Below, piece after piece: positions 1 to 64,000 of a stretch of 64,000 bases of DNA. The stretch covers positions 1,922,001 through 1,986,000 of the forward strand of contig CP136508.1 of assembly GCA_008011715.2 (NCBI GenBank), written 5' to 3'. Below the pieces are notes generated by a model, which worked only from the letters and a program-made list of their open reading frames with translations, had not been told where the DNA came from and did no database searches. How positions within the stretch are numbered: the first letter of the stretch is position 1; each line of letters starts with the position of its first letter. The DNA comes from [Empedobacter] haloabium. GTDB taxonomy: Bacteria > Pseudomonadota > Gammaproteobacteria > Burkholderiales > Burkholderiaceae_D. Made by a program: the position numbers and the translations under genes.

Positions 1-375
1 GCCGGCCAGCAGGTGGGCGCGGCGGCGGCGGATGTGGTGCTGGTCCTCGGCGATATTGGCCAGGTGCGAGAAGTAGGAGAACGCGCGCACGACGGTGATC
101 GTCTGCTCGCGCGTCAGGATCTTCAGCATGCCGTCCAGTTCCTTGGCGGCGCCCGCGTCGGCCTCGCGGCGGAAGCGCACGGCGGTCTGGCGGATCGTCT
201 CGACCACGGCGAACACTTCCTCGCCTTCCTGTTCGCGCAGCACGTCGCCCAGCAGGCGGCCCAGCAGGCGGATGTCTTCCTTCAGCGGCGCGTCCTTGTC
301 GTCGGCCGGGGTGTTGCTTTGCTCGATCGTCGGTTCGCGGAGTTGTTCGTCTGTCGCACTAGCAAAATTTACCAT
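1..375 (-). CDS. ppc: Phosphoenolpyruvate carboxylase, N-terminal 125 residues (gene runs off the window)
   Basis: PEP carboxylase makes oxaloacetate from PEP and bicarbonate in the cytoplasm to refill the TCA cycle. Only the first 125 codons are present. The start ATG at 375 opens a short polar tail, followed by the family's N-terminal helical block ([15 protein letters not shown], then VRFRRE) and the motif [11 protein letters not shown] near residue 108, which is characteristic of bacterial PEPC. The catalytic core lies outside the window. The gene is divergent from hemC with a spacer of about 190 bp. The ppc/hemC divergent pair is a common arrangement in Oxalobacteraceae. Identity is firm despite the truncation. 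Confidence 0.93.
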
Positions 376-536
376 AGTTGTTTCAGCAAGGATGATGGAT
401 GTCGGTGCAAAGGCTTTTGGCCCACGGTCTGCGGGAGAGCGCATGCTAAAATTTGTGGTCTTGAAGCATGCGCGGGTAACTGGCAAACGCCGGTCAGCGT
501 CGGCAACAGCGAAACTCGGTTTAAATCGGTTGAAAG

Positions 537-560
537 CTCAGTTGGAAACTCAGTTGGAAA
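537..560 (+). repeat. Two tandem copies of a 12-bp unit in the hemC leader
   Basis: CTCAGTTGGAAA occurs twice back to back (537-548 and 549-560), immediately upstream of the proposed hemC start at 569. The second copy supplies the GGAAAG that probably serves as ribosome-binding site. Slippage in this unit could change the leader. Confidence 0.7.
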
Positions 561-568
561 GTCCTGTC

Positions 569-1555
569 TTGAATACATCGGAAAACGCAGTGCAAACCCC
601 TTCCAGACTGGTGATCGCCTCGCGCGAAAGCCGGCTGGCCATGTGGCAGGCCGAACATGTCCGCGCGCGCTTGCAAATATTATATCCGCACTGCGCCGTC
701 GAGATTCTCGGCATGACGACGCGGGGCGACCAGATCCTCGACCGCAGCCTGTCCAAGGTCGGCGGCAAGGGCCTGTTCGTCAAGGAGCTGGAAGTGGCGA
801 TGGCGGACGGCCGCGCCGACCTGGCCGTGCATTCGCTGAAAGACGTGCCGATGGACCTGCCCGAGGGCTTCGCGCTGGCCGCCGTGCTGGAGCGCGAGGA
901 CCCGCGCGACGCTTTTGTGTCGAACGACTACGCCACGCTCGATGCGCTGCCGGCCGGCGCCGTCGTCGGCACCAGCAGCCTGCGCCGCCAGTCGCTGCTC
1001 GCCGCGCGTTATCCGCACCTGGTCGTCAAGCCGCTGCGCGGCAACCTCGATACCCGCCTGGGCAAGCTCGATCGGGGCGACTACGCGGCCATCATCCTGG
1101 CCGCCGCCGGCCTGAAACGCCTGGGCCTGGAGCAGCGCATCCGCGCGCTGCTGGAGCCGGCCGTCAGCCTGCCGGCCGCGGGGCAGGGCGCGATGGCGAT
1201 CGAGATCGCCCATACCGACACGCCGCGCGCCGACGGGGTCGACCTGCTGGCGCTGCTGGCGCCCCTGAACGACGTGGTGACCAGCCAGGCCGTCACGGCC
1301 GAGCGGCGCGTGTCGAAGGTATTCGGCGGCAGCTGCCAGGTGCCGCTGGCCGCGTACGCCACGATCGCCGACGGCACGATGCACCTGCGCGCGATGGTCG
1401 CCACGCCGGACGGCCGGCGCGTCGCCAGCGCCGAGGTGCACGGTCCCGCCGTCGATGCCAGCCAGCTGGGCGACCAGGTCGCCGACAAGCTGCGCGAGCA
1501 GGACGCGCTGGCCATCCTCGCCGAGGCGAAAGCGGCCGCCGACGGCGCCGCCTGA
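569..1555 (+). CDS. hemC: Hydroxymethylbilane synthase (porphobilinogen deaminase)
   Basis: Condenses four porphobilinogen molecules to hydroxymethylbilane in the heme pathway, in the cytoplasm. The body starts with [18 protein letters not shown], followed by [31 protein letters not shown] and [11 protein letters not shown]. The cofactor-attachment region is [11 protein letters not shown], whose Cys carries dipyrromethane. No ATG lies near the conserved start. TTG at 569, preceded by GGAAAG at seven bases, gives 328 residues; GTG at 590 is the alternative (321 residues). The frame is open far upstream, but that part is not conserved. The gene ends two bases before hemD's ATG, so the two are probably co-translated. 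Confidence 0.95.
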
Positions 1556-1557
1556 GG

Positions 1558-2328
1558 ATGCCGGGCGCCGTCGTCATCACCCGTCCGCTGGCGCAGGCGT
1601 TGCCGCTGGCCGAGCAGGTGCGTGCCATCGGCCGCACCGTCGAGGTGCTGCCGCTGCTGGAGATCGCGCCGCTGGCCGACCAGTCGGCGCTGGCCGCCAC
1701 GCTGGCGCGGCTGCACGAATTCGCGCTGGTGGCCTTTGTCTCGCCCAACGCCATCGATGCCGCCTTTGCGCACATCGACGCTTGGCCGCCCGGCGTGACG
1801 CTGGCCGTGCTGGGGGAGGGCAGCCGCGCCGCGCTGGCGGCGCATGGCATCGCGCCAGACAGCGTGAACATCGTCAGCCCGGCCGACGCCGCCCACAGCG
1901 ATTCCGAGCACCTGCTGCAAACGCTCGACCTGGCCGCGCTGCGTGGCCGCCGCGTGCTGATCGTGCGCGGCGAGTCCGGCCGCGAGCTGATGGCCGACGG
2001 CCTGCGCGCGGCCGGCGCCGACGTCACCACCATCGCGGCCTACCGCCGCGGCGTGCCGGCCTTGACGCCGCTGCTGGCCGAACGGCTGGCGCGCCTGCTG
2101 GCGGTGCGCAACGACTGGGTCGTCACCAGTTCGGAGGCGCTGCGCGGCCTGCTGCAGCTGCTGGCCGCGGTGCCGGGCGTTGATCTTGTGGCAAAGATGC
2201 AACAACAGCAACTGATCGTGCCGCATGCCAGGATCGCCGCGACCGCGCGGGAACTGGGCCTACTCCACGTAACGCTGACAGGATCCGGCGACGAGCGTCT
2301 GCTCGCCGCGTTACAATCTACGCCATGA
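1558..2328 (+). CDS. hemD: Uroporphyrinogen-III synthase
   Basis: Cyclises hydroxymethylbilane with inversion of ring D to give uroporphyrinogen III. The 256-residue protein opens with VVITRPLAQALPLAEQV and shows the loosely conserved HemD pattern: FVSPNAIDAAF around residue 62, a central GRRVLIVRGESGRELM, AAYRRG, and VVTSSEAL near the C terminus. Sequence conservation in this family is low, so position behind hemC is part of the evidence. The stop overlaps the hemX start by four bases (ATGA), which indicates translational coupling. Confidence 0.93.
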   Translation: MPGAVVITRPLAQALPLAEQVRAIGRTVEVLPLLEIAPLADQSALAATLARLHEFALVAFVSPNAIDAAFAHIDAWPPGVTLAVLGEGSRAALAAHGIAPDSVNIVSPADAAHSDSEHLLQTLDLAALRGRRVLIVRGESGRELMADGLRAAGADVTTIAAYRRGVPALTPLLAERLARLLAVRNDWVVTSSEALRGLLQLLAAVPGVDLVAKMQQQQLIVPHARIAATARELGLLHVTLTGSGDERLLAALQSTP

Positions 2329-3503
2329 ACGAATTACCTACTGTTTCCCATCCCGCCGACCCGGGCGCCCCGGCCAGCGGCGCCGCGAGTCCACCAGTTG
2401 CGCCGCCCGTCGCGCCACCCGTCAGTCCACCGCCGCCGGCGGCCGGCACCCCGCTGGGCACCGTGCTGAAGCGGCCGTTGACGATCGCCGTCATCACGCT
2501 GGCCGTGCTGCTGGCCGCGCAGTCGATCAGCACCAACCGGCAGATCCGCCACCTGCGCGAGGAAATGGCGCGCCGCCTGCAGACGAGCGACGCGACGACT
2601 ACCCAGGCGTCCCAGCTGGTGCGCGCCACGCAGGACGCGACCCGCGAGCTGCAGGTCAAGGTCGGCGTGCTGGAAGGGCGTCAGCAGGAAGCCCAGGCGC
2701 AGCAGCTGGCGCTGGAACAGCTGTACAACGACATGTCGAAGAACCGCGACGAGTGGGCGCTGGCCGAGATCGAGCAGGTGCTGTCCACGGCCAGCCAGCA
2801 ACTGCAGCTGGCCGGTAACGTGCCGGGCGCGCTGATCGCGCTGCAGAACGCGGATCGCAGCCTGTCCCGTTCCGACAAGCCGCAGTTCATCACCATCCGC
2901 CGGGCGATCGCGCGCGACACGGAAAAGCTGAAGGCCTTGCCGTCGGTCGATTCGGTCGGCCTGGCCGTGCGGCTGGATAACGTGATCGCCCAGGTGGACG
3001 CGCTGCCGATGCTGGCCGACGCGACGCCGACCCTGCCGGCCGCGCCGGCGCGCAAGGCCGCGGCGCGACGCAAGGGCGCGCCCGAGCCGGCGCCGGCGCC
3101 AGCCGAACCGGCCGCCGACACCTGGCTGGGCCGCGTGGAGGGCGCGTGGAGCAGCTGGACGGGCGAGATGTGGACGGACGTGCGGCAGCTGCTGCGCGTG
3201 CGCACGGTGGAGCATCCGGAAGCGATGATGCTGGCGCCGGAACACGCCTATTTCCTGCGCGAGAACCTGAAGCTGCGCCTGCTGAACGCGCGCATGGCGC
3301 TGTTGTCGCGCAACGAGGCCGCGTTCCGCGCCGACCTGTTGGCCGCGCAGGAGCAGCTGGTGCGCTACTTCGACACGCGCGCGTCGCAGACGCAGCGGGT
3401 GCAGGCGCTGCTGCGCCAGGTCCAGGGCAGCAACCTCGCCATCGAGATGCCGACCCTGGCGGACAGCCTGAACGCCGTGCGCAACTACAAAGCGAAGCCC
3501 TGA
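2325..3503 (+). CDS. hemX: HemX-like membrane protein (uroporphyrinogen-III C-methyltransferase family annotation)
   Basis: A 392-residue protein with a Pro/Ala-rich cytoplasmic N terminus (about 1-45), one transmembrane helix (about 48-66, PLTIAVITLAVLLAAQS) and a long periplasmic helical region with coiled-coil character. An Ala/Pro-rich spacer lies around 240-265. Proteins of this type always follow hemCD in beta- and gammaproteobacteria. They are often labelled methyltransferases, but this sequence lacks SAM-binding motifs, so the role is more likely structural or regulatory in heme synthesis. A TACAAT at 2312-2317 could provide an internal promoter. Confidence 0.85.
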   Translation: MNELPTVSHPADPGAPASGAASPPVAPPVAPPVSPPPPAAGTPLGTVLKRPLTIAVITLAVLLAAQSISTNRQIRHLREEMARRLQTSDATTTQASQLVRATQDATRELQVKVGVLEGRQQEAQAQQLALEQLYNDMSKNRDEWALAEIEQVLSTASQQLQLAGNVPGALIALQNADRSLSRSDKPQFITIRRAIARDTEKLKALPSVDSVGLAVRLDNVIAQVDALPMLADATPTLPAAPARKAAARRKGAPEPAPAPAEPAADTWLGRVEGAWSSWTGEMWTDVRQLLRVRTVEHPEAMMLAPEHAYFLRENLKLRLLNARMALLSRNEAAFRADLLAAQEQLVRYFDTRASQTQRVQALLRQVQGSNLAIEMPTLADSLNAVRNYKAKP

Positions 3504-3506
3504 TCC

Positions 3507-4703
3507 ATGCGTCTATTCCTCTGGTTACTCGCACTGATGGCGGCGGCGATCGGCATCGCCGTGACGGCCCGCTTCAATCCCGGCAACGTGGTCCTGTTCT
3601 ATCCGCCGTACCGGATCGACCTGTCGCTGAACTTCTTTGTCGTGCTGATGGTGGCGCTGTTCGTGCTGCTGTATGCGGTGACGCGCGCCGTGCGCGCCAC
3701 GATGCGGATGCCGGCGCGGGTGGCGGAATACCGCCAGCGCAAGCGTGAGCGCGACGGCAACAAGGGCCTGCGCGACGCCTTGAAGGCACTGTTCGAAGGC
3801 CGCTTCGGCCATGCCGAGAAGGCCGCGCTGCGCGCTGCCGAGCTGCCGGAAAACGCCGGCGTGGCCGCGCTGATCGGCGCCCGCGCCGCCCACCGCATGC
3901 GCCAGCACGCCCGCCGCGACCAGTGGGTCGCCCGCATCGCCGACGACCCGGCCATGAAGACGGCGCGCCTGATGACGATGACGGAGCTGCTGGTCGACGA
4001 CCACCAGCCGGAAGCGGCGCTGGCCGCGGTGCGCGAACTGAACGCCAGCGGCACGCGCCACATCCACGCGCTGCAATGGTCGCTGAAGGCCGAGCAGCAA
4101 GCCAAGAACTGGCCGGAGGTACTGCGCCTGGTGCGCTCGCTGGACAAGCACAAGGCGCTGCACCCGGCGCTGTCGGCGCGACTGCGCGAGCTGGCCTACA
4201 ACGACCTGCTGTCGGACAAGGCACATGATGCGGAGTCGCTGATGCGGGTATGGTCGACGATCCCGTCGAACGATCGCGTCAAGCCCGTCGTGGCCTGCCG
4301 CGCGGCGACGGCGCTGAACGCGCGCGGCCTGCACGACGAGGCGCGCCTGGTGGCCGAGGAATCGCTGCAGGCCAACTGGGACGAGCGCGTCATCCGCGCC
4401 TACCGCGACGCGGCGGCGCCGGCCGGTTCCGGCGCGCTGCTGGCCCAGATCGAACACTGCGAGGCGTGGCTGCTGGAGCGCCCCAACGACGCCGAGCTGG
4501 CGCTGACCTTGGGATCGCTGTGCCTGAAGCAGAAGCTGTGGGGCAAGGCGCAGCGTTACCTGGAGCAGGCGCTGTCGGACGCGACCGATCCGCCGATGGT
4601 GCGCGAGGCGCACCTGAAACTGGCCCAGCTGCACGAGGCGCTGCAGCAGCCGGAGGCGGCCGCGAACCACTATCGGCAGTGCGCGCTGGCGACGATACTT
4701 TGA
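3507..4703 (+). CDS. hemY: HemY-like TPR membrane protein of the heme operon
   Basis: A 398-residue inner-membrane protein. Two hydrophobic segments lie at the N terminus (about 1-20 and 36-58, with the motif FNPGNVVLFYPPYRIDLS between them). They are followed by a positively charged linker and a long helical tail with TPR-like repeats, such as AELALTLGSLCLKQKLWGKA near residue 333. This is the proteobacterial HemY of the hemCDXY operon, not the Bacillus protoporphyrinogen oxidase of the same name. Its biochemical role is not settled. It starts three bases after hemX and is the last gene before a strong terminator. Confidence 0.88.
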   Translation: MRLFLWLLALMAAAIGIAVTARFNPGNVVLFYPPYRIDLSLNFFVVLMVALFVLLYAVTRAVRATMRMPARVAEYRQRKRERDGNKGLRDALKALFEGRFGHAEKAALRAAELPENAGVAALIGARAAHRMRQHARRDQWVARIADDPAMKTARLMTMTELLVDDHQPEAALAAVRELNASGTRHIHALQWSLKAEQQAKNWPEVLRLVRSLDKHKALHPALSARLRELAYNDLLSDKAHDAESLMRVWSTIPSNDRVKPVVACRAATALNARGLHDEARLVAEESLQANWDERVIRAYRDAAAPAGSGALLAQIEHCEAWLLERPNDAELALTLGSLCLKQKLWGKAQRYLEQALSDATDPPMVREAHLKLAQLHEALQQPEAAANHYRQCALATIL

Positions 4704-4716
4704 TTGCGTTGAACTT

Positions 4717-4743
4717 GGGGCCCGCTTTGCGGGCCTTTTTTTT
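4717..4743 (+). terminator. Rho-independent terminator of the hem operon
   Basis: Perfect 7-bp stem GGCCCGC / GCGGGCC (4717-4723 and 4727-4733) with a TTT loop, followed directly by a run of about ten T residues. It lies 14 bases after the hemY stop. Confidence 0.92.
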
Positions 4744-4765
4744 CGCCGATGCGAAGATGACCCAT

Positions 4766-4818
4766 GGGGACAGGCACCTGTTTGCAGGTCTGCGACCTGC
4801 AAACAGGTGCCTGTCCCC
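4766..4818. repeat. 53-base perfect palindrome (GGGGACAGGCACC family)
   Basis: Arms 4766-4790 and 4794-4818 are perfect 25-base reverse complements around a TGC loop. The arm begins GGGGACAGGCACC. It lies between the hem terminator and the ppa promoter, and upstream of the -10 at 4844. Its structure matches dispersed REP-like palindromes, and related GGGG-TC-CCCC elements occur elsewhere in this window. It has no T-run of its own. Confidence 0.85.
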
Positions 4819-4843
4819 GGTGCCTCAAATGGCACGGGGAGGC

Positions 4844-4849
4844 TATAAT
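4844..4849 (+). promoter_or_regulatory. Probable -10 hexamer of the ppa promoter
   Basis: TATAAT in GGCTATAATTGCG, 56 bases ahead of the ppa ATG. No good -35 is visible at the usual spacing. The palindrome ends 25 bases upstream. Confidence 0.6.
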
Positions 4850-4904
4850 TGCGCGGTTTGCACGATAGTGTTTGTACAACTGAACTGAATCACTGAGGAA
4901 AACC

Positions 4905-5441
4905 ATGAGCCTGAACAAAGTGTCCGCCGGCCGCGACGTGCCGAACGATTTCAACGTCATCATCGAAATCCCGATGAACGCCGATCCGATCAAGTACGAA
5001 GTGGACAAGGAATCCGGCGCGATCTTCGTCGACCGTTTCATGGGCACCGCGATGCACTACCCGTGCAACTACGGCTACGTGCCGAACACGCTGTCGGCCG
5101 ACGGCGACCCGGTCGACGTGCTGGTGATCACGCCGTTCCCGCTGATCCCGGGCGTGGTCGTGCGCTGCCGCGCCATCGGCGTGCTGAAGATGACGGACGA
5201 AGCCGGCCAGGATGCCAAAGTGCTGGCGGTACCGGTCGACAAGGTCCTGCCGATCTACAAGCACTGGCAGAAGCCGGAAGACCTGCAGGACCTGCGCCTG
5301 CAGCAGATCCAGCACTTCTTCGAGCACTACAAGGACCTGGAGCCGGGCAAGTGGGTCAAGGTCGACGGCTGGGAAGGCCCGGAAGCGGCCAAGCAGGAAA
5401 TCCTGGACGGCGTTGCCGCCTACGGCAAGCAGGGCGCCTGA
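4905..5441 (+). CDS. ppa: Inorganic pyrophosphatase (family I, soluble)
   Basis: Hydrolyses pyrophosphate to two phosphates in the cytoplasm and so pulls biosynthetic reactions forward. The 178-residue length is typical of bacterial family I hexameric enzymes. The metal-binding signature DGDPVDVLV lies near residue 66. The flanking ATP-free active-site segments [36 protein letters not shown] and the C-terminal [20 protein letters not shown] are all intact. The start ATG has GAGGAAAA at good spacing. It is a stand-alone gene with its own promoter and terminator. Confidence 0.98.
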
Positions 5442-5473
5442 GCCCGGGCAATGAGTACCGCCCTACGGGTATG

Positions 5474-5500
5474 AAGCGGCCGGTTGGCCGCTTTTTTTTT
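5474..5500 (+). terminator. Rho-independent terminator after ppa
   Basis: AAGCGGCC / GGCCGCTT stem (5474-5481 and 5486-5493, the last two bases within the T-run) with a GGTT loop and nine T residues. It ends the ppa transcript. Confidence 0.92.
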
Positions 5501-5559
5501 AGGGGTAGCCGACGTCTATTGGCGGCTGTCCGCAATTGCTCAATTGTTTGCGGTATGCG

Positions 5560-6039
5560 TCAGCAGGACCGTACCAGCATACTGCGCAATCTTCTGATCA
5601 CCAGTTGCGGACCGGTACATACAAGCGCTCCGCTACGCACGACAATCGTGACATCACTATCACCCCAGCGCAACAAGGCGGGTAGTTTCTGTCCAAACCG
5701 TTTTTCCTGGCCCACCGGCTTTTGCTCGATATATAGGCAGTCGGTCAAAATCCTTTCGATTTCAGCCTTTTCCGACGTCGCGGGCCCACGAATCGAAAAC
5801 TGCGCCTTGGTAGCGAACAGCAGCGACCACGTTCCTCCAAGTAGTCCACAAGCTATTGTTTCAGGAATTAGCCGGGGATCGCCGAGGAGCCATATGACCA
5901 GTGCCACAAGGCTCAATGATGCACCCATTACTCCGGCCCATGAAAAGAGCTGGCTCCACGACTGGAACAAGATGAGATACCGCCACACAGGGTCGGGCAG
6001 GACAACACGTGATATCCGTTGGGAAGCAGCGCTTTTCAT
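5560..6039 (-). CDS. Two-TM hypothetical membrane protein; candidate bacteriocin-immunity or accessory protein
   Basis: I do not recognise the family. The start at 6039 is chosen because GGAGGGG lies four bases upstream on the minus strand; this gives 159 residues. A short basic N terminus is followed by two hydrophobic helices (about 27-52 and 59-77) and a cytoplasmic domain of about 80 residues (FSIRGPATSEKAEIERI, then LLRWGDSDVTIVVRSG). It lies 53 bases downstream of the broken bacteriocin-like gene on the same strand, so they may have shared a transcript. Small two-TM proteins beside class II bacteriocins are often immunity proteins; that role here is inference from position only. GC is lower than in the flanking core genes. 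Confidence 0.55.
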   Translation of the reverse strand: MKSAASQRISRVVLPDPVWRYLILFQSWSQLFSWAGVMGASLSLVALVIWLLGDPRLIPETIACGLLGGTWSLLFATKAQFSIRGPATSEKAEIERILTDCLYIEQKPVGQEKRFGQKLPALLRWGDSDVTIVVRSGALVCTGPQLVIRRLRSMLVRSC

Positions 6040-6092
6040 TTTCCCCTCCAAAAAATAAGGACAGCAGGTGCGGGGCACCTGTTCGCGTGCGA

Positions 6093-6322
6093 TTAGTCTG
6101 AGGGGTGCTTGCTATTCCAATAATAACAAACGGCTGTGGTGATCATGGCGCCTGCAATGGCTCCTAGTGGGCCAGCAGCCGAGCCGAAGGTGGCTCCCAG
6201 GCGGGCCGCCGCCAAGTAAGAACCAATTTGCGCCCCACCAGTTATGGTGGCGGCATTACGATAGTCCTGGTCGCGCCACCGCCAGAAACATATTCAATCT
6301 CATCATTGTTCAGGATGTGCAT
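6093..6322 (-). pseudogene. Double-glycine-leader bacteriocin-like precursor, broken by a -1 frameshift
   Basis: From ATG at 6322 (RBS GAGG) the reading is MHILNNDEIEYVSGG, a typical double-glycine leader with Gly14-Gly15 as cleavage site. The frame then hits a stop at 6242-6244 after only 26 residues. In the -1 frame the sequence continues as a Gly/Ala-rich, glycine-zipper-like hydrophobic peptide (ITGGAQIGSYLAA, then GSAAGPLGAIAGAM) and ends CYYWNSKHPSD at a TAA (6093-6095). Restoring one base between 6245 and 6277 would yield a 76-residue class II bacteriocin-like precursor. The neighbouring exporter remnant supports the assignment. Either a genuine inactivating deletion or a sequencing error would explain the break. 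Confidence 0.7.
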
Positions 6323-6461
6323 GTTTTCCTCTTCTAGAAATTATCACGTAAGGGAACTGATCGCTGGTGACACGTCAACTTGTATGTCGTTAGGTTCAAA
6401 TTGCGTGTGAGAAGTATATTGCCTGAATAAAAATATAAAACAATGATGAAAATCAATTTAA

Positions 6462-7373
6462 GTTGACTCGATTGGCATGTTGTTCGCTTTTATAAGCTAT
6501 AAAGATCAGTTCAGCCAGCGTATCGCATCGCTGATCGATAAATTGTTCGAGTTCCGCATGCTACGGCTACATGGCGAACGCGTTGCTGACATTCTCCTGG
6601 TCGAGCCGGAGAAGTCGACCGTGGACGGCGAGATACAGACAGAGCAGTTGGAGGCATCGTTCGAACTGCGCAATGTTAGCTTCCGCTACGCCGACGGTGA
6701 ACCCTACGTCCTGCAACGTGTAAGTCTGACGATCCCAGCAGGGCAGTGCATTGCAGTGACTGGCGGCTCAGGTTGCGGTAAGACGACGTTGGTCAAATTG
6801 CTTCTGGGCCTACTCGAGCCGACGGAGGGCGAGATATTGGTCGGAGGTATGAAGCTCAATTCGCTCGGTTTGACGAACTACCGAAACTTGCTCGGTACAG
6901 TCATGCAGGACGATTACCTGTTTGCTGGCTCCATCGCGGACAATATTTCGTTCTTCGATCCTTCGCCGAAGCAAGAGCGTATCGAGAAATGTGCGCAGAT
7001 GGCTGCAATCGATAGCGAGATAAACGCCATGCCAATGTGCTACAACACTCTGATCGGTGACATAGGGACTGGCCTCTCGGGTGGTCAGAAGCAGCGCATA
7101 TTGCTGGCCCGCGCACTCTACAAGGAGCCAAAAGCCCTTATCCTGGATGAGGCGACGAGCCATCTCGACGTCTGGAATGAGCAACTCGTGAACGCGGCAA
7201 TCGAGCACATCAACATGACCCGAATATTAGTGGCACATCGGCCGGAAACGATCGCGATGGCTCAGCGCGTTCTAGTTCTTGCCGAAGGACAGATCGTCCA
7301 GGATCTCTCGCAGGCGCAGGTTCGCGAGGCGCGGGAAGCCGCAATGCGACAGCACTTCGGGGCGGCTGCGTAA
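6462..7373 (+). pseudogene. C-terminal remnant of a peptidase-containing bacteriocin ABC exporter (CvaB/RaxB type)
   Basis: Full-length exporters of this type have about 700 residues: a C39 peptidase that cuts double-glycine leaders, six membrane helices and an ATPase domain. Here only the last helix end (GMLFAFISYKDQF) and the whole ATPase domain remain, about 300 residues. Walker A is GGSGCGKTTLVK, the signature is LSGGQKQR, Walker B is ALILDEATSHLD, and the switch His is in LVAHR. Homology extends a few codons upstream of the first ATG (6477) up to an in-frame TAA (6459-6461), which marks the truncation point. It diverges from the broken precursor gene. The ORF could still be translated, but not as a transporter. 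Confidence 0.85.
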
Positions 7374-7644
7374 GTGGGAGTCGCCGACGAGCTATATCAA
7401 CAAAGTCACAAGCTCGCACTCATCTATCCGTGTCATAAGGCGAACACGTCCTATGGGGGAACCGAAATTAGGTCGGCGAGCGGGGCGCCACGTGAGCTGA
7501 AAGGGCTTTCGCTCATCCCGGTACCACGGTTTGTTGCCTGCAACGAACAGTCGCCACCACCTGCCACCAAGATTCAAAAACCGGTAGCCGTCCCCGCTTT
7601 CCATTTTATGATATGGAAATAACAAGAAAAATGGGATAGCGGCA
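7374..7644. other. Spacer with no recognisable gene
   Basis: Between the exporter remnant and the broken lipoprotein gene. Open frames of 70-95 codons exist on both strands, but none shows a family motif or a convincing ribosome-binding site. The base composition is mixed and the stretch looks like decayed sequence. Confidence 0.5.
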
Positions 7645-8466
7645 ATGCGACGACACTTCGGGTTTCTCCTCCTCACGCTGCTGGCAGGCTGCGCGACCTA
7701 CCAGCCGCCACAACCGGCCGAGCAGCAGGCCACGCTGGCGATCGACGGCCAGGTCGGCGGCACGGCCGCCACCAGTTTGTGGTCTACGACAATGCCTGCC
7801 AGCGCCGCAACGACGCCAGTGGCTCGGTCGCCGTCACGACGCTGCTGGGTCAGCTCAAGCAGGCCTCCATCAAGTCAGGCGCGCCCCTCTACCTCGTTGC
7901 GACCACCAACGAGAGCGGGCGGGTGACGTCGGCTATAGAGGCTTCACGCTGGAGATGAACCAGTGCGCCGTCGCCGTGCGCTTCACGCCGGAACGGAACA
8001 AGCTGTACGACGTCGCGCTTGGCGCCGACCGCTGCAGCGTCGTGCTGGTCGAGCACGACACCGGGTTGCCGCCGGCGGGTGCCGAGGCGTGGGCGGTGCG
8101 CACTGGCGAGGGCAATTGCGTCGAGCCGCAGCAGCCATTGCCCTGCAGGCGCGCGCGCAGCCTGCGCTGGCGGCCGCGCACGTCCCGACTGTCGACGAAC
8201 AGGTGCCGTACCTGCCGGCGAAGGGCCAGGAACGCTTCCGCAGCTTCCTGACCAAGCCGCTGCCGCGCGCGTTCGCGATCCCGCAGAACGGCTACTCGGT
8301 CTCCGTCAGCGGCACCCATCCGGAAGACCAGCGCTATCCGGTCGATCCGGTCCAGCGCGCGCTGCAGATGTGCCGCGAGTTCGCTGGGCGCGATTGCGAA
8401 CTTTACATGGTGGACGACCGCATCGTCTTCCACCGTCCACAAGAGCAAGCCACCAACGCGCACTGA
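7645..8466 (+). pseudogene. Lipoprotein gene broken by three -1 frameshifts
   Basis: Starts MRRHFGFLLLTLLAGCATY, a clear signal peptide with lipobox LAGC. The coding signal then moves to the next lower frame near 7765 (HQFVVYDNACQRRNDASG), again near 7920 (GYRGFTLEMNQCAVAVRF) and again around 8120-8160 (VDEQVPYLPAKGQERF) until the stop at 8464-8466. Every shift has the same sense, equal to loss of one base. The repaired protein would be about 270 residues, an outer-membrane lipoprotein of unknown function. Three identical-sense indels within 400 bp fit either a long-dead gene or systematic base-skipping in the assembly. Confidence 0.7.
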
Positions 8467-8629
8467 TCGCCGAACCGCATCCTGATGCGGCCGTATTTGC
8501 TCATGCGGCCGCGCCAACTAACCATATGCGGATTTGTTCGTGGTGCGTTTCATAACCCATCCTTATGATGGCGTCTCGGATATGCGCAAAACGCATCTAA
8601 AAGGACGAGGCTGACCGAGCCTCCGCCCA

Positions 8630-8654
8630 GGTCCCGCCTGCGCCGCGCGGGACC
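8630..8654. other. Hairpin in the leader of the TonB-receptor gene
   Basis: GGTCCCGC (8630-8637) pairs with GCGGGACC (8647-8654) around a nine-base loop, about 90 bases upstream of the GTG start. There is no T-run, so it is not an obvious intrinsic terminator. It could be an attenuator-like structure. The rest of the 8467-8743 spacer shows nothing recognisable. Confidence 0.4.
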
Positions 8655-8743
8655 GTTTCCGATCCACCTTGACGTAGTCGCGCTCCCTGCCGGGGCAGGG
8701 CGCCGCTTTGCCATACATCCCATAAAAACAGAAGAGGAATCAC

Positions 8744-11077
8744 GTGCGTCACACCAACCAACGGGCCTGGCCCACCCTGAACGCGGCGGCACTGGCCGTG
8801 CTGGCGACTTTGCCGGGCTGGGCGCAAGCCACCGACAACGCCATCGCGGCCGCACCCGCCGCCATTGCCAGCACGGCGGCGGCCGACATCGACACCATCG
8901 GCGCCGTCCAGACGGTGCTGGTGACCACGCGCCGCCGCGTCGAAAGCTCGCAGAACGTGCCCACGCCGATGACGGTGCTGGGCGACGATGCCCTCGACGG
9001 CAACCGCCTGTACCGCGTGCAGGAACTGCAGCAGCTGCTGCCCAGCACGACGATCAACTACGTGCACGCGCGCCAGATGAGCTTTGCCGTGCGCGGGCTC
9101 GGCAACAATCCGGCCAGCGACGGCCTGGAAGGCTCGGTCGGCATCTACCTCGACAACGTCTACCTGGCGCGCCCCGGTATGGCCGCCTTCGACGCGCTCG
9201 ACCTGCAGCAGCTGGAACTGCTGCGCGGCCCGCAGGGCACCCTGTTCGGCAAGAACACGACGGCCGGCGTGCTCAATATCGCCACCAAGAAGCCCAGCTT
9301 CACGCCGGAGCGCAGTGTCGAGCTGGCGGCCGGCCGCTTCGGCTACGGCCAGGGCAAGCTGGTGCTGTCCGGACCGTTGACGGAGACGCTGGCGGCGCGC
9401 CTGTCCGCCTACAAGACGCACGACGACGGTTACATCACCAACCGCCACAACGGCGACAAGGTGCAGGGCGGCGACCGCCAGGGCGTGCGTGCACAGACGC
9501 TGTATGCGCCGGGCCAGGCGTTCAACCTGCGCGTCATCGCCGACTACAACGAGGAGCATTCCAATAACGGTACCCTGGTGTTCTACAGCGCCGGGCCGTC
9601 CGGCCGCGCCATCGCGCAGGCGCGGCTGGTAGGCGCCTCGCCGGTGCTGGACCCGAACGAACGGGCCGTGGACCTGGACAGCGGCTCCTCCGTCACCGTG
9701 CACCAGGGCGGCATCTCGGCCGAAGCCAACTGGACGCTCGCGGACGACACGCGCCTGACCGCCATCTCGGCCTGGCGCTACTGGAATTTCACGCCGCATA
9801 ACGAGGACGGCCTGCCGGTGCCGATCACGCTGGACGTCGGCGCCTCCGCCCGCCACAAGCAGTTCTCGCAGGAGCTGCGCTGGGCCACGCCGGCCGGGCG
9901 GCCGGTCGAATCGGTGTTCGGCGCCTATTACTACTACCAGGAGCTGGACAACAACTCCTTCACCCGCAACGGCCCGCTGGCCGACATCTACAACGGCAAC
10001 CCGGCCGGCGCCTGGGCCAACGTCGCCAGCGACGCGCCGGGCCGCCTGCGCGTCAACAGCTATGCGCTGTTTGCCCAGTCCACCTGGCATGCGACGCCGC
10101 TGCTGGACCTGACCGCCGGCATACGGGCCAGCTACGAGGACAAGTGGGCGCGCGTGGTGCGCACGGCGCCCACGGGTGGCGCGGCCGTCACCGGCGCCGC
10201 GCTGGCCGCGCGCAACGGCCGCTTCGGCGCGTTCGATTCGGCCGACCTGACCTTGACGCAAGCCAGTCCGACAGCGCTGCTGTCGGCCGGCTACAAGGCC
10301 GCGCGCGACGTGCTGCTGTATGCCAGCGTGTCGCACGGCGAGAAGTCCGGCGGCATCAACCTGGCGGTGCCGGGCAGCGGCAGCGGCGGCGTCGCGTCGA
10401 TGCTGGTCGGCGCCGAGCGCGCCAACGCGCTGGAGCTGGGTGTGAAGAGCACCTTGCTGGGCAACCGCCTGCAACTGAACGGCAACCTGTTCGCAACCGT
10501 GGTGCATGGCTACCAGAGCAATGCGTATGACCCGGTCGCGCGCAGCTCCTATTTGACCAACGCGGGCGACGTGCGCACCCGCGGCGTCGAGGTCGAAGCC
10601 ATCGCCACGCCGGTGCGCGGCCTGACGATCCGCGCCAACGGCGCGTTCAACGACGCCAGCTACCTGAAATACACCAACGCGCCGTGCGCGCCGGAGCGCG
10701 CCGGCACGTTCTGCGACCTGTCCGGCCGCAATGCCCTCGTCAACGCGCCGCGCTGGACCGGCAACGTCGCGGTGCAATACGGCCAGCTCGTCGCCGCCGG
10801 CCTGCAGGGCTACGTCAACGCCAACTGCGCCTACCGCGCCAGCACCTACGGCACGCTGGACGCCTCCGAGTACGCGCGCATCCCGGCCTATGGCGTCACC
10901 AATGCCTCGCTCGGAGTACGCACGACGAACGGCGCCGCGTGGGACGTGTCGCTGTGGGTGCGCAACGCCTTCGACAAGCAGTACTACACCAGCCTGTGGA
11001 ACAGCGGTTTCGGTTCCTACAACGCCGTCATCGGCACCCCCCGGACCGTGGGTATCACGGGCCGCCACGACTTCTGA
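8744..11077 (+). CDS. TonB-dependent outer-membrane receptor
   Basis: Outer-membrane 22-strand beta-barrel with an N-terminal plug, energised by TonB/ExbBD for uptake of a scarce ligand. Start GTG at 8744 has AGAGGA at five bases. The 777-residue precursor has a signal peptide ending near AQA (about 26-28). The plug begins around VLVTTRRRVESSQNVPTPM (near 56) and contains LEGSVGIYLDNVYLAR and LLRGPQGTLFGKNTTAGVLN. The barrel ends in GITGRHDF with the terminal Phe needed for insertion. The profile resembles receptors annotated for siderophores or organic sulfonates. The sulfatase 12 bases downstream suggests a sulfated organic ligand; this is inference. Confidence 0.93.
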   Translation: MRHTNQRAWPTLNAAALAVLATLPGWAQATDNAIAAAPAAIASTAAADIDTIGAVQTVLVTTRRRVESSQNVPTPMTVLGDDALDGNRLYRVQELQQLLPSTTINYVHARQMSFAVRGLGNNPASDGLEGSVGIYLDNVYLARPGMAAFDALDLQQLELLRGPQGTLFGKNTTAGVLNIATKKPSFTPERSVELAAGRFGYGQGKLVLSGPLTETLAARLSAYKTHDDGYITNRHNGDKVQGGDRQGVRAQTLYAPGQAFNLRVIADYNEEHSNNGTLVFYSAGPSGRAIAQARLVGASPVLDPNERAVDLDSGSSVTVHQGGISAEANWTLADDTRLTAISAWRYWNFTPHNEDGLPVPITLDVGASARHKQFSQELRWATPAGRPVESVFGAYYYYQELDNNSFTRNGPLADIYNGNPAGAWANVASDAPGRLRVNSYALFAQSTWHATPLLDLTAGIRASYEDKWARVVRTAPTGGAAVTGAALAARNGRFGAFDSADLTLTQASPTALLSAGYKAARDVLLYASVSHGEKSGGINLAVPGSGSGGVASMLVGAERANALELGVKSTLLGNRLQLNGNLFATVVHGYQSNAYDPVARSSYLTNAGDVRTRGVEVEAIATPVRGLTIRANGAFNDASYLKYTNAPCAPERAGTFCDLSGRNALVNAPRWTGNVAVQYGQLVAAGLQGYVNANCAYRASTYGTLDASEYARIPAYGVTNASLGVRTTNGAAWDVSLWVRNAFDKQYYTSLWNSGFGSYNAVIGTPRTVGITGRHDF

Positions 11078-11089
11078 AAGGAGAGAGCA

Positions 11090-12514
11090 ATGAGCCAACC
11101 GATCGACCGCAAGCGCCGCGCCGTGTTCAAGGGACTGTCCACCCTGGCGCTGGCGCCACTCGTCACGCCGCAAGCGGGTCATGCCGCCGACATCCGTGAC
11201 AAGGGCCAGCCCAACATCCTGTTCATCCTGGCCGACGACCTGGGTTACGCCGACCTGTCGGTGTACGGCAACCGCGACTTCAAGACGCCCAACCTCGATC
11301 GCCTGGCGGCGCAGGGTGCGCGTTTCACGCAGGCGTATTCGAATTCCGCGGTCTGCTCGGCCACCCGCTTCGGCCTGATCACGGGGCGCTACCAGTACCG
11401 CCTGCGCGGCGGCCTGGAAGAGCCGATCGCGGGCGCCTCCGATACCATCGGCCTGCCGCCCGACCATCCGACCCTGCCGTCGCTGCTGAAGGCAGCCGGC
11501 TACCGCACCGCGCTGTTCGGCAAGTGGCACCTGGGATCGCTGCCGAACTTCGGTCCCCTGAAGAGCGGCTACAACACCTTCTACGGCAACTACGGCGGCG
11601 GCATCGACTACTTCACGCACAAGGCCGGCTCGGGGCCGAACGCACGGGGCGACCTGTACGAAGGCGAGGTGGCGGTCGAGGAGTTGGGCTATTACACCGA
11701 CCTGCTGGGCGACAAGGCGGCCGCTTACATCCGCAAGCAAAGGAAAGGCCAGCCATTCCTGCTGTCGCTGCATTACACGGCGCCGCACTGGCCGTGGGAA
11801 GGCCCGCAGGACGAGGAGGTGTCGCGCCAGATCGACAACATCTTCCACTACGACGGCGGCAACCTGGCGACCTACGCCAAGATGGTGACGGCGCTGGATG
11901 CCTCGATCGGCCGCGTGCTGAAGGCGCTCGAGCAGCAGGGCCTGGCCGAGAACACCATCGTCGTCTTCAGCAGCGACAACGGCGGCGAGCGCTTCTCGCA
12001 GACCTGGCCGTTCACGGGCCAGAAGACGGAGCTGCTGGAAGGCGGCATCCGCGTACCGGCCATCGTGCGCTGGCCCGCGCGCATCAAGCCGAACCAGGTC
12101 AGCTCGCAAGTCGCGATCAGCATGGACTGGCTGCCGACCCTGCTGGCGGCGGCCGGCACCGCGCCTGCCGCCTCGCACCCCAGCGACGGCATCAACCTGC
12201 TGCCGGTGCTGGCCGGCGGCGCCGCGCCTGTCGAGCGCACGCTGTTCTGGCGCTACAAGGCCAACGCGCAGAAGGCGGTGCGCTCGGGCGACTGGAAATA
12301 CCTGAAGCTGAACGAGAACGAGTTCCTGTTCAACCTCGCGCAGGACCAGCGCGAGCGGGCCAACCTGGCCGCGAAGCACCCGGACAAGCTGGCCGAGCTG
12401 AAAGGGCAGTGGGAAGCCTGGAATGCCGGCATGCTGCCGATCACGCCGGACGTGCGCACGCATGGCGTGTCCGGCAAGGTGCAGGCCGACCGCTACGGCC
12501 CGCAACTGGACTGA
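11090..12514 (+). CDS. Exported sulfatase (formylglycine-dependent, Tat signal)
   Basis: Hydrolyses sulfate esters. The 474-residue protein opens with a twin-arginine-like signal (DRKRRAVFKGLSTLALAP), cut near GHA at about residue 32. The metal-binding ILADDLGYADLSVYGN has Asp49/Asp50. The formylglycine motif is CSATR (Cys89 to Arg93), followed by FGLITGRY. It is a C-x-A-x-R variant of the usual C-x-P-S-R. Later motifs are GKWHLG, TAPHWPW and FSSDNGG. It has GAAAGGAGAGAG before the ATG and follows the TonB receptor at 12 bases, so they form an operon in which the receptor may import what the periplasmic enzyme desulfates. No anaerobic-type maturase lies nearby, so maturation would need a sulfatase-modifying factor elsewhere. 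Confidence 0.93.
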   Translation: MSQPIDRKRRAVFKGLSTLALAPLVTPQAGHAADIRDKGQPNILFILADDLGYADLSVYGNRDFKTPNLDRLAAQGARFTQAYSNSAVCSATRFGLITGRYQYRLRGGLEEPIAGASDTIGLPPDHPTLPSLLKAAGYRTALFGKWHLGSLPNFGPLKSGYNTFYGNYGGGIDYFTHKAGSGPNARGDLYEGEVAVEELGYYTDLLGDKAAAYIRKQRKGQPFLLSLHYTAPHWPWEGPQDEEVSRQIDNIFHYDGGNLATYAKMVTALDASIGRVLKALEQQGLAENTIVVFSSDNGGERFSQTWPFTGQKTELLEGGIRVPAIVRWPARIKPNQVSSQVAISMDWLPTLLAAAGTAPAASHPSDGINLLPVLAGGAAPVERTLFWRYKANAQKAVRSGDWKYLKLNENEFLFNLAQDQRERANLAAKHPDKLAELKGQWEAWNAGMLPITPDVRTHGVSGKVQADRYGPQLD

Positions 12515-12533
12515 CGGCTCCTGTAGCGCCGAG

Positions 12534-12576
12534 GCCGTGTCCCACCGCGGGGTCAGTCACCGAAATGGGACACGGC
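12534..12576. repeat. Palindrome of the CGTGTCCCACC family between convergent genes
   Basis: GCCGTGTCCCA (12534-12544) and TGGGACACGGC (12566-12576) are perfect 11-base arms around a 21-base centre that reads CCGCGGGGTCAGTCACCGAAA. It occupies almost the entire spacer between the convergent sulfatase and metallo-hydrolase genes and could terminate both. A second, longer family member lies at 14655-14699. Confidence 0.85.
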
Positions 12577-12580
12577 TTCG

Positions 12581-13579
12581 TCAGTTCGCGGCCGTGCCGC
12601 TTCCCGCCGCCTGCGCGCGCGGCGCCAGGGCGCTGTAGCGCAGCGGCAGCCAGTCGTACCCGCCGCCCTGCGCGCGCACGTAGCCGATACCGGGGAAACC
12701 GATGTGGGCGGCGGCCACCAGGTAGCCACGCGCGGCGGCGTCGGCAAACACCGCCCGGCGCCGCGCCGCCGCCGCGCGGCTGTCGACGTCGAAGCGTATC
12801 GTCACGCCCGGCTCCGGGAACTGCACGTCTTCGGCATGCAGCAGGTCGCCCCAGAAGCGCAGCTCCTGGCCGGCGCTCTTGAGCACATAGATCGTGTGGC
12901 CGGGCGTGTGCCCGGTCGCGGGAGCGGCGGACAGCCCGGGCAGCAGTTCCGTGGCCCCGTCGAACGGCTTGACCCGGCCGGCCGCGAGGTAGGGCGCGAA
13001 CTGCGCCGCCGCTTCGTCGAAATTGCGCTGCTGGCCGGGCGCCGCCGTTGCCTTGTTGGCCGGGTTCAGCCAGAACCCGGCATCGCGGCGGTGGACGTGG
13101 ATGGTCGCGTTGGGGAACAGCATGCGGCCCGCTTGCGCCAGTCCTCCCGAGTGGTCGCCGTGGATATGCGTGAGCAGCACGGCGTCGATGTCGTCGGCGC
13201 GATAGCCGGCCGCGCGGATGCTGTCCTGCAGACGGCCGGCGCCCGCCCCGAACAGCGCCCCGGCGCCTGTGTCCACCAGCACCAGGTGCGTGCCCGTATT
13301 GACGAGGAAGGCGTTGATCGAGGTCTCGACCCGCGTGCCCAGATGGCTGCGCGCCAGCCGGGCGGCGACGCGCACCGGCGTCGTCCGCGTGAGCAACTGG
13401 TCCAGCGGAATCGTCACCGTGCCGTCGGACAGCGCCGTCACTTCGGCGTCGCCCACCATGGCGCGGTACCAGCCGGGGGCCTGCGCGCGCTGCTGCGGCG
13501 CGGCCGCCTGCGCGGCCGGCAGCAAGGCCGGGCCGCCCGCCAGCAGCAGGGCGGCCAGGATCGTGGGAAGTGTCTTCAT
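12581..13579 (-). CDS. Secreted metallo-beta-lactamase-fold hydrolase
   Basis: A 332-residue exported protein. The start at 13579 gives a signal peptide (MKTLPTILAALLLAGG, cleavage near AQA about residue 25). An alternative upstream start would place 43 non-conserved residues before it. The metal site is THIHGDHSGG (His138, His140, Asp142, His143), with a later GHTPGHT and a final AAHIGFPG. The family includes lactonases, hydrolases and beta-lactamases, and the substrate cannot be read from sequence. It is divergent from a LysR-type regulator 121 bp away, the usual layout when the regulator controls the hydrolase. Confidence 0.9.
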   Translation of the reverse strand: MKTLPTILAALLLAGGPALLPAAQAAAPQQRAQAPGWYRAMVGDAEVTALSDGTVTIPLDQLLTRTTPVRVAARLARSHLGTRVETSINAFLVNTGTHLVLVDTGAGALFGAGAGRLQDSIRAAGYRADDIDAVLLTHIHGDHSGGLAQAGRMLFPNATIHVHRRDAGFWLNPANKATAAPGQQRNFDEAAAQFAPYLAAGRVKPFDGATELLPGLSAAPATGHTPGHTIYVLKSAGQELRFWGDLLHAEDVQFPEPGVTIRFDVDSRAAAARRRAVFADAAARGYLVAAAHIGFPGIGYVRAQGGGYDWLPLRYSALAPRAQAAGSGTAAN

Positions 13580-13645
13580 GTGGGTCTCCAATTGCGCAGG
13601 TGCCCGATGCACCCGATCGACGCGGATGATGAGGTCCGCCGCCTT

Positions 13646-13682
13646 ATCGATCAAATCGATTGTTATAATTTTCGATATCGAA
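13646..13682. promoter_or_regulatory. Candidate LysR-type operator region
   Basis: The spacer between the divergent hydrolase and regulator genes contains ATCGA-TCAAA-TCGAT (13646-13660) and the perfect 12-base palindrome TTCGATATCGAA (13671-13682), with TATAAT at 13664-13669 between them. Paired dyads over a promoter in a divergent spacer are what a LysR autoregulator would use. Confidence 0.6.
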
Positions 13683-13700
13683 AGCGATGATGGAGAGAGC

Positions 13701-14630
13701 GTGATCAACGAACGTCAATTGCGCCATGTGGACCTGAACCTGCTGGTGACGTTCCTCGTGTTGATGCGTGAGCGCAGCGTGTCGCGCGCCGCGGCCTGCC
13801 TGTTCATCGGCCAGCCCGCGGCCAGCGCGGCGCTGGCGCGGCTGCGCGAACAGTTCGGCGACGAGCTGCTGGTGCGCACCGCGGCGGGCATGGTGCCGAC
13901 GCAGCGCGCACTGGCGCTGGAGGCCGCGCTGTCACCATTGGTCGCGCAGATGCAGGCGAGCTTGTTCGCCGCGAGCGGCTTCGATCCGGCCAGCGCGCAA
14001 CATACGTTCACCCTGGGCATGCCGGACTGGGTCGAGATCTGGCTGCTGCCACGCCTGTTCGAGCGCGTGCGCACGCAGGCGCCGGGCATCCGCCTGGCCA
14101 TCAAGGCCAGCGACCCGTTTTCGTTTACACGCATGCTGGAAGAGGATGCCATCGACGTCGCCGTCGGGCCGGCCGTGCAGGGGCCGCGCTGGCAGAAGAC
14201 ACGCGCGCTGCGTACCCTGGCGTTCCGCTGCCTGTACGATCGCCGCCGTACGGGTATCGCAGGCAAGCTGACGCTGGCCCGCTACCTGGCCCAGCCGCAC
14301 GTGCTGGTCAGCTACCGCGCCGTGTTCGACAGCGCCGCCGACGCGCTGCTGGCGGAGCAGGGCCTGCGCCGCGAGGTACTGCTGACGACGCCGCGCTTTG
14401 CCACACTGCCTGGCATCCTGCGCGGCAGCCGCGCCATCGCGACGGTGCCGGAAGTGCTGGCCGAACGGTGGGCTGACACCACGCTGGCCGCGGCGCCGGT
14501 GCCGTTCGCGCTGCCCGGTTTCGTGGCCATGGCCGCGTGGCATGCGCGGCGCGACAGCGATCCGGCGCTGGCTTGGCTGCTGGACCAGATCGAGGCGGCG
14601 GCGCAGGCGGAGCCCGGCGGGCGCGACTGA
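13701..14630 (+). CDS. LysR-family transcriptional regulator
   Basis: A 309-residue regulator. The GTG start at 13701 follows GGAGAGA at good spacing; the longer open frame upstream overlaps the divergent hydrolase gene and is not used. The N-terminal winged helix-turn-helix is textbook (HVDLNLLVTFLVLM, then SVSRAAACLFIGQPAASAAL and REQFGDELLVR). The effector domain shows LGMPDWVEIWLLP near residue 100, with the NodD/LinR-like spacing of LysR proteins that start HVDLNLL. It probably controls the divergent metallo-hydrolase and itself. It is followed by the long palindrome at 14655. Confidence 0.92.
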   Translation: MINERQLRHVDLNLLVTFLVLMRERSVSRAAACLFIGQPAASAALARLREQFGDELLVRTAAGMVPTQRALALEAALSPLVAQMQASLFAASGFDPASAQHTFTLGMPDWVEIWLLPRLFERVRTQAPGIRLAIKASDPFSFTRMLEEDAIDVAVGPAVQGPRWQKTRALRTLAFRCLYDRRRTGIAGKLTLARYLAQPHVLVSYRAVFDSAADALLAEQGLRREVLLTTPRFATLPGILRGSRAIATVPEVLAERWADTTLAAAPVPFALPGFVAMAAWHARRDSDPALAWLLDQIEAAAQAEPGGRD

Positions 14631-14654
14631 ACGCGCGCCCGGTAGTAATGTCGG

Positions 14655-14699
14655 GCTCGTGTCCCACCGCGGTGACTGACACCGCGGTGGGACACGAGC
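14655..14699. repeat. 45-base perfect palindrome (CGTGTCCCACC family)
   Basis: Arms 14655-14674 and 14680-14699 are perfect 20-base reverse complements around ACTGA; the arm reads GCTCGTGTCCCACCGCGGTG. It lies between convergent lysR and chemoreceptor genes. With the copy at 12534-12576 it brackets the hydrolase-lysR pair. Confidence 0.88.
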
Positions 14700-14702
14700 T
14701 CG

Positions 14703-16310
14703 TCAGGCGCTCAGGCGCGGCACCAAGGCGCGGCTCGCGCTCGCTGCCGGCGCGCCGCCCGCCACCGTAAATACCTTGACGACATCGGCCAGCCGCGTCG
14801 CCTGTTCCTGCATGGCGCTGGCGGCGGCCGAGGCCTGTTCGACCAGGGCGGCGTTCTGCTGCGTCACGTTGTCCATCTGCGTGATCGCCGCGTTGACCTG
14901 CTCGATGCCGGCACGTTGTTCCTCGCTGGCGCTGGAGATGTCGGCGATGATCGTACCGACGTCGCGGATGCTGCTGACCACCTGCTGCATCGTCGCGCCG
15001 GCCTGGTCGACCAGCGCCGTGCCGGCGTTGACCTTTTCGACCGAGTCGCCGATCAGTTCCTTGATCTCGCGGGCGGCGGCAGCGGCGCGCTGCGCCAGGT
15101 TGCGCACCTCGCCCGCCACGACGGCGAAGCCGCGGCCTTGTTCGCCGGCGCGCGCCGCTTCCACGGCGGCGTTCAACGCCAGGATATTGGTCTGAAAGGC
15201 GATGCCGTCGATGACCGTGATGATGTCGACGATGCGCTGCGCCGACGCGTTGATCTGCGCCATCGTCTGCACCACCTGGCCGACCACGGCGCCGCCCTGG
15301 GCCGCCACTTCGGTCGCGGCGCCCGCCATCTGGCTGGCCGTGCGGGCGTTATCGGCGTTCTGCTTGACGGTGGACGTCAGCTCCTCCATCGACGACGCGG
15401 TTTCCTCCAGCGCGCCGGCCTGCTGCTCGGTGCGGGCCGACAGGTCCAGGTTGCCGGTGGCGATCTCGCGCGAGGCAGTGGCGATCGTGTCGGTGCCTTC
15501 GCGTACTTGCGTGACGATGGCGGCCAGGCCGGCGTTCATGTCGCGCAGGGCGGCCATCAGGGCGCCCGTTTCGTCCTTCGAGCTGGCGTCGATGCGCGCC
15601 GTCAGGTCGCCGCCGGCGACGCGTTGCGCCAGGCTGACCGCCGCGCCCAGCGGGCGGGTAATGTTCTGCGACAGGATCCATGCCATCACGGCGGCGATCG
15701 CGGCGGCGAGCAGGCCACCGCCGATCAGCACCGTGGACGACTGCGATTGCAGCGCAGCCGCCTGGGCGGCACGCTCCTTCAACAGCGCCTCCTCGGTGCC
15801 GCCGATATCGGCCAGCAGGGCGCGCATCGCGTCCATCGCCGTCTTGCCCTTGCCCTGCTGTTCCAGCGCGACGACGCTGTCGATGGCTGCCGTGCCCGCG
15901 ATGACGGCGCGGCGCTGCGCCAGGGCCGGCTCGATGGCGTCGCGCAGCCACTGCTGCTGCGCCTGCTCCAGCTTGGTCAGGCGCTCCTGCTGGGCAGGAT
16001 TGTCCGAAGTCAGGCTGCGCGCGGCCGCCAGGTGCTCGGTGAACGTACGGCGGCCGTTGTTCAGCGGCTCCAGCGAAGCGTCGTTACCCGTCAGGGAAAA
16101 GCCGCGCTGGCCCGTCTCGATATTGACCAGGCTTTCCAGCATCGCCTTGGCCTGCGCCATGACCTGGTAGGTATGGATATTCATGTCGTTGGCCATGCCC
16201 AATGCCGCAAAATTGCGGTAGGCGATCACCACCATGATCAGCAATACAATAATTACCGCCGCGAAGCCGGCATATAAACGGGTACCGATCTTCAGATCAG
16301 CCAATTTCAT
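14703..16310 (-). CDS. Methyl-accepting chemotaxis protein with CHASE3-like sensor
   Basis: Inner-membrane chemoreceptor that signals to CheA/CheW. The 535 residues run as: TM1 (about 13-30), a periplasmic four-helix CHASE3-like domain (about 35-185, with [12 protein letters not shown]), TM2 (about 190-212), HAMP (about 213-265) and a cytoplasmic signalling domain. The hairpin tip [20 protein letters not shown] is intact, and flanking Q/E-rich helices hold methylation sites ([20 protein letters not shown] region). No CheR/CheB docking pentapeptide is present at the C terminus (it ends PRLSA). RBS AGGAGA precedes the ATG. No chemotaxis genes are adjacent, so it is an orphan receptor; the ligand is unknown. 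Confidence 0.95.
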
Positions 16311-16717
16311 TCCTGTCTCCTGAGGGTGATATTCGATGGGCGGCCCGACGATTGAACGGCCGCCCTCTTGAAGATTAACGTAGATCAGCCGGCGTTTCGT
16401 TTATTCCACAGCGGGAACAGCGCGTTTCAAAGGCACGGTGTCGTATCCTTGCAAATATGTTGTATCAATGTCGAGACATTAATGCACGCCAATACCACTT
16501 GAGCGCATGCGCAAAGCGGTATTCACCATTTAACAAAATGTCCTGTTTTAAACAGGCGCAATGCCCGTGAGATTGCGCCGCCATTAGCGCGGCGGCTGAT
16601 GCAAAGCTGCAACTGGTATTAATTAGATTGAAATTATTAAAACCACTTGACTACCAGTTGCCGGGGCGCCATCGTATGGCGCCGTCCAACGCAGGCGGCT
16701 CACCCATCGGAGACATC
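16311..16717. other. Long spacer between divergent chemoreceptor and chitinase genes
   Basis: Comparatively AT-rich around 16440-16560 and 16615-16650. It contains TTGACT at 16648, a possible -35 for the chitinase, and short inverted repeats (for example GCGCCGCCATTAGCGCGGCG near 16576). I see no RNA gene and no coding frame with support. Confidence 0.5.
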
Positions 16718-18124
16718 ATGCAAAAACTGACGATCGTCGCGCCCTCGCTGGCGCTGTTGCTGGCCGCCTGTGGAGGCGGCGGCACGGAAACCCCCACGCC
16801 CGGCGCGCGTACCCTGGCTGGCGCCACGGTCGCCAGCTGCGCCGCCTGGAGCAGCGCCCAGGTCTATACGGCCGGCATGTGCGCCACCTACCAGGGCAAG
16901 CAGTACGAGGCCAAGTGGTGGAACCAGGGCAGCGCGCCGACGTCCGATCCCTACGGCCCATGGAAGTACGTCGGCGATGCGACCGGCACGCCGCCCGATC
17001 CCGACCCCACCACGCCGCCGCAGCCGGGCGGTGTGCCGACCAAGGCGCAGGCCGAGGCGCGTGAGGTACAGCTGACGGACAACGACTTCTTCAGGAAAGT
17101 GAAAGCCTCGGTGCGCACGCTCGACAACGCCGCCGTCGAAGCGGTGGTGCCGGGCCGCGCTGCCAATCCGGCCAATGTGCGCCGGGTCGAGCGGCTGCTG
17201 CCGGCCGCGAAGTGGGACTTCTATTTCCCCGCGCGCGAAGCCAGCTATACGTACACGCGCTTCCTGCAATCGGTGGCCAAGTTCCCGGCCGTGTGCGACG
17301 ACTACACGGACGGCCGCAACGCGGATGCCATCTGCCGGCATTCGCTGGCGACGATGTTCGCTCACTTCGCCCAGGAGACCGGTGACCACAATGCCAGCAT
17401 CCCGCTGCCGCAGTGGCGCCAGGGGCTGAAGTACCTGCGCGAGATGGGCTGCGACGAGAACGGCACCAATTGCGGCTACAACGCCGAGTGCGCCGACCCC
17501 GTGTTCAACCAGGTCTGGACCTGCGGGAAGAACGCCGACGGCAGCTACAAGAAATACTTCGGGCGCGGCGCCAAGCAGCTGTCGTACAACTATAACTACG
17601 GTCCGTTCTCGCAGGTGATGTACGACGGCGACCAGTCGGTGCTGCTGAAAAATCCCGACCTGGTGGCATCCACCTGGCTGAACCTGGCCTCGGCCACCTT
17701 CTTCTTCGTGTTCCCGCAGCCGCCGAAACCGTCGATGCTGCACGTGATCGACGGCACCTGGGTGCCGAATTCGGCCGACATCACGGCCGGCGCCGGCAAC
17801 AACTTCGCCACCACGATCATGATCATCAACGCCGAATGCGGCACCGGCACGGAAAAGGCGGCGGCGCAGAATCGCATCGACTACTACAAGCAATTCGCCG
17901 CGGACCTGGGCTGGAACACGGCCGGCGAGCAGCTCTCGTGCGCCACCATGCAGCGCTTCGGCCCGGCCAGCTCCGCCGCCTACCCGATCTACTGGGAGAA
18001 GAACTGGAACAGCGGCGGCGATTACCAGTGCCAGCTGGTCAGCTACCAGACGCCGTACAGCGCGCTGGTCAAGGGCAACTACGTCAAGTGCGTGGAGAAG
18101 AACTGGGGCGTGGCGCTGAAGTAA
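16718..18124 (+). CDS. Lipoprotein chitinase: chitin-binding module plus GH19 domain
   Basis: Cleaves beta-1,4 bonds of chitin. The 468-residue protein starts at ATG 16718 and has a lipobox LLAAC with Cys18, so it is probably tethered to the outer membrane. A CBM5/12-like module spans about 39-86 (WSSAQVYTAGMCATYQGKQY, then KWWNQG and PWKYVG). A Pro/Asp/Thr-rich linker (about 90-107) leads to a GH19 domain: the catalytic-acid segment FAHFAQETGDHN (Glu220), and the signature GRGAKQLSYNYNYG at 282-295. It has many Cys residues, as expected outside the cytoplasm. GH19 enzymes act on chitin or, in some phage-like forms, on peptidoglycan; the binding module favours chitin. Confidence 0.9.
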   Translation: MQKLTIVAPSLALLLAACGGGGTETPTPGARTLAGATVASCAAWSSAQVYTAGMCATYQGKQYEAKWWNQGSAPTSDPYGPWKYVGDATGTPPDPDPTTPPQPGGVPTKAQAEAREVQLTDNDFFRKVKASVRTLDNAAVEAVVPGRAANPANVRRVERLLPAAKWDFYFPAREASYTYTRFLQSVAKFPAVCDDYTDGRNADAICRHSLATMFAHFAQETGDHNASIPLPQWRQGLKYLREMGCDENGTNCGYNAECADPVFNQVWTCGKNADGSYKKYFGRGAKQLSYNYNYGPFSQVMYDGDQSVLLKNPDLVASTWLNLASATFFFVFPQPPKPSMLHVIDGTWVPNSADITAGAGNNFATTIMIINAECGTGTEKAAAQNRIDYYKQFAADLGWNTAGEQLSCATMQRFGPASSAAYPIYWEKNWNSGGDYQCQLVSYQTPYSALVKGNYVKCVEKNWGVALK

Positions 18125-18142
18125 GGGGCAGTCCCATGAGCG

Positions 18143-19285
18143 TCAGGCCTTGAACGGGTTGCGCTCGTTCAGCTCGTCCATATAGGCCTCGATGCCGCCG
18201 CTCTCGCGCGCCAGGAAGCGCTCGATGGCGTCGGCAAAGGCCGGATGGGCGAGCCAGTGCGCCGACCAGGTGCGCGTGGGCAGGAAGCCGCGTGCCATCT
18301 TGTGTTCGCCCTGGGCACCGCCCTCGAACGTGCCGATGCCGCGCTCGATGCAGAACTCCAGCGGCTGGTAGTAGGCCGTCTCGAAATGCAGGCAGGGCAC
18401 GTGCTCGATGGCGCCCCAGTAGCGGCCGTACAGGGTGTCGGCCGTGTGCACCAGCAGGGAGGCGGCGATGGGGCGGCCGGCGCGCTCGGCGAACACCAGC
18501 AGGATATTCTCCGGCATCGTGGCGCCGATGCGCTGGAAGAAGTCCAGGTTCAGGTAGGGCGAGGAGTGGTGCTCGGCATAGGTGTTCTTGTAGCAGCGGT
18601 GGAAGAAGCGCCAGTCGGCGTCGGTGGCCTCGACGGCCGGCACGCGCCGCAGCGTCACGCCTGCCTCGGCTACCTTGCGCCGCTCGGCGCGGATGTTCTT
18701 GCGCTTCTTCTGTTCCAGGGTGGCGAGGAAGGCGTCGAAGTGCTCGTAGCCCTGGTTCAGCCAGTGGAACTGCACGTTCGAACGCAGCATGAAGCCGGCC
18801 GCCTCCAGCTGCGCCGCCTGCTGCTCGGGCGGATACAGCACGTGGGTCGACGACAGGCCGGTGGCGCGCTGCAGCTGGCACAGCGCGTCGACCAGGGCCG
18901 CACGCGCCGCGTCATCGCGCGCCAGCAGGCGCGGGCCCGTGACGGGCGTGAACGGAATGGCGGATAGCAGCTTCGGGTAGTACTCGACGCCGTTGCGGTG
19001 GTAGGCGTCGGCCCAGGCCCAGTCGAATACGTACTCACCGTACGAATGCGACTTGGCGTACAGCGGCATGGCGGCCGCCAACTCGTCGCCGTCCCACAGC
19101 GCCAGGTAGTGCGGCTGCCAGCCCGTCTTCGCGCTGGCGCTGCCCGATTCATGCAGCGCGTGCAGGAACGCATAGGACAGGAAGGGATTCGGATCGGTGC
19201 CGGGCGCCTGGCGCGCCAGCAGCGCGGTCCAGGCGTCCGCGCCCGCATCGTGAAGGGAGGAGAGCACGCCGGTTTGGTAGGTCAT
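18143..19285 (-). CDS. FemAB-like / peptidogalycan-biosynthesis-family acyltransferase (COG3146)
   Basis: A 380-residue cytoplasmic protein of the GNAT superfamily, often called DUF482. Visible family blocks are NPFLSYAFLHALHESG (about 33-48), HSYGEYVFDWAWADAY, and YYPKLLSAIPFTPVTGPRLL. Further blocks are FLATLEQKKRKNIRAERRKV, YLNLDFF and GAQGEHKMARGF near residue 325. Proteins of this family are widespread in proteobacteria, and the substrate is not established. It is convergent with the chitinase gene with only 18 bp between stops. Confidence 0.88.
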   Translation of the reverse strand: MTYQTGVLSSLHDAGADAWTALLARQAPGTDPNPFLSYAFLHALHESGSASAKTGWQPHYLALWDGDELAAAMPLYAKSHSYGEYVFDWAWADAYHRNGVEYYPKLLSAIPFTPVTGPRLLARDDAARAALVDALCQLQRATGLSSTHVLYPPEQQAAQLEAAGFMLRSNVQFHWLNQGYEHFDAFLATLEQKKRKNIRAERRKVAEAGVTLRRVPAVEATDADWRFFHRCYKNTYAEHHSSPYLNLDFFQRIGATMPENILLVFAERAGRPIAASLLVHTADTLYGRYWGAIEHVPCLHFETAYYQPLEFCIERGIGTFEGGAQGEHKMARGFLPTRTWSAHWLAHPAFADAIERFLARESGGIEAYMDELNERNPFKA

Positions 19286-19359
19286 CGAGCCATTGTACGC
19301 AAATTCGGCAACGCGCGTGGGCTGCTACAATCGGCGCCTTTCGTTATCACAAACCTATC

Positions 19360-19923
19360 ATGACCAAGCTTGCCGCCGCCGCGCTGGCGCTGCTGGGCGC
19401 TTTGGGGCTCACCTCCTGCACACGCTCCACGCCCGCCCAGTTCTACCTCGTCGACATCAATTCCGACCACCAGGGCCAGTTGCACACGACCGGCGCGGCG
19501 GCCCAGCCGGGCGGCAAGCTGCCGCTGGTGTTCTTCGATGACGTCGCCGGCACCTGCTGCTTCGTGCCGGGCGCCCCCGTCAAGGGCGACGACGCGGCCG
19601 CGCGCGCGCTGACCCGGGAGGGCGAGGAGAGCCATGCCTGGAACGGCCGCTACCAGCCGGCAAAGAAGCGCAAGGACGACGAATGGGGTGGCATCGCCTT
19701 CGGCTTCGCCACGATGCAGGCGGCGCGCCGCATCGATGCGCGCACCCACGAGGTGACGTTCGGCGACGGCGCGCCGCCCGTCTACGTGCGCAGCTGCACG
19801 ACGGGCGAGGGCATGCGCATCGAGCTGCTGCACGGCGCCAAGGACGCCAAGCCGTACGCCGACTATTACTACTCGCTGGGCATCGACATGGAGCCGGACT
19901 GCCCGGACATGCAGGCGGAATAA
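19360..19923 (+). CDS. Small secreted lipoprotein of unknown function (DUF3304-like)
   Basis: 187 residues with a signal peptide and lipobox LTSC (Cys20). The mature part has a beta-rich pattern with conserved-looking GTCCFVPG, DDEWGGIAFGFA and VYVRSCTTGEGMRIELL, and ends in an acidic tail. It resembles the DUF3304 lipoproteins found near secretion-system and Rhs loci, but I could not verify that. TACAAT at about 19325 may be the -10. It is divergent from the FemAB-like gene, with nadE following. Confidence 0.6.
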   Translation: MTKLAAAALALLGALGLTSCTRSTPAQFYLVDINSDHQGQLHTTGAAAQPGGKLPLVFFDDVAGTCCFVPGAPVKGDDAAARALTREGEESHAWNGRYQPAKKRKDDEWGGIAFGFATMQAARRIDARTHEVTFGDGAPPVYVRSCTTGEGMRIELLHGAKDAKPYADYYYSLGIDMEPDCPDMQAE

Positions 19924-20015
19924 GCAGCCTGGGGCGCGCCGCGCCGTCGGCGGCAGCGGTGCCGGATGGTCAATGTTAAAATCTTCGCCATTCACGTCGA
20001 ACTAGCTCGTCTCCC

Positions 20016-22073
20016 ATGCCGCAACCATTCCACAACCTGTATTCCCACGACTTCGTCCGCGTGGCAGTGGCCGTGCCGCGCTGCCGCGTGGCCGACCCGC
20101 TCTACAACGCCGAGCAGACGATCCTGCTGGCCGAGCAGGCCGCCGCCAAGGGCGCGCTGCTGGTGGCGTTTCCCGAGCTGGGCCTGTCCGCCTACACCTG
20201 CGACGACCTGTTCCACCAGCGTGCACTGCTGGACAGCGCCAAGGCCGCGCTGGCCAAGGTGGTGGAAGCGTCGATCCGCATCCCGGCCGCGCTGGTCGTC
20301 GGCCTGCCTTTGATGGTGGATCACCGGCTGTTCAACTGCGCCGTGGTGGTCGCGGGCGGGCGCGTGCAGGGCGCCGTGCCGAAGATCTACCTGCCGAACT
20401 ACAACGAGTTCTACGAGGCGCGCCAGTTCAGCAGCGCCGACGACGCCATCTCGAGCGAGATCGAGCTGCTGGGCCAGCGCGTGCCCTTTGGCGCCAACCA
20501 GCTGTTCCAGGTGGCGAACCTGCCGTTGATGAAGTTCCATGTGGAGACCTGCGAGGACCTGTGGGTGCCGGTTCCGCCGTCGTCGTACGCGGCATTGGCC
20601 GGCGCGACGGTGCTGGTCAACCTGTCGGCGTCGAACATCGTGGTGGGCAAGTCGGACTATCGCCACCAGCTGGTGGGTCAGCAGTCGGGCCGCTGCATGG
20701 CGGCCTACCTGTACTCGTCGGCGGGGCGGGGCGAATCCTCCACCGACCTGGCCTGGGACGGCCAAGCCCTGATCTACGAGAACGGCGAGTTGCTGGCGGA
20801 AGCGGAGCGCTTCCAGGACGAGTCGCACATCATCTACGGCGACGTGGACCTGGAGCGGCTGTCGCGCGACCGCATGCGCACCAATACCTTCGGCCAGTCG
20901 ATGCGGCGCCACGCCGGGCAGGTCGCCGGCTTCCGCACTGTCAGCTTCGCGCTGGAGCTGCCCCTGCGCGACGTGCTGCCGCTGCAGCGCAACGTGGCGC
21001 GCTACCCGTACGTGCCGGCCAATCCGCAGCTGCGCGACAAGCGCTGCATGGAGGTCTACAACATCCAGGTGCAGGCGCTGGTGCAGCGGCTGTCCGCCAG
21101 CGGCATGCAAAAGGTGGTCATCGGCATCTCCGGCGGCCTCGATTCGACCCATGCGCTGCTGGTGTGCGCCAAGGCGCTCGATCGCCTCAACCTGCCGCGC
21201 ACGAACATCCTGGCCTACACGATGCCGGGCTTCGCCACCAGCACGCGCACCCTGGAGCAGGCGCGCCGGCTGATGGCCTTCGTCGGCTGCACGGCTGCGG
21301 AGATCGACATCCGCCCCAGCTGCATCCAGATGCTGCAGGACATCGGCCACCCTTACGCGGAAGGGAAAGAGGAATACGACGTCACGTTCGAGAACGTGCA
21401 GGCGGGCGAGCGCACCAGCCACCTGTTCCGGCTGGCGAACCACCACAACGGCATCGTGATCGGCACCGGCGACCTGTCCGAGCTGGCGCTGGGCTGGTGC
21501 ACGTACGGGGTGGGCGACCATATGTCGCACTACAACGTCAACGCCAGCGTGCCGAAGACACTGATCTCGCACCTGGTGCGCTGGGTGGCCGAGAGCCACC
21601 AGTTCGGCGACGAGGACTCGCAGGTGTTGCTGGACGTGGTCAACACCGAGATCAGCCCGGAACTGGTGCCGGGCAAGGCCAACGACGACAAGGCACCGGC
21701 GCAAAGCACGCAAAGCGTCATCGGCCCCTACGAGCTGCAGGACTTCAACCTGTACTACACGCTGCGTTTCGGTTTCGCGCCAACCAAGATCGCGTTCCTC
21801 GCGCACCACGCGTGGAAGGACCGCACGGCTGGCGCGTGGCCGGAAGAAGAACACGTGGCGCGCAACGAATACGCGCTGAAGGACATCAAGCACAACCTCG
21901 GCATCTTCCTGCGCCGCTTCTTCCAGACCAGCCAGTTCAAGCGCACCTGCGTGCCGAACGCACCGAAGGTCGGCTCGGGCGGTTCGCTGTCGCCGCGCGG
22001 CGACTGGCGCGCGCCGAGCGACTCGGAGGCCGTGGTCTGGCTGGACAACCTGAAGACGGTGCCGGACGCCTGA
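20016..22073 (+). CDS. nadE: Glutamine-dependent NAD+ synthetase
   Basis: Catalyses the last step of NAD+ synthesis: amidation of deamido-NAD+ with ATP, using glutamine-derived ammonia. The 685-residue length matches the two-domain long form. The N-terminal nitrilase-type glutaminase has the Glu54-Lys123-Cys179 triad ([30 protein letters not shown]). The synthetase domain has the P-loop [11 protein letters not shown] near residue 370, and [14 protein letters not shown]. The close of the protein, [20 protein letters not shown], is typical of this family. TTAAAAT at about 19976 could be the -10. It is followed at 27 bp by glnB, a pairing common in Burkholderiales. Confidence 0.97.
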
Positions 22074-22439
<366 letters not shown>

Positions 22440-22471
22440 CCTGGTGCGGTCCGTGACTGCCGCCGAAGACC

Positions 22472-22498
22472 GGGGTCAGACCCGTCGGGTCTGACTCC
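22472..22498. repeat. GGGTCAGACCCG palindrome between convergent genes
   Basis: GGGGTCAGACCCG (22472-22484) and CGGGTCTGACTCC (22486-22498) pair with one mismatch around a single T. It sits between convergent glnB and the TRIC-like gene. A degenerate relative is at 23281-23304 and a short one at 23239-23251. Confidence 0.8.
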
Positions 22499-22528
22499 AG
22501 CCCTCTGGATTGCCGTCCAGGCGAGGGC

Positions 22529-23158
22529 TCAAGAGGGCCGGCCGATGCGCATGTCGAATTTCCACGTCAAGAGGCGCAGCATCGAGATCGTCGCGGCGCT
22601 GAGCCACAGGGCGAAGTCGTTCGGAATGTCCACGTGCTGCAGCGTGATGTACATCCAGCAGCCGGCGAACGCGCAGATCGCGTAGGGTTTGCCGTCGCGG
22701 AACACCATCGGCACCTCGTTGCAGACGATGTCGCGCAGCACGCCGCCGAAGATCCCCGTGATCACGCCCATCATCGCCGCGATGAATACGGGCATGCCCG
22801 CCGCCTGCGCCTGCGACACGCCGGCCACGGCGAACAGCCCCAGGCCGACGGCATCGGCCACGACGATCAGCCGCTCCGACACGATATGGCGCAGGTGCTT
22901 CATGAACGGTGCCACCGTCAGGGCCAGCACGAACAAGAGAATCGTGTATTCCTGGTGCTCGACCCAGAACAGCGGGCGCTTGTCGAGCAGGATGTCGCGC
23001 AGGGTGCCGCCGCCGAACGCCGCGATGAAGGCGACGATGATGACGCCGACGATGTCCATGCGCTTGCGCCGCGCCTCGACGAACCCGGAAAACGCCCCGA
23101 CCATGATGGCCACCACTTCGATGACGGTGACGAGGGAGACGTGGGGAACGATTTTCAT
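22529..23158 (-). CDS. TRIC-like / UPF0126 membrane protein
   Basis: A 209-residue inner-membrane protein with about seven helices in two repeated units, each beginning with a conserved GG-LRD motif: AFGGGTLRDILLDKRPLFW (about 49-67) and GIFGGVLRDIVCNEVPMVF (about 136-154). This duplicated pattern defines UPF0126, the bacterial relatives of trimeric intracellular cation channels. The start at 23158 is chosen because the 19 residues upstream of it are basic and polar and not part of the family. The role in this organism is unknown; K+ conductance is known for related proteins. Confidence 0.9.
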   Translation of the reverse strand: MKIVPHVSLVTVIEVVAIMVGAFSGFVEARRKRMDIVGVIIVAFIAAFGGGTLRDILLDKRPLFWVEHQEYTILLFVLALTVAPFMKHLRHIVSERLIVVADAVGLGLFAVAGVSQAQAAGMPVFIAAMMGVITGIFGGVLRDIVCNEVPMVFRDGKPYAICAFAGCWMYITLQHVDIPNDFALWLSAATISMLRLLTWKFDMRIGRPS

Positions 23159-23238
23159 GCGGCGCGCGGTAAGTGGGTAGTTCCCACAGGTTAACATGTG
23201 CTGCGCCGCGCGCAAAGGGGAACTATTGCCTGAAAAAT

Positions 23239-23304
23239 GGGGTCTGTCCCCAATTTCCTTACACCCAAAAGCAGAGGCCAGGGTCAGACCCGTTGGGTCC
23301 GGCC
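23239..23304. repeat. Two degenerate GGGTC palindromes in one spacer
   Basis: GGGGTCTGTCCCC (23239-23251) and GGGTCAGACCCGTTGGGTCC followed by GGCCC (23281-23304, two mismatches between arms). They fill the spacer upstream of the TRIC-like gene and downstream of the Smr gene, and belong to the same family as 22472-22498. Confidence 0.65.
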
Positions 23305-23334
23305 CCAGACTTCGGTCCTGGGGGGAGTCGGCTT

Positions 23335-24018
23335 CTAGCGTTCCGGCCGCAGCGCCGCGCGCAGCAGCACGATCAGGGCGCCTTCGCCGCCCTCGGACGC
23401 ACGCGCCTGGCTGAAGGCGATCACGCCGTCGGTCTGCACCAGCCAGCTGTGCACCATCGATTTCAGCACCGGCTCCTGGCCTTTCGAGCCGAAGCCGCGG
23501 CCGTGGATGACGCAGACGCAGCGGTGGCCGCGCCGGTTCGAGCGCATCAGGAAGGCGCCGATGGCGTTGCGCGCCTCGTCGCGGCGCAGGCCGTGCAGGT
23601 CCAGCTCGTCCTGCACGGGCCAGTAGCCCTTGCGCAGCCGCTTCATCACGTCGTTGCCGACCCCGGGCGCCAGGTAGTTCAGCGCCGGGTCTTCCTCCAT
23701 GTAATGGTCGACCTCGAACAGGTCGGACAGCATGGCCTCGCGCAGCACGGCCGCGTCGTCGTCCTTCTGCTCGGCGGCCGTCAGCTTGCGCTTCGGTGCC
23801 GCCGCGGCGGCGATCGGCTTGGGCGCCTGCGGCACGTAGCGGTTCGACTCGGGGAGCTTCTTCACGCCGCCCAGGCTGCCACGGAACACGTTGGCCTCGG
23901 CCTGTTGTTCCTTTTCGCGCCGGATGCGTTCGGCCTCGGCGGCCGCGCGCGCCTCGCTGTCTTCCTTCAGCTGCTTGCCGAGCCCCTTCAGGTCCGCAAA
24001 GCTTTTCAGTCCCGCCAT
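23335..24018 (-). CDS. Smr-domain protein
   Basis: A 227-residue cytoplasmic protein with a charged coiled-coil N terminus (about 5-50, rich in Glu/Lys/Arg/Ala) and a C-terminal Smr domain (about 135-220) with ELDLHGLRRDEAR and the nuclease-type motif CVCVIHGRGFGSKGQEPVLK. Smr domains act as structure- or sequence-specific endonucleases on DNA or RNA; MutS2-linked forms act in ribosome rescue or recombination. The start at 24018 (MAGLKSFADLKGLGKQ) is the conserved start in relatives. It follows trxB by 17 bp and is probably its operon partner. Confidence 0.92.
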   Translation of the reverse strand: MAGLKSFADLKGLGKQLKEDSEARAAAEAERIRREKEQQAEANVFRGSLGGVKKLPESNRYVPQAPKPIAAAAAPKRKLTAAEQKDDDAAVLREAMLSDLFEVDHYMEEDPALNYLAPGVGNDVMKRLRKGYWPVQDELDLHGLRRDEARNAIGAFLMRSNRRGHRCVCVIHGRGFGSKGQEPVLKSMVHSWLVQTDGVIAFSQARASEGGEGALIVLLRAALRPER

Positions 24019-24035
24019 CGTGCCTCCAGCTGCTT

Positions 24036-25317
<1,282 letters not shown>

Positions 25318-27786
25318 ATGAGCAAAACGAGTCAATCGACTGGCAACAGTTACACGCGCACGGCCACCGAACGCCAGCCGCTGCCTAACCGGCTGGTGCG
25401 GCTGCTGTCCGAGGCGCGCTGGTTCGCGCTGGCGGCGCTCTGCCTGTATTTCATCCTGATCATGGCGAGCTATCACAAGGTCGATCCGGGCTGGTCGCAT
25501 GCCAGCCTGGTGCCGAAGGTATCGAACCTGGGCGGCCGCGCGGGGGCGTGGATCTCCGACCTGATGCTGTACATCTTCGGCTTCTCGGCCTGGTGGTGGT
25601 GCCTGTACCTGGTGCGCTACGTGTGGCGCGGCTACCGCCGCCTGACCCGCACCTTCCTGCTGGAGCAACCGGCGGACGAGGATCCGGAGCACAGCCATGA
25701 AGGCATGATCCGCCTGATCGGCTTCGTGCTGCTGCTGATCGGCAGCATGGGCCTGGAATACCTGCGCATGCGCTCCCTGCACGTGGAGCTGCCGCGCACG
25801 CCCGGCGGCGTGCTGGGCCAGTTGTTGGGCAACGCCGCCCAGGTCGGCCTGGGTTCCACCGGCGGCACCTTGATGCTGCTGCTGTTGTTCGGCATCGGCT
25901 TCTCGCTGTTCTTCCATGTGTCGTGGATGGCCGTGGCCGAGCGCATCGGCGAGGCGATCGAGCTGTCGATCGAGTGGGTCATCCTGCGCTACCAGGATCG
26001 CGAGGACCGCCGCCAAGGGATGGCCGCCACCGTCAAGCGCGAGGAGGTCGTCGTCAAGGAGCGCGAGAAGCATGTCGAGCGGCATCCGGAACTGCTGCAG
26101 AAGCTGGCCGCCAAGGCTGTCAAGGCCGTCAAGGGCGAGGACAAGGGCAACGGCAAGATCGAGCCCGTGGGCGAGCCGATGACCGCCGCGCCCACGCCGG
26201 CGCCGATCATTCGCGTCGAGCCGCCGATGGTGTCGATCCCGCGCTCGGAGCGTGCGGAGAAGGAAAAGCAGGCGCCATTGTTCGGCGAGCTGGAAAACAC
26301 CGATATGCCGCCGCTGGCGCTGCTGGACGAGGCGCCGCTGGCGCAGGAGACCGTGGCCGTCGAGACGCTGGAATTCACCAGCCGCCTGATCGAGAAGAAG
26401 CTGTCCGACTTCGGCGTCGAGGCCAAGGTCGTCGCGGCGTATCCCGGTCCCGTCGTTACGCGCTACGAGATCGAGCCGGCGACGGGCGTGAAAGGCAGCC
26501 AGATCGTCAACCTGGCGCGCGACCTGGCCCGCTCGCTGTCGCTGACGTCGATCCGCGTCGTCGAGACCATCCCCGGCAAGAACTACATGGCGCTGGAGCT
26601 GCCGAACGCCAAGCGCCAGATCGTGCGCCTGTCCGAAATCGTCGGCTCCAAGGTGTACGCCGACAATGCCTCGGCGCTGACCGTCGCGCTGGGCAAGGAC
26701 ATTGCCGGCAAGCCTGTCGTGGCCGACCTGGCCAAGATGCCGCACCTGCTGGTGGCCGGCACCACCGGCTCGGGTAAATCGGTCGGCATCAACGCGACGA
26801 TCCTGTCGCTGTTGTACAAGTCCGACCCGCAGGACGTGCGCATGATCCTGATCGACCCGAAGATGCTGGAGATGTCCGTCTACGAGGGCATTCCGCACCT
26901 GCTGGCGCCCGTCGTCACGGACATGCGCCAGGCCGGCCATGCGTTGAACTGGGCCGTCAACGAGATGGAGCGGCGCTACAAGCTGATGTCCAAGCTGGGC
27001 GTGCGTAACCTGGCCGGCTACAACGCCAAGATCGCCGAGGCGGCCAAGCGCGAGGAGCACATCCCGAATCCGTTCTCGATCACGCCCGATTCGCCGGAGC
27101 CGCTGGAGAAGCTGCCGACCATCGTCATCATCATCGACGAACTGGCCGACCTGATGATGGTCGTCGGTAAGAAGGTCGAGGAACTGATCGCCAGGATCGC
27201 ACAAAAAGCGCGCGCAGCAGGCCTGCACTTGATTCTGGCCACGCAGCGCCCATCTGTGGACGTGATCACGGGGCTGATCAAGGCCAATATCCCGACGCGC
27301 ATCGCGTTCCAGGTGTCCTCGAAGATCGACTCGCGCACGATCCTGGACCAGATGGGCGCGGAAACGCTGCTGGGCATGGGCGACATGCTGTACATGCCGC
27401 CCGGGACCGGCCTGCCGATCCGCGTGCACGGCGCGTTCGTGTCGGACGACGAGGTGCACCGCGTCGTGGCCCACCTGAAGCTGCAGGGCGAGCCGAACTA
27501 CATCGACGGCATCCTCGAGGGCGGCACGCTGGAGGATGGCAGCGGTGGCGGCGAGGGTGCCGCGGCGGGCGAGGGCGGCGGCGAGGCCGACCCGATGTAC
27601 GACCAGGCCGTGCAGGTGGTGCTGAAGAACCGCCGGGCGTCGATCTCGCTGGTGCAGCGCCACCTGCGCATCGGCTACAACCGCGCGGCGCGCCTCTTGG
27701 AACAAATGGAACAGAGCGGCGTGGTCTCGGCCATGCAATCGAACGGCAACCGGGACATCCTCGTCCCGGCCGCCTCCGCGGAATAA
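25318..27786 (+). CDS. ftsK: DNA translocase FtsK
   Basis: Septum-anchored hexameric motor that pumps the terminus region towards dif and activates XerCD. The 822 residues comprise four N-terminal membrane helices (about 35-210), a charged linker (about 215-340), and alpha and beta motor domains. The motor has Walker A GTTGSGKS at about 481-488 and Walker [13 protein letters not shown] near 602. The C-terminal gamma winged helix (about 761-805; [23 protein letters not shown]) reads KOPS. The linker is short compared with E. coli FtsK. It heads an operon with lolA and rarA. Confidence 0.97.
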
Positions 27787-27796
27787 GGAAAACAGG

Positions 27797-28420
27797 ATGC
27801 ATCGTATTAGCTTTGCCATCGCGGCCACCATGCTGTGCGCCGCCAACGTCCACGCCAGCGCGCTGGAGCAGTTCAAGACCTTCGTCGGCTCGACCAAGGC
27901 CGCGCGCGGCGAATTCACCCAGACGCTGACCAAGAACGTCGACGGCGCCAAGAAAACCTCGGCGCCGTCCACCGGCACCTTCGTGTTCGCCCGCCCCGGC
28001 AAGTTCATCTGGCAGTACCAGAAGCCGTACGAGCAGCTGCTGCAGGCCGACGGCGAGCAGCTCTACATCTACGACAAGGACCTGAACCAGGTCACCGTGA
28101 AGAAGCTGGGCGACGCGCTGGGCTCGTCGCCAGCCGCGATCCTGTTCGGCAGCAACGACCTGGAGAAGAACTTCACCCTGGCCGAAGCCGGCACGCGCGA
28201 CGGCCTGGAATGGCTCAAAGCGACGCCGAAAGCCAAGGACACCAGCTTCGAGCAGATCACGATCGGCCTGAAGAACGGCCAGCCGGAAGCGATGGAGCTG
28301 CGCGACAACTTCGGCCAGACCTCCGTGCTGGCGTTCAAGAAGTTCGAGAAGAACCCGGCATTGAGCGCCACGTCGTTCAAGTTCGCGATGCCGAAGGGCG
28401 CGGACGTCGTCAACCAGTAA
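27797..28420 (+). CDS. lolA: Outer-membrane lipoprotein carrier protein
   Basis: Periplasmic chaperone that takes lipoproteins from LolCDE to LolB. 207 residues with a Sec signal peptide (cleavage near VHA, about residue 21). Family features are ARGEFTQTL near 37, [21 protein letters not shown] with the conserved aromatic cluster, and [13 protein letters not shown] near 170. The ftsK-lolA-rarA order is conserved in many proteobacteria. AAGGAAAACAGG lies before the ATG, 10 bp after ftsK. Confidence 0.95.
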
Positions 28421-28442
28421 GCCCGGGAAGGTAAGCCGCCCT

Positions 28443-29750
28443 ATGGCCGACTTGTTCTCCGCCGAACCGCGCCAGCCGCTGGCCGAGGCCCTGCGCCCGA
28501 AAACGCTGGACGAAGTGATCGGCCAGGGCCACCTGCTGGGCGAGGGCAAGCCGCTGCGCCTGGCCTTCCAGTCCGGCACGCCCCACTCGATGATCCTGTG
28601 GGGCCCGCCCGGCGTCGGCAAGACCACCCTGGCACGCTTGACCGCCAACGCCTTCGATGCCGCGTTCATCGCGCTCTCGGCCGTGTTCGCGGGCGTCAAG
28701 GACATCCGCGCCGCGATGGAACAGGCGCAGCAGAACCTGGACCAGTACGGCCGCCACACGATCCTGTTCGTCGACGAGATCCACCGCTTCAACAAGGCGC
28801 AGCAGGACGCGCTGCTGCCGTTCGTCGAATCGGGTCTCGTCACCTTCATCGGCGCCACCACGGAAAATCCCAGCTTCGAGGTCAACTCCGCATTGCTGTC
28901 GCGCGCCCAGGTCTATGTGCTCAAATCCCTGACGGACGCCGAGATGCGCCAGTTGCTGGCCAAGGCGCAGAAGGCCGTGCTGTCGCATTTGCAGTTCGAC
29001 GAAGTCGCCATCGACACGCTGGTCGGCTTCGCCGACGGCGACGCACGCCGCTTCCTGAACCTGCTGGAGCAGGCCGACACGGCCGCCCGCTCTTCCGGCA
29101 CGACGAAGATCGACGCCAGGTTCGTCGAAAACGCGATGACCCTGAACGCGCGCCGCTTCGACAAGGGCGGCGACAATTTCTACGACCAGATCTCGGCGCT
29201 GCACAAGTCGGTGCGCGGCTCGCACCCGGACGCCGCGCTGTACTGGTTCTGCCGCATGATCGACGGCGGCGCCGACCCGCGCTACCTGGCCCGCCGCATC
29301 ATCCGCATGGCGTGGGAGGACATCGGCCTGGCGGACCCGCGCGCGCTGACCATGGTCAACGACGCCGCCGAGACCTACGAGCGCCTCGGTTCGCCCGAGG
29401 GCGAGCTGGCGCTGGGCCAGGCCGTCGTCTATCTTGCCATCGCACCGAAAAGCAATGCCGGCTACAACGCCTTCAATGCCGCGATGGCGCACGTCAAGAA
29501 GGACAAATCGCGCGAGGTGCCGGTTCACTTGCGCAACGCGCCCACCAAGCTGATGAAGGAGCTGGGCTATGGGCACGAATACCGTTACGCGCACGACGAG
29601 CCCAACGCCTATGCTGCCGGCGAGACCTACCTGCCCGATGGCATGCCCGAGCCGCGCTGGTACCGGCCGGTACCGCGTGGGATGGAGGCCAAGATTGCGG
29701 ATAAGCTGGCTTGGTTGCGGGAGTTGGATCGGGCGGCTGGGGAGGACTAG
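28443..29750 (+). CDS. rarA: Replication-associated recombination protein A (MgsA/RarA)
   Basis: AAA+ ATPase that works at stalled replication forks, related to clamp loaders and eukaryotic WRNIP1. The 435 residues have Walker A GPPGVGKT at 54-61, Walker B FVDEIHRF near 108-115, sensor motif GATTENPSFEV, and the arginine-finger region LLSRAQVYVL. The C-terminal tetramerisation part includes GSHPDAALYWFCRMIDGGADP and PKSNAGYNAFNAA. It is the third gene of the ftsK operon. Its stop is adjacent to that of the next, convergent gene with no terminator visible. Confidence 0.96.
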   Translation: MADLFSAEPRQPLAEALRPKTLDEVIGQGHLLGEGKPLRLAFQSGTPHSMILWGPPGVGKTTLARLTANAFDAAFIALSAVFAGVKDIRAAMEQAQQNLDQYGRHTILFVDEIHRFNKAQQDALLPFVESGLVTFIGATTENPSFEVNSALLSRAQVYVLKSLTDAEMRQLLAKAQKAVLSHLQFDEVAIDTLVGFADGDARRFLNLLEQADTAARSSGTTKIDARFVENAMTLNARRFDKGGDNFYDQISALHKSVRGSHPDAALYWFCRMIDGGADPRYLARRIIRMAWEDIGLADPRALTMVNDAAETYERLGSPEGELALGQAVVYLAIAPKSNAGYNAFNAAMAHVKKDKSREVPVHLRNAPTKLMKELGYGHEYRYAHDEPNAYAAGETYLPDGMPEPRWYRPVPRGMEAKIADKLAWLRELDRAAGED

Positions 29751-29751
29751 T

Positions 29752-30591
29752 TCATTCCTCCGCGGCCGTGGACGGCGAATCGCGCGGCCTTGTGCCCAGC
29801 TGTCGCCTCAGCGCTCGCGCCCCCTTGGCGCAGGCCAGCCAGCGGTGCAGCTCGGCAATCAGATACACCAGCAGTACGGACAGTATGCCCAACATCCAGC
29901 GCTGTTCCTGGATCGACGTGCGGATGAAGGGGGCGTTCTCGGGTGCCCCGAACGCCTGGCAGATCGCTGCAGCGTCTTCGGAAGAGAAGCCGCCCGTGTC
30001 CGGCGGAAGCGACGCCGGCTTGCACGCGTCGAGCCGGAATCCCTTGCTGTCGGACATCGGTTTGGCATAGTTCGTGTCGAGTGTCAGCCAGGTTCCCGTG
30101 GCCGTGATCCGCAGGAAGGCGCGATCGACCGTTAGGGCGACGAGCACGGCCACGAGCGACCAGACAGCTAGCGCATACCCCAGACTGGCACAGACCATGC
30201 CGAACAGCCGCGGCAGCCGATCCTGCGGGCGTAGCTGCATGGCATCGAGATCGAAGTGCGGGCCGGCCGCGGCAATCCTGTTCAGCATTTCACTGTCCGC
30301 ACGGAACAAGGACGCCAGCCGCCGGGCTTGTTGAACATTACGAATCTGTATGCCGGTCGTGAAGCGGAATTGATGAATGGCGGTCTGTTCATCCAAAAAG
30401 TCTCCGATCGCCGGTACTTTGCAGTCGGCTTTGCCGTGGAAAAATCGCCATAGCCTGGTCAACAGGATGTGGCTGGAGCCCGTGCGACGCCAAATGACGA
30501 GCGCCGTGAGGGCGAGCGCCAGCACGGGCAGGCCGATGCCCCAGCTGGCCAGGTAGCCGAAGATGCCGGCTATCGTTGATTGAGAATCCAT
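29752..30591 (-). CDS. Hypothetical membrane protein with about three TM segments
   Basis: I do not recognise the family. Start at 30591 is chosen for the upstream GAAAGG; it gives 279 residues. TM segments lie at about 9-33, 133-158 and 230-250. Between them is a soluble segment that includes FRFTTGIQIRNVQQARRLASLFRADSEMLNRIA and a periplasmic stretch with two Cys (about 192 and 215). The tail is basic. Its GC matches the neighbours. No partner genes give a clue. Confidence 0.65.
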   Translation of the reverse strand: MDSQSTIAGIFGYLASWGIGLPVLALALTALVIWRRTGSSHILLTRLWRFFHGKADCKVPAIGDFLDEQTAIHQFRFTTGIQIRNVQQARRLASLFRADSEMLNRIAAAGPHFDLDAMQLRPQDRLPRLFGMVCASLGYALAVWSLVAVLVALTVDRAFLRITATGTWLTLDTNYAKPMSDSKGFRLDACKPASLPPDTGGFSSEDAAAICQAFGAPENAPFIRTSIQEQRWMLGILSVLLVYLIAELHRWLACAKGARALRRQLGTRPRDSPSTAAEE

Positions 30592-30710
30592 GCGTGCCTT
30601 TCGAGTCGATGTTGGCGGTATGAGCATCAGATCCGTTAGCTCGTCGATGGTTCCCGGTGCGTCCACGGTGTTATAGTCCTTTTGATATCAATCAAACGAA
30701 AGGGGCCCAA

Positions 30711-31532
30711 GTGCAAGTCAAAACCATCAACGGCACAGAAGTCCTAATCGAAGGCAACGGCAGCGAAACGATCCTGATGCTGCACGGCTGGCCCGACAGC
30801 CGCGCGCTGTGGGAGAAGCAGGTCGAGGCGTTCAAGCCGCACTTCCGCTGCGTGCGCTTCACCTGGCCCGGCTTCGAGCCCGGGGCCGCCAATGTCGAGC
30901 ATTCGCTGGACGCCCTGATCGGCCTGTGCGAGGCGGTCGTGCGCGAGGTCAGTCCCGACAAGCCCGTGATCCTGCTGGTGCACGACTGGGGCTGCCTGTT
31001 CGGCTACCACTTCGCGATGCGCCACCCGGAGCGCGTGTCGCGTGTCGTCGGTGTCGATATCGGTGACGCCGGCTCGCGCGACTTCAAGAAGGCCACCACG
31101 ATTCCAGCGCTGCTGGGCATTGTCGGCTACCAGCTGTGGCTGGCGGCCGCGTGGCGCATCGGCGGCGGCGTCGGCGAGAACATGTCGCGCTGGTTGTCGC
31201 GCCAGATGGGCGTGCCCACGCCGCCGGAGCAGATCACGGTGGCGAAGAACTATCCCTACTATTCCACCTGGACGGGCAAGTACAAGGCCGTCAGGACCTT
31301 CCGCCCCGACTGCCCGATGCTGTTTATCTATGGCACGCGCAAGCCGTTCATGTTCCACTCGCCGCAGTGGGCAGCTTCGCTGGACGCGCGACCGGGCAGC
31401 AAGGCCGTGGCGATGGATACCGACCACTGGCCCATGCTGCGCCGGCCCGACGAGTTCAACACGCTCGTGCTGCGCTGGCTCTTGTCCCACCAATCGAACG
31501 AGGAAAAAAATGCATCACCTGCTGTCCTATGA
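30711..31532 (+). CDS. Alpha/beta-fold hydrolase
   Basis: A 273-residue cytoplasmic hydrolase. The GTG start at 30711 follows AAAGGGG; an upstream in-frame ATG (30657) lacks an RBS. Oxyanion motif LMLHGWPDS is near residue 23. The nucleophile elbow region HDWGCLFGYHFAMRHP has Asp90-type placement (HDWG), as in epoxide hydrolases and haloalkane dehalogenases, instead of the Ser of esterases. The closing His is in DTDHWPMLRRP near 244. Substrate unknown. The 3' end overlaps the YciI-like gene by 23 bp, which suggests co-translation. Confidence 0.88.
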   Translation: MQVKTINGTEVLIEGNGSETILMLHGWPDSRALWEKQVEAFKPHFRCVRFTWPGFEPGAANVEHSLDALIGLCEAVVREVSPDKPVILLVHDWGCLFGYHFAMRHPERVSRVVGVDIGDAGSRDFKKATTIPALLGIVGYQLWLAAAWRIGGGVGENMSRWLSRQMGVPTPPEQITVAKNYPYYSTWTGKYKAVRTFRPDCPMLFIYGTRKPFMFHSPQWAASLDARPGSKAVAMDTDHWPMLRRPDEFNTLVLRWLLSHQSNEEKNASPAVL

Positions 31533-31806
31533 ACTGGCCGACGATTACCTGCAGCGCCGCGAGCAGTACCGCGCGGAGCACCTGAAACTGGCGTGGGACG
31601 CCGTCGAGCGCGGCGAGCTGCTGCTGGCCGGCGCGGCCGGCGATCCCATCGACATGGCGCTGCTCATCTTCACGACGGCCGATCCGGCCATCGTCGAGGC
31701 CTTCGCGCTGGCCGATCCCTATGTGCAGCACGGCCTCGTCAAGCGCTGGACGGTGCGCAAGTGGCATACCGTGGTGGGCGAGCAGGCCGCCAATCCGGTG
31801 CGCTGA
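31510..31806 (+). CDS. YciI-like protein
   Basis: 98 residues. Start ATG at 31510 has GAGGAAAA upstream, inside the end of the hydrolase gene. The family signature is visible: MHHLLSYELADDYLQRREQYR, HLKLAWDAVERGELLLAGA, FALADPYVQHGLV and the closing IRKWHTVVGE-type segment (VRKWHTVVGEQ). YciI proteins adopt a ferredoxin-like fold; some act in dehalogenation or as small regulators. The overlap with a dehalogenase-like hydrolase makes a joint role plausible but unproven. Confidence 0.88.
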   Translation: MHHLLSYELADDYLQRREQYRAEHLKLAWDAVERGELLLAGAAGDPIDMALLIFTTADPAIVEAFALADPYVQHGLVKRWTVRKWHTVVGEQAANPVR

Positions 31807-31809
31807 GGT

Positions 31810-31980
31810 ACGCCGCCGCAGCCGCGCGTCGCCTTCGGCGGCCAGCGGCTGCTCATCGTGCCGGCGCCCGCCATGAAGGCCGTCGTCACGGCGGGCAATT
31901 ACGGCTGGCCCGAGCTGGGGCTGGCCGCCATGCGCCTGCTCGACAGCGCCGCCGCCGTCGAGGCACCCTGGCGGCAGCGC
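31810..31980 (+). pseudogene. C-terminal fragment of a serine hydrolase (beta-lactamase family)
   Basis: The frame reads GGQRLLIVPAPAMKAVVTAGNYGWPELG, closely resembling the end of class C beta-lactamase-like hydrolases (GGQ-L-VVP-L--VVVVTAGNY). Nothing N-terminal to it survives; the YciI-like gene ends just before it. It is therefore a remnant, or the residue of a deletion that fused the neighbours. Recognition rests on one motif block. Confidence 0.5.
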
Positions 31981-32115
31981 CTTCGCTACCGCTTTTTTGC
32001 AGTTCATTCCGCGTTTCGTGCGCTCCGTCGGAACCCGATGGCTGCGTATATGCCCTTTAGGTACAGTACAACCATCGCAGAACACGTTGTCACCACTGAC
32101 CTGAAGGAGAGCATC

Positions 32116-33697
<1,582 letters not shown>

Positions 33698-33706
33698 GGA
33701 AAAAAA

Positions 33707-33731
33707 AGCCCTTCACATTTGCTGAAGGGCT
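33707..33731. terminator. Hairpin after serS, flanked by an A-run
   Basis: AGCCCTTCA (33707-33715) pairs with TGAAGGGCT (33723-33731). The run of eight A on the left side would be a T-run on the minus strand, so it could stop transcription coming from the right. For serS it has no T-run. Confidence 0.6.
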
Positions 33732-33733
33732 GC

Positions 33734-33739
33734 TATAAT
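33734..33739 (+). promoter_or_regulatory. -10 element of the tRNA-Ser promoter
   Basis: Consensus TATAAT, 27 bases before the mature tRNA 5' end. It abuts the right arm of the serS hairpin. The -35 position (around 33711) matches poorly. Confidence 0.65.
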
Positions 33740-33766
33740 CTTGCCTTCTCGCAGCAATGTGAGAAA

Positions 33767-33904
<138 letters not shown>

Positions 33905-34010
33905 GGACGGAAGGGTGGGATTCGAAGACCCTGCGCCTACCGGCGCGGGGGCTCTCCGAATCGCCCATCTGCTGGCGCTTCGCGCCAGCGCCGCGCGCCG
34001 AGGCGCGCGC
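33905..34010. repeat. tRNA-Ser-linked repeat unit, copy R1
   Basis: Contains GGTGGGATTCGAAGAC (an inverted copy of the tRNA T-arm end), then CCTACCGGCGC, then CTCTCCGAATCGCCCATCTG and the hairpin CTGGCGC-TTC-GCGCCAG. Copies R2 (63107-63215) and R3 (63280-63400) follow the second tRNA-Ser gene. Confidence 0.8.
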
Positions 34011-34048
34011 TCCACACCTTCACTTTTTCTTTCAGTCTCCGCCATGGC

Positions 34049-34080
34049 AACGGCATCCCCTGCGGGATGCCGTTTTTTTT
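34049..34080. terminator. Second terminator-type hairpin in the tRNA-linked repeat region
   Basis: CGGCATCCC (34051-34059) and GGGATGCCG (34064-34072) with loop CTGC, preceded by AA and followed by eight T. It has the same architecture as the terminators at 33857 and 63063, with different stem bases that co-vary. Confidence 0.85.
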
Positions 34081-34395
34081 TCATATGTTAGGACGTGTGC
34101 GTTTCTATCGTCGAGATATACGAGCGCGGAGCGCAAGGCTCTCGCACGCGCGAGGCGCGCAAGTGACTTGGTGACGCGCCTCCTGTGGACTTTTCATTTG
34201 TGGTCGCCCCAGACGTGAGATTCGAATGCATCGGGCTTGTCTAGATGATACCATTCGAGCGTGTCCAGCCAGCCTGATAGCATTGTCATAGTATTGTCAT
34301 TAGTCAGTCAACCAGATTGTCGAAACGCTCCAAAGCGTTCAGTGACCCGTTCCATACAGAAAATCTGACAGGCTCAGTTTCTCGTTTAAAGCAAA
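34081..34395. other. AT-richer spacer with no gene
   Basis: The stretch from the repeat region to the immunity gene. It contains a further repeat fragment near 34125 (GCGCAAGGCTCTCGCACGCG, also seen at about 63437) and short inverted bits such as CTCCAAAGCGTTC. No credible coding frame or RNA fold was recognised. Confidence 0.5.
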
Positions 34396-34788
34396 TCAAG
34401 TAATGGGCTTGCTGTCGATCCATAGTCCCCGCCGTGACTCCGTACCGGACTTCATCACGAACTCACATCCAAGCAGCCTGTCACTCAGCACATAGCAGGT
34501 GCCCAGGTGGCTCGGAGTGGATATAACGTAATAGTCCAACGTCACATCATTATCCAGGTGACGCAGCTCCTCTATTAAGCCCTCGATGCCGAACGTAATC
34601 TTTGCTAGCGCACGCGATGTTTCCAGGCGTCTTAACGCCTGGTTTAAGGCGAACTGGACTGTGCAGTGTTGAGCATGAACCGTGGTCCCTGTCGCCTCGG
34701 CTGAACATAATACAAGGCGCAAATCTTCTGCCCACTGAGCGCTCACGTGGTCGAGCAGCTCCCTCAGATAGGTAAGGATATTTTTCAT
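34396..34788 (-). CDS. Candidate immunity protein for the Rhs toxin
   Basis: A 130-residue acidic, all-soluble protein that I do not recognise by family. Its ATG overlaps the rhs stop by four bases (34785-34788), the standard place for the cognate immunity gene of an Rhs effector. Its codon use and GC are lower than those of the rhs core, matching the toxin tip, as expected for a toxin/immunity cassette exchanged as a unit. An immunity role by tip binding is inference from position. Features include EGLIEELRHLDNDVTLDYYV near the middle and two Cys residues near 97 and 107. Confidence 0.65.
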   Translation of the reverse strand: MKNILTYLRELLDHVSAQWAEDLRLVLCSAEATGTTVHAQHCTVQFALNQALRRLETSRALAKITFGIEGLIEELRHLDNDVTLDYYVISTPSHLGTCYVLSDRLLGCEFVMKSGTESRRGLWIDSKPIT

Positions 34789-37700
34789 TTACATCCCTCA
34801 CGGGAAACAGTCACGCCAGTTCTCGTTCCTTCCTGAAGCATTTCTCGCTCACCCCACTCGTTGATGTGCGTCCAGCCCCAGGTCCATGTATCGTTTGGGC
34901 CGGGTGGGCCTACTGGAACGCTTAATAAAACACCTCCAGCACCATCCTTGTTCGCATGCTGCAGAGCTATTTCTCTGTCAGGCGTCCAGGAAACGTATTG
35001 GCTATGACCTGTAAGGCCGCCCTGTGCATGCTGCTCTGGAGATATCTTTGCAGTGGGGTTTGCCGGCTTAACAATCCCGAGCTTCGCGTCCTCAAGCGCA
35101 GGGTGCTTTGCACTAACCCCACGGTACAAGTGCGCACAAGAGGAGAGGCCAAGCGGATCGATCCAGCTTACAGGATTGATCGTGTACCGATAGACATTGG
35201 TTCCGCCGGCCAAACCAACCGGATCTTGTGCATAATACCTCCCAGAGTAGGGATCGTAGTACCGATATCTGTTGTAATGAAGTCCCGTCTCATCATCATA
35301 GTACTGTCCTGGGAAGCGTATCGGATTTCGCATCCCGACCCTCTTGGCTGTTTCGCTGATCGCCTGCTTCGCATGCCCCCACGCCTTGTACTGCGCCGAC
35401 CACGCAATCCTGCCCTCATGATCCGTCAATTCCTGTGGGGCACCCAACTGGTCGCACTGATAAAAGGCGATCTCATCCTTACCAAAGGGCTCGGCTTCTT
35501 GCTCGTGCTCTCCGTTCCATAATGGATCGAGCGCGATTTCATACCTGCCGTAGTTGGCTGCTATTAGTGCCTTCACATCGCTAGTAGGTGCCAGTCGTAG
35601 CGCCTGGCTTCGCGAGGCCTGTATTAGCGGCACGAAGCTGCCACGCTCGTACATATAGTGCATTGTGCGTTCGGCAGGCGCATAGCCCTGATGCACGCTG
35701 CTCTCCAACGCCAGCCTGTCGCCATCCCAGCAGTATATGGTCTGGATCGTTGTCCTCAGTGTCTTGCCTTCTATCGCCAAGCTGTGCTTGGCGATACGTC
35801 GGCCCAGCGGATCGTAGGCAAATGTGGTGTTGCCGTAACGGGTTGTCGCACGCGTCATTCGATTGAAAGCATCCCATTCGAACGTGTCACGCTGCCCATT
35901 CCGCAGGCGTTCGATGAGGTTGCCGCGATCATCGTAACGGTAGCTGGTGCCGGCGTATTCCTTCAGAAGGTTGTCCAGCACCTTTGGCAGCGGGACGCGG
36001 GTGGCAATGCTCTGGTGCTGTTGCGCGGTATTGGGCACCTGGATATTGCCAGCCGGGTCGAATGCGAAGGTTTCGTGGCCCATCGCGCTGGTTGCCGCCA
36101 GCAGCCGGCCGATCGGATCGTAGCGGTATTCGATATGCCCGCGCCGGGTGTCGTCGATGCTTGTCAGTTGGCCGGAGCGGTCGTAGCGGTAACGCCGCTG
36201 AATTGCCGCTTGCATGCCGACCTGCGCGTCAGGACGATATTGGTCAGGGCGGAACTCCAGGTTCTTCCGGCCCAGTTGCTGTTCGATCAGCCGTCCGACT
36301 GGATCGTACTTCATCGTTTGCAACAGGCCGTTGGCCTGGGTGCGGCTGGTTTCCTGGTACAGCGCGTCGCGCTCGAAGGACACGACTTCTTGCCCGTCGA
36401 GCAGCAAGCCGTGCACGTGGCCGGAGCCGTAGGTCAGCCAGTCGATGCGGTGGCCGTCGGGACGGGTCGTGCCGATGCGCTGGTTCAGCTCGTCGTAGCG
36501 GTGGTGCCAGACTGCCGTGCGTTTGTCTGGATGGAATGGACAGTGGTAATGCTGGTGTTCGCGCACCAGGTTGCCAGCGGGGTCGTAGAACCATTGCAGC
36601 CGGGCGTGTTCGTTCCTTGCGTCGGCCAACTGGCCGCTGGCGTAATAGGCGAAGGTTTCGATTTGCTCGGGCTGGCCAGGGGCGGCAGCACGGCGCTGCA
36701 TGAGCCGGCCCATGGCATCGAACTCGAGGCGTGTGGTCACGCCTGCCTCGACCGTCTCCGCCAGCACGCCGGTACCTTCGTGGTAGCGGTACTCGGTGGT
36801 CTTGCCATCGAACCCTTGTTCCTGCAGCAGGCGGCCGACCGGGTCGTACTGGAAGCGGTAGACGCTGCCGTTCTCGTTTTCCAGCGTGGACAGGCGGCCC
36901 AGTGCGTCCCAGCGGTAGCGCAGGCTGTGGCCCAGCGCGTCGGTGCGCTGCGCGATCAGGCCGGCCGCCGTGTAGCAGTAGGCGGTCATGCGTTGCAGGG
37001 CGTCGATGTGCGCCAGCAGCCGGCCTTCGGCGTCGTGGCGCAGTTGCTCTTCGCTGCCGTCGGGGTGGATCACGGCTTCCAGCTGGCCGGGGTGATTGCC
37101 GGTTTCTTCGCTGAGTGCCAGCGTCAGCGTTTCGGCGCTGACTGGTGTGTAGCGATAGCGCGTGATGTTGCCGGCGGCATCGAAGCTTTTGATGAGGCGC
37201 TTGCGCTCGTCGTATTGCCACTGGGTGCTGTGGCCGGAGCAGTCCGTGTAGCTGGCGAGCTGGCCGTCCGGTGTATAGGCGAGCTTTTTGACCCCGCCCT
37301 TGGCATCGGTGACTTCGACGGGGCGGCCGGCCTTGTCGTAGGCGTATTGCGTCTTGTTGCCGAGCGGGTCGATTTCCTCGACCAGGTGGCCTTGCGCATC
37401 GTAGTCGCGCTTCCAGGTGCCGCCTTCGGGATCGAGGATGCTGGTGATGCGGTGCTGGGCGTCGTATTCGAAGTGCACCTGGCTGCCGTCGGCGCGCGTG
37501 TGCGTGAGCAGGTTGCCCTGATCGTCGTAACGGAAATGCTCGCTGTTGCCGTCGGTGTGGATGTGGCGGATGACGTTCTTTGCGTTGTCGCGGTAGAACC
37601 ATTCTTCCAGCCCGTCTGGGTAGATGGTGCGGTAGGTGTAGCCGGCGATGTCGTAGTAATAGCGCGTTTCCTGGCCGAGCGCGTCAGTGACGTAGGTCAG

Positions 37701-39605
37701 GCGGATGTTCTTGTCCCATTCGAGACGGGTGTCGTGGCTGCCGTCGTCGGCCCACTCGCGAATCGCTTTCGCATTCGCGCCGCTGTCGATGCTGGTGTCG
37801 TAGGCGAGGTTGATGCCGCGCCCGGTGCGGTCGGTGTAGCGGGTGACAAGGTGGCGGTCGTACTGGTAGTGCCAGGCAGCCGCGTTTTCGTCCTGGGCGT
37901 AGATCAGGTCGCCGTGCTCGTCGTAATCGTAGGCGGACAGTTGGCGCACCAATTGTCCATCCTTGATTTCCCACAGCGCGACAATGTGGCCGGTTGCGGC
38001 GTCGACCTGCGTACCGGCGTGGGCGACGATGGTGTCGCCTTGCTTGCTGATGATGTCGCTCAGCACCGCCTCGCCATTGCCCACGTGGTCGTAGCGCAGG
38101 CCGAGGGCGGCGCCGTCCTTGGCGTGAATGGCGATCAGGCGGAAGTGCTGCTTGCCCATCTCGGTCACTTTGGCGCGCACCGTGTCGGTCAGCTCGTAGG
38201 TTTCGCGCCAGGGACTGGGTGCGCCTTCCGGCAGCGGCTTGCCGAAGTCGAGTGTCAACAAGGTGATGCTTAAGCGCGTCAGCGTGATCTGCTCGACCGG
38301 ATCGTGGTGCTTCTGGCCGACGGCCAGCCATGGGTAGCGGTGGCTGCGGCCGTCGGCGGCGTGGTAGAGCAGGGCAGTCGGCTTGCCCTGACCGACCACG
38401 TCGATACGCGTGCTGTACGGTGTCAGCCAGCGTGCGCCGAGGTTGCCGCGGTCGTAGGCGATCAGCTGGCTGCGGTAGGTGCGGCTCCATTCGATCGCCA
38501 GCGGGGCATCGAGGACGAAGTCGGTATGGGTGAACGTTTCAGCGCCGGTGGCGAAGCTGATCGAGTGGGCGGTGGCGGCCTTGGCCGGGCACAGCTTGCA
38601 GTTGTTGGCGTCGCCGGTAGCGGGGCTTTGATGGCTGGAAGCACCCAGCTCGTGGCCGGGATTGTCCTTCTTGTGCCGGGCGCCCTTGGGGGATGGCATC
38701 AGCACCGCATAGTCCTTCTTGTGCTTGACGACGGCGTCGCGCAGGCGCATCAGGATCCACTTGATGCTCATTTGCGCCTGCTCGTCGGCCAGGGCGACCA
38801 GCTTGCCGCGAAACGCCGGCTTGAAATTGGTCAGGTGCGTGATGATCGCTGTGACGCCAGCTACGGCGCTTTCCGGCAGCTGGCGCGCCACCGTGGCGGC
38901 GGCGTAGTTCGCGGCCCGCTTGTACTGCCGGTCGATGGCGCCCAGCATGCGGCGCCAACTGCTTTGCACCTTGGGGTCGTGCAGCTTGGTCTCCGCCTGC
39001 GCCGGCGGCGCCAAATCGAACAGCGGTTCCTTGCCGATGCAGCGCTTGAGGATCTTGACCAGGTCGTCGACGATGCCGTCGGCCACCTTGGCGCATTCGT
39101 CCAGGATGCCGGACAGCCTGCTCGTCGCGCCGTCAATGAAAGTTTCGAGCTCGCCGGCCAGCCGGGCATTGAGGTGCACGACCAGCACCTCGACCACCGT
39201 CGCGCCGATATCCTTGGCGCTCGCCAGCTTCTGCCGCGCCAAATGCAGGGCAGGGCGCAGGCTCATGCGCGCCGCGCTCGATGCCGGCAGCGGCACCACG
39301 CCGATCAGGTTGATGCCCAGGCTGACCCATTGCAGAAGATCGACTTCCTTCTTGGCGATGTATTTCTGGATTACGCCGACCACGTCCATGATGGCGTCGA
39401 TCAGCGCCATGATGTTGCCGATGACCGGCAGGCTGCCGGCCACGGTGCTCAGGCGCTCCAGCGTGACGTAGTCGTGGCTGATCTTGCGCAGCCATTTATC
39501 GAAGGCGGCGGCAGAAGCGCCGACGTCTTGCTGCTCAATCGTGTTGAGCGGCGCGACGGCGACCTCGGGCGGGCGCTCGCCAAGTTTATGCGTGGGTTCG
39601 GACAT
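34785..39605 (-). CDS. rhs: Rhs-family polymorphic toxin with ART-like C-terminal tip
   Basis: A 1606-residue effector. The start at 39605 (MSEPTHKLGERPPE) replaces a longer frame with no RBS. The N-terminal region (about 1-325) is helical with two hydrophobic stretches (about 60-85, 100-125) and no PAAR motif. A DUF6531-type segment follows (CKLCPAKAATAH, near 333), then dozens of YD repeats (about 560-1380) that build the Rhs shell. The core ends GRYYAQDPVGLAGGTNVY and then DPLGL (about 1483-1487). The 119-residue tip begins AHLYRGVS and contains SQYVSWTPDREIALQHA and EWGEREMLQEG. This Arg ... Ser-x-x-x-Thr ... Glu order is compatible with an R-S-E ADP-ribosyltransferase fold. The GC drops in the tip. 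Confidence 0.92.
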   Translation of the reverse strand: MSEPTHKLGERPPEVAVAPLNTIEQQDVGASAAAFDKWLRKISHDYVTLERLSTVAGSLPVIGNIMALIDAIMDVVGVIQKYIAKKEVDLLQWVSLGINLIGVVPLPASSAARMSLRPALHLARQKLASAKDIGATVVEVLVVHLNARLAGELETFIDGATSRLSGILDECAKVADGIVDDLVKILKRCIGKEPLFDLAPPAQAETKLHDPKVQSSWRRMLGAIDRQYKRAANYAAATVARQLPESAVAGVTAIITHLTNFKPAFRGKLVALADEQAQMSIKWILMRLRDAVVKHKKDYAVLMPSPKGARHKKDNPGHELGASSHQSPATGDANNCKLCPAKAATAHSISFATGAETFTHTDFVLDAPLAIEWSRTYRSQLIAYDRGNLGARWLTPYSTRIDVVGQGKPTALLYHAADGRSHRYPWLAVGQKHHDPVEQITLTRLSITLLTLDFGKPLPEGAPSPWRETYELTDTVRAKVTEMGKQHFRLIAIHAKDGAALGLRYDHVGNGEAVLSDIISKQGDTIVAHAGTQVDAATGHIVALWEIKDGQLVRQLSAYDYDEHGDLIYAQDENAAAWHYQYDRHLVTRYTDRTGRGINLAYDTSIDSGANAKAIREWADDGSHDTRLEWDKNIRLTYVTDALGQETRYYYDIAGYTYRTIYPDGLEEWFYRDNAKNVIRHIHTDGNSEHFRYDDQGNLLTHTRADGSQVHFEYDAQHRITSILDPEGGTWKRDYDAQGHLVEEIDPLGNKTQYAYDKAGRPVEVTDAKGGVKKLAYTPDGQLASYTDCSGHSTQWQYDERKRLIKSFDAAGNITRYRYTPVSAETLTLALSEETGNHPGQLEAVIHPDGSEEQLRHDAEGRLLAHIDALQRMTAYCYTAAGLIAQRTDALGHSLRYRWDALGRLSTLENENGSVYRFQYDPVGRLLQEQGFDGKTTEYRYHEGTGVLAETVEAGVTTRLEFDAMGRLMQRRAAAPGQPEQIETFAYYASGQLADARNEHARLQWFYDPAGNLVREHQHYHCPFHPDKRTAVWHHRYDELNQRIGTTRPDGHRIDWLTYGSGHVHGLLLDGQEVVSFERDALYQETSRTQANGLLQTMKYDPVGRLIEQQLGRKNLEFRPDQYRPDAQVGMQAAIQRRYRYDRSGQLTSIDDTRRGHIEYRYDPIGRLLAATSAMGHETFAFDPAGNIQVPNTAQQHQSIATRVPLPKVLDNLLKEYAGTSYRYDDRGNLIERLRNGQRDTFEWDAFNRMTRATTRYGNTTFAYDPLGRRIAKHSLAIEGKTLRTTIQTIYCWDGDRLALESSVHQGYAPAERTMHYMYERGSFVPLIQASRSQALRLAPTSDVKALIAANYGRYEIALDPLWNGEHEQEAEPFGKDEIAFYQCDQLGAPQELTDHEGRIAWSAQYKAWGHAKQAISETAKRVGMRNPIRFPGQYYDDETGLHYNRYRYYDPYSGRYYAQDPVGLAGGTNVYRYTINPVSWIDPLGLSSCAHLYRGVSAKHPALEDAKLGIVKPANPTAKISPEQHAQGGLTGHSQYVSWTPDREIALQHANKDGAGGVLLSVPVGPPGPNDTWTWGWTHINEWGEREMLQEGTRTGVTVSREGCK

Positions 39606-40053
39606 GAAACAGTATGCAATGTGATTTACAGGCGCGAACGCGCGGGAATAACCCTGGGTTCGCTGATGCAAGTGCGCCGACTCGGAGGCGGTGGGGCGAC
39701 CCCTTCCGTATGTATCCTAGGCCGTTTGCCAGGCTCGCAACGGAAGATTGCCGTCCCATTGGTCAAGGTCAAACAGATCGCGGCTTAACGGCCACGACGC
39801 TTGCAGCGCGAGCACCTATCCGCGAATGCAAAGCGGCAAGGCAAATACAGCCGAGATTTGACGCGACAGCTCCCCTCCGCTACCACCGTTCCGGTCGAGT
39901 TCCCTCGCGGCGTGCGGCGCACGCAGGCGCGGCAACGCTCGCCGCCAGGCCGCGCATGCGAAGCCCAACGGACAGGCACCGATCTCGGTACCCGCCCCGG
40001 CACTCCCGCGCTCCGCCTGCTGCAACCCCGACACACCGCCCGTCTCTTTCCAC
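39606..40053. other. Spacer between the rhs gene and the efflux operon
   Basis: About 450 bp upstream of the FNR box. Several open frames exist on both strands but none has an RBS plus conserved motif. No VgrG, PAAR or chaperone gene accompanies the rhs gene here. Confidence 0.5.
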
Positions 40054-40067
40054 TTGATCACGATCAT
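40054..40067 (+). promoter_or_regulatory. FNR/ANR-type box of the efflux operon
   Basis: TTGAT-CACG-ATCAT, one mismatch from the FNR consensus TTGAT-N4-ATCAA. A TATAGT at 40091-40096 is a good -10. It would place the transcription start near 40102, with the box centred at about -41.5, the class II activator position. Confidence 0.78.
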
Positions 40068-40143
40068 TGTCCCCGCCGGACCGCGCCGCCTATAGTAGCC
40101 CTGCGCCCGCATGTTGCGCCGCACAACCGTCCAGCCCCAGCCA

Positions 40144-41583
40144 ATGCACCGTCACCCCGCTACCCGACCCGCCGCATTCCTGCTGGCCGCCGCGCTGGCA
40201 GGATGTGCCGGCCCGCGCCAGCCAGTCATCCCCGAGCCCGTGCCGGCGGGCTGGCCGGCCGACGCCCCAGCCGACAGCGCCGGCGCCAGCGCAAGTACGC
40301 TGGGCTGGCGTGATTATTTCGCCGACCCGCCACTGCAAGCCCTGATCGCGCGCGGCCTGGCCTGCGGCAGCGATGCGCGCATCGCGGCGGCAAGGGTGCG
40401 CGAAGCGGCCGCGCTGGCCGGCCTGCAGCACGCGAACCTGTTTCCCGCCGTCGGCATTGGTGCACAGGGCCAGCGCGGCAAGCTGCCGCACGACCTCAGC
40501 CCGACCGGTCGCGAGCTGCTGAGCTCCCAGTACCAGGCCGGCGTGTCGGTCAGCTGGGAAGCGGACTTGTGGGGCCGCCTGGGCGCACTGGACGAAGCCG
40601 CCGCGCAGGCCTGGCTCGGCAGCGAAGCGGCCCGGCGCGCGGTGGCGCTGGCGCTGGTCGGCCAGATCGCCGAGCGTTACCTGGCGCTGCGCGAACTGGA
40701 CGAGCGCATCGTGCTGGCCGAACGCACGCTGGCCAGCCGCAACGATTCCTTGCGGATTTTCCGCCGCCGGGTCGAGGAGGGGGCCACCGCGCGGCTCGAC
40801 CTGGCGCAGGTGGAAACGCTGCAGACGCAGGCCGAGTCGCTGCTGGCGCAACTGCATCAGCAGCGCGCGCTGCAGGCCCATGCGCTCGACGTGCTGACAG
40901 CCGGCGGCGGCGAGCCGCCGCCGGAAAACGGGCGCTTCGACGACCTGCTGATCCTGGCGCCGCTCGCGCCCGGACTGCCGGCCCACGTGCTGCTGGCGCG
41001 CCCGGACGTGGCGGCCGCGGAGCGCCAGCTGCAGTCATTGCGCTACCAGGTCGACGCGGCCCGTGCCGCCTTCCTGCCGCGCATCACGCTGACCGGCAGC
41101 CTGGGCAGCGCCAGCGCCGAACTGGCCGGCCTGTTCGAGGCCGGCAGCAAGGCCTGGACGGTGGCGCCGGCGCTGGCGCAGCCGCTGCTCGACTTCGGCC
41201 GCAACCGCGCCAACCTGCGCGCCGCCGAGGCGCGCACCGAGGCCGCCTTGGCGACCTACGACAAGACCGTACGCACCGCATTGCGTGAAGTGGCCGATGC
41301 GCTGGCGTCGCGCCACTACCTGGCCGCCCAGGTGCGCACCGGCGAACGCGCGCTCGGCGCGCAGCGCGAGCGCGAGCGCCTGGCCCGGCTGCGTTACGAC
41401 AACGGCGCCACCACCTATCTCGACGTGCTCGACGCGCAGCGCGACCTGCTGCAGGCGGAGCAGCAGCAGGTGCAGGTCCGGCGCGCGCTGCTGTCGGCCC
41501 AGGTCGCGCTGTTCCTCGCGCTGGGCGGCGGCAGCGACGCGGCGGCCGGCGCATGCAATCAACCAGGACCGGATCATGGATAA
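40144..41583 (+). CDS. Outer-membrane efflux lipoprotein (OMF/TolC family, NodT type)
   Basis: Trimeric outer-membrane channel of a tripartite exporter. Start 40144 is preferred over 40111 because the predicted transcript begins near 40102 and the shorter form has a clean lipoprotein signal (FLLAAALAGC, Cys21). The 479 residues show the repeated OEP domains: LGWRDYFADPPLQALIARGL near 52, VSVSWEADLWGRLGALDEA near 136, and TLTGSLGSASAELAGLF and PLLDFGRNRANLRAAEA near 345. They close with LRYDNGATTYLDVLDAQRDLLQAEQ. It overlaps the HlyD gene by eight bases and opens the operon to 46492. Confidence 0.93.
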   Translation: MHRHPATRPAAFLLAAALAGCAGPRQPVIPEPVPAGWPADAPADSAGASASTLGWRDYFADPPLQALIARGLACGSDARIAAARVREAAALAGLQHANLFPAVGIGAQGQRGKLPHDLSPTGRELLSSQYQAGVSVSWEADLWGRLGALDEAAAQAWLGSEAARRAVALALVGQIAERYLALRELDERIVLAERTLASRNDSLRIFRRRVEEGATARLDLAQVETLQTQAESLLAQLHQQRALQAHALDVLTAGGGEPPPENGRFDDLLILAPLAPGLPAHVLLARPDVAAAERQLQSLRYQVDAARAAFLPRITLTGSLGSASAELAGLFEAGSKAWTVAPALAQPLLDFGRNRANLRAAEARTEAALATYDKTVRTALREVADALASRHYLAAQVRTGERALGAQRERERLARLRYDNGATTYLDVLDAQRDLLQAEQQQVQVRRALLSAQVALFLALGGGSDAAAGACNQPGPDHG

Positions 41584-42655
41584 GAAAACCTTGACACGCT
41601 GGCTCGTCATCGCCGCCGTGCTGCTGGCCGGCGGCGCCGGACTCGCGTGGGGCTGGCACCGGCTCGGCACGGCGGCGACGCCGGGCCCGGGCTTCATCAG
41701 CGGCAATGGCCGCATCGAGGCGACCGAGATCGACGTCGCGACCAAGCTGCCGGGCCGCGTGGCCGACATCCTGGTCGACGAGGGCGAGTTCGTGCAGGCG
41801 GGCCAGCCCTTGGCACGCATGGACACGCAGGCGCTGGTCGCCCAGCGCGACGAAGCCGCGGCACGCGCCCAGCAGGCGCGCGACGCGGTGGCGGGTGCCG
41901 CCGCCCAGCTGGCCGTGCGCGAAAGCGACCGTGCCGCCGCCGCCGCGGTCGTGGCGCAGCGCGAAAGCGAGCTGGATGCGGCGGGACGGCGCCTGCGCCG
42001 CTCGACGACGCTGTCCGCCGACGGCGCCGCGTCGGCCCAGGAGATGGACGACGACCGCGCTCGCGTGCGCGGCGTGCAGGCCGCGCTGGCGGCGGCGCAG
42101 GCGCAGGAACGGGCCGCCGTGGCGGCCATTGCCGCGGCCCGGGCCCAACTCGTGGGGGCCCGTTCGGCGGTGCTGGCGGCCGAGGCCACCACGGCGCGCA
42201 TCGAGGCCGATCTCGCCGATGCCACGCTGCTGGCGCCGCGCGCGGGCCGGGTGCAGTACCGGGTCGCCCAGCCGGGCGAAGTGCTGGGCAGCGGCGGCAA
42301 GGTGCTGAACCTGGTCGACCTGCGCGACGTCTACATGACCTTCTTCGTGCCCGAGACGGCGGCCGGGCGCATTGCCCTGGGCAGCGAGGTCCGCATCGTC
42401 ATCGACGCGGCGCCCGGCATCGTGATCCCGGCCCGGGTGTCGTTCGTGGCCAGCACGGCGCAGTTCACACCGAAGACGGTGGAGACGGCCAGCGAACGGC
42501 AGAAGCTGATGTTCCGCGTCAAGGCGCAGATCGACCGTGCCCTGCTGGAGCGTCACCTGTCTCAAGTGAAGACGGGCGTGCCGGGGGTGGCGTGGTTGCG
42601 CACCGATCCGGCGCAGCCATGGCCGGCCACGCTGACGTCGCGGCGGGCGCTGTGA
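41576..42655 (+). CDS. HlyD-family periplasmic adaptor subunit
   Basis: Membrane-fusion protein that links the ABC transporter to the OMF channel. 359 residues: signal anchor at about 9-27, biotinyl-lipoyl half ([30 protein letters not shown] near 41-70), an Ala-rich coiled-coil hairpin (about 80-200), the second lipoyl half ([18 protein letters not shown]) and a beta-barrel. It resembles YbhG/YhiI adaptors that partner RbbA/YhhJ-type ABC transporters. The stop overlaps the next ATG by one base (TGATG). Confidence 0.92.
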
Positions 42656-45366
42656 TGGAGGCCCCCGCGGTCGCGACGGTCGCCGGCCTGACGCTGCGCT
42701 ACCGCGGCATCGCCGCGCTCGACGATGTCAGCCTGGCGCTGCCGGCGGGGATCCTGGCGGGCATTATCGGCCCGGACGGCGTCGGCAAATCGAGCCTGCT
42801 CGCCGTGCTGGCCGGCGCGCGCCGCATCGTGCAGGGGCGGGTGCAAGTACTGGGCGGCGACATGGCGCAGCGGCGCCACCGCGCCGCCGTGTGCCCGCGC
42901 ATCGCCTACATGCCGCAAGGGCTGGGGCGCAACCTGTACCCGACCTTGTCGGTACGCGAGAACCTGGTGTTCTTCGCCCGCCTGTTCGGCCATGGCGGCG
43001 CCGAGCAGCGCCGCCGCATCGCGCTGCTGACCGAGGCGACCGGCCTGGCGCCGTTCCTCGAGCGCCCGGCCGGCAAGCTGTCCGGCGGCATGAAGCAGAA
43101 GCTGGGACTGTGCTGCGCGCTGATCCACGATCCGGACCTGCTGATCCTGGACGAGCCCACGACCGGCGTCGATCCGCTGGCGCGGGCGCAGTTCTGGGAC
43201 CTGATCGGCGCCATCCGCGCCACCCGGCCGCAATTGTCGGTGCTGGTGGCGACGGCCTACATGGACGAAGCGGCCCGCTTCGACTGGCTGGCCGCGATGG
43301 ACGGCGGGCGCGTGCTGGCCACCGGCACCCCGCGCGAACTGCTGGCGGCAACCGCCAGCGCGGACCTGGAACAGGCCTTTGTCGCGCTGTTGCCGGCGGC
43401 CCGGCATGGCCACGCGGCGCCGGCGCTGCCCGCGCGCGCCGGCGGCAGCGAAGAGGTCGCGATCGAGGCACGCGGGCTGACCTGCCGCTTCGGCGATTTC
43501 GTCGCGGTCGACGATGTCAGCTTTCGCATCCGCCGCGGCGAGATCTTCGGCTTCCTGGGCTCGAACGGCTGCGGCAAGACCACGACGATGAAGATGCTGA
43601 CCGGCCTGCTGCCGGCCAGCGCGGGCAGCGCCACGCTGTTCGGCCAGCCCGCGCAGGGCGGCTCGGTGGCGATGCGGCGCCGGGTCGGCTACATGTCGCA
43701 GGGCTTCTCGCTGTATGGCGAGCTGACGGTGTTGCAGAACCTGGTGCTGCACGCGCGCCTGTTCGGCGTGCCGGCGAGCGAGATCGGCGGCCGGTGCGAC
43801 GAGATGCTGCAGCGCTTCGGCCTGCGCGACGTGGCGGACACGCTGCCGGCGCACCTGCCGCTCGGTGTGCGCCAGCGCCTGTCGCTGGCGGTGGCAATGG
43901 TCCATCGCCCCGAGCTCTTGATTCTGGACGAGCCCACCTCGGGCGTCGATCCGGTCGCCCGCGACGCGTTCTGGCAGCTGATGCTGCAGCTGGCGCGGCG
44001 CGACGGCGTGACGATCTTCATCTCGACCCACTTCATGAACGAGGCGCTGCGCTGCGACCGCATCTCGCTGATGCACGCGGGGCGGCTGCTGGCCAGCGGC
44101 GCGCCGGCGGAGCTGATCCAGGCGCGCCAGGCGGCCACGCTGGAGCAAGCCTTCATCGCTTACCTGCGCGACGCCGGCGGCGCCACGGCGCCGCCCGATC
44201 CGCAGGCGCTGCGCCCGCCGCCCGCGCCGCCCCGGCGCGACGGTGGCGCCTCCCGGCTGCTGGCCTGGCTGTGGCGCGAGGCGCTGGAGCTGCGCCGCGA
44301 TCCCGTGCGGGCCACGCTGGCGCTGTGCGGCTCGCTGATCCTCCTGGTCGTGATCGGCGTGGGCATCAGCATGGACGTGGACAGCCTGCGCTTCGCGGTG
44401 CTGGACCGGGACGGCACGGCGCTGAGCCGCGACTACGCGCTCAACCTGGCCGGCTCGTCCTACTTCATCGAGCGCGCGCCGCTGGCCGACGACGCGGAAC
44501 TGGACCGGCGCATGCGCTCGGGCGAACTGGCGCTGGCGCTGGAAATCCCGCCCGGCTTCGCCCGTGCCGTCGCGCATGGCAGGCCGGTGCAGATCGGCGC
44601 CTGGATCGATGGCGCGATGCCGATGCGGGGCGAAACCGTGCAGGCTTACGTGCAGGCGATGCATGCGCAGTGGCTGCAGCAGCGCGCCCAGTACCGCCAA
44701 GGCAGCGCCGGCGCGGCGGCGCCGGCCGGCATCGAGACGCGCTTCCGCTACAACCCGGACGTGCGCAGCCTGCCGGCCATGGTGCCGGCGGTGATCCCGC
44801 TGCTGCTGCTGATGCTGCCGGCCATGCTGGCGGCCCTGGCGGTGGTGCGCGAGAAGGAAATGGGCTCGATCGTCAACCTGTACGTGACGCCGGCGCGGCG
44901 CGCCGAATTCCTGCTGGGGAAACAAATCCCCTACGTGCTGCTGGCCATGCTGAACTTCCTGCTGATGACGGCGCTGGCGGTGACGGCCTTCGACGTGCCG
45001 CTACGGGGCAGCTTTGCCTCGCTGTGCCTGGCGGCGCTGCTGTATTCGATCGCGTCGACCGGCATCGGGCTGTTGTCCTCGGCCTTCACGCGCAGCCAGA
45101 TCGCGGCGATCTTCCTGACGATGATCGGCACGATGATCCCGGCGATCCAGTTTGCCGGCCTGCTCAACCCTGTCGCGTCGCTGGAGGGTGCCGGCCGCGT
45201 GATCGGCGCCGTGTACCCGGCGTCGCACATGCTCACCATCAGCCGCGGGGTGTTCAGCAAGGCGCTCGGGCTGACCGACCTGGGGGCCGACTTCGCCGCG
45301 CTGGCGCTCGCCGCGCCCGTCATCGTCGGCCTGGCCATCGCGCTGCTGCCGAAACAGGAGCGCTGA
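42655..45366 (+). CDS. RbbA-like fusion: two ABC ATPase domains plus ABC-2 permease
   Basis: One 903-residue chain carries two ATPase domains and a membrane half. NBD1: Walker A GPDGVGKS at about 40, signature LSGGMKQK, Walker [17 protein letters not shown]2: Walker A GSNGCGKT near 302, a degenerate signature LPLGVRQR, Walker [14 protein letters not shown]. The ABC-2 permease (about 545-900) has one N-terminal helix, a large periplasmic loop and five helices at the C terminus ([19 protein letters not shown] and following). This is the architecture of E. coli RbbA/YhiH. In this operon it is better read as an exporter with the permease that follows it. Confidence 0.93.
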
Positions 45367-45367
45367 C

Positions 45368-46492
45368 ATGGAAGCCGTCAAACGCGTGCTGCGCCTGGGC
45401 GTCAAGGAGCTGTGGAGCCTGTGGCGCGATCCGATCATGCTGGCGCTGATCGTCTGGACGTTCTCGGTGGCGATCTGGATCGCCGCCACGGCGCGGCCCG
45501 ATACGCTCACGCACGCGGCGCTGGCGATCGTCGACGAGGACGTGTCGCAGCTGTCCTTGCGGCTGCGCCAGGCATTCGCGCCGCCGCAGTTCAACCCGCC
45601 GGCGCTGCTGACGCACGACGCCATCGACGCCACCCTGGACGCCGGCCGCCACACCTTCGTGCTGGTGATCCCGGCCAGCTTCCAGCGCAATGTGCTGGCC
45701 GGGCGCCAGCCCGCCCTGCAGCTCAACGTCGATGCCACGCGCATGAGCCAGGCGTTTACCGGCAGTGCCTATATCCAGCAGATCGCCCAGGGCGAGATCG
45801 CCGAGTTCCTGCAGCGCTACCGGGGCACGCCGACGGCGCCCGTCGAGCTGGCGCTGCGCGCGCGCTTCAACCCGGCCTTGTCCGAGCGCTGGTTCGGCGG
45901 CGTCATGGAGCTGGTCAACAACGTCACGATGGTGTCGGTGATCCTGGCCGGGGCCGCGCTGATCCGCGAACGCGAGCACGGCACCGTCGAGCACCTGCTG
46001 GTCATGCCCGTCACGCCGCTCGAGATCCTGCTTGCCAAGGTGTGGTCGATGGGGGCCGTCGTGCTGCTCGCCGCGCTCTTGTCGCTGGTCTTCGTCGTAC
46101 GCGGCGCCTTGGGCGTGCCGGTGGAAGGATCGGTGGCGCTGTTCCTGTGCGGGACCGCGCTGCACCTGTTCGCCACGACCTCGCTCGGCGTGCTGATGGC
46201 CACACTGGCGCGCAGCATGCCGCAGTTTGGCCTGCTGGTGATCCTGGTACTGCTGCCGCTGGAAATGCTGTCCGGCGCGACCACGCCGCGCGAGAGCATC
46301 CCGTTCGCCGTGCGCCAGCTGATGCTGCTGGCGCCCACCACGCATTACGTGGAGCTGGCGCAGGCGGTGCTGTACCGCGGTGCCGGCCTGGAGGTGGTGT
46401 GGCGGCCCTGCGTGGCGCTGGCCGCGATCGGCGCCGGCTTGTTCGTGCTGACCCTGACGCGGTTCCGGCATGCGATGGCGACCGGCCTGTAG
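45368..46492 (+). CDS. ABC-2 type permease (YhhJ-like)
   Basis: 374-residue membrane subunit: one TM at about 22-40, a periplasmic domain (about 45-175; DEDVSQLSLRLRQAF), and five TMs from about 178 to 370 with the ABC-2 motif EREHGTVEHLLVMPVTPLEILLAK near 204. It pairs with the permease half of the upstream fusion to make a heterodimeric pore. The OMF-HlyD-RbbA-YhhJ set is a complete exporter; the substrate is unknown (drugs or polyamines have been proposed for relatives). Confidence 0.92.
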   Translation: MEAVKRVLRLGVKELWSLWRDPIMLALIVWTFSVAIWIAATARPDTLTHAALAIVDEDVSQLSLRLRQAFAPPQFNPPALLTHDAIDATLDAGRHTFVLVIPASFQRNVLAGRQPALQLNVDATRMSQAFTGSAYIQQIAQGEIAEFLQRYRGTPTAPVELALRARFNPALSERWFGGVMELVNNVTMVSVILAGAALIREREHGTVEHLLVMPVTPLEILLAKVWSMGAVVLLAALLSLVFVVRGALGVPVEGSVALFLCGTALHLFATTSLGVLMATLARSMPQFGLLVILVLLPLEMLSGATTPRESIPFAVRQLMLLAPTTHYVELAQAVLYRGAGLEVVWRPCVALAAIGAGLFVLTLTRFRHAMATGL

Positions 46493-46531
46493 CGCAGCTG
46501 CTCGACCGTGATAACCCGAGAGGAGAACGAA

Positions 46532-46588
46532 ATGACGATGGACGACTTGTCACATGCGCGCGCTCGCGCGTGGCGGGAGCGGTCATGA
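46532..46588 (+). CDS. 18-codon upstream ORF coupled to the NAD(P)H oxidoreductase gene
   Basis: ATG at 46532 has AGGAGAA at five bases, the best ribosome-binding site in the area. It encodes 18 residues (MTMDDLSHARARAWRERS). Its TGA overlaps the next gene's ATG (ATGA, 46585-46588). The peptide need not be functional; it may deliver ribosomes to the following gene, whose own RBS is weak. Confidence 0.5.
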   Translation: MTMDDLSHARARAWRERS

Positions 46589-47175
46589 CGGCGCGACGCA
46601 TCCTGCTGGTGCAGGGCCATCCCGACCCGGCCGGCGACCACCTCTGCCATGCGCTGGCCGCGGCCTATGCCGCCGGCGCCACCGCCGCCGGTCATACCGT
46701 CACGACGGTGACGCCGGCGCTGCTCGAGTTCCCGCTGCTGCGCAGCGCCGCCGAGTGGGAGCACGGCGGCGTGCCGCCCGGGCTGGCACAAGCGCAGGCC
46801 GCGCTCGGGCAGGCCGATCACCTTGTACTGGTGTTTCCGCTCTGGCTGGGCGACATGCCGGCGCTGCTGAAGGGCTTCCTGGAGCAGGTGGCGCGGCCCG
46901 GCTTCGCGCTGGCGCCGGACAGCCGCAACCCGCTGCGGGCCGGCCTGCTGAAGGGCAAGAGCGCGCGGGTGATCGTCACGATGGGGATGCCGGCCGCGTT
47001 CTACCGCTGGGTGTACCGGGCCCACAGCGTCAAGTCGCTGGAGCGCAATATCCTCGGCTTCGTCGGCTTCGCGCCGGTGCGGCACACGCTGGTGGGCACG
47101 GCCGGTCAGCTCGACGAGGCAGGCGTGCGGCGCTGGTGCGCGCGCCTGCGCCGGCTGGGGGCGCAGGCGCAATAG
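46585..47175 (+). CDS. Flavodoxin-fold NAD(P)H oxidoreductase (quinone reductase family)
   Basis: 196 residues of the NQO/MdaB/KefF family, FMN- or FAD-binding. N-terminal RILLVQGHPDPAGDHLCHALA with the phosphate-binding loop, LVFPLWLGDMPALLKGFLEQVARPGFA near 88-114, and a Gly-Met-Pro segment (TMGMPAAFYRW). It probably makes two-electron reductions of quinones or electrophiles. It lies 92 bp after the exporter operon on the same strand and faces the end of the first Usp gene. Confidence 0.88.
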   Translation: MTARRILLVQGHPDPAGDHLCHALAAAYAAGATAAGHTVTTVTPALLEFPLLRSAAEWEHGGVPPGLAQAQAALGQADHLVLVFPLWLGDMPALLKGFLEQVARPGFALAPDSRNPLRAGLLKGKSARVIVTMGMPAAFYRWVYRAHSVKSLERNILGFVGFAPVRHTLVGTAGQLDEAGVRRWCARLRRLGAQAQ

Positions 47176-47181
47176 GACAGT

Positions 47182-48021
47182 TCAGTGTGCCAGCAGGACC
47201 GGCAGCACCGCATTGTCGAGTAAGGTGCGCGTGGTGCCGCCGGCCACCCATTCGCGGAAGCGGCTGTGGCCGTAGGCGCCCGCCACGACCAGGTCGGCGC
47301 CATGGCGCAGCGCGTGGGCCAGCAGGGCGTCGCCGACGTCCGGCGCGCCATCCGTTTCGACCGCCACTTCCACGTCGATGCCGTGGCGCGCCAGGTAGGT
47401 GGCGAGATCGGCACCGGGTTCCTCGCCGTGGCGGATGCCCAGCGGTTGCGGATCGATGACGACGACGCGTACGAAGCCGGCCTGGCGCAACAGCGGCAGC
47501 GCCGCGAGCACCGCCCGGCTGGCTTCCGCGCTGGCGTTCCAGCCGATCACGATGCGGTTGCCCACGGCCGCGCTCTGGCTGCCGTGCGGCACCACCAGCA
47601 CCGGCCGGGTGCCGTGCAGCGCCACGTAATCCGGCACCCCGCTGACGATTGAGGTGCCGATGGCGCCGACATTGTCCTGGCCAACCACGATCAGGTCGGC
47701 GTAGGGCGACTGCAGCACGAGCGCGCGCTCGGCGTCTTCCTCGATCAGGCGCGTCTCCAGCGACGCGACGCCGAGGCGGCGCGCCTCTTCGGTAAAGCGT
47801 TCCAGTGCCGCGCTGGCACGCTCGCGCAGCTCGCTCAGGTCGACCAGCGGCAGGGCGCCGAACGGCGTGGCGGCAGCCATCGCATAGTCGCGCGCGGTGC
47901 TGCCGGTGACGGCGCTGCCGATCAGGTGGGCGCCGTGGCGTTCGGCCAATGCCGCGGCGATGCGCAGGCGGTCCAGGAAATGGCTGCCGTCGTCGACGTG
48001 CAGCACGATGGTCTTGTACAT
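47182..48021 (-). CDS. Universal stress protein, tandem Usp domains (copy 1)
   Basis: 279 residues with two Usp folds (about 1-145 and 150-279). The C-terminal domain has the ATP-binding signature GAYGHSRFREWVAGGTTRTLL, while the N-terminal one is degenerate. UspE-like proteins of this kind are induced by oxygen limitation and stationary phase. It follows the DksA-like gene at 24 bp and should share its promoter at the 48501 FNR box. It is a paralogue of the Usp at 58926-59756, with nearly the same C-terminal block. Confidence 0.93.
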   Translation of the reverse strand: MYKTIVLHVDDGSHFLDRLRIAAALAERHGAHLIGSAVTGSTARDYAMAAATPFGALPLVDLSELRERASAALERFTEEARRLGVASLETRLIEEDAERALVLQSPYADLIVVGQDNVGAIGTSIVSGVPDYVALHGTRPVLVVPHGSQSAAVGNRIVIGWNASAEASRAVLAALPLLRQAGFVRVVVIDPQPLGIRHGEEPGADLATYLARHGIDVEVAVETDGAPDVGDALLAHALRHGADLVVAGAYGHSRFREWVAGGTTRTLLDNAVLPVLLAH

Positions 48022-48045
48022 GATGGCTCCTTGGTTGGGCCGGCG

Positions 48046-48429
48046 TCAGCCGGGGTGGCGGTGCGGTACGCGTTCGGTGGACTCCTGGCACGCCACGCAA
48101 CTGTCGGCGGTGGGCACGGCCAGCAGGCGTGCGGCGGGAATGGCGGCGCCGCAGTGGACACAGGTGCCGTAGCGGCCCGTGGCGATGCGGTGCAAGGCGC
48201 CGTCGACCTGGCGCAGGCCACTCGTCTCGTGGCCCAGCCAGGCCAGGTCGTCGGCCATTTCCTCATAGGCTTCGCTCGGGTCGACGCCGTCGGCGAGGTG
48301 GGCGGCCAGCCCGGCGGGAACGTCCTGGCCGCCTTCGTGCAGGCGCTCGCGCAGTTGTCTGGCGATCAGGTCGCGGCGCTGCCGCAGTTCGCTGCACAGG
48401 GCATCGCGCTGCGCGGTGGTGAGTGCCAT
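48046..48429 (-). CDS. DksA/TraR-type zinc-finger protein
   Basis: 127 residues. The start at 48429 has GGAGACC at five bases and removes a non-conserved 22-residue extension. Central coiled-coil helices (about 5-90) carry SEAYEEMADDLAWLGHE-type sequence near the tip. The zinc finger is C-VHC-G ... CVAC (CVHCGAAIPAARL, then SCVACQE). DksA-like proteins enter the RNA polymerase secondary channel and modulate stringent promoters. In low-oxygen loci of Burkholderia similar genes accompany Usp genes. The tip has DD acidic residues, as DksA does, but function is unproven. Confidence 0.88.
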   Translation of the reverse strand: MALTTAQRDALCSELRQRRDLIARQLRERLHEGGQDVPAGLAAHLADGVDPSEAYEEMADDLAWLGHETSGLRQVDGALHRIATGRYGTCVHCGAAIPAARLLAVPTADSCVACQESTERVPHRHPG

Positions 48430-48500
48430 GCTGGTCTCCGTTTGTCGTTGCATCATGTGCCCACTGTATTGTGACGTGGCAGTGCTGTCAGCCAACCGGT

Positions 48501-48514
48501 TTGACTGAAGTCAA
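48501..48514. promoter_or_regulatory. FNR-type palindrome in the DksA-like / sensor kinase divergent spacer
   Basis: TTGAC-TGAA-GTCAA, a perfect 5+5 dyad. It could serve both the leftward dksA-like/usp operon and the rightward phosphorelay operon. It is the same sequence type as the box at 59854. Confidence 0.7.
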
Positions 48515-48572
48515 AAATGCACCGATCATATTGTCTGCCGCGCCGTGTGGCAGTCCCAAGGAAGGAGCCCGC

Positions 48573-50078
48573 TTGAACATACCCGTCGCCGCCCGCAGCC
48601 TGGGCTGGCTGCTCGACGCGGCCAGCGATGCGATGCTGATCTGCGATGCCGGGGGCCGCATCGTGCTCGCCAACCAGGCGCTGGCCACGCTGTTCGGCCA
48701 CGCGCACGATGCGCTGGCGGGACAGGCGCTGGAGGTCCTGCTGCCCGAGGGCACGCGTGCCGCCCATGCGCGCCTGCGCGACGCCTACATGGGCCGGCCA
48801 AGGCCGCGGCCGATGGGCGGCGGCCTGGCGCTCGAGGCGCGGCGGGCCGACGGCAGCGTGTTCCCGGTCGAGGTAAGCCTGTCGCCGCTGCGCGACCCGG
48901 ACGGCGCGGCGCTGGTGCTGGCCACGATCCACGACATCAGCGAGCGCAAGCGCGCCGAGCACGCGCTGCAGGAAAGCGAGGCGCGCATGCGCGCCATCTT
49001 CGACACCGCGGTGGACGCCATCATCACGATCGACCAGCGCGGTCGCATGGAGCGCCTGAACCCGGCGGCGGAACGCATGTTCGGCTGGCGCGAGGCGGAA
49101 GTGGCCGGGCGCAACGTCTCGCTGCTGATGCCCGAGCCGCACCGGGCGCGGCACGATGGCTACCTGGACCACTACCTGCGCACGGGCGAACAGCGCGTCA
49201 TCGGCCAGGGCCGCGAGGTGCAGGGCCTGCGCCGCGACGGCAGCGTGTTCCCGATGGAGCTGGCGGTCGGCGAGATGTGGATCGGCGGCGCGCGCATGTT
49301 CACCGGCCTGGTGCGCGACATCAGCGCGCGCAAGGCGGCCGAGGACGAGGCGCGCCGGCTGCTGCAGGAACTGACCGCCGCCAACGAGGAGCTGACCAGT
49401 TTCGCCTACGTCGTCTCGCACGACCTGAAGGCGCCGCTGCGCGGCATCGGCTCGCTGGCCGACTGGATCGCCACCGACCACGCCGACAAGTTCGACGACG
49501 AGGGCCGCGAGCACATGCGCCTGCTGATCAACCGGGTACACCGGATGGGCGCGCTGATCGACGGCATCCTGCAGTATTCGCGCGTCGGCCGGGTGCGCGA
49601 AACGCTGGCGGCGGTGGATCTGGACCGGCTGCTGGCCGAAGTGATCGACCTGCTGGCGCCCGCGCCCGGTGTCACGCTGCACGTGGCGACCGGCATGCCC
49701 GTCGTGATGGCCGAACCCACCCGCATCCGGCAGGTGTTCCACAACCTGATCTCGAACGCGCTGAAGCACATGGACAAGCCGGCCGGCGAAGCCAGGATCC
49801 GCGTGACGTGGGCGGACGAGGGCGAGCACTGGCGCTTTGCCGTGACGGACAACGGCCCCGGCATCGATCCGCGTCACTTCGAGCGCATCTTCCAGCTGTT
49901 CCAGACCCTGGCGCCGCGCGACCGCGTGGAAAGCACGGGTGTCGGGCTGGCGCTGGTGAAGAAGATCGTCGAGATGTACCACGGCACCGTCAGCGTCGCT
50001 TCCGCGCCCGGCGCCGGCGCCACCTTTTCCTTTACGCTGCCGAAGCTGGCGCCCACCCATGGAGCAACCCTGCGATGA
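48573..50078 (+). CDS. Sensor histidine kinase with two PAS domains
   Basis: Soluble 501-residue kinase; no membrane helix is seen. TTG at 48573 is preceded by AAGGAAGGAG, the decisive RBS; longer readings upstream run through the FNR box and are not used. PAS1 at about 8-130, PAS2 at about 140-262 (DAIITIDQRGRMERLNPAAERMFGW, FixL-like wording), HisKA with His283 (VVSHDLKAPLRG), and HATPase with NLISNALKH, DNGPGIDP and TGVGLALVKKI. A FixL-like PAS2 could bind heme, but the diagnostic His cannot be assigned by eye. First gene of a four-gene relay. Confidence 0.93.
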   Translation: MNIPVAARSLGWLLDAASDAMLICDAGGRIVLANQALATLFGHAHDALAGQALEVLLPEGTRAAHARLRDAYMGRPRPRPMGGGLALEARRADGSVFPVEVSLSPLRDPDGAALVLATIHDISERKRAEHALQESEARMRAIFDTAVDAIITIDQRGRMERLNPAAERMFGWREAEVAGRNVSLLMPEPHRARHDGYLDHYLRTGEQRVIGQGREVQGLRRDGSVFPMELAVGEMWIGGARMFTGLVRDISARKAAEDEARRLLQELTAANEELTSFAYVVSHDLKAPLRGIGSLADWIATDHADKFDDEGREHMRLLINRVHRMGALIDGILQYSRVGRVRETLAAVDLDRLLAEVIDLLAPAPGVTLHVATGMPVVMAEPTRIRQVFHNLISNALKHMDKPAGEARIRVTWADEGEHWRFAVTDNGPGIDPRHFERIFQLFQTLAPRDRVESTGVGLALVKKIVEMYHGTVSVASAPGAGATFSFTLPKLAPTHGATLR

Positions 50079-50488
50079 AGATACCGAACCGACCGATCCT
50101 GCTGGTCGAGGACGACCAGGTCGACGTGATGACGATCCGGCGCGCGCTGCGCGAGATCCATGTGACGAACCCGGTCGTAACGGCCGAAAACGGCGAGGAT
50201 GCGCTGCGCCTGCTGCGCGCCGGCGCAGGCGAGCCGCCCTGCATCATCCTGCTCGACCTGAACATGCCGATCATGAACGGCATCGAATTCCTGCAGCATG
50301 TCAAGGCCGACGAGACGCTGCGCCGCATCCCGGTGATCGTCCTGACCACGTCGGAAGAGCAGCAGGACAAGGTCAGCAGCTTCGACCTGGGCGTGGCGGG
50401 CTACATGGCCAAGCCGGTCGATTACCGCCGCTTCGTCGAGATGATGCGTTCGATCGACCTGTACTGGACCATCAGCGAAATGCCATGA
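50075..50488 (+). CDS. Single-domain response regulator
   Basis: 137 residues, receiver only. Acidic pocket VEDD at 11-14, phospho-acceptor Asp61 in LLDLNMPIMNG, Thr in VIVLTTS and Lys in MAKPVD. It resembles Rcp1-type receivers that pair with phytochrome- or PAS-kinases. ATGA overlaps at both ends with its neighbours indicate tight coupling. As it has no output domain it probably shuttles phosphate within the relay. Confidence 0.93.
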   Translation: MKIPNRPILLVEDDQVDVMTIRRALREIHVTNPVVTAENGEDALRLLRAGAGEPPCIILLDLNMPIMNGIEFLQHVKADETLRRIPVIVLTTSEEQQDKVSSFDLGVAGYMAKPVDYRRFVEMMRSIDLYWTISEMP

Positions 50489-51957
50489 AAGCCGGCCCGA
50501 TCCGCATACTGGTGGTCGAGGACGACCTGGTCGATCGCATCGCCTGCCGCCGCACGCTGGCCGCCGCCGGCGGCACGTTCGAGCTGCTGGAAGCGGACAA
50601 CGGCACGGCCGGCCTCGAGATCGCCGCCAGCGCCGCGCCCGACTGCATCCTGCTGGACTACCGGCTGCCCGACCTGACCGGACTGGAGTTCCTGGCGCGG
50701 CTGGCCGACTTGCGCCCGGGCCCGGGCCAGCCGCCGGTACTGATGCTGACGGGCGCCGACAGCGCTGCCGTGGCGGCCGAGTCGATCCGGCGCGGCGCGC
50801 GCGAGTATCTCGTCAAGGATGTCGAGGGCGCCTACCTGCAGCTGCTGCCGGGCGCGGTGGAACGCCTGCTGCGCGAGCAAAAGCTGATCGACGAGCAGCG
50901 CCGCATCGAGGCGCGCTTCCGTACCCTGGTCGAGCAGGTCCACGCGATCAGCTATGTCGTGGCCCTGGCGGCGCCGGACCGGCTGCAGTACATCAGTCCG
51001 CAGATCCGCATGCTCGGCTATACGGCCGAGGAGTGGCTGGCCGATCCCGCCCTGCACGGCGAACGCATGCTGCCGCAGGAGCGCGCCGCCTTGCTGCAGG
51101 CCATCCATGCCAGCCGCGTCGCGGGGCTGCCGCTGCGCCTCGAGTACCGGCTGCTGGCGCGCGACGGCAGGGTGCTGTGGTTCCGCGACCAGGCCGACCT
51201 GGTGCTGGCGGACGACGGCCAGGCCTTGCTGATGCAGGGCCTGCTGGTCGACATCACGGCCAACAAGGCCGCCGAGCAGGAGCTGGAGCGCTCCCATGGA
51301 GAGCTGCGCCGCCTGGCCGCCCACCAGGAATCGATCAAGGAGCAGGAACGCCAGCGCATCGCGCGCGAGATCCACGACGAACTGGGTGGCCTGCTGACCG
51401 GCATCAAGGCCTATATCTCCGTGGCGGCCGAGCGGGCCCGCACGGGCGAATCCAGCGCGGCGCTGCTGGACGATGCGGCCGGCCTGGCGCAGACTGCCAT
51501 CGAGACGGTACGCCGCGTCATCACCGACCTGCGTCCCAGCGTGCTGGACCAGTTGGGCATCTGGGCCGCCATTGAATGGTATGCGGCCCAGGTGGCGCAG
51601 CGCTCGGGCCTGGCCTGCCACTGCGCGATCGAGGACGACGCGGCCGCGCTGGCACCCGACGGCGAATGCAGCATCATGCTGTTCCGCATCGTGCAGGAGG
51701 CGCTGACCAACGTGGTGCGGCATGCGCACGCCGGCCGCATCGACGTGCAAGTGCGGTTGGCCGGCACGATGCTGCAAGTCGCCGTGGACGACGACGGCAA
51801 GGGCATCGACGCCGGCGACGATCGCCGTGGCACCTGGGGCATCCTGGGCATGCAGGAACGTGCGCGCCGCTACGGCGGTGAAGTGACGATCGCGCGCCGC
51901 GCGGGCGCGGGCACCCAACTGCTGCTGCGCGTACCGGTGGAGGAACTGAATGGATAA
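50485..51957 (+). CDS. Hybrid sensor kinase: REC-PAS-HisKA_3
   Basis: 490 residues with the receiver at the N terminus (Asp58 in LLDYRLPD), then PAS/PAC at about 150-275 (YISPQIRMLGYTAEEW), then a NarX/UhpB-type HisKA_3 with His297 (AREIHDELGGLLTGIKA) and a HATPase with degenerate N-box (VQEALTNVVRHAHA) and GTWGILGMQERA. A receiver-first kinase can be switched by another kinase, most simply by the PAS-PAS kinase two genes upstream. The 3' end overlaps the NarL-type regulator by eight bases, its evident target. Confidence 0.92.
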   Translation: MKAGPIRILVVEDDLVDRIACRRTLAAAGGTFELLEADNGTAGLEIAASAAPDCILLDYRLPDLTGLEFLARLADLRPGPGQPPVLMLTGADSAAVAAESIRRGAREYLVKDVEGAYLQLLPGAVERLLREQKLIDEQRRIEARFRTLVEQVHAISYVVALAAPDRLQYISPQIRMLGYTAEEWLADPALHGERMLPQERAALLQAIHASRVAGLPLRLEYRLLARDGRVLWFRDQADLVLADDGQALLMQGLLVDITANKAAEQELERSHGELRRLAAHQESIKEQERQRIAREIHDELGGLLTGIKAYISVAAERARTGESSAALLDDAAGLAQTAIETVRRVITDLRPSVLDQLGIWAAIEWYAAQVAQRSGLACHCAIEDDAAALAPDGECSIMLFRIVQEALTNVVRHAHAGRIDVQVRLAGTMLQVAVDDDGKGIDAGDDRRGTWGILGMQERARRYGGEVTIARRAGAGTQLLLRVPVEELNG

Positions 51958-52588
51958 GAAGATCGCGGTACTGCTGGTGGATGACCACACCATCGCGCGC
52001 AGCGGCGTGCGGCTGATGCTGGGCACCTGCGACGACATCGACGTGCAGGGCGAGGCGGCCAACGCGCAGGAAGCGCTCGAGCTGCTGCGCACGCGCGCCT
52101 TCGACGTCGCGCTGCTCGACATCACGATGCCGGGCAAGAATGGCCTCGACCTGCTGAAGTCCTTGCGCGCCGACTGGCCGCGCATGGCGGTGCTGATGCT
52201 GTCGACGTACTCGGAGGAGATCTATGCGATCCGTGCCCTGAAGCTGGGTGCGGCCGGCTACCTGACCAAGGACGTTCCCACCGCCGTGCTGACCGGGGCG
52301 GTGCGCAAGGCCGCCGCCGGCGGCAAATACATCAGTCCGGCACTGGTGGACAAGCTGGCCACGCTGATCGGCGGCGGCGCCGGCACCGCCACGCACGAGG
52401 AACTTTCCAATCGCGAATTCGAAGTGTTCAAGCTGATCGCCGCCGGCGAATCGCTGGTGCGCATCGGCGAGCTATTGCACCTGTCGCCCAATACGGTGAC
52501 GACCTACCGTACCCGCATCCTGGAAAAAATGGGCATGGCCAGCAACGCCGACATGACGCGCTACGCCATCGAGCACGGCATCGTCTGA
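51950..52588 (+). CDS. NarL/LuxR-family response regulator
   Basis: 212 residues: receiver with DD at 11-12 and Asp57 (LLDITMPGKNG), and a LuxR-type HTH at about 147-205 (LSNREFEVFKLIAAGESL, HLSPNTVTTYRTRILEKMGM). It is the output of the relay; partner kinase is the HisKA_3 protein just upstream. Targets are unknown, but the palindrome directly downstream (52590-52630), upstream of the fnr-like gene, is a candidate. Confidence 0.94.
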   Translation: MDKKIAVLLVDDHTIARSGVRLMLGTCDDIDVQGEAANAQEALELLRTRAFDVALLDITMPGKNGLDLLKSLRADWPRMAVLMLSTYSEEIYAIRALKLGAAGYLTKDVPTAVLTGAVRKAAAGGKYISPALVDKLATLIGGGAGTATHEELSNREFEVFKLIAAGESLVRIGELLHLSPNTVTTYRTRILEKMGMASNADMTRYAIEHGIV

Positions 52589-52589
52589 T

Positions 52590-52640
52590 CCGACAAGCCG
52601 TGTAGGGGATCCCCGACAGCGATTTGTCGGCCTGCACCTA
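52590..52640. promoter_or_regulatory. Nested dyads upstream of the FNR-like gene
   Basis: CCGACAA (52590-52596) pairs with TTGTCGG (52624-52630). Within it lies the perfect palindrome GGGGATCCCC (52605-52614), and GTAGG (52602) faces CCTAC (52638). It may be the binding site of the adjacent NarL-type regulator or a leader structure; no T-run follows. Confidence 0.5.
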
Positions 52641-52729
52641 CGCGAGCCTTCCGCCTTGCCCGATGTTGCGGCGCAGCGCCGCGCGCGATACTGGTTGCAT
52701 TGCTTACGAACCAATATTGCGAGCCCAGC

Positions 52730-53500
52730 ATGCACATCGTCCTGCATAATGAAGCCCCCGTGTCCCGCCCGGCAGCCGTGCGCTGCGCCCAGTGCGCCTT
52801 TCGCGAGCTGTGCCTGCCCGAAAGCCTGTCCGACGGCGAAGTAAACCGGCTCGAACAGCTGATCGGCCGCCGCCGCCGCGTGCTGCGCGATGACGTGCTG
52901 TTCCGTGCCGGCGCAACCGGCGGCATGCTGTTTGCCGTGCGCTTCGGCCACTTCAAGAGCGTGCAGCGCGACCGCCGCGGCGTCGAGCACATCACCGGCT
53001 TCCAGATGGCGGGCGACATGCTGGGCATCGATTCGATCGGCACCGGCCAGCACGCTAGCACCGTGATCGCGCTGGAGGACAGCGAAGTATGTGAGATTTC
53101 CTATGAAAAGCTGCAGGACCTGCTGGCCGAGATGCCGCGCCTGATGGCGCACTTCCACCGCATTCTCGGCCGCGAGATCCTGCGCGAGCAGGGCGTCATG
53201 GGCATGCTCGGCAATATTCGCGCCGACCAGCGCCTGGCCACCTTCCTGCTCGACCTGGGCGAGCGCTATGCCTCGCGCGGCTATTCGTCGCGCAGCTTCC
53301 AGTTGCGCATGTCGCGCGAGGACATGGGCGCGTACCTGGGACTGACGATCGAATGCATCAGCCGGCAACTGGCGACCTTCCGCCGTCACGGCTGGATCGC
53401 GCTGGACAAGCGCGCCATCGAGCTGATCCGGCGCGACGCACTGGTGGCGATCGCCGAGGGCCTGCAGCCGGACCAGCCGCACGATGCCCGCGCGGCCTGA
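52730..53500 (+). CDS. FNR/ANR-type oxygen-sensing transcription factor
   Basis: CRP/FNR-superfamily regulator, 256 residues from ATG 52730. The Fe-S ligands match E. coli FNR within one residue: Cys19, Cys22, Cys28 (CAQCAFRELC) and Cys121 (SEVCEIS). The recognition helix carries Glu208, Ser211 and Arg212 (TIECISRQL), the E--SR triad that reads TTGAT half-sites. So a [4Fe-4S], oxygen-labile activator of TTGAT-N4-ATCAA boxes is expected, and such boxes occur in this cluster. A TTG start at 52700 is possible; no strong RBS is visible for either. It probably controls the surrounding genes. Confidence 0.94.
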   Translation: MHIVLHNEAPVSRPAAVRCAQCAFRELCLPESLSDGEVNRLEQLIGRRRRVLRDDVLFRAGATGGMLFAVRFGHFKSVQRDRRGVEHITGFQMAGDMLGIDSIGTGQHASTVIALEDSEVCEISYEKLQDLLAEMPRLMAHFHRILGREILREQGVMGMLGNIRADQRLATFLLDLGERYASRGYSSRSFQLRMSREDMGAYLGLTIECISRQLATFRRHGWIALDKRAIELIRRDALVAIAEGLQPDQPHDARAA

Positions 53501-53558
53501 AGCGCGCCGCCACCGATCCACTTCACTCACTTTACGCCCCACCGGGCAAGGAGCCGTC

Positions 53559-54602
53559 ATGCAAGCACTGGTTTATCGTGGCCCGGGCCGCAAGGGCCTG
53601 GAGGAACGGGCGCGGCCGACGCTGCAACAGCCGGGCGACGCCATCGTGCGCGTGACCCGCACCACCATCTGCGGCACCGACCTGCACATCTTGAAGGGCG
53701 ACGTTCCGGAGGTCGCGCCGGGCACGACGCTGGGGCACGAAGGCGTCGGCATCGTGGACGCGGTCGGCCCGGCGGTGTCGGGCCTGCGTCCGGGCGACCA
53801 CGTGCTGATCTCGTGCATCACGGCGTGCGGCCGCTGCGCCTGGTGTCGCAAGGCGATGTATTCGCACTGCGCCGACGGCGGCTGGCTGCTGGGGCACCGC
53901 ATCGACGGCACCCAGGCAGAGTACGTACGCATCCCCCATGCCGACACCAGCCTGCACCGGATTCCCGCCGGCGCGGACGAGGAAGCGCTGGTGATGCTCT
54001 CCGATATCCTGCCCACCGGCTACGAGTGCGGTGTCCTGAACGGCAAGATCGCCCCCGGGACCAGCGTTGCGATCGTGGGCGCCGGTCCGATCGGCCTGGC
54101 GGCGCTGCTGACGGCGCAGTTCTTCACGCCGGCCTCGATCGTCATGATCGACCTGGACGAGCACCGGCTGGCGCTGGCGTCGCGCTTCGGCGCCACCGCC
54201 GTCGTGCGGGCCGGCGCCGACACGGTGGCGCGCGTGATGGCGCTGACCGGCGGCCTGGGCGCCGATACCGTCATCGAGGCCGTCGGCATCCCGGCCACGT
54301 TCGAGTTGTGCGAGGAACTGGTGGCGCCGGGCGGGACGATCGCCAATATCGGCGTGCATGGCGAGAAATGCGACCTGCACCTGGAGCGCCTGTGGTCGCA
54401 CAACATCACGATCACGACGCGGCTGGTCGACACCGTGACGATCCCGCAGCTGATGCAGGCCGTGGGGGCGGGGCGCCTCGATGCGGCGCAGCTGATCACG
54501 CACCGCTTCCCGCTGGCGCGCGTGATGGACGCCTACGATACGTTTGCCCGCGCCGCCGATACCAGCGCCCTGAAAGTCGTCATCGAGGTTGCGGCGCCCT
54601 GA
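53559..54602 (+). CDS. Zinc-dependent alcohol dehydrogenase
   Basis: 347-residue MDR-superfamily enzyme. Catalytic zinc ligands Cys38 and His60-Glu61 (TTICGTDLH, LGHEGVG); structural zinc Cys90, Cys93, Cys96 and Cys104. NAD-binding VGAGPIGLAALLTAQFF near 170. The sequence type (TICGTDLHILKGDVP) is that of ADHs with broad alcohol or aldehyde range found in anaerobically induced clusters. RBS AAGGAG. It could recycle NADH by reducing aldehydes when oxygen is low. Its 3' end overlaps the convergent P-type ATPase gene by 23 bp. Confidence 0.93.
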   Translation: MQALVYRGPGRKGLEERARPTLQQPGDAIVRVTRTTICGTDLHILKGDVPEVAPGTTLGHEGVGIVDAVGPAVSGLRPGDHVLISCITACGRCAWCRKAMYSHCADGGWLLGHRIDGTQAEYVRIPHADTSLHRIPAGADEEALVMLSDILPTGYECGVLNGKIAPGTSVAIVGAGPIGLAALLTAQFFTPASIVMIDLDEHRLALASRFGATAVVRAGADTVARVMALTGGLGADTVIEAVGIPATFELCEELVAPGGTIANIGVHGEKCDLHLERLWSHNITITTRLVDTVTIPQLMQAVGAGRLDAAQLITHRFPLARVMDAYDTFARAADTSALKVVIEVAAP

Positions 54603-57114
54603 TGCCGGGCTGGCGGCGTGCCGTGGCCAGCTTGAACAGCTCCAGGGCCGCCACCGTGGCAAGGCCGATCGCGCCCGCCATCGCCAGCGTCGCGGGCGCC
54701 GGTGCCGCGAAGCGGAACAAGGCGGCAGCCGCGGGCACGTACAGCACCACCAGCAGCATCGCCAGCGCCGTGCCGGCAATGGCCCAGAACACCGGATTGG
54801 CGACCTTCAGCGCCGCCAGCACGCTGCCGTCGCGGGCCCGGTTCGACAGCAGCAGCGCCAGGTTGGCCAGCACCAGCGCGGCAAAGCCGAACGCGCGCGC
54901 CTCGGCCTCCGGCAGGTGCGTTACCGCGTAGGCATAGGCCGCCGCGACCATGACCAATACGCCCAGCCCTTCCAGCAAGGCATGGCCGATGGCGCGCCCG
55001 CCGAACAGCTGGCTCGAGCGCGCGCGCGGCGGCTTGCGCATGGCGTCGGGTTCGGCCGGTTCGTTCTCGAACACCAGGGCGCAGGCCGGATCGATCACCA
55101 GCTCCAGGAACACGATGTGCAGCGGGTACAGCAGCACCGGCCAGCCGAACAGCGCGGGCAGCAGGGCCATGCCGGCGATCGGCACGTGGATGGCCGCGAC
55201 GTAGGCCATCGCCTTGCGCATGTTGGCGAAGATGCGGCGGCCAGCCGCGATCGCCTCGACGATGGAGGTGAAGCGGTCGTCCAGCAGCGTCAGTTCGGCG
55301 GCTTCGCGGGCAACGTCGGTGCCGCGCAGGCCCATCGCGATGCCGACATCGGCCGCCCTGAGCGCCGGCGCGTCGTTGACGCCGTCGCCGGTCATCGCCA
55401 CCACGGCACCGCCGCGCTGCAGCGCCTGCACGATCGCCAGCTTCTGTTCCGGCACGATGCGCGCGCACACGGCCACCCCGGCCAGCCGTTCGGCCAGCGC
55501 GGCCGGATCGCCCAGTTCCAGCTCCGGACCCGTGGCAACGGCGCGCGCATCCAGGCCGGCCTGGCCGGCGATCGCCGCCGCCGTGTCGGGATGGTCGCCC
55601 GTGATCATCACCACGCGCAGCCCGGCGGCGGCGCAGGCCGCCATGGCGGCGGGGATTTCCGGCCGCAGCGGGTCCTCCAGCGCGCACAGGCCCACCAGTT
55701 CGAATGGCAAGCCGGCCGGATCCTCGGGCCAGGGGCCGGCGTGACGGGCCTGCGCGACAGCCAGCACGCGCAGCCCTTCGGCCGCCATGGCGGCGGCGGC
55801 CGCCAGCGCGGCGCCGCGCACGGCCGGCGGCGCGTGGCACAAGGCGATGACCGTTTCCGGCGCGCCCTTGGCGGCCAGCAGCGCCGCGCCGCCCTCGGGC
55901 GGCTGCCATGCCTGCATCAGTGCGCGCCGGTTCGAGCTCAGCCCGTATTCGTGCACCAGCAGCGCACCCGGCGCTGCTGGCGGTGCCAGTGCCGCATGGC
56001 GCTGCAGGGCGTGTTCGAGCGGGTCGTGCGAACGTTGCGGCGTGGCCAGCAGGGCCACGCGCAGCACCTCGGCCAGCGCCGCCGGCAGGCCCGGCGCGGG
56101 TGCGGCGGCGCTGCCGGCGCACCACAGGCGCCGCAGTGCCATGCGGTTTTCCGTCAGCGTGCCGGTCTTGTCGACGCACAGGACCGAGGTGGCGCCCAGC
56201 GTCTCGATCGCCGCCAGCCGGCGCGTCAGCACATGGCTGCGCGCCAGTCGCCACGCACCCAGTGCCGGGAACACCGTCAGCACCACCGTGAATTCCTCGG
56301 GCAGCACGGAGATGGCCAGGGCGACGCCGGCCAGCAGGGCCTGCAGCCAGTTGCCGTCGCGCCAGCCCACCAGCAGGACCAGCAGCGCGCTGGTGACCAG
56401 CCCGATCAGGGCGAAGCGCTTGGCCAGCAGGGCACTCTGGCGCTGCAGCGGCGATGGCGGGCGCCGCACCGCGCCCAGCGAGGTGCCGATGCGGCCGATT
56501 TCGCTGCGCGCACCGGTCGCGGTGACGCGGGCACGGCCCTGGCCCTGCACGACCAGAGTGCCGGAGTAGACCCAGGGCTGGTCGTCGCCACCTGGTCGCG
56601 CCGGGCCGGGCAGGTCCGGCGCGACCGCCTTGCGGACCGGTACGGATTCGCCCGACAGCAGCGACTCGTCGGCCATGATGCCGTGGCAGGACAGCAGCAG
56701 GGCATCGGCGGGCACGCGGGCGCCTTCGGCCAGCAGGATGATGTCGCCTGCCACCAGGTCGCGCGCCGGGATGCGCTGCTGGCTGCCGTCGCGCAGCACC
56801 AGCGCGAGCGGGCTGCCCAGTTCGCGCAGGGCCTGCAGGGCACGCTCGGTCTTGCCTTCCTGGTACAAGGTCATGCCAACGGTGGCGGCCACCATCAGCA
56901 TCAGGAAGCCGCCTTCCAGCGGCTCCCCCAGCAGCAGGTACAGCAGGGCGGCGCCGCACAGCAGCAGGAACATCGGTTCGCGCGCGGCGTCGGCCGCGAT
57001 CTTCCAGGCGGTGCGCGCCTCCCGTTCGGGCAGCGCATTCGGTCCGTCGCGCGCCAGCCGCCGTGCTGCCTCCGCGGCGGACAAGCCGTCCCGATCGGCC
57101 GCGCCGCCGCTCAT
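54580..57114 (-). CDS. Cation-transporting P-type ATPase (P2-like)
   Basis: 844 residues: N-terminal cation-ATPase domain (LARDGPNALPERE near 22), M1-M2 (about 48-90), actuator loop DESLLSGESVPV, M3-M4 with SVLPEEFTVVLTVFP, phosphorylation site DKTGTLTENRM (Asp315), hinge GDGVNDAPAL, and six C-terminal helices. There is no heavy-metal domain and no CPC motif, so Ca2+/Mg2+/monovalent-type transport is likelier than Cu or Zn; PEEF in place of PEGL is a known bacterial variant. The ATG overlaps the PHA synthase stop (57111-57114), so it is the last gene of the usp2-phaC-ATPase operon. Confidence 0.92.
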   Translation of the reverse strand: MSGGAADRDGLSAAEAARRLARDGPNALPEREARTAWKIAADAAREPMFLLLCGAALLYLLLGEPLEGGFLMLMVAATVGMTLYQEGKTERALQALRELGSPLALVLRDGSQQRIPARDLVAGDIILLAEGARVPADALLLSCHGIMADESLLSGESVPVRKAVAPDLPGPARPGGDDQPWVYSGTLVVQGQGRARVTATGARSEIGRIGTSLGAVRRPPSPLQRQSALLAKRFALIGLVTSALLVLLVGWRDGNWLQALLAGVALAISVLPEEFTVVLTVFPALGAWRLARSHVLTRRLAAIETLGATSVLCVDKTGTLTENRMALRRLWCAGSAAAPAPGLPAALAEVLRVALLATPQRSHDPLEHALQRHAALAPPAAPGALLVHEYGLSSNRRALMQAWQPPEGGAALLAAKGAPETVIALCHAPPAVRGAALAAAAAMAAEGLRVLAVAQARHAGPWPEDPAGLPFELVGLCALEDPLRPEIPAAMAACAAAGLRVVMITGDHPDTAAAIAGQAGLDARAVATGPELELGDPAALAERLAGVAVCARIVPEQKLAIVQALQRGGAVVAMTGDGVNDAPALRAADVGIAMGLRGTDVAREAAELTLLDDRFTSIVEAIAAGRRIFANMRKAMAYVAAIHVPIAGMALLPALFGWPVLLYPLHIVFLELVIDPACALVFENEPAEPDAMRKPPRARSSQLFGGRAIGHALLEGLGVLVMVAAAYAYAVTHLPEAEARAFGFAALVLANLALLLSNRARDGSVLAALKVANPVFWAIAGTALAMLLVVLYVPAAAALFRFAAPAPATLAMAGAIGLATVAALELFKLATARRQPGIRAPQPR

Positions 57115-58898
57115 GTCTGCAGCACGTAGCGGCCGGGAGCGGGCTCCAGGCCCACCGGGAGCGGTGGCGCGGCCACCAGCGGACCGGCCTGCCGGGCCAG
57201 CCAGGTCTCCCACGCCGGCCACCAGGAACCCTGCTCGACGGGGACGCAGGCGTGCCAGCGTTCGGCATCGATAAAGGCGGTGTCGTGCCGGTGCGTGGCG
57301 ACCTGGTAACTGCGGTTGCTGCTGTCCGGCGGCGCCACCACGCCCACGTTGTGTCCGCCCGAGGTCAGCAGGAAGGTCACGTCGGTATCGGCCAGCAGCA
57401 CGATCTTGTACACCGAGCGCCACGGCGCCACGTGGTCGGTCAGCGTGCCGACGGCGAACACGGGCACTTCGATGTCCGTCAACGCGACCGGACGGCCGCC
57501 GACCAGGTAGCGGCCATGCGCCAGGTCGTTGTTCAGGAACAGCTGGCGCAGGTATTGCGTGTGCATGCGGTAGGGCATGCGGGTGGCGTCCGCGTTCCAC
57601 GCGATCAGGTCGGAGTCGCGGTCCGGCAGGTTCAGCAGGTATTGCTTGAGCCGGCGCGACCAGATCAGGTCGTTCGAGCGCAGCAGCTGGAAGGCACCGG
57701 CCATCTGGCGCGTGTCCAGGTAGCCCTGGCTCCACATCGCCGCTTCCAGGTAGCTGACTTCGCTCTCGTCGATGAACAAGGAGAGCTCGCCGGGCTCGGT
57801 GAAGTCGACCTGGGCCGCGAGCAGGGTGATGCTGGCCAGGCGTTCGTCGCCGTCGCGCGCCATGGCCGCCGCGGCGATCGACAGCAGCGTGCCGCCCAGG
57901 CAGTAGCCGCAGGCATTGACCCGGGCCGCCCCGTTCTGGGCGCAGATCGTGTCGAGCGCGGCCATCACGCCGAGCTTGCGGTAGTCTTCCATGCCGAGCT
58001 CGCGGTCGCTGGCGGTCGGGTTCTTCCACGAGATCATGAAGACCGTGTGGCCCTGGTCGACCAGGTAGCGCACCAGCGAATTATGCGGCGACAGGTCGAG
58101 GATGTAATACTTCATGATCCATGCCGGCACGATCAGCAGCGGCTGCGCGTGCACCTGTGGCGTCACGGGGTCGTAGCGCAGCAGTTCGATCAGGTCGTTG
58201 CGCAGCACCACCTGGCCGGGCGTCACCGCCACGTCGCGGCCCGGCAGGTAACGGCTTTCGGGCCGCACCGCGCCGCTGGCCGCGGCCCAGTCGGTGGCGG
58301 CGCGGATCGCGCCGGCGACCAGGTTGGAGCCGCCGGCGGCCAGCGTCGCACCCTGCACCACCGGGTTGGTCGCCGGGAAGTTGGACGGCGCCACGCAATC
58401 GAGCAGCTGGCGGGTCACGAAGGTAACGACCTCGCTGTGGTGGCGCGACACGCCGCGCACCCCCATCGTGGCGTGGTGCCACCACTGCTGCTGCAGCAGG
58501 AAGCCTTGCGACAGCACGTTATAGGGCCAGCGTTGCCAGGCCGGATCGGTGAAGCGGCGATCCTGCGCCAGCGGTTCGATCACGTGCGACGGGTCGAGAT
58601 GCGGCTGGGCGGCCGCGGCCGCGTAGCGCCACCAGCGCGCCAGGCTGGTGGCGCCGTGCAGCGCCAGTTCCTGCTGTTTCGATGGGGCCAGCAGCAAATG
58701 GCTGGCCCAGTCGAACCAGGCGGTGGCCAATGCCGCCGGCGAGACCGAGCCGGTCATGCGTGCCAGCAGGGCGTTCAGCAGCAGGTCGGCGGCGGCGCTG
58801 TCGGTGCCCTGTTGCGGGGCGTCGTGCAGCGCGCCGCCCTGCCAGGCGCTGCCTTCGGGCTGGTAGGCGCAAACGGCGGTGAGAGGGGCGCGGGTCAT
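57111..58898 (-). CDS. phaC: Class I-type poly(3-hydroxyalkanoate) synthase
   Basis: Polymerises hydroxyacyl-CoA into storage granules. 595 residues. PhaC N-terminal domain contains WPYNVLSQGFLLQQQWW (about 124) and SNFPATNPVV. The catalytic lipase-like box GYCLGGTLLS has Cys333, followed by LLAAQVDFTEPGELSLF, and the later Asp and His in GTLTDHVAPWRSVYK and SGGHNVGVV. This gene and the reductase at 59889 give two of the three PHB steps; a thiolase is not in the window. It lies between usp2 and the ATPase, so it is probably a stress-inducible second synthase in addition to a main phaC elsewhere. Confidence 0.93.
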   Translation of the reverse strand: MTRAPLTAVCAYQPEGSAWQGGALHDAPQQGTDSAAADLLLNALLARMTGSVSPAALATAWFDWASHLLLAPSKQQELALHGATSLARWWRYAAAAAQPHLDPSHVIEPLAQDRRFTDPAWQRWPYNVLSQGFLLQQQWWHHATMGVRGVSRHHSEVVTFVTRQLLDCVAPSNFPATNPVVQGATLAAGGSNLVAGAIRAATDWAAASGAVRPESRYLPGRDVAVTPGQVVLRNDLIELLRYDPVTPQVHAQPLLIVPAWIMKYYILDLSPHNSLVRYLVDQGHTVFMISWKNPTASDRELGMEDYRKLGVMAALDTICAQNGAARVNACGYCLGGTLLSIAAAAMARDGDERLASITLLAAQVDFTEPGELSLFIDESEVSYLEAAMWSQGYLDTRQMAGAFQLLRSNDLIWSRRLKQYLLNLPDRDSDLIAWNADATRMPYRMHTQYLRQLFLNNDLAHGRYLVGGRPVALTDIEVPVFAVGTLTDHVAPWRSVYKIVLLADTDVTFLLTSGGHNVGVVAPPDSSNRSYQVATHRHDTAFIDAERWHACVPVEQGSWWPAWETWLARQAGPLVAAPPLPVGLEPAPGRYVLQT

Positions 58899-58925
58899 GC
58901 GGTGTTCCTTATGATGGCGGGCGCT

Positions 58926-59756
58926 TCAATGCGCCAGCAGCAGCGGCATGGTCGTGCCGGCGAGCAGGTCGCGGGTGGCGCCGCCGGCGATCCATTCGCG
59001 ATAGCGGCTGTGGCCGTAGGCGCCCGCCACCAGCAGGTCCGCGCCGATTTCGCGGGCCAGGCCGAGCAACGCCGGCGCGGCGCCAACTTCGCTGCGCTCG
59101 CATACGACCTCCACCTCGACCCCATGGCGCGCCAGCCACGTGGCCAGGTCGGCGCCCGGCTGTTCGCCGTACAGGCCGTCCGTCTCGTCCGGATTGATCA
59201 GCGCGACCTTGACGGCGCGCGCCGAGCGCAGCAGGGGCAGAGCGCCGGTCACGGCGCGGGTCGCCTCCATGCTGCCGTTCCAGGCCACCACCACGGTGCC
59301 ACCGGCCGCGTCGCCGGGATAGTCTTCCGGCACCACGAGGACGGGACGGGTGCCGTGCAAGGCCACGAATTCCGGCAGGCTGGCGCCCAGGTGCAGGCGG
59401 GTCGGCGCGGCGCGGCTGACGACGATCAGGTCGGCATAGCGTGCCTCGAGCAGCAGCGCATGGCCGGCGTCGTCCTCGATCAGGCGCTGCTCCCAGGAGG
59501 CGATGCCGAGCCGCTCGACCTCGCGCGTGAACGCCGTCAGCTGGGCCTGGCCGTGTTCGACCAGCCGGTCGAAGTCGCTGTCCGGCAGTGCCGCCATCGG
59601 CGAAGTGCCGAGCAGTAAGTAGTTGCCGCGGCTGATGCCGGTCACGGCGCTGCCGACCAGATGGGCTTCATAACGGGTGGCAAGGCCGGCCGCCACCGCC
59701 AGGCGGGAACGCATCTGCGGCTTGTCGTCGACGTGGACCACGATGGTCTTGTACAT
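58926..59756 (-). CDS. Universal stress protein, tandem Usp domains (copy 2)
   Basis: 276 residues from ATG 59756 (MYKTIVVHVDDKPQM); a longer frame upstream crosses the FNR box and is rejected. Same architecture and near-identical landmarks to the Usp at 47182: SAVTG near 35, HGTRPVLVVP near 140, and GAYGHSRYREWIAGGATRDLL at the end. First gene of a leftward operon with phaC and the P-type ATPase. The FNR box at 59854-59867 is centred about 105 bp upstream of the ATG. Confidence 0.93.
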   Translation of the reverse strand: MYKTIVVHVDDKPQMRSRLAVAAGLATRYEAHLVGSAVTGISRGNYLLLGTSPMAALPDSDFDRLVEHGQAQLTAFTREVERLGIASWEQRLIEDDAGHALLLEARYADLIVVSRAAPTRLHLGASLPEFVALHGTRPVLVVPEDYPGDAAGGTVVVAWNGSMEATRAVTGALPLLRSARAVKVALINPDETDGLYGEQPGADLATWLARHGVEVEVVCERSEVGAAPALLGLAREIGADLLVAGAYGHSRYREWIAGGATRDLLAGTTMPLLLAH

Positions 59757-59853
59757 GGTGTGCTCCTTGATCGGGCGCCGCGTGGCGGCGCCGGGGTTGG
59801 TGGGTCTGCAGGGCCAGTGTACGAACCGCGTTGACGCGCGTCTGCGCTTGCGT

Positions 59854-59867
59854 TTGACCTGGGTCAA
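59854..59867 (-). promoter_or_regulatory. FNR-type palindrome upstream of usp2-phaC-ATPase
   Basis: TTGAC-CTGG-GTCAA, a perfect dyad in the 132-bp spacer between the acetoacetyl-CoA reductase gene and usp2, both on the minus strand. It shares half-sites with the box at 48501. Confidence 0.72.
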
Positions 59868-59888
59868 GTAGCCTGCAAAGAAGCCGTG

Positions 59889-60611
59889 TCAGCCCGGATA
59901 CAGCCCGCCGTTGACGTCGATCGTCGCACCGGTGATGTAGCCGGAGGCCTCGTCGGCCAGGAAGGCGCAGACGCGCGCGACCTCCTCGGGCCGGCCGAGC
60001 CGGCCGAGCGGTATGCCGGCCACGATCTGCTCCAGCACGTCCGGCCGTACCGCGGCGACCATCGCCGTGTCGCAGTAGCCGGGCGCGACCGCATTGACGG
60101 TGATGCCGCGCCGCGCGTTTTCCAGTGCGAGCGCCCTGGTGAAGCCGATCACGCCGGCCTTGGCCGCCGCATAGTTGACCTGGCCGGCCTGGCCCCGGCG
60201 CCCGTTGACCGAGGACAGGTTGACGATGCGTCCGTAACCGCGCGTGCGCATGCCTTCGATGACGGCTCGCGTCATGTTGAACATCGAGTCCAGGTTGGTG
60301 TGGATGACGTCCTGCCATTGCTCCTGGCTCATGCGGTGCAGCGGGCCGTCGCGCGTGATGCCGGCATTGTTGACAAGGATATCCACCGCGCCCAGTTGCT
60401 CGACGACGCGCGCCACGCCGCGCTGGCACGCCGCCTGGTCGGCCACGTCCCAGCGCAGCACGCGGATGCCGTGCTGCTGCGCGAACTCGGCAGCCGCCGC
60501 TTCGTTGCTGTGATACGTGGCCGCGACCCGATGGCCGGCCTGCTGCAATGCCACCGAAATCGCCGCGCCCAGCCCGCGCGTGCCTCCTGTCACCAATGCG
60601 ACCTTGCTCAT
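59889..60611 (-). CDS. phaB: Acetoacetyl-CoA reductase / SDR-family oxidoreductase
   Basis: NADPH-dependent reduction of acetoacetyl-CoA to (R)-3-hydroxybutyryl-CoA, the monomer for PHB. 240 residues: cofactor loop TGGTRGLGAAI at 8-18, NNAGITRD near 84, catalytic Ser-Tyr-Lys in NLSSVNGRRGQAGQVNYAAAKAG, and DVNGGLYPG at the end. The TRDG and GQ-GQ-NY wording matches PhaB more closely than FabG. Located beside phaC, usp2 and FNR boxes on both sides. Confidence 0.9.
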   Translation of the reverse strand: MSKVALVTGGTRGLGAAISVALQQAGHRVAATYHSNEAAAAEFAQQHGIRVLRWDVADQAACQRGVARVVEQLGAVDILVNNAGITRDGPLHRMSQEQWQDVIHTNLDSMFNMTRAVIEGMRTRGYGRIVNLSSVNGRRGQAGQVNYAAAKAGVIGFTRALALENARRGITVNAVAPGYCDTAMVAAVRPDVLEQIVAGIPLGRLGRPEEVARVCAFLADEASGYITGATIDVNGGLYPG

Positions 60612-60716
60612 GGATTCCTCCTTGTCCAGTGCGGGGCTCGATTGCCGCCGTCATGGCCAGCATACGGGCGCGGCGGCCAGCCGGCCGCGCGCCCGGCGGG
60701 AAAATTGCCGTGTCGT

Positions 60717-60730
60717 TTGATCCTGATCAT
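60717..60730. promoter_or_regulatory. FNR-type box between phaB and the hemerythrin-like gene
   Basis: TTGAT-CCTG-ATCAT, one mismatch from consensus, in the 235-bp divergent spacer. TACAGT at 60763-60768 is a possible -10 for the rightward gene. It may serve either or both directions. Confidence 0.72.
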
Positions 60731-60846
60731 GCGCGCCGCCGCGGCGGGCGCAAGGCGTGCAGTACAGTTGTCGTGGCCCGATGCGGCATCGGCATGGGCG
60801 GACGCGGGCATGACGCCGCGGTACTGCTGAACAACTGGAGAATGCA

Positions 60847-61254
60847 ATGGTTCGCGCACACTGGAGCCCCGACCTGCTGTTGGGGGAACCCGTCATGGAT
60901 ACGGCGCATCGCGCCCTGTATGACACGCTGGGCAAGCTGACCTTCGTGCCGGCGACCGATTTCGCCGCGGCCTACCATGCCTGCGTGGCGGCGCTCGAGC
61001 GCGACTTCCGCGAGGAAGAGGAGGCGATGGAACGCATGCGCTACGCCGCGCTGCGCGGCCATCGCGAACAGCACGCGCGAGCGCTGGCGGGGCTGCACCA
61101 CGCGGCGGCCGCGCTGGCCGAAGGCGATCCGCAGCCGGCGCACCATGCCGTCGACTTGCTGGCCGAATGGTTGCAGCTGCATATCACGACCATGGACCGG
61201 GCCCTCGTCATGGCCCTGCGACGGGCCCAGGGCGTGACGGCGCAGCCGGAATGA
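60847..61254 (+). CDS. Hemerythrin-like protein
   Basis: 135-residue four-helix bundle. Candidate diiron ligands: His21 (MDTAHRALYD), the Glu pair at about 57-58 (EEEEAM), His72 and His76 (GHREQH), His112 and Asp117 (LHITTMD). The His that usually precedes the Glu pair (H-F-x-x-E-E or H-D-F-x-x-E-E) is absent; the sequence there is ERDFREEEEAM. It may bind oxygen or NO, or be a modified form. In an FNR-controlled locus an oxygen-buffering or sensing role is plausible. Its stop overlaps the L,D-transpeptidase ATG by four bases. Confidence 0.85.
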   Translation: MVRAHWSPDLLLGEPVMDTAHRALYDTLGKLTFVPATDFAAAYHACVAALERDFREEEEAMERMRYAALRGHREQHARALAGLHHAAAALAEGDPQPAHHAVDLLAEWLQLHITTMDRALVMALRRAQGVTAQPE

Positions 61255-62855
61255 CGGGAACGTCCTGGCTGTCGCGGGCCTTGCCGTGGCGCGCCGTCCG
61301 GCACGGCGCTCTGCTGCTGCTCATCTGCGTGGGTGGCGGCGCCGTCGCGCAAGAACAGGACCCCGGGCAAATCCGCGCATTGCTGGCTGACCAGGCGGCG
61401 CAGGCGCCGGCCCGGCGCGAGGATGCCGCCGTGCTGGCGCGCTTCTACGCGGAGCGCGGCTACCGCCTGGCCTGGCGCGCATCCGCCGACGTGCAGGCCG
61501 CGCTGGCCCTGCTGGACGGCGCGGCGGACCATGGCCTGGAGCCGGCCGATTATGCGGCGGCGCGGGATGCCGTGGCGCGGCTGGGTGGCGGCGACGCGAG
61601 CGCCGCCACGGGTGCCGACGTCATGCTCAGCCGCGCTGTCCTGCGTTATCTGGTCGACCTGCATGCCGGCCGCACCCGCGGCACGGTGCTGTCGTCCGAC
61701 GCACGGCCCGAGCAACGTTTCGACGCGGCCGCGCTGCTGCAGGAAGCGCTTGCCGGTCATGGTCTGGCCGGGCTGGAGGCCCGAGCCGTGCCGCATTTCG
61801 GCTTGTATGGCCGGCTGCAGGACGCGCTGCGCCGCTACCGTGCGATGGCCGCGCAGGGCGACACGGCGGTGCCGGCCAGTGTCGCGCCGCGTACCGCTGG
61901 GGCCGACGCACGCGACAGCGCCGCCTTGCGACGCCGGCTGGTCGAGCTGGGCGACCTGGCCGACGGGCCAGGTGACGACGGGCAGCTGGTCGCGGCGCTG
62001 CGGCGCTTCCAGCAGCGTCACGGCCTGGGCGCGGACGGCATTGCCGGTCGCGCCACGCTGGCCGCGCTGAACGTGCCGCTGCGCGAGCGTGTGCGCCAAC
62101 TGGCCTTCGCGCTGGAACGGCTGCGCTGGCTGCCGGCGTTGCCGGAACGGCGCGTGGTGGTGATCAACCTGCCGTCGTACCGGCTGTGGGCGGTCGACCG
62201 TCACGCCGGGGAGGCACGGCCGGTGCTGGACATGCCGGTCATCGTCGGCAAGGCCCTGCGCACGCCGACGCCGGTGTTCATCGGGACGATGCGCCAGGTC
62301 GAGTTCAATCCGTACTGGAACGTTCCCCCCAGCATCCTGCGCAACGAGTTGCTGGCGCACGTGGCGCGCGATCCGGATTATCTGCGCCGCAACAATATGG
62401 AAGTGGTTCTGGCTGGCGCCGCGACGCAGGACGTCGATGCCGCAATCCTGGGCCGCCTGCGCAGCGGCGCGGCGCGGGTGCGGCAGCGCCCGGGGCCCGA
62501 CAACGCGCTGGGCGCCGTCAAGTTCGTGCTGCCGAACTCGATGAACATCTACCTGCACGGCACGCCGGCGCGCGCGCTGTTCGAACGTGCCCGGCGCGAT
62601 TTCAGCCACGGCTGCATCCGCGTGCAGGACCCGGCCGCGCTGGCCGGCTTCGTGCTGGTCGAGCAGGGCTGGGACGCGGCCGCGGTGGCGCAGGCGATGG
62701 CGCCGGGCACGACGCGGGTGGTCCGTCTGCAGGCGCCGTTGCCGGTAGTGATCTTCTATACGACGGCGATCGCGGAAGCCGATGGCACGGTAACGTTCCT
62801 GGCGGACGTGTACGGGCTGGATGCGGCGCTGGCGCGGCGCTGGGATGCGCCCTGA
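61251..62855 (+). CDS. L,D-transpeptidase (YcbB/LdtD-like)
   Basis: Periplasmic enzyme that makes 3-3 peptidoglycan cross-links. 534 residues with a signal anchor or peptide (about 17-34), an N-terminal scaffold domain (about 40-230), a peptidoglycan-binding domain (about 225-280; LVAALRRFQQRHGLGADGIAG) and the YkuD catalytic domain (about 300-480) with YLHGTPARALFERARRDFSHGCIRVQDP, where Cys is the nucleophile. It starts inside the hemerythrin-like stop (ATGA). 3-3 cross-linking is a known envelope-stress response, so inclusion in this operon fits a stress programme. Confidence 0.93.
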   Translation: MTGTSWLSRALPWRAVRHGALLLLICVGGGAVAQEQDPGQIRALLADQAAQAPARREDAAVLARFYAERGYRLAWRASADVQAALALLDGAADHGLEPADYAAARDAVARLGGGDASAATGADVMLSRAVLRYLVDLHAGRTRGTVLSSDARPEQRFDAAALLQEALAGHGLAGLEARAVPHFGLYGRLQDALRRYRAMAAQGDTAVPASVAPRTAGADARDSAALRRRLVELGDLADGPGDDGQLVAALRRFQQRHGLGADGIAGRATLAALNVPLRERVRQLAFALERLRWLPALPERRVVVINLPSYRLWAVDRHAGEARPVLDMPVIVGKALRTPTPVFIGTMRQVEFNPYWNVPPSILRNELLAHVARDPDYLRRNNMEVVLAGAATQDVDAAILGRLRSGAARVRQRPGPDNALGAVKFVLPNSMNIYLHGTPARALFERARRDFSHGCIRVQDPAALAGFVLVEQGWDAAAVAQAMAPGTTRVVRLQAPLPVVIFYTTAIAEADGTVTFLADVYGLDAALARRWDAP

Positions 62856-62876
62856 TCGGAAGAATGTGGCCCGGAT

Positions 62877-62905
62877 TTGACGCGGCAGTAACTCTTCGCT
62901 AGAAT
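62877..62905 (+). promoter_or_regulatory. Promoter of tRNA-Ser copy 2
   Basis: -35 TTGACG (62877-62882), 17-base spacer, -10 TAGAAT (62900-62905). This is a near-consensus sigma-70 promoter about 65 bases before the tRNA. Confidence 0.8.
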
Positions 62906-62970
62906 GGCGCCTCTCGCGTTGCATGGCAGGGCGGGGTTCTACAGCGTTCGCTCTGCGCGCGGTGGAAAAA

Positions 62971-63062
<92 letters not shown>

Positions 63063-63106
63063 ACAAATAAAAACGGCCTCCCCTGCGGGAGGCCGTTTTT
63101 ATTTGT
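63063..63106. terminator. Terminator after tRNA-Ser copy 2
   Basis: A 20-bp perfect stem (63063-63082 with 63087-63106), loop CTGC; core ACGGCCTCCC / GGGAGGCCGT followed by TTTTATTTG. Compared with copy 1 the stem differs at compensating positions. Confidence 0.9.
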
Positions 63107-63215
63107 CTGGACGGAAGAGGGTGGGATTCGAAGACGAGCGCCTACCGGCGCTCGGCTCTCCGAATCGCCCATCTGCTGGCGCTTCGCGCCAGCGCCGCGC
63201 GCCGGGGGCGCGCGA
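63107..63215. repeat. tRNA-Ser-linked repeat unit, copy R2
   Basis: GGACGGAAGAGGGTGGGATT, CGAAGACGAGCGCCTACCGG, CTCTCCGAATCGCCCATCTG and the CTGGCGC-TTC-GCGCCAG hairpin in the same order as R1. With R3 it forms a tandem array with a 172-bp period. Confidence 0.85.
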
Positions 63216-63250
63216 CATGTGCATCGTCTGTCATCAAACCCAGGCGCGCC

Positions 63251-63400
63251 TCCCCTGCGGGACGCCGTTTTTATTTGTCTGGACGGAAGAGGGTGCGCCA
63301 AGGCGGCAGTTTCGAAGACGAGCGCCTACCGGCGCTCGGCTCTCCGAATCGCCCATCTGCTGGCGCTTCGCGCCAGCGCCGCGCGCCGAGGGCGCGCGAT
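63251..63400. repeat. tRNA-Ser-linked repeat unit, copy R3 (with the right half of a terminator hairpin)
   Basis: Begins TCCCCTGCGGGACGCCG followed by TTTTTATTTGTCTGGACGG, that is, the terminator's 3' half plus R unit, then the same core blocks as R2. It lacks the GTGGGATTC block (AAGGCGGCAGTTTCGAAGAC instead). There is no tRNA in front, so the unit duplicated without the tRNA. Confidence 0.85.
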
Positions 63401-63505
63401 GTATGCGTCGTCTATTGCCGAGAGAGACGAGCGCAACGCGCAAGGCTCTCGCAGCGTGCGGCGCACGCCAAAACCGGTGCAAGCGCGCCAGCGCGCAGCC
63501 CGGCC

Positions 63506-63555
63506 CCGCGCAGCGCAGACCCGCGCAGCGCAGACCCGCGCAGCGCAGACCCGCG
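63506..63555. repeat. 15-bp tandem repeat, three full copies plus a partial
   Basis: CCGCGCAGCGCAGAC is repeated at 63506, 63521 and 63536, with a partial fourth copy (CCGCG) from 63551. It lies between the repeat array and the partial gene at the window edge. Confidence 0.85.
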
Positions 63556-63622
63556 CCGCCACGACCCTGAACCCGAGCACCCCCGCACGGCCAACCGCGT
63601 GCCGCGCCAATACGACAGTCCC

Positions 63623-64000
63623 TTAACCTCCCAAGTCGCGCAGGCGTTCATACCCACCCGCCCTGTGCGTGTACAGCTTCGCCAGGTCGGCCGGCACCCG
63701 TATATGCTCGAAGTGCTTCAGCTCGATGGCGAGAAACGCCAGCTTGCTGTCGGTCGCGGTTCGCGTCATGCCCACCTCGACGGCCTTCAGCGCGCTGATC
63801 CAATACCAGCCGTCCATGCCCGCGTCGCAATCCGAAAACGCATACCACAGCGGAAGGCGGAACAGCCGTTCGAACGCCACGGCCTTTTTCAACTCCGTCT
63901 CCAGCTCCAGCGTGAAGCCGTGCGAACACTTCTTGTTCTTGGCGTCGATGGCCAGCAAGCCGACGCCCTCGACCAGCATCAGGAAATCCGGGCGCTTGAC
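63623..64000 (-). CDS. Hypothetical protein, C-terminal part; nuclease-like fold (PD-(D/E)xK type) suspected
   Basis: Last 125 residues of a gene that begins beyond the window. The visible start of the fragment reads KRPDFLMLVEGVGLLAIDAKNKK, where P-D ... D-A-K has the spacing of a PD-(D/E)xK nuclease active site. The rest (LPLWYAFSDCD, GWYWISALKAVE) is unfamiliar. Restriction, repair and Holliday-type nucleases share this fold, as do many uncharacterised proteins. The call rests on one motif. Confidence 0.5.
   Translation of the reverse strand, partial: VKRPDFLMLVEGVGLLAIDAKNKKCSHGFTLELETELKKAVAFERLFRLPLWYAFSDCDAGMDGWYWISALKAVEVGMTRTATDSKLAFLAIELKHFEHIRVPADLAKLYTHRAGGYERLRDLGG

Follow-up and report, generated by a model that had tools for sequence, protein, structure and literature searches.

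Herbaspirillum seropedicae is, like the host of the locus described here, a betaproteobacterium. ChIP-seq and RNA-seq in that species, in the parts of the report available to us, place dksA-phaC2-fabI, phaC1, phasin, usp, adhA, ompW1 and fixNOP under direct Fnr control; it has several FNR paralogues, with a strict palindrome for Fnr1 and less conserved end bases for Fnr3, and Fnr1 and Fnr3 jointly activate its uspA genes, none of whose promoters is repressed (PMC5934665). According to the excerpts available, the lxa locus of Burkholderia cenocepacia occurs in some strains and is reported absent in H111 (PMC6127331, PMC3759415), and the NmpRSTU regulon of Myxococcus xanthus includes USP, hemerythrin, P-type ATPase and cbb3 oxidase genes, plus the relay genes themselves (PMC11841059).

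We analysed a 64,000-nt stretch (the window) of the soil-type bacterium [Empedobacter] haloabium (GCA_008011715.2, CP136508.1, positions 1,922,001 to 1,986,000, forward strand); all feature coordinates are positions within it. A compact island (40054..62855; non-coding share 4.06%, 925/22,802 bases) carries its own candidate oxygen sensors together with storage, stress, export and cell-wall genes, which these sensors probably switch on at low oxygen. We put a probability of about 0.78 on its being a movable low-oxygen survival island with its own sensing circuit, in which FNR would act at boxes on six transcription units.

Gene content and position of the island

The gene list of a preliminary description of this DNA was right in its entries, and omitted the cation P-type ATPase and the flavodoxin-type oxidoreductase (Table 1).

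Table 1. Features of the island and its tRNA brackets (positions within the window).
Feature	Position	Strand	Evidence
tRNA-Ser(CGA), left bracket of inserted stretch	33767..33856	+	ARAGORN
FNR-type box TTGATCACGATCAT, exporter promoter	40054..40067	+	pattern search; boxes before exporters of G133, G125
Outer membrane efflux protein (NodT/OEP family)	40144..41583	+	PF02321; TIGR01845 above cut-off
HlyD-type periplasmic adaptor	41576..42655	+	PF16576, PF13437 on longer frame 41285-42655
RbbA-like exporter subunit, two ABC ATPase domains and ABC-2 membrane domain fused	42655..45366	+	PF00005 (two stretches), PF12698
ABC-2 type permease	45368..46492	+	PF12698
Flavodoxin-fold oxidoreductase	46585..47175	+	PF02525
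Universal stress protein usp1	47182..48021	-	PF00582, two stretches
DksA/TraR-type zinc-finger protein	48046..48453	-	PF01258
FNR-type box TTGACTGAAGTCAA, spacer dksA (-) / hk1 (+)	48501..48514	.	pattern search
hk1, PAS-PAS histidine kinase	48573..50078	+	domain matches; PAS-B alignment to FixL
rr1, single-domain response regulator	50075..50488	+	PF00072
hk2, receiver-PAS-HisKA_3-ATPase hybrid kinase	50485..51957	+	domain matches
LuxR/NarL-type response regulator	51950..52588	+	PF00072, PF00196
FNR-type regulator, four Cys, E--SR helix	52730..53500	+	domain match; motif residues; PDB match
Zinc alcohol dehydrogenase	53559..54602	+	PF08240, PF00107 on longer frame from 53484
Cation-transporting P-type ATPase	54580..57114	-	PF00122, PF00689
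PHB synthase PhaC	57111..58898	-	PF07167
Universal stress protein usp2	58926..59756	-	PF00582
FNR-type box TTGACCCAGGTCAA, upstream of usp2-phaC-ATPase	59854..59867	-	pattern search
SDR / acetoacetyl-CoA reductase-like (PhaB)	59889..60611	-	PF13561
FNR-type box TTGATCCTGATCAT, spacer phaB (-) / hemerythrin-LDT (+)	60717..60730	+	pattern search
Hemerythrin-like protein (hhe)	60847..61254	+	PF01814
YcbB-type L,D-transpeptidase (LDT): scaffold, PG-binding, YkuD; SHGC	61251..62855	+	domain matches; residue check
tRNA-Ser(CGA), right bracket	62971..63060	+	ARAGORN

The two tRNA-Ser genes that enclose the island are identical at 90/90 positions. With flanking tRNA genes, and with absence or a different location in relatives, the island bears the marks of a tRNA-associated genomic island, and the unit is apparently movable; no integrase was found among the proteins covered by the scan. 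Since close pairs of tRNA-Ser matches (at most 1.1 kb apart) are already common in the genus (48/74 genomes), the island more probably split a pre-existing pair, and duplication of the tRNA by the island is the less likely reading.

Candidate oxygen sensors

The gene hk1 heads a four-protein relay that is followed by FNR. Aligned to FixL of PDB 8js5, its PAS-B domain carries the FixL haem His and Arg, as do 24/24 aligned relatives, and the protein scores 249.6 bits against the NCBIfam FixL equivalog, far below the cut-off of 850 bits. The Asp of rr1 is present in 23/23 aligned relatives, and the Asp and His of hk2 are kept wherever an aligned piece covers them (31 pieces).

The FNR gene had been described as encoding four cysteines and an E--SR triad, and the window protein indeed reads CCCCESR, as do 27/29 aligned relatives, the other two reading CCCCECR. 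In the PDB it matches solved FNR chains best (178 bits to 5cvr). A second FNR elsewhere in the genome, 50% identical over residues 17-246, has the same cysteine pattern and an ESISR helix, and a COX1-family oxidase gene with a box is located about 4 kb away from it. There are thus at least three candidate oxygen sensors, namely the haem-PAS kinase, the island FNR and the second FNR with the same motifs, and because of these the "one oxygen switch" proposed earlier is too simple and unsupported.

Conservation of FNR-type boxes

Four TTGAY-N4-RTCAW dyads had been reported, and all were found at exactly 40054, 48501, 59854 and 60717, outside the drawn coding sequences. The window has 9 strand-matches to this pattern (shuffled mean 0.13, shuffled maximum 2), and the whole genome 64 distinct sites, 26 of them perfect. 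A genome-wide enrichment check, proposed with the preliminary description and run here by pattern search, gave a divided answer: considered by itself, the stretch would be unlikely to hold four sites in 22.8 kb (Poisson 9e-5), but when sites are placed at random, four of them fall within 20.7 kb somewhere in the genome in 6.3% of cases (scan P = 0.063), and the genome has a second cluster of this kind at 2833736-2851742. Clustering, suggestive at most, was dropped as proof of a regulon.

Conservation was more telling. Among relatives picked by matches to island proteins, so that the frequencies describe such loci and not all genomes, a perfect box precedes the operon-first genes hk1 (15/22), dksA (6/9; not independent of hk1, because the two often share one spacer) and usp2 (12/16; not independent, because G172, G182, G161 and G154 have an identical box at the identical distance of -284), and none precedes the internal genes rr1 (0/22), hk2 (0/18), luxR (0/22), abcA (0/3) or perm (0/4), together 0/69. 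Six of the 7/22 relatives without a box at hk1 are outside the genus. In G133 the corresponding dksA/hk1 spacer is occupied by TTGACTTCGGTCAA, and G359 has the transpeptidase and exporter with 0 boxes in 35 kb. Given the scan P of 0.063, the dyads might be chance occurrences in GC-rich spacers, but their conservation at operon heads and absence at the internal genes tested, and the scores of the reversed motif (22 against 90 strand-hits genome-wide, 0 against 16 at transpeptidases), leave this a negligible prospect. It is box conservation, not clustering, that decides for a predicted FNR-linked regulon. In this form, with the exporter and L,D-transpeptidase included, the earlier claim of one regulon is supported by the comparison, but as a single switch it is not supported.

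Related members of the Crp/Fnr family can share TTGAT-N4-ATCAA, and the genome has two further Crp/Fnr-type matches, so the sites could serve a nitric-oxide or other such regulator with the same consensus. This seems quite improbable: none of the four cluster cysteines is missing from the linked regulator, and outside the island many genes with a box are oxygen-limitation genes. Products encoded next to other boxes of the genome include a COX1-family oxidase subunit, Usp, Hsp20, hemerythrin, phasin, PHB depolymerase, OmpW and a globin.

The boxes may also be real and bound by the FNR of the main genome, with the island copy and its relay serving other genes or persisting as vestigial passengers. 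The intact cysteine pattern and ESISR helix of that copy and its position near the boxed oxidase gene fit this account, as do seven relatives (G141, G129, G123, G172, G182, G161 and G154) that have usp2-phaC without a match to the island relay or FNR in the 30-34 kb around, 5/7 of them with a perfect box before usp2. However, the five-gene cassette hk1-rr1-hk2-luxR-fnr recurs in relatives, its residues intact over wide distances and its neighbours shuffled, and its own promoter is boxed in 15/22, which suggests feedback; we regard control by the main-genome copy alone as possible though doubtful.

Exporter, hemerythrin-like protein and L,D-transpeptidase

The outer membrane efflux gene has an alternative start (ATG at 40111), and the RbbA-like subunit has matches in 100/392 genomes of the family. 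Boxes precede the exporters of two relatives, TTGATCAGGATCAT in G133 and TTGATCACGATCAT, identical to that of the window, in G125. Across 31 exporter loci (upstream DNA of 30 from 102 matches, and the partial exporter of G125), 13 have a box at most 400 bp upstream, an uncontrolled count that includes the window, and 12 have none within 1.5 kb.

The hemerythrin-like protein departs from the full di-iron ligand set of bacteriohemerythrins in that one ligand His is Asp. Seven of nine aligned matches share this change and the remaining two are without most ligands.

The transpeptidase has the features of the YcbB class, and its His/His/Cys are present in 18/18 aligned relatives. We examined 68 related enzymes (67/72 matches, without G379, G388, G269, G342 and G295, plus G156). 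A perfect box lies directly upstream in 16/68 and is missing there in 52/68, boxes more than 400 bp upstream having been sought in 12/68; the reversed motif is found upstream in 0/68, and the perfect box in 0/68 equal windows inside the gene. Relaxing one end adds only 3 boxes, outside the boxed clade, and inside-gene windows then match in 2/68. All 16 boxed enzymes fall in one clade of 22 (support 100/99). Membership of the window transpeptidase in this large clade was ruled out by the tree: it groups with that of G125 (100/99) and, less surely, that of G156 (93/79), and belongs to another lineage, with the box upstream of its operon.

The putative envelope link to FNR control gains support from these data. 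We tentatively propose that low oxygen leads to a dedicated wall change, through an L,D-transpeptidase specific to hypoxia that came under FNR control at least twice in the family and works together with an RbbA-type exporter in a portable haem-PAS/FNR island. In the records that our literature search returned, no FNR-controlled L,D-transpeptidase was found; some of these records concerned Mycobacterium tuberculosis.

Promoter geometry

Box-promoter spacing falls into two classes, about -42.5 (exporter) and about -51.5 (dksA, usp2, hhe). The value of -41.5 given earlier for the box at 40054 was near, the box lying 23 nt from TATAGT, which places its centre at about -42.5 if TATAGT is the -10. 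Class-II-like spacing (about -41.5) occurs at this one window promoter, and the idea that all boxes share one class-II promoter type was rejected, as 3/4 window boxes differ in spacing. Overall, -10-like hexamers at 21-24 nt were modestly enriched (15/69 against a mean of 7.4 at other offsets). The count of spacings rests on 150 rows among the matches listed.

At the dksA, usp2 and hhe promoters a -10-like hexamer lies 32 nt from the box, often with TGAC in the -35 position, so the box would fall outside the promoter core. The box at 48501 has, towards dksA, TGAC at +10 and TACAGTG at +32; that at 59854 has TACACTG at +32, and that at 60717, towards hhe, TACAGT at +32. No -10 was seen at either spacing class for the hk1 and phaB promoters.

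An FNR site centred at about -51.5, with an intact -35 downstream of it, does not have to be activating; in E. coli, an FNR site near -50.5 goes with repression of ndh. The LuxR-type relay regulator could then be the main activator, with FNR boxes for fine tuning or repression. We consider this unlikely: besides TGAC, no further conserved motif was seen by eye between box and -10, and the Herbaspirillum uspA genes, in the part of that report available, are co-activated by Fnr1 and Fnr3 and none is repressed (PMC5934665). With its two geometries the island lends itself well to the question of how FNR works from about -51.5.

Discussion

In the FNR-linked reading that we favour, falling oxygen would change the activity of hk1, and the signal would pass to the receiver protein, the hybrid kinase and the LuxR-type regulator. 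In parallel, FNR would build its iron-sulphur cluster at low oxygen and dimerise, and FNR (the island copy, the main-genome copy or both) would bind at the dyads of the four promoter spacers, thereby activating six predicted transcription units: the exporter with the oxidoreductase and dksA-usp1 (units 1-2); the relay-fnr-adh operon itself (unit 3), with positive feedback; and usp2-phaC-cation ATPase, phaB and hemerythrin-L,D-transpeptidase (units 4-6). The outcome would be a resting cell that stores PHB, makes stress proteins, exports ions and solutes, and has an L,D-crosslinked wall. Oxygen limitation is here tied to peptidoglycan crosslinking and export by a testable comparative signal, beyond gene proximity. 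The low-oxygen programme forms a unit that is apparently movable and brings its own sensors, and dormancy-type responses may therefore spread and be rebuilt by module shuffling around one shared DNA box.

The island has likenesses to FixLJ-FixK in the PAS-B haem His/Arg and in having a Crp/Fnr-family gene next after a LuxR-type receiver regulator, but its relay has two extra steps. FixK is not known to carry the cluster cysteines, which the island FNR keeps.

That the combination had not been described as a unit, as first suggested, is half right, for in Herbaspirillum Fnr control is already proven for genes of Usp, DksA, PhaC and phasin; in the part of that report available, the Fnr1/Fnr3 targets are listed as separate promoters, in contrast to one island here, and the main text makes no mention of a transpeptidase, hemerythrin or histidine kinase (PMC5934665). 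Anr boxes likewise occur at PHB genes in Pseudomonas, whose Anr regulon is not presented as one island in the excerpts available; the text makes no mention of transpeptidase, hemerythrin or universal stress (PMC6588701). The lxa locus of B. cenocepacia J2315 is likewise a large low-oxygen cluster with Usp proteins, of 50 genes (BCAM0275-BCAM0323) (PMC6127331, PMC3759415). Its Anr-like regulator, BCAM0049, lies by number outside the locus, whereas FNR lies inside the island, and the available text on lxa in PMC6127331 makes no mention of transpeptidase, hemerythrin or FNR.

NmpRSTU, as far as the available text describes it, likewise comprises a kinase, a receiver, a hybrid receiver-kinase and a regulator as a set, with a haem-requiring kinase (PMC11841059). 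Its sensor is a protoglobin domain, whereas island hk1 has a FixL-type PAS; its output is NtrC-like with sigma-54, whereas that of the island is LuxR-type (GerE in Pfam); and no FNR gene is mentioned in its operons, whereas the island cassette includes one (PMC11841059). The same kinase-receiver-hybrid-regulator set is present in the island, and its order is kept in relatives.

Island content and gene order

As judged from sequence comparison, the FNR-linked low-oxygen island is real and conserved, and its control circuit is more complex than the preliminary description had proposed. The genome (G000) is a single contig of 6.48 Mb, and the window (G000:C1:1922001-1986000) has a GC content of 67.5%. 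The earlier gene account lacked two members of the island, the cation P-type ATPase and the flavodoxin-type oxidoreductase. In the hemerythrin-like protein (hhe), one expected di-iron ligand His is replaced by Asp, as it is in 7/9 aligned matches.

Features of the island and its surroundings (window positions unless stated otherwise)
Feature	Position	Strand	Remarks
tRNA-Ser(CGA), left	33767-33856		identical to right copy
Repeat around left tRNA-Ser	33761-34009		
RHS-repeat gene	34785-39671	minus	1628 aa, between left tRNA-Ser and island
Island	about 40054 to 62855		
FNR-type boxes of island	40054, 48501, 59854, 60717		
Exporter operon (oep, hlyD, abcA, perm)			island start; outer membrane channel, HlyD adaptor, double ATPase fused to membrane domain, permease
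Flavodoxin-type oxidoreductase (nqr)			after exporter operon
usp1, DksA-like gene		minus	after oxidoreductase
hk1, rr1, hk2, LuxR-type regulator, fnr, zinc alcohol dehydrogenase (adh)			after DksA-like gene
Cation P-type ATPase	54580-57114	minus	between adh and phaC
phaC, usp2, phaB		minus	after cation P-type ATPase
Hemerythrin-like gene (hhe)	60847-61254		among last genes of island
L,D-transpeptidase (ldt)			among last genes of island
Repeat around right tRNA-Ser	62965-63214		
tRNA-Ser(CGA), right	62971-63060		identical to left copy
Other FNR-type dyads	6443, 30682		outside island
Second FNR gene	6152169-6152858		genome position
Second four-site cluster	G000:C1:2833736-2851742		18 kb

The island modules are shuffled among relatives. 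In the related genome G144 the order is ATPase, usp, adh, relay (hk1-rr1-hk2-luxR), fnr, phaC and hhe. Another relative, G399, carries the transpeptidase, adh, fnr, the whole relay, usp2, phaC, the oxidoreductase, further usp genes, phaB and the exporter, all in some 29 kb that also hold seven perfect boxes; matches to oep, dksA, hhe and the cation ATPase were not found in that locus. Pseudoduganella flava, the closest named relative found, whose FNR shares 79% identity with the island FNR, retains the exporter, oxidoreductase, usp1, dksA, relay, fnr, ATPase, phaC and usp2 in the 34 kb examined, where matches to adh, phaB, hhe and the transpeptidase were not found.

The two tRNA-Ser(CGA) genes bracket the RHS-repeat gene and the island. 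This tRNA was matched two or more times in 57/74 genomes of the genus, the matches lying within 1.1 kb of each other in 48, 1.8 to 39.6 kb apart in eight (window included) and on two contigs in one. In G133, a genome of the same genus taken to be P. flava, the two matches are on contig 14, separated by about 1 kb, and the island is on contig 5. Because the pair is close in 48 of the 74 genomes and split in eight, and the P. flava island lies elsewhere, the tRNA-Ser gap has the look of a hot spot for insertions, and the island that of a unit that has changed place. The proteins scanned included no integrase. The repeat that includes the tRNA (252 bp at 94%) extends downstream with GC-rich inverted-repeat stretches.

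FNR-type boxes in the genome

The four dyads reported in the preliminary description are exact matches to TTGAYN4RTCAW, and all lie in non-coding DNA, which makes up 4.06% of the island. Across the genome the pattern gave 90 strand-hits, corresponding to 64 distinct sites, 26 of them perfect; the reversed control gave 22 strand-hits. The island holds four boxes where 0.23 are expected, but 6.3% of random placements give four sites within 20.7 kb somewhere in the genome. Since a second four-site cluster also exists, box number alone is not proof. Two more dyads lie in the window outside the island; for six dyads within 54 kb, the genome-scan P was 0.0096.

We examined 25 further box sites, seven of which overlap a mechanical frame of more than 150 codons. 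Families were assigned to 19 of the 20 proteins scanned from adjacent frames. These included a COX1-family oxidase subunit, Usp, Hsp20, hemerythrin, a globin next to a kinase, phasin, a PHB depolymerase-type esterase, OmpW, a P-type ATPase, a CoA-ligase-type protein, a chemotaxis receptor and a diguanylate cyclase; others were a pseudouridine synthase, peptidase U32, and MCRA, PEP-CTERM, Gcw_chp and molybdopterin-binding proteins. The set leans towards low oxygen and PHB and supports the FNR reading of the motif.

Box conservation and promoter geometry

In relatives, which are not independent of one another, we searched the 350 bp preceding each match to an island gene; counts also overlap in part, as hk1 and dksA often diverge from one spacer. 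Perfect boxes preceded hk1 (15/22), usp2 (12/16) and dksA (6/9) most consistently, and were also seen before usp1 (4/9), fnr (7/32), phaC (3/18), hhe (2/6), ldt (2/4), oep (1/2), phaB (1/2), nqr (1/3), hlyD (1/4) and adh (1/4). None was found in the same interval before rr1 (0/22), hk2 (0/18), luxR (0/22), abcA (0/3), perm (0/4) or the cation ATPase (0/5). Of the seven unboxed hk1 loci, six are from outside the genus, so the relay may predate its FNR box.

Downstream of 69 boxes that precede island-type genes in relatives, hexamers agreeing with TATAAT in at least 4 of 6 positions showed peaks at 22 nt (12%) and at 32 nt (19%). At 21-24 nt there were 15/69, against a mean of 7.4 in other four-wide windows (excluding starts at offsets 17-27), whose maximum of 19 would be explained by the 32-nt peak. 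TACANT stood exactly 32 nt after the box in 13/75 promoters (window included), mainly recurrences of the same genes across relatives, and at most twice at any other offset; the window's dksA, usp2 and hhe promoters belong to this class. In 11 of the 75, TGAC occupied the -35 position 10 nt after the box, the next most frequent offset being 37 nt, with five. Among 150 listed rows counted from a genus-wide scan, 74 fell at 21-23 nt, 25 at 32, 24 at 34 and 27 at other offsets in the 17-47 range searched. Spacings of 22-23 nt put the box centre at -41.5 to -42.5, and the exporter promoter (40054) is of this class, likewise in P. flava and the relative G125. A spacing of 32 nt corresponds to -51.5, and activation from there we only infer. 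The 24 rows at 34 nt showed a conserved promoter-like element, a box before TACAATG; by eye, most resemble one orthologous promoter.

Oxygen sensors

The second PAS domain of hk1 aligns with the haem PAS of FixL (PDB), His and Arg positions included. Receiver Asp and kinase His residues of the relay are retained in aligned relatives. The PAS His and Arg, which we take to be the haem ligand and an oxygen-contact residue, are both kept in 24/24 aligned relatives. The island FNR retains its four Cys and E--SR, and its best structure matches are solved FNR chains. The second FNR in the genome shares this cysteine pattern and carries an ESISR helix. Residue conservation thus indicates two kinds of oxygen sensor in the island, and a box common to both FNRs. 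Control of the island is therefore not the single oxygen switch first proposed.

L,D-transpeptidase and exporter

The coupling of oxygen limitation to envelope remodelling suggested in the preliminary description gained ground, and the envelope link is stronger than could be shown then. The window enzyme is YcbB-type with an SHGC motif; at E <= 1e-75 we found 72 matches in 65/392 family genomes. From -400 to +150 relative to the estimated start, 16/68 loci had a perfect box, against 0/68 for the reversed motif and 0/68 for a window of the same length within the gene. Allowing one relaxed end gave 19/68, 0/68 and 2/68, respectively.

All 16 perfect-box enzymes fell in one clade of 22 (support 100/99), and the three relaxed-only ones outside it (P = 5e-11 for 16/16 in 22/68, relatedness ignored, which is too small because near copies are among the sequences). 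Seven genomes had two examined copies: exactly one was perfect-boxed in five (G234, G363, G367, G374, G408) and neither in two (G111, G397). The window enzyme was rejected as a member of the boxed clade; the tree pairs it with that of G125 (100/99), and its grouping with G156 is less sure (93/79). In the window, G125, G156 and G330 the box lies farther upstream, with another gene between (hemerythrin, acetate kinase and, in the last two, Usp proteins). FNR linkage of such transpeptidases probably arose at least twice, judging from the tree; an ancestral link with later losses is a possible alternative origin.

Transpeptidase and exporter were both matched in 18 genomes, and in eight (window included) they lay at most 30 kb apart on one contig, a proximity with a chance of about 1% in a genome of this size. 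Thirteen of 31 exporter loci had a box, perfect or with one end relaxed, within 400 bp and a further six a perfect box within 1.5 kb; the other 12 had none at those distances.

Comparison with known systems

Among open-licence papers, we found no description of the complete island unit, of an FNR-transpeptidase link, or of a haem-PAS relay with built-in FNR. In Herbaspirillum, Fnr is established as a regulator of usp, dksA-phaC2, phaC1 and phasin genes (PMC5934665). Comparison with lxa draws on portions of later papers (PMC6127331, PMC3759415). As portrayed in part of PMC11841059, NmpRSTU resembles the island relay in order, whereas sensor and output differ.
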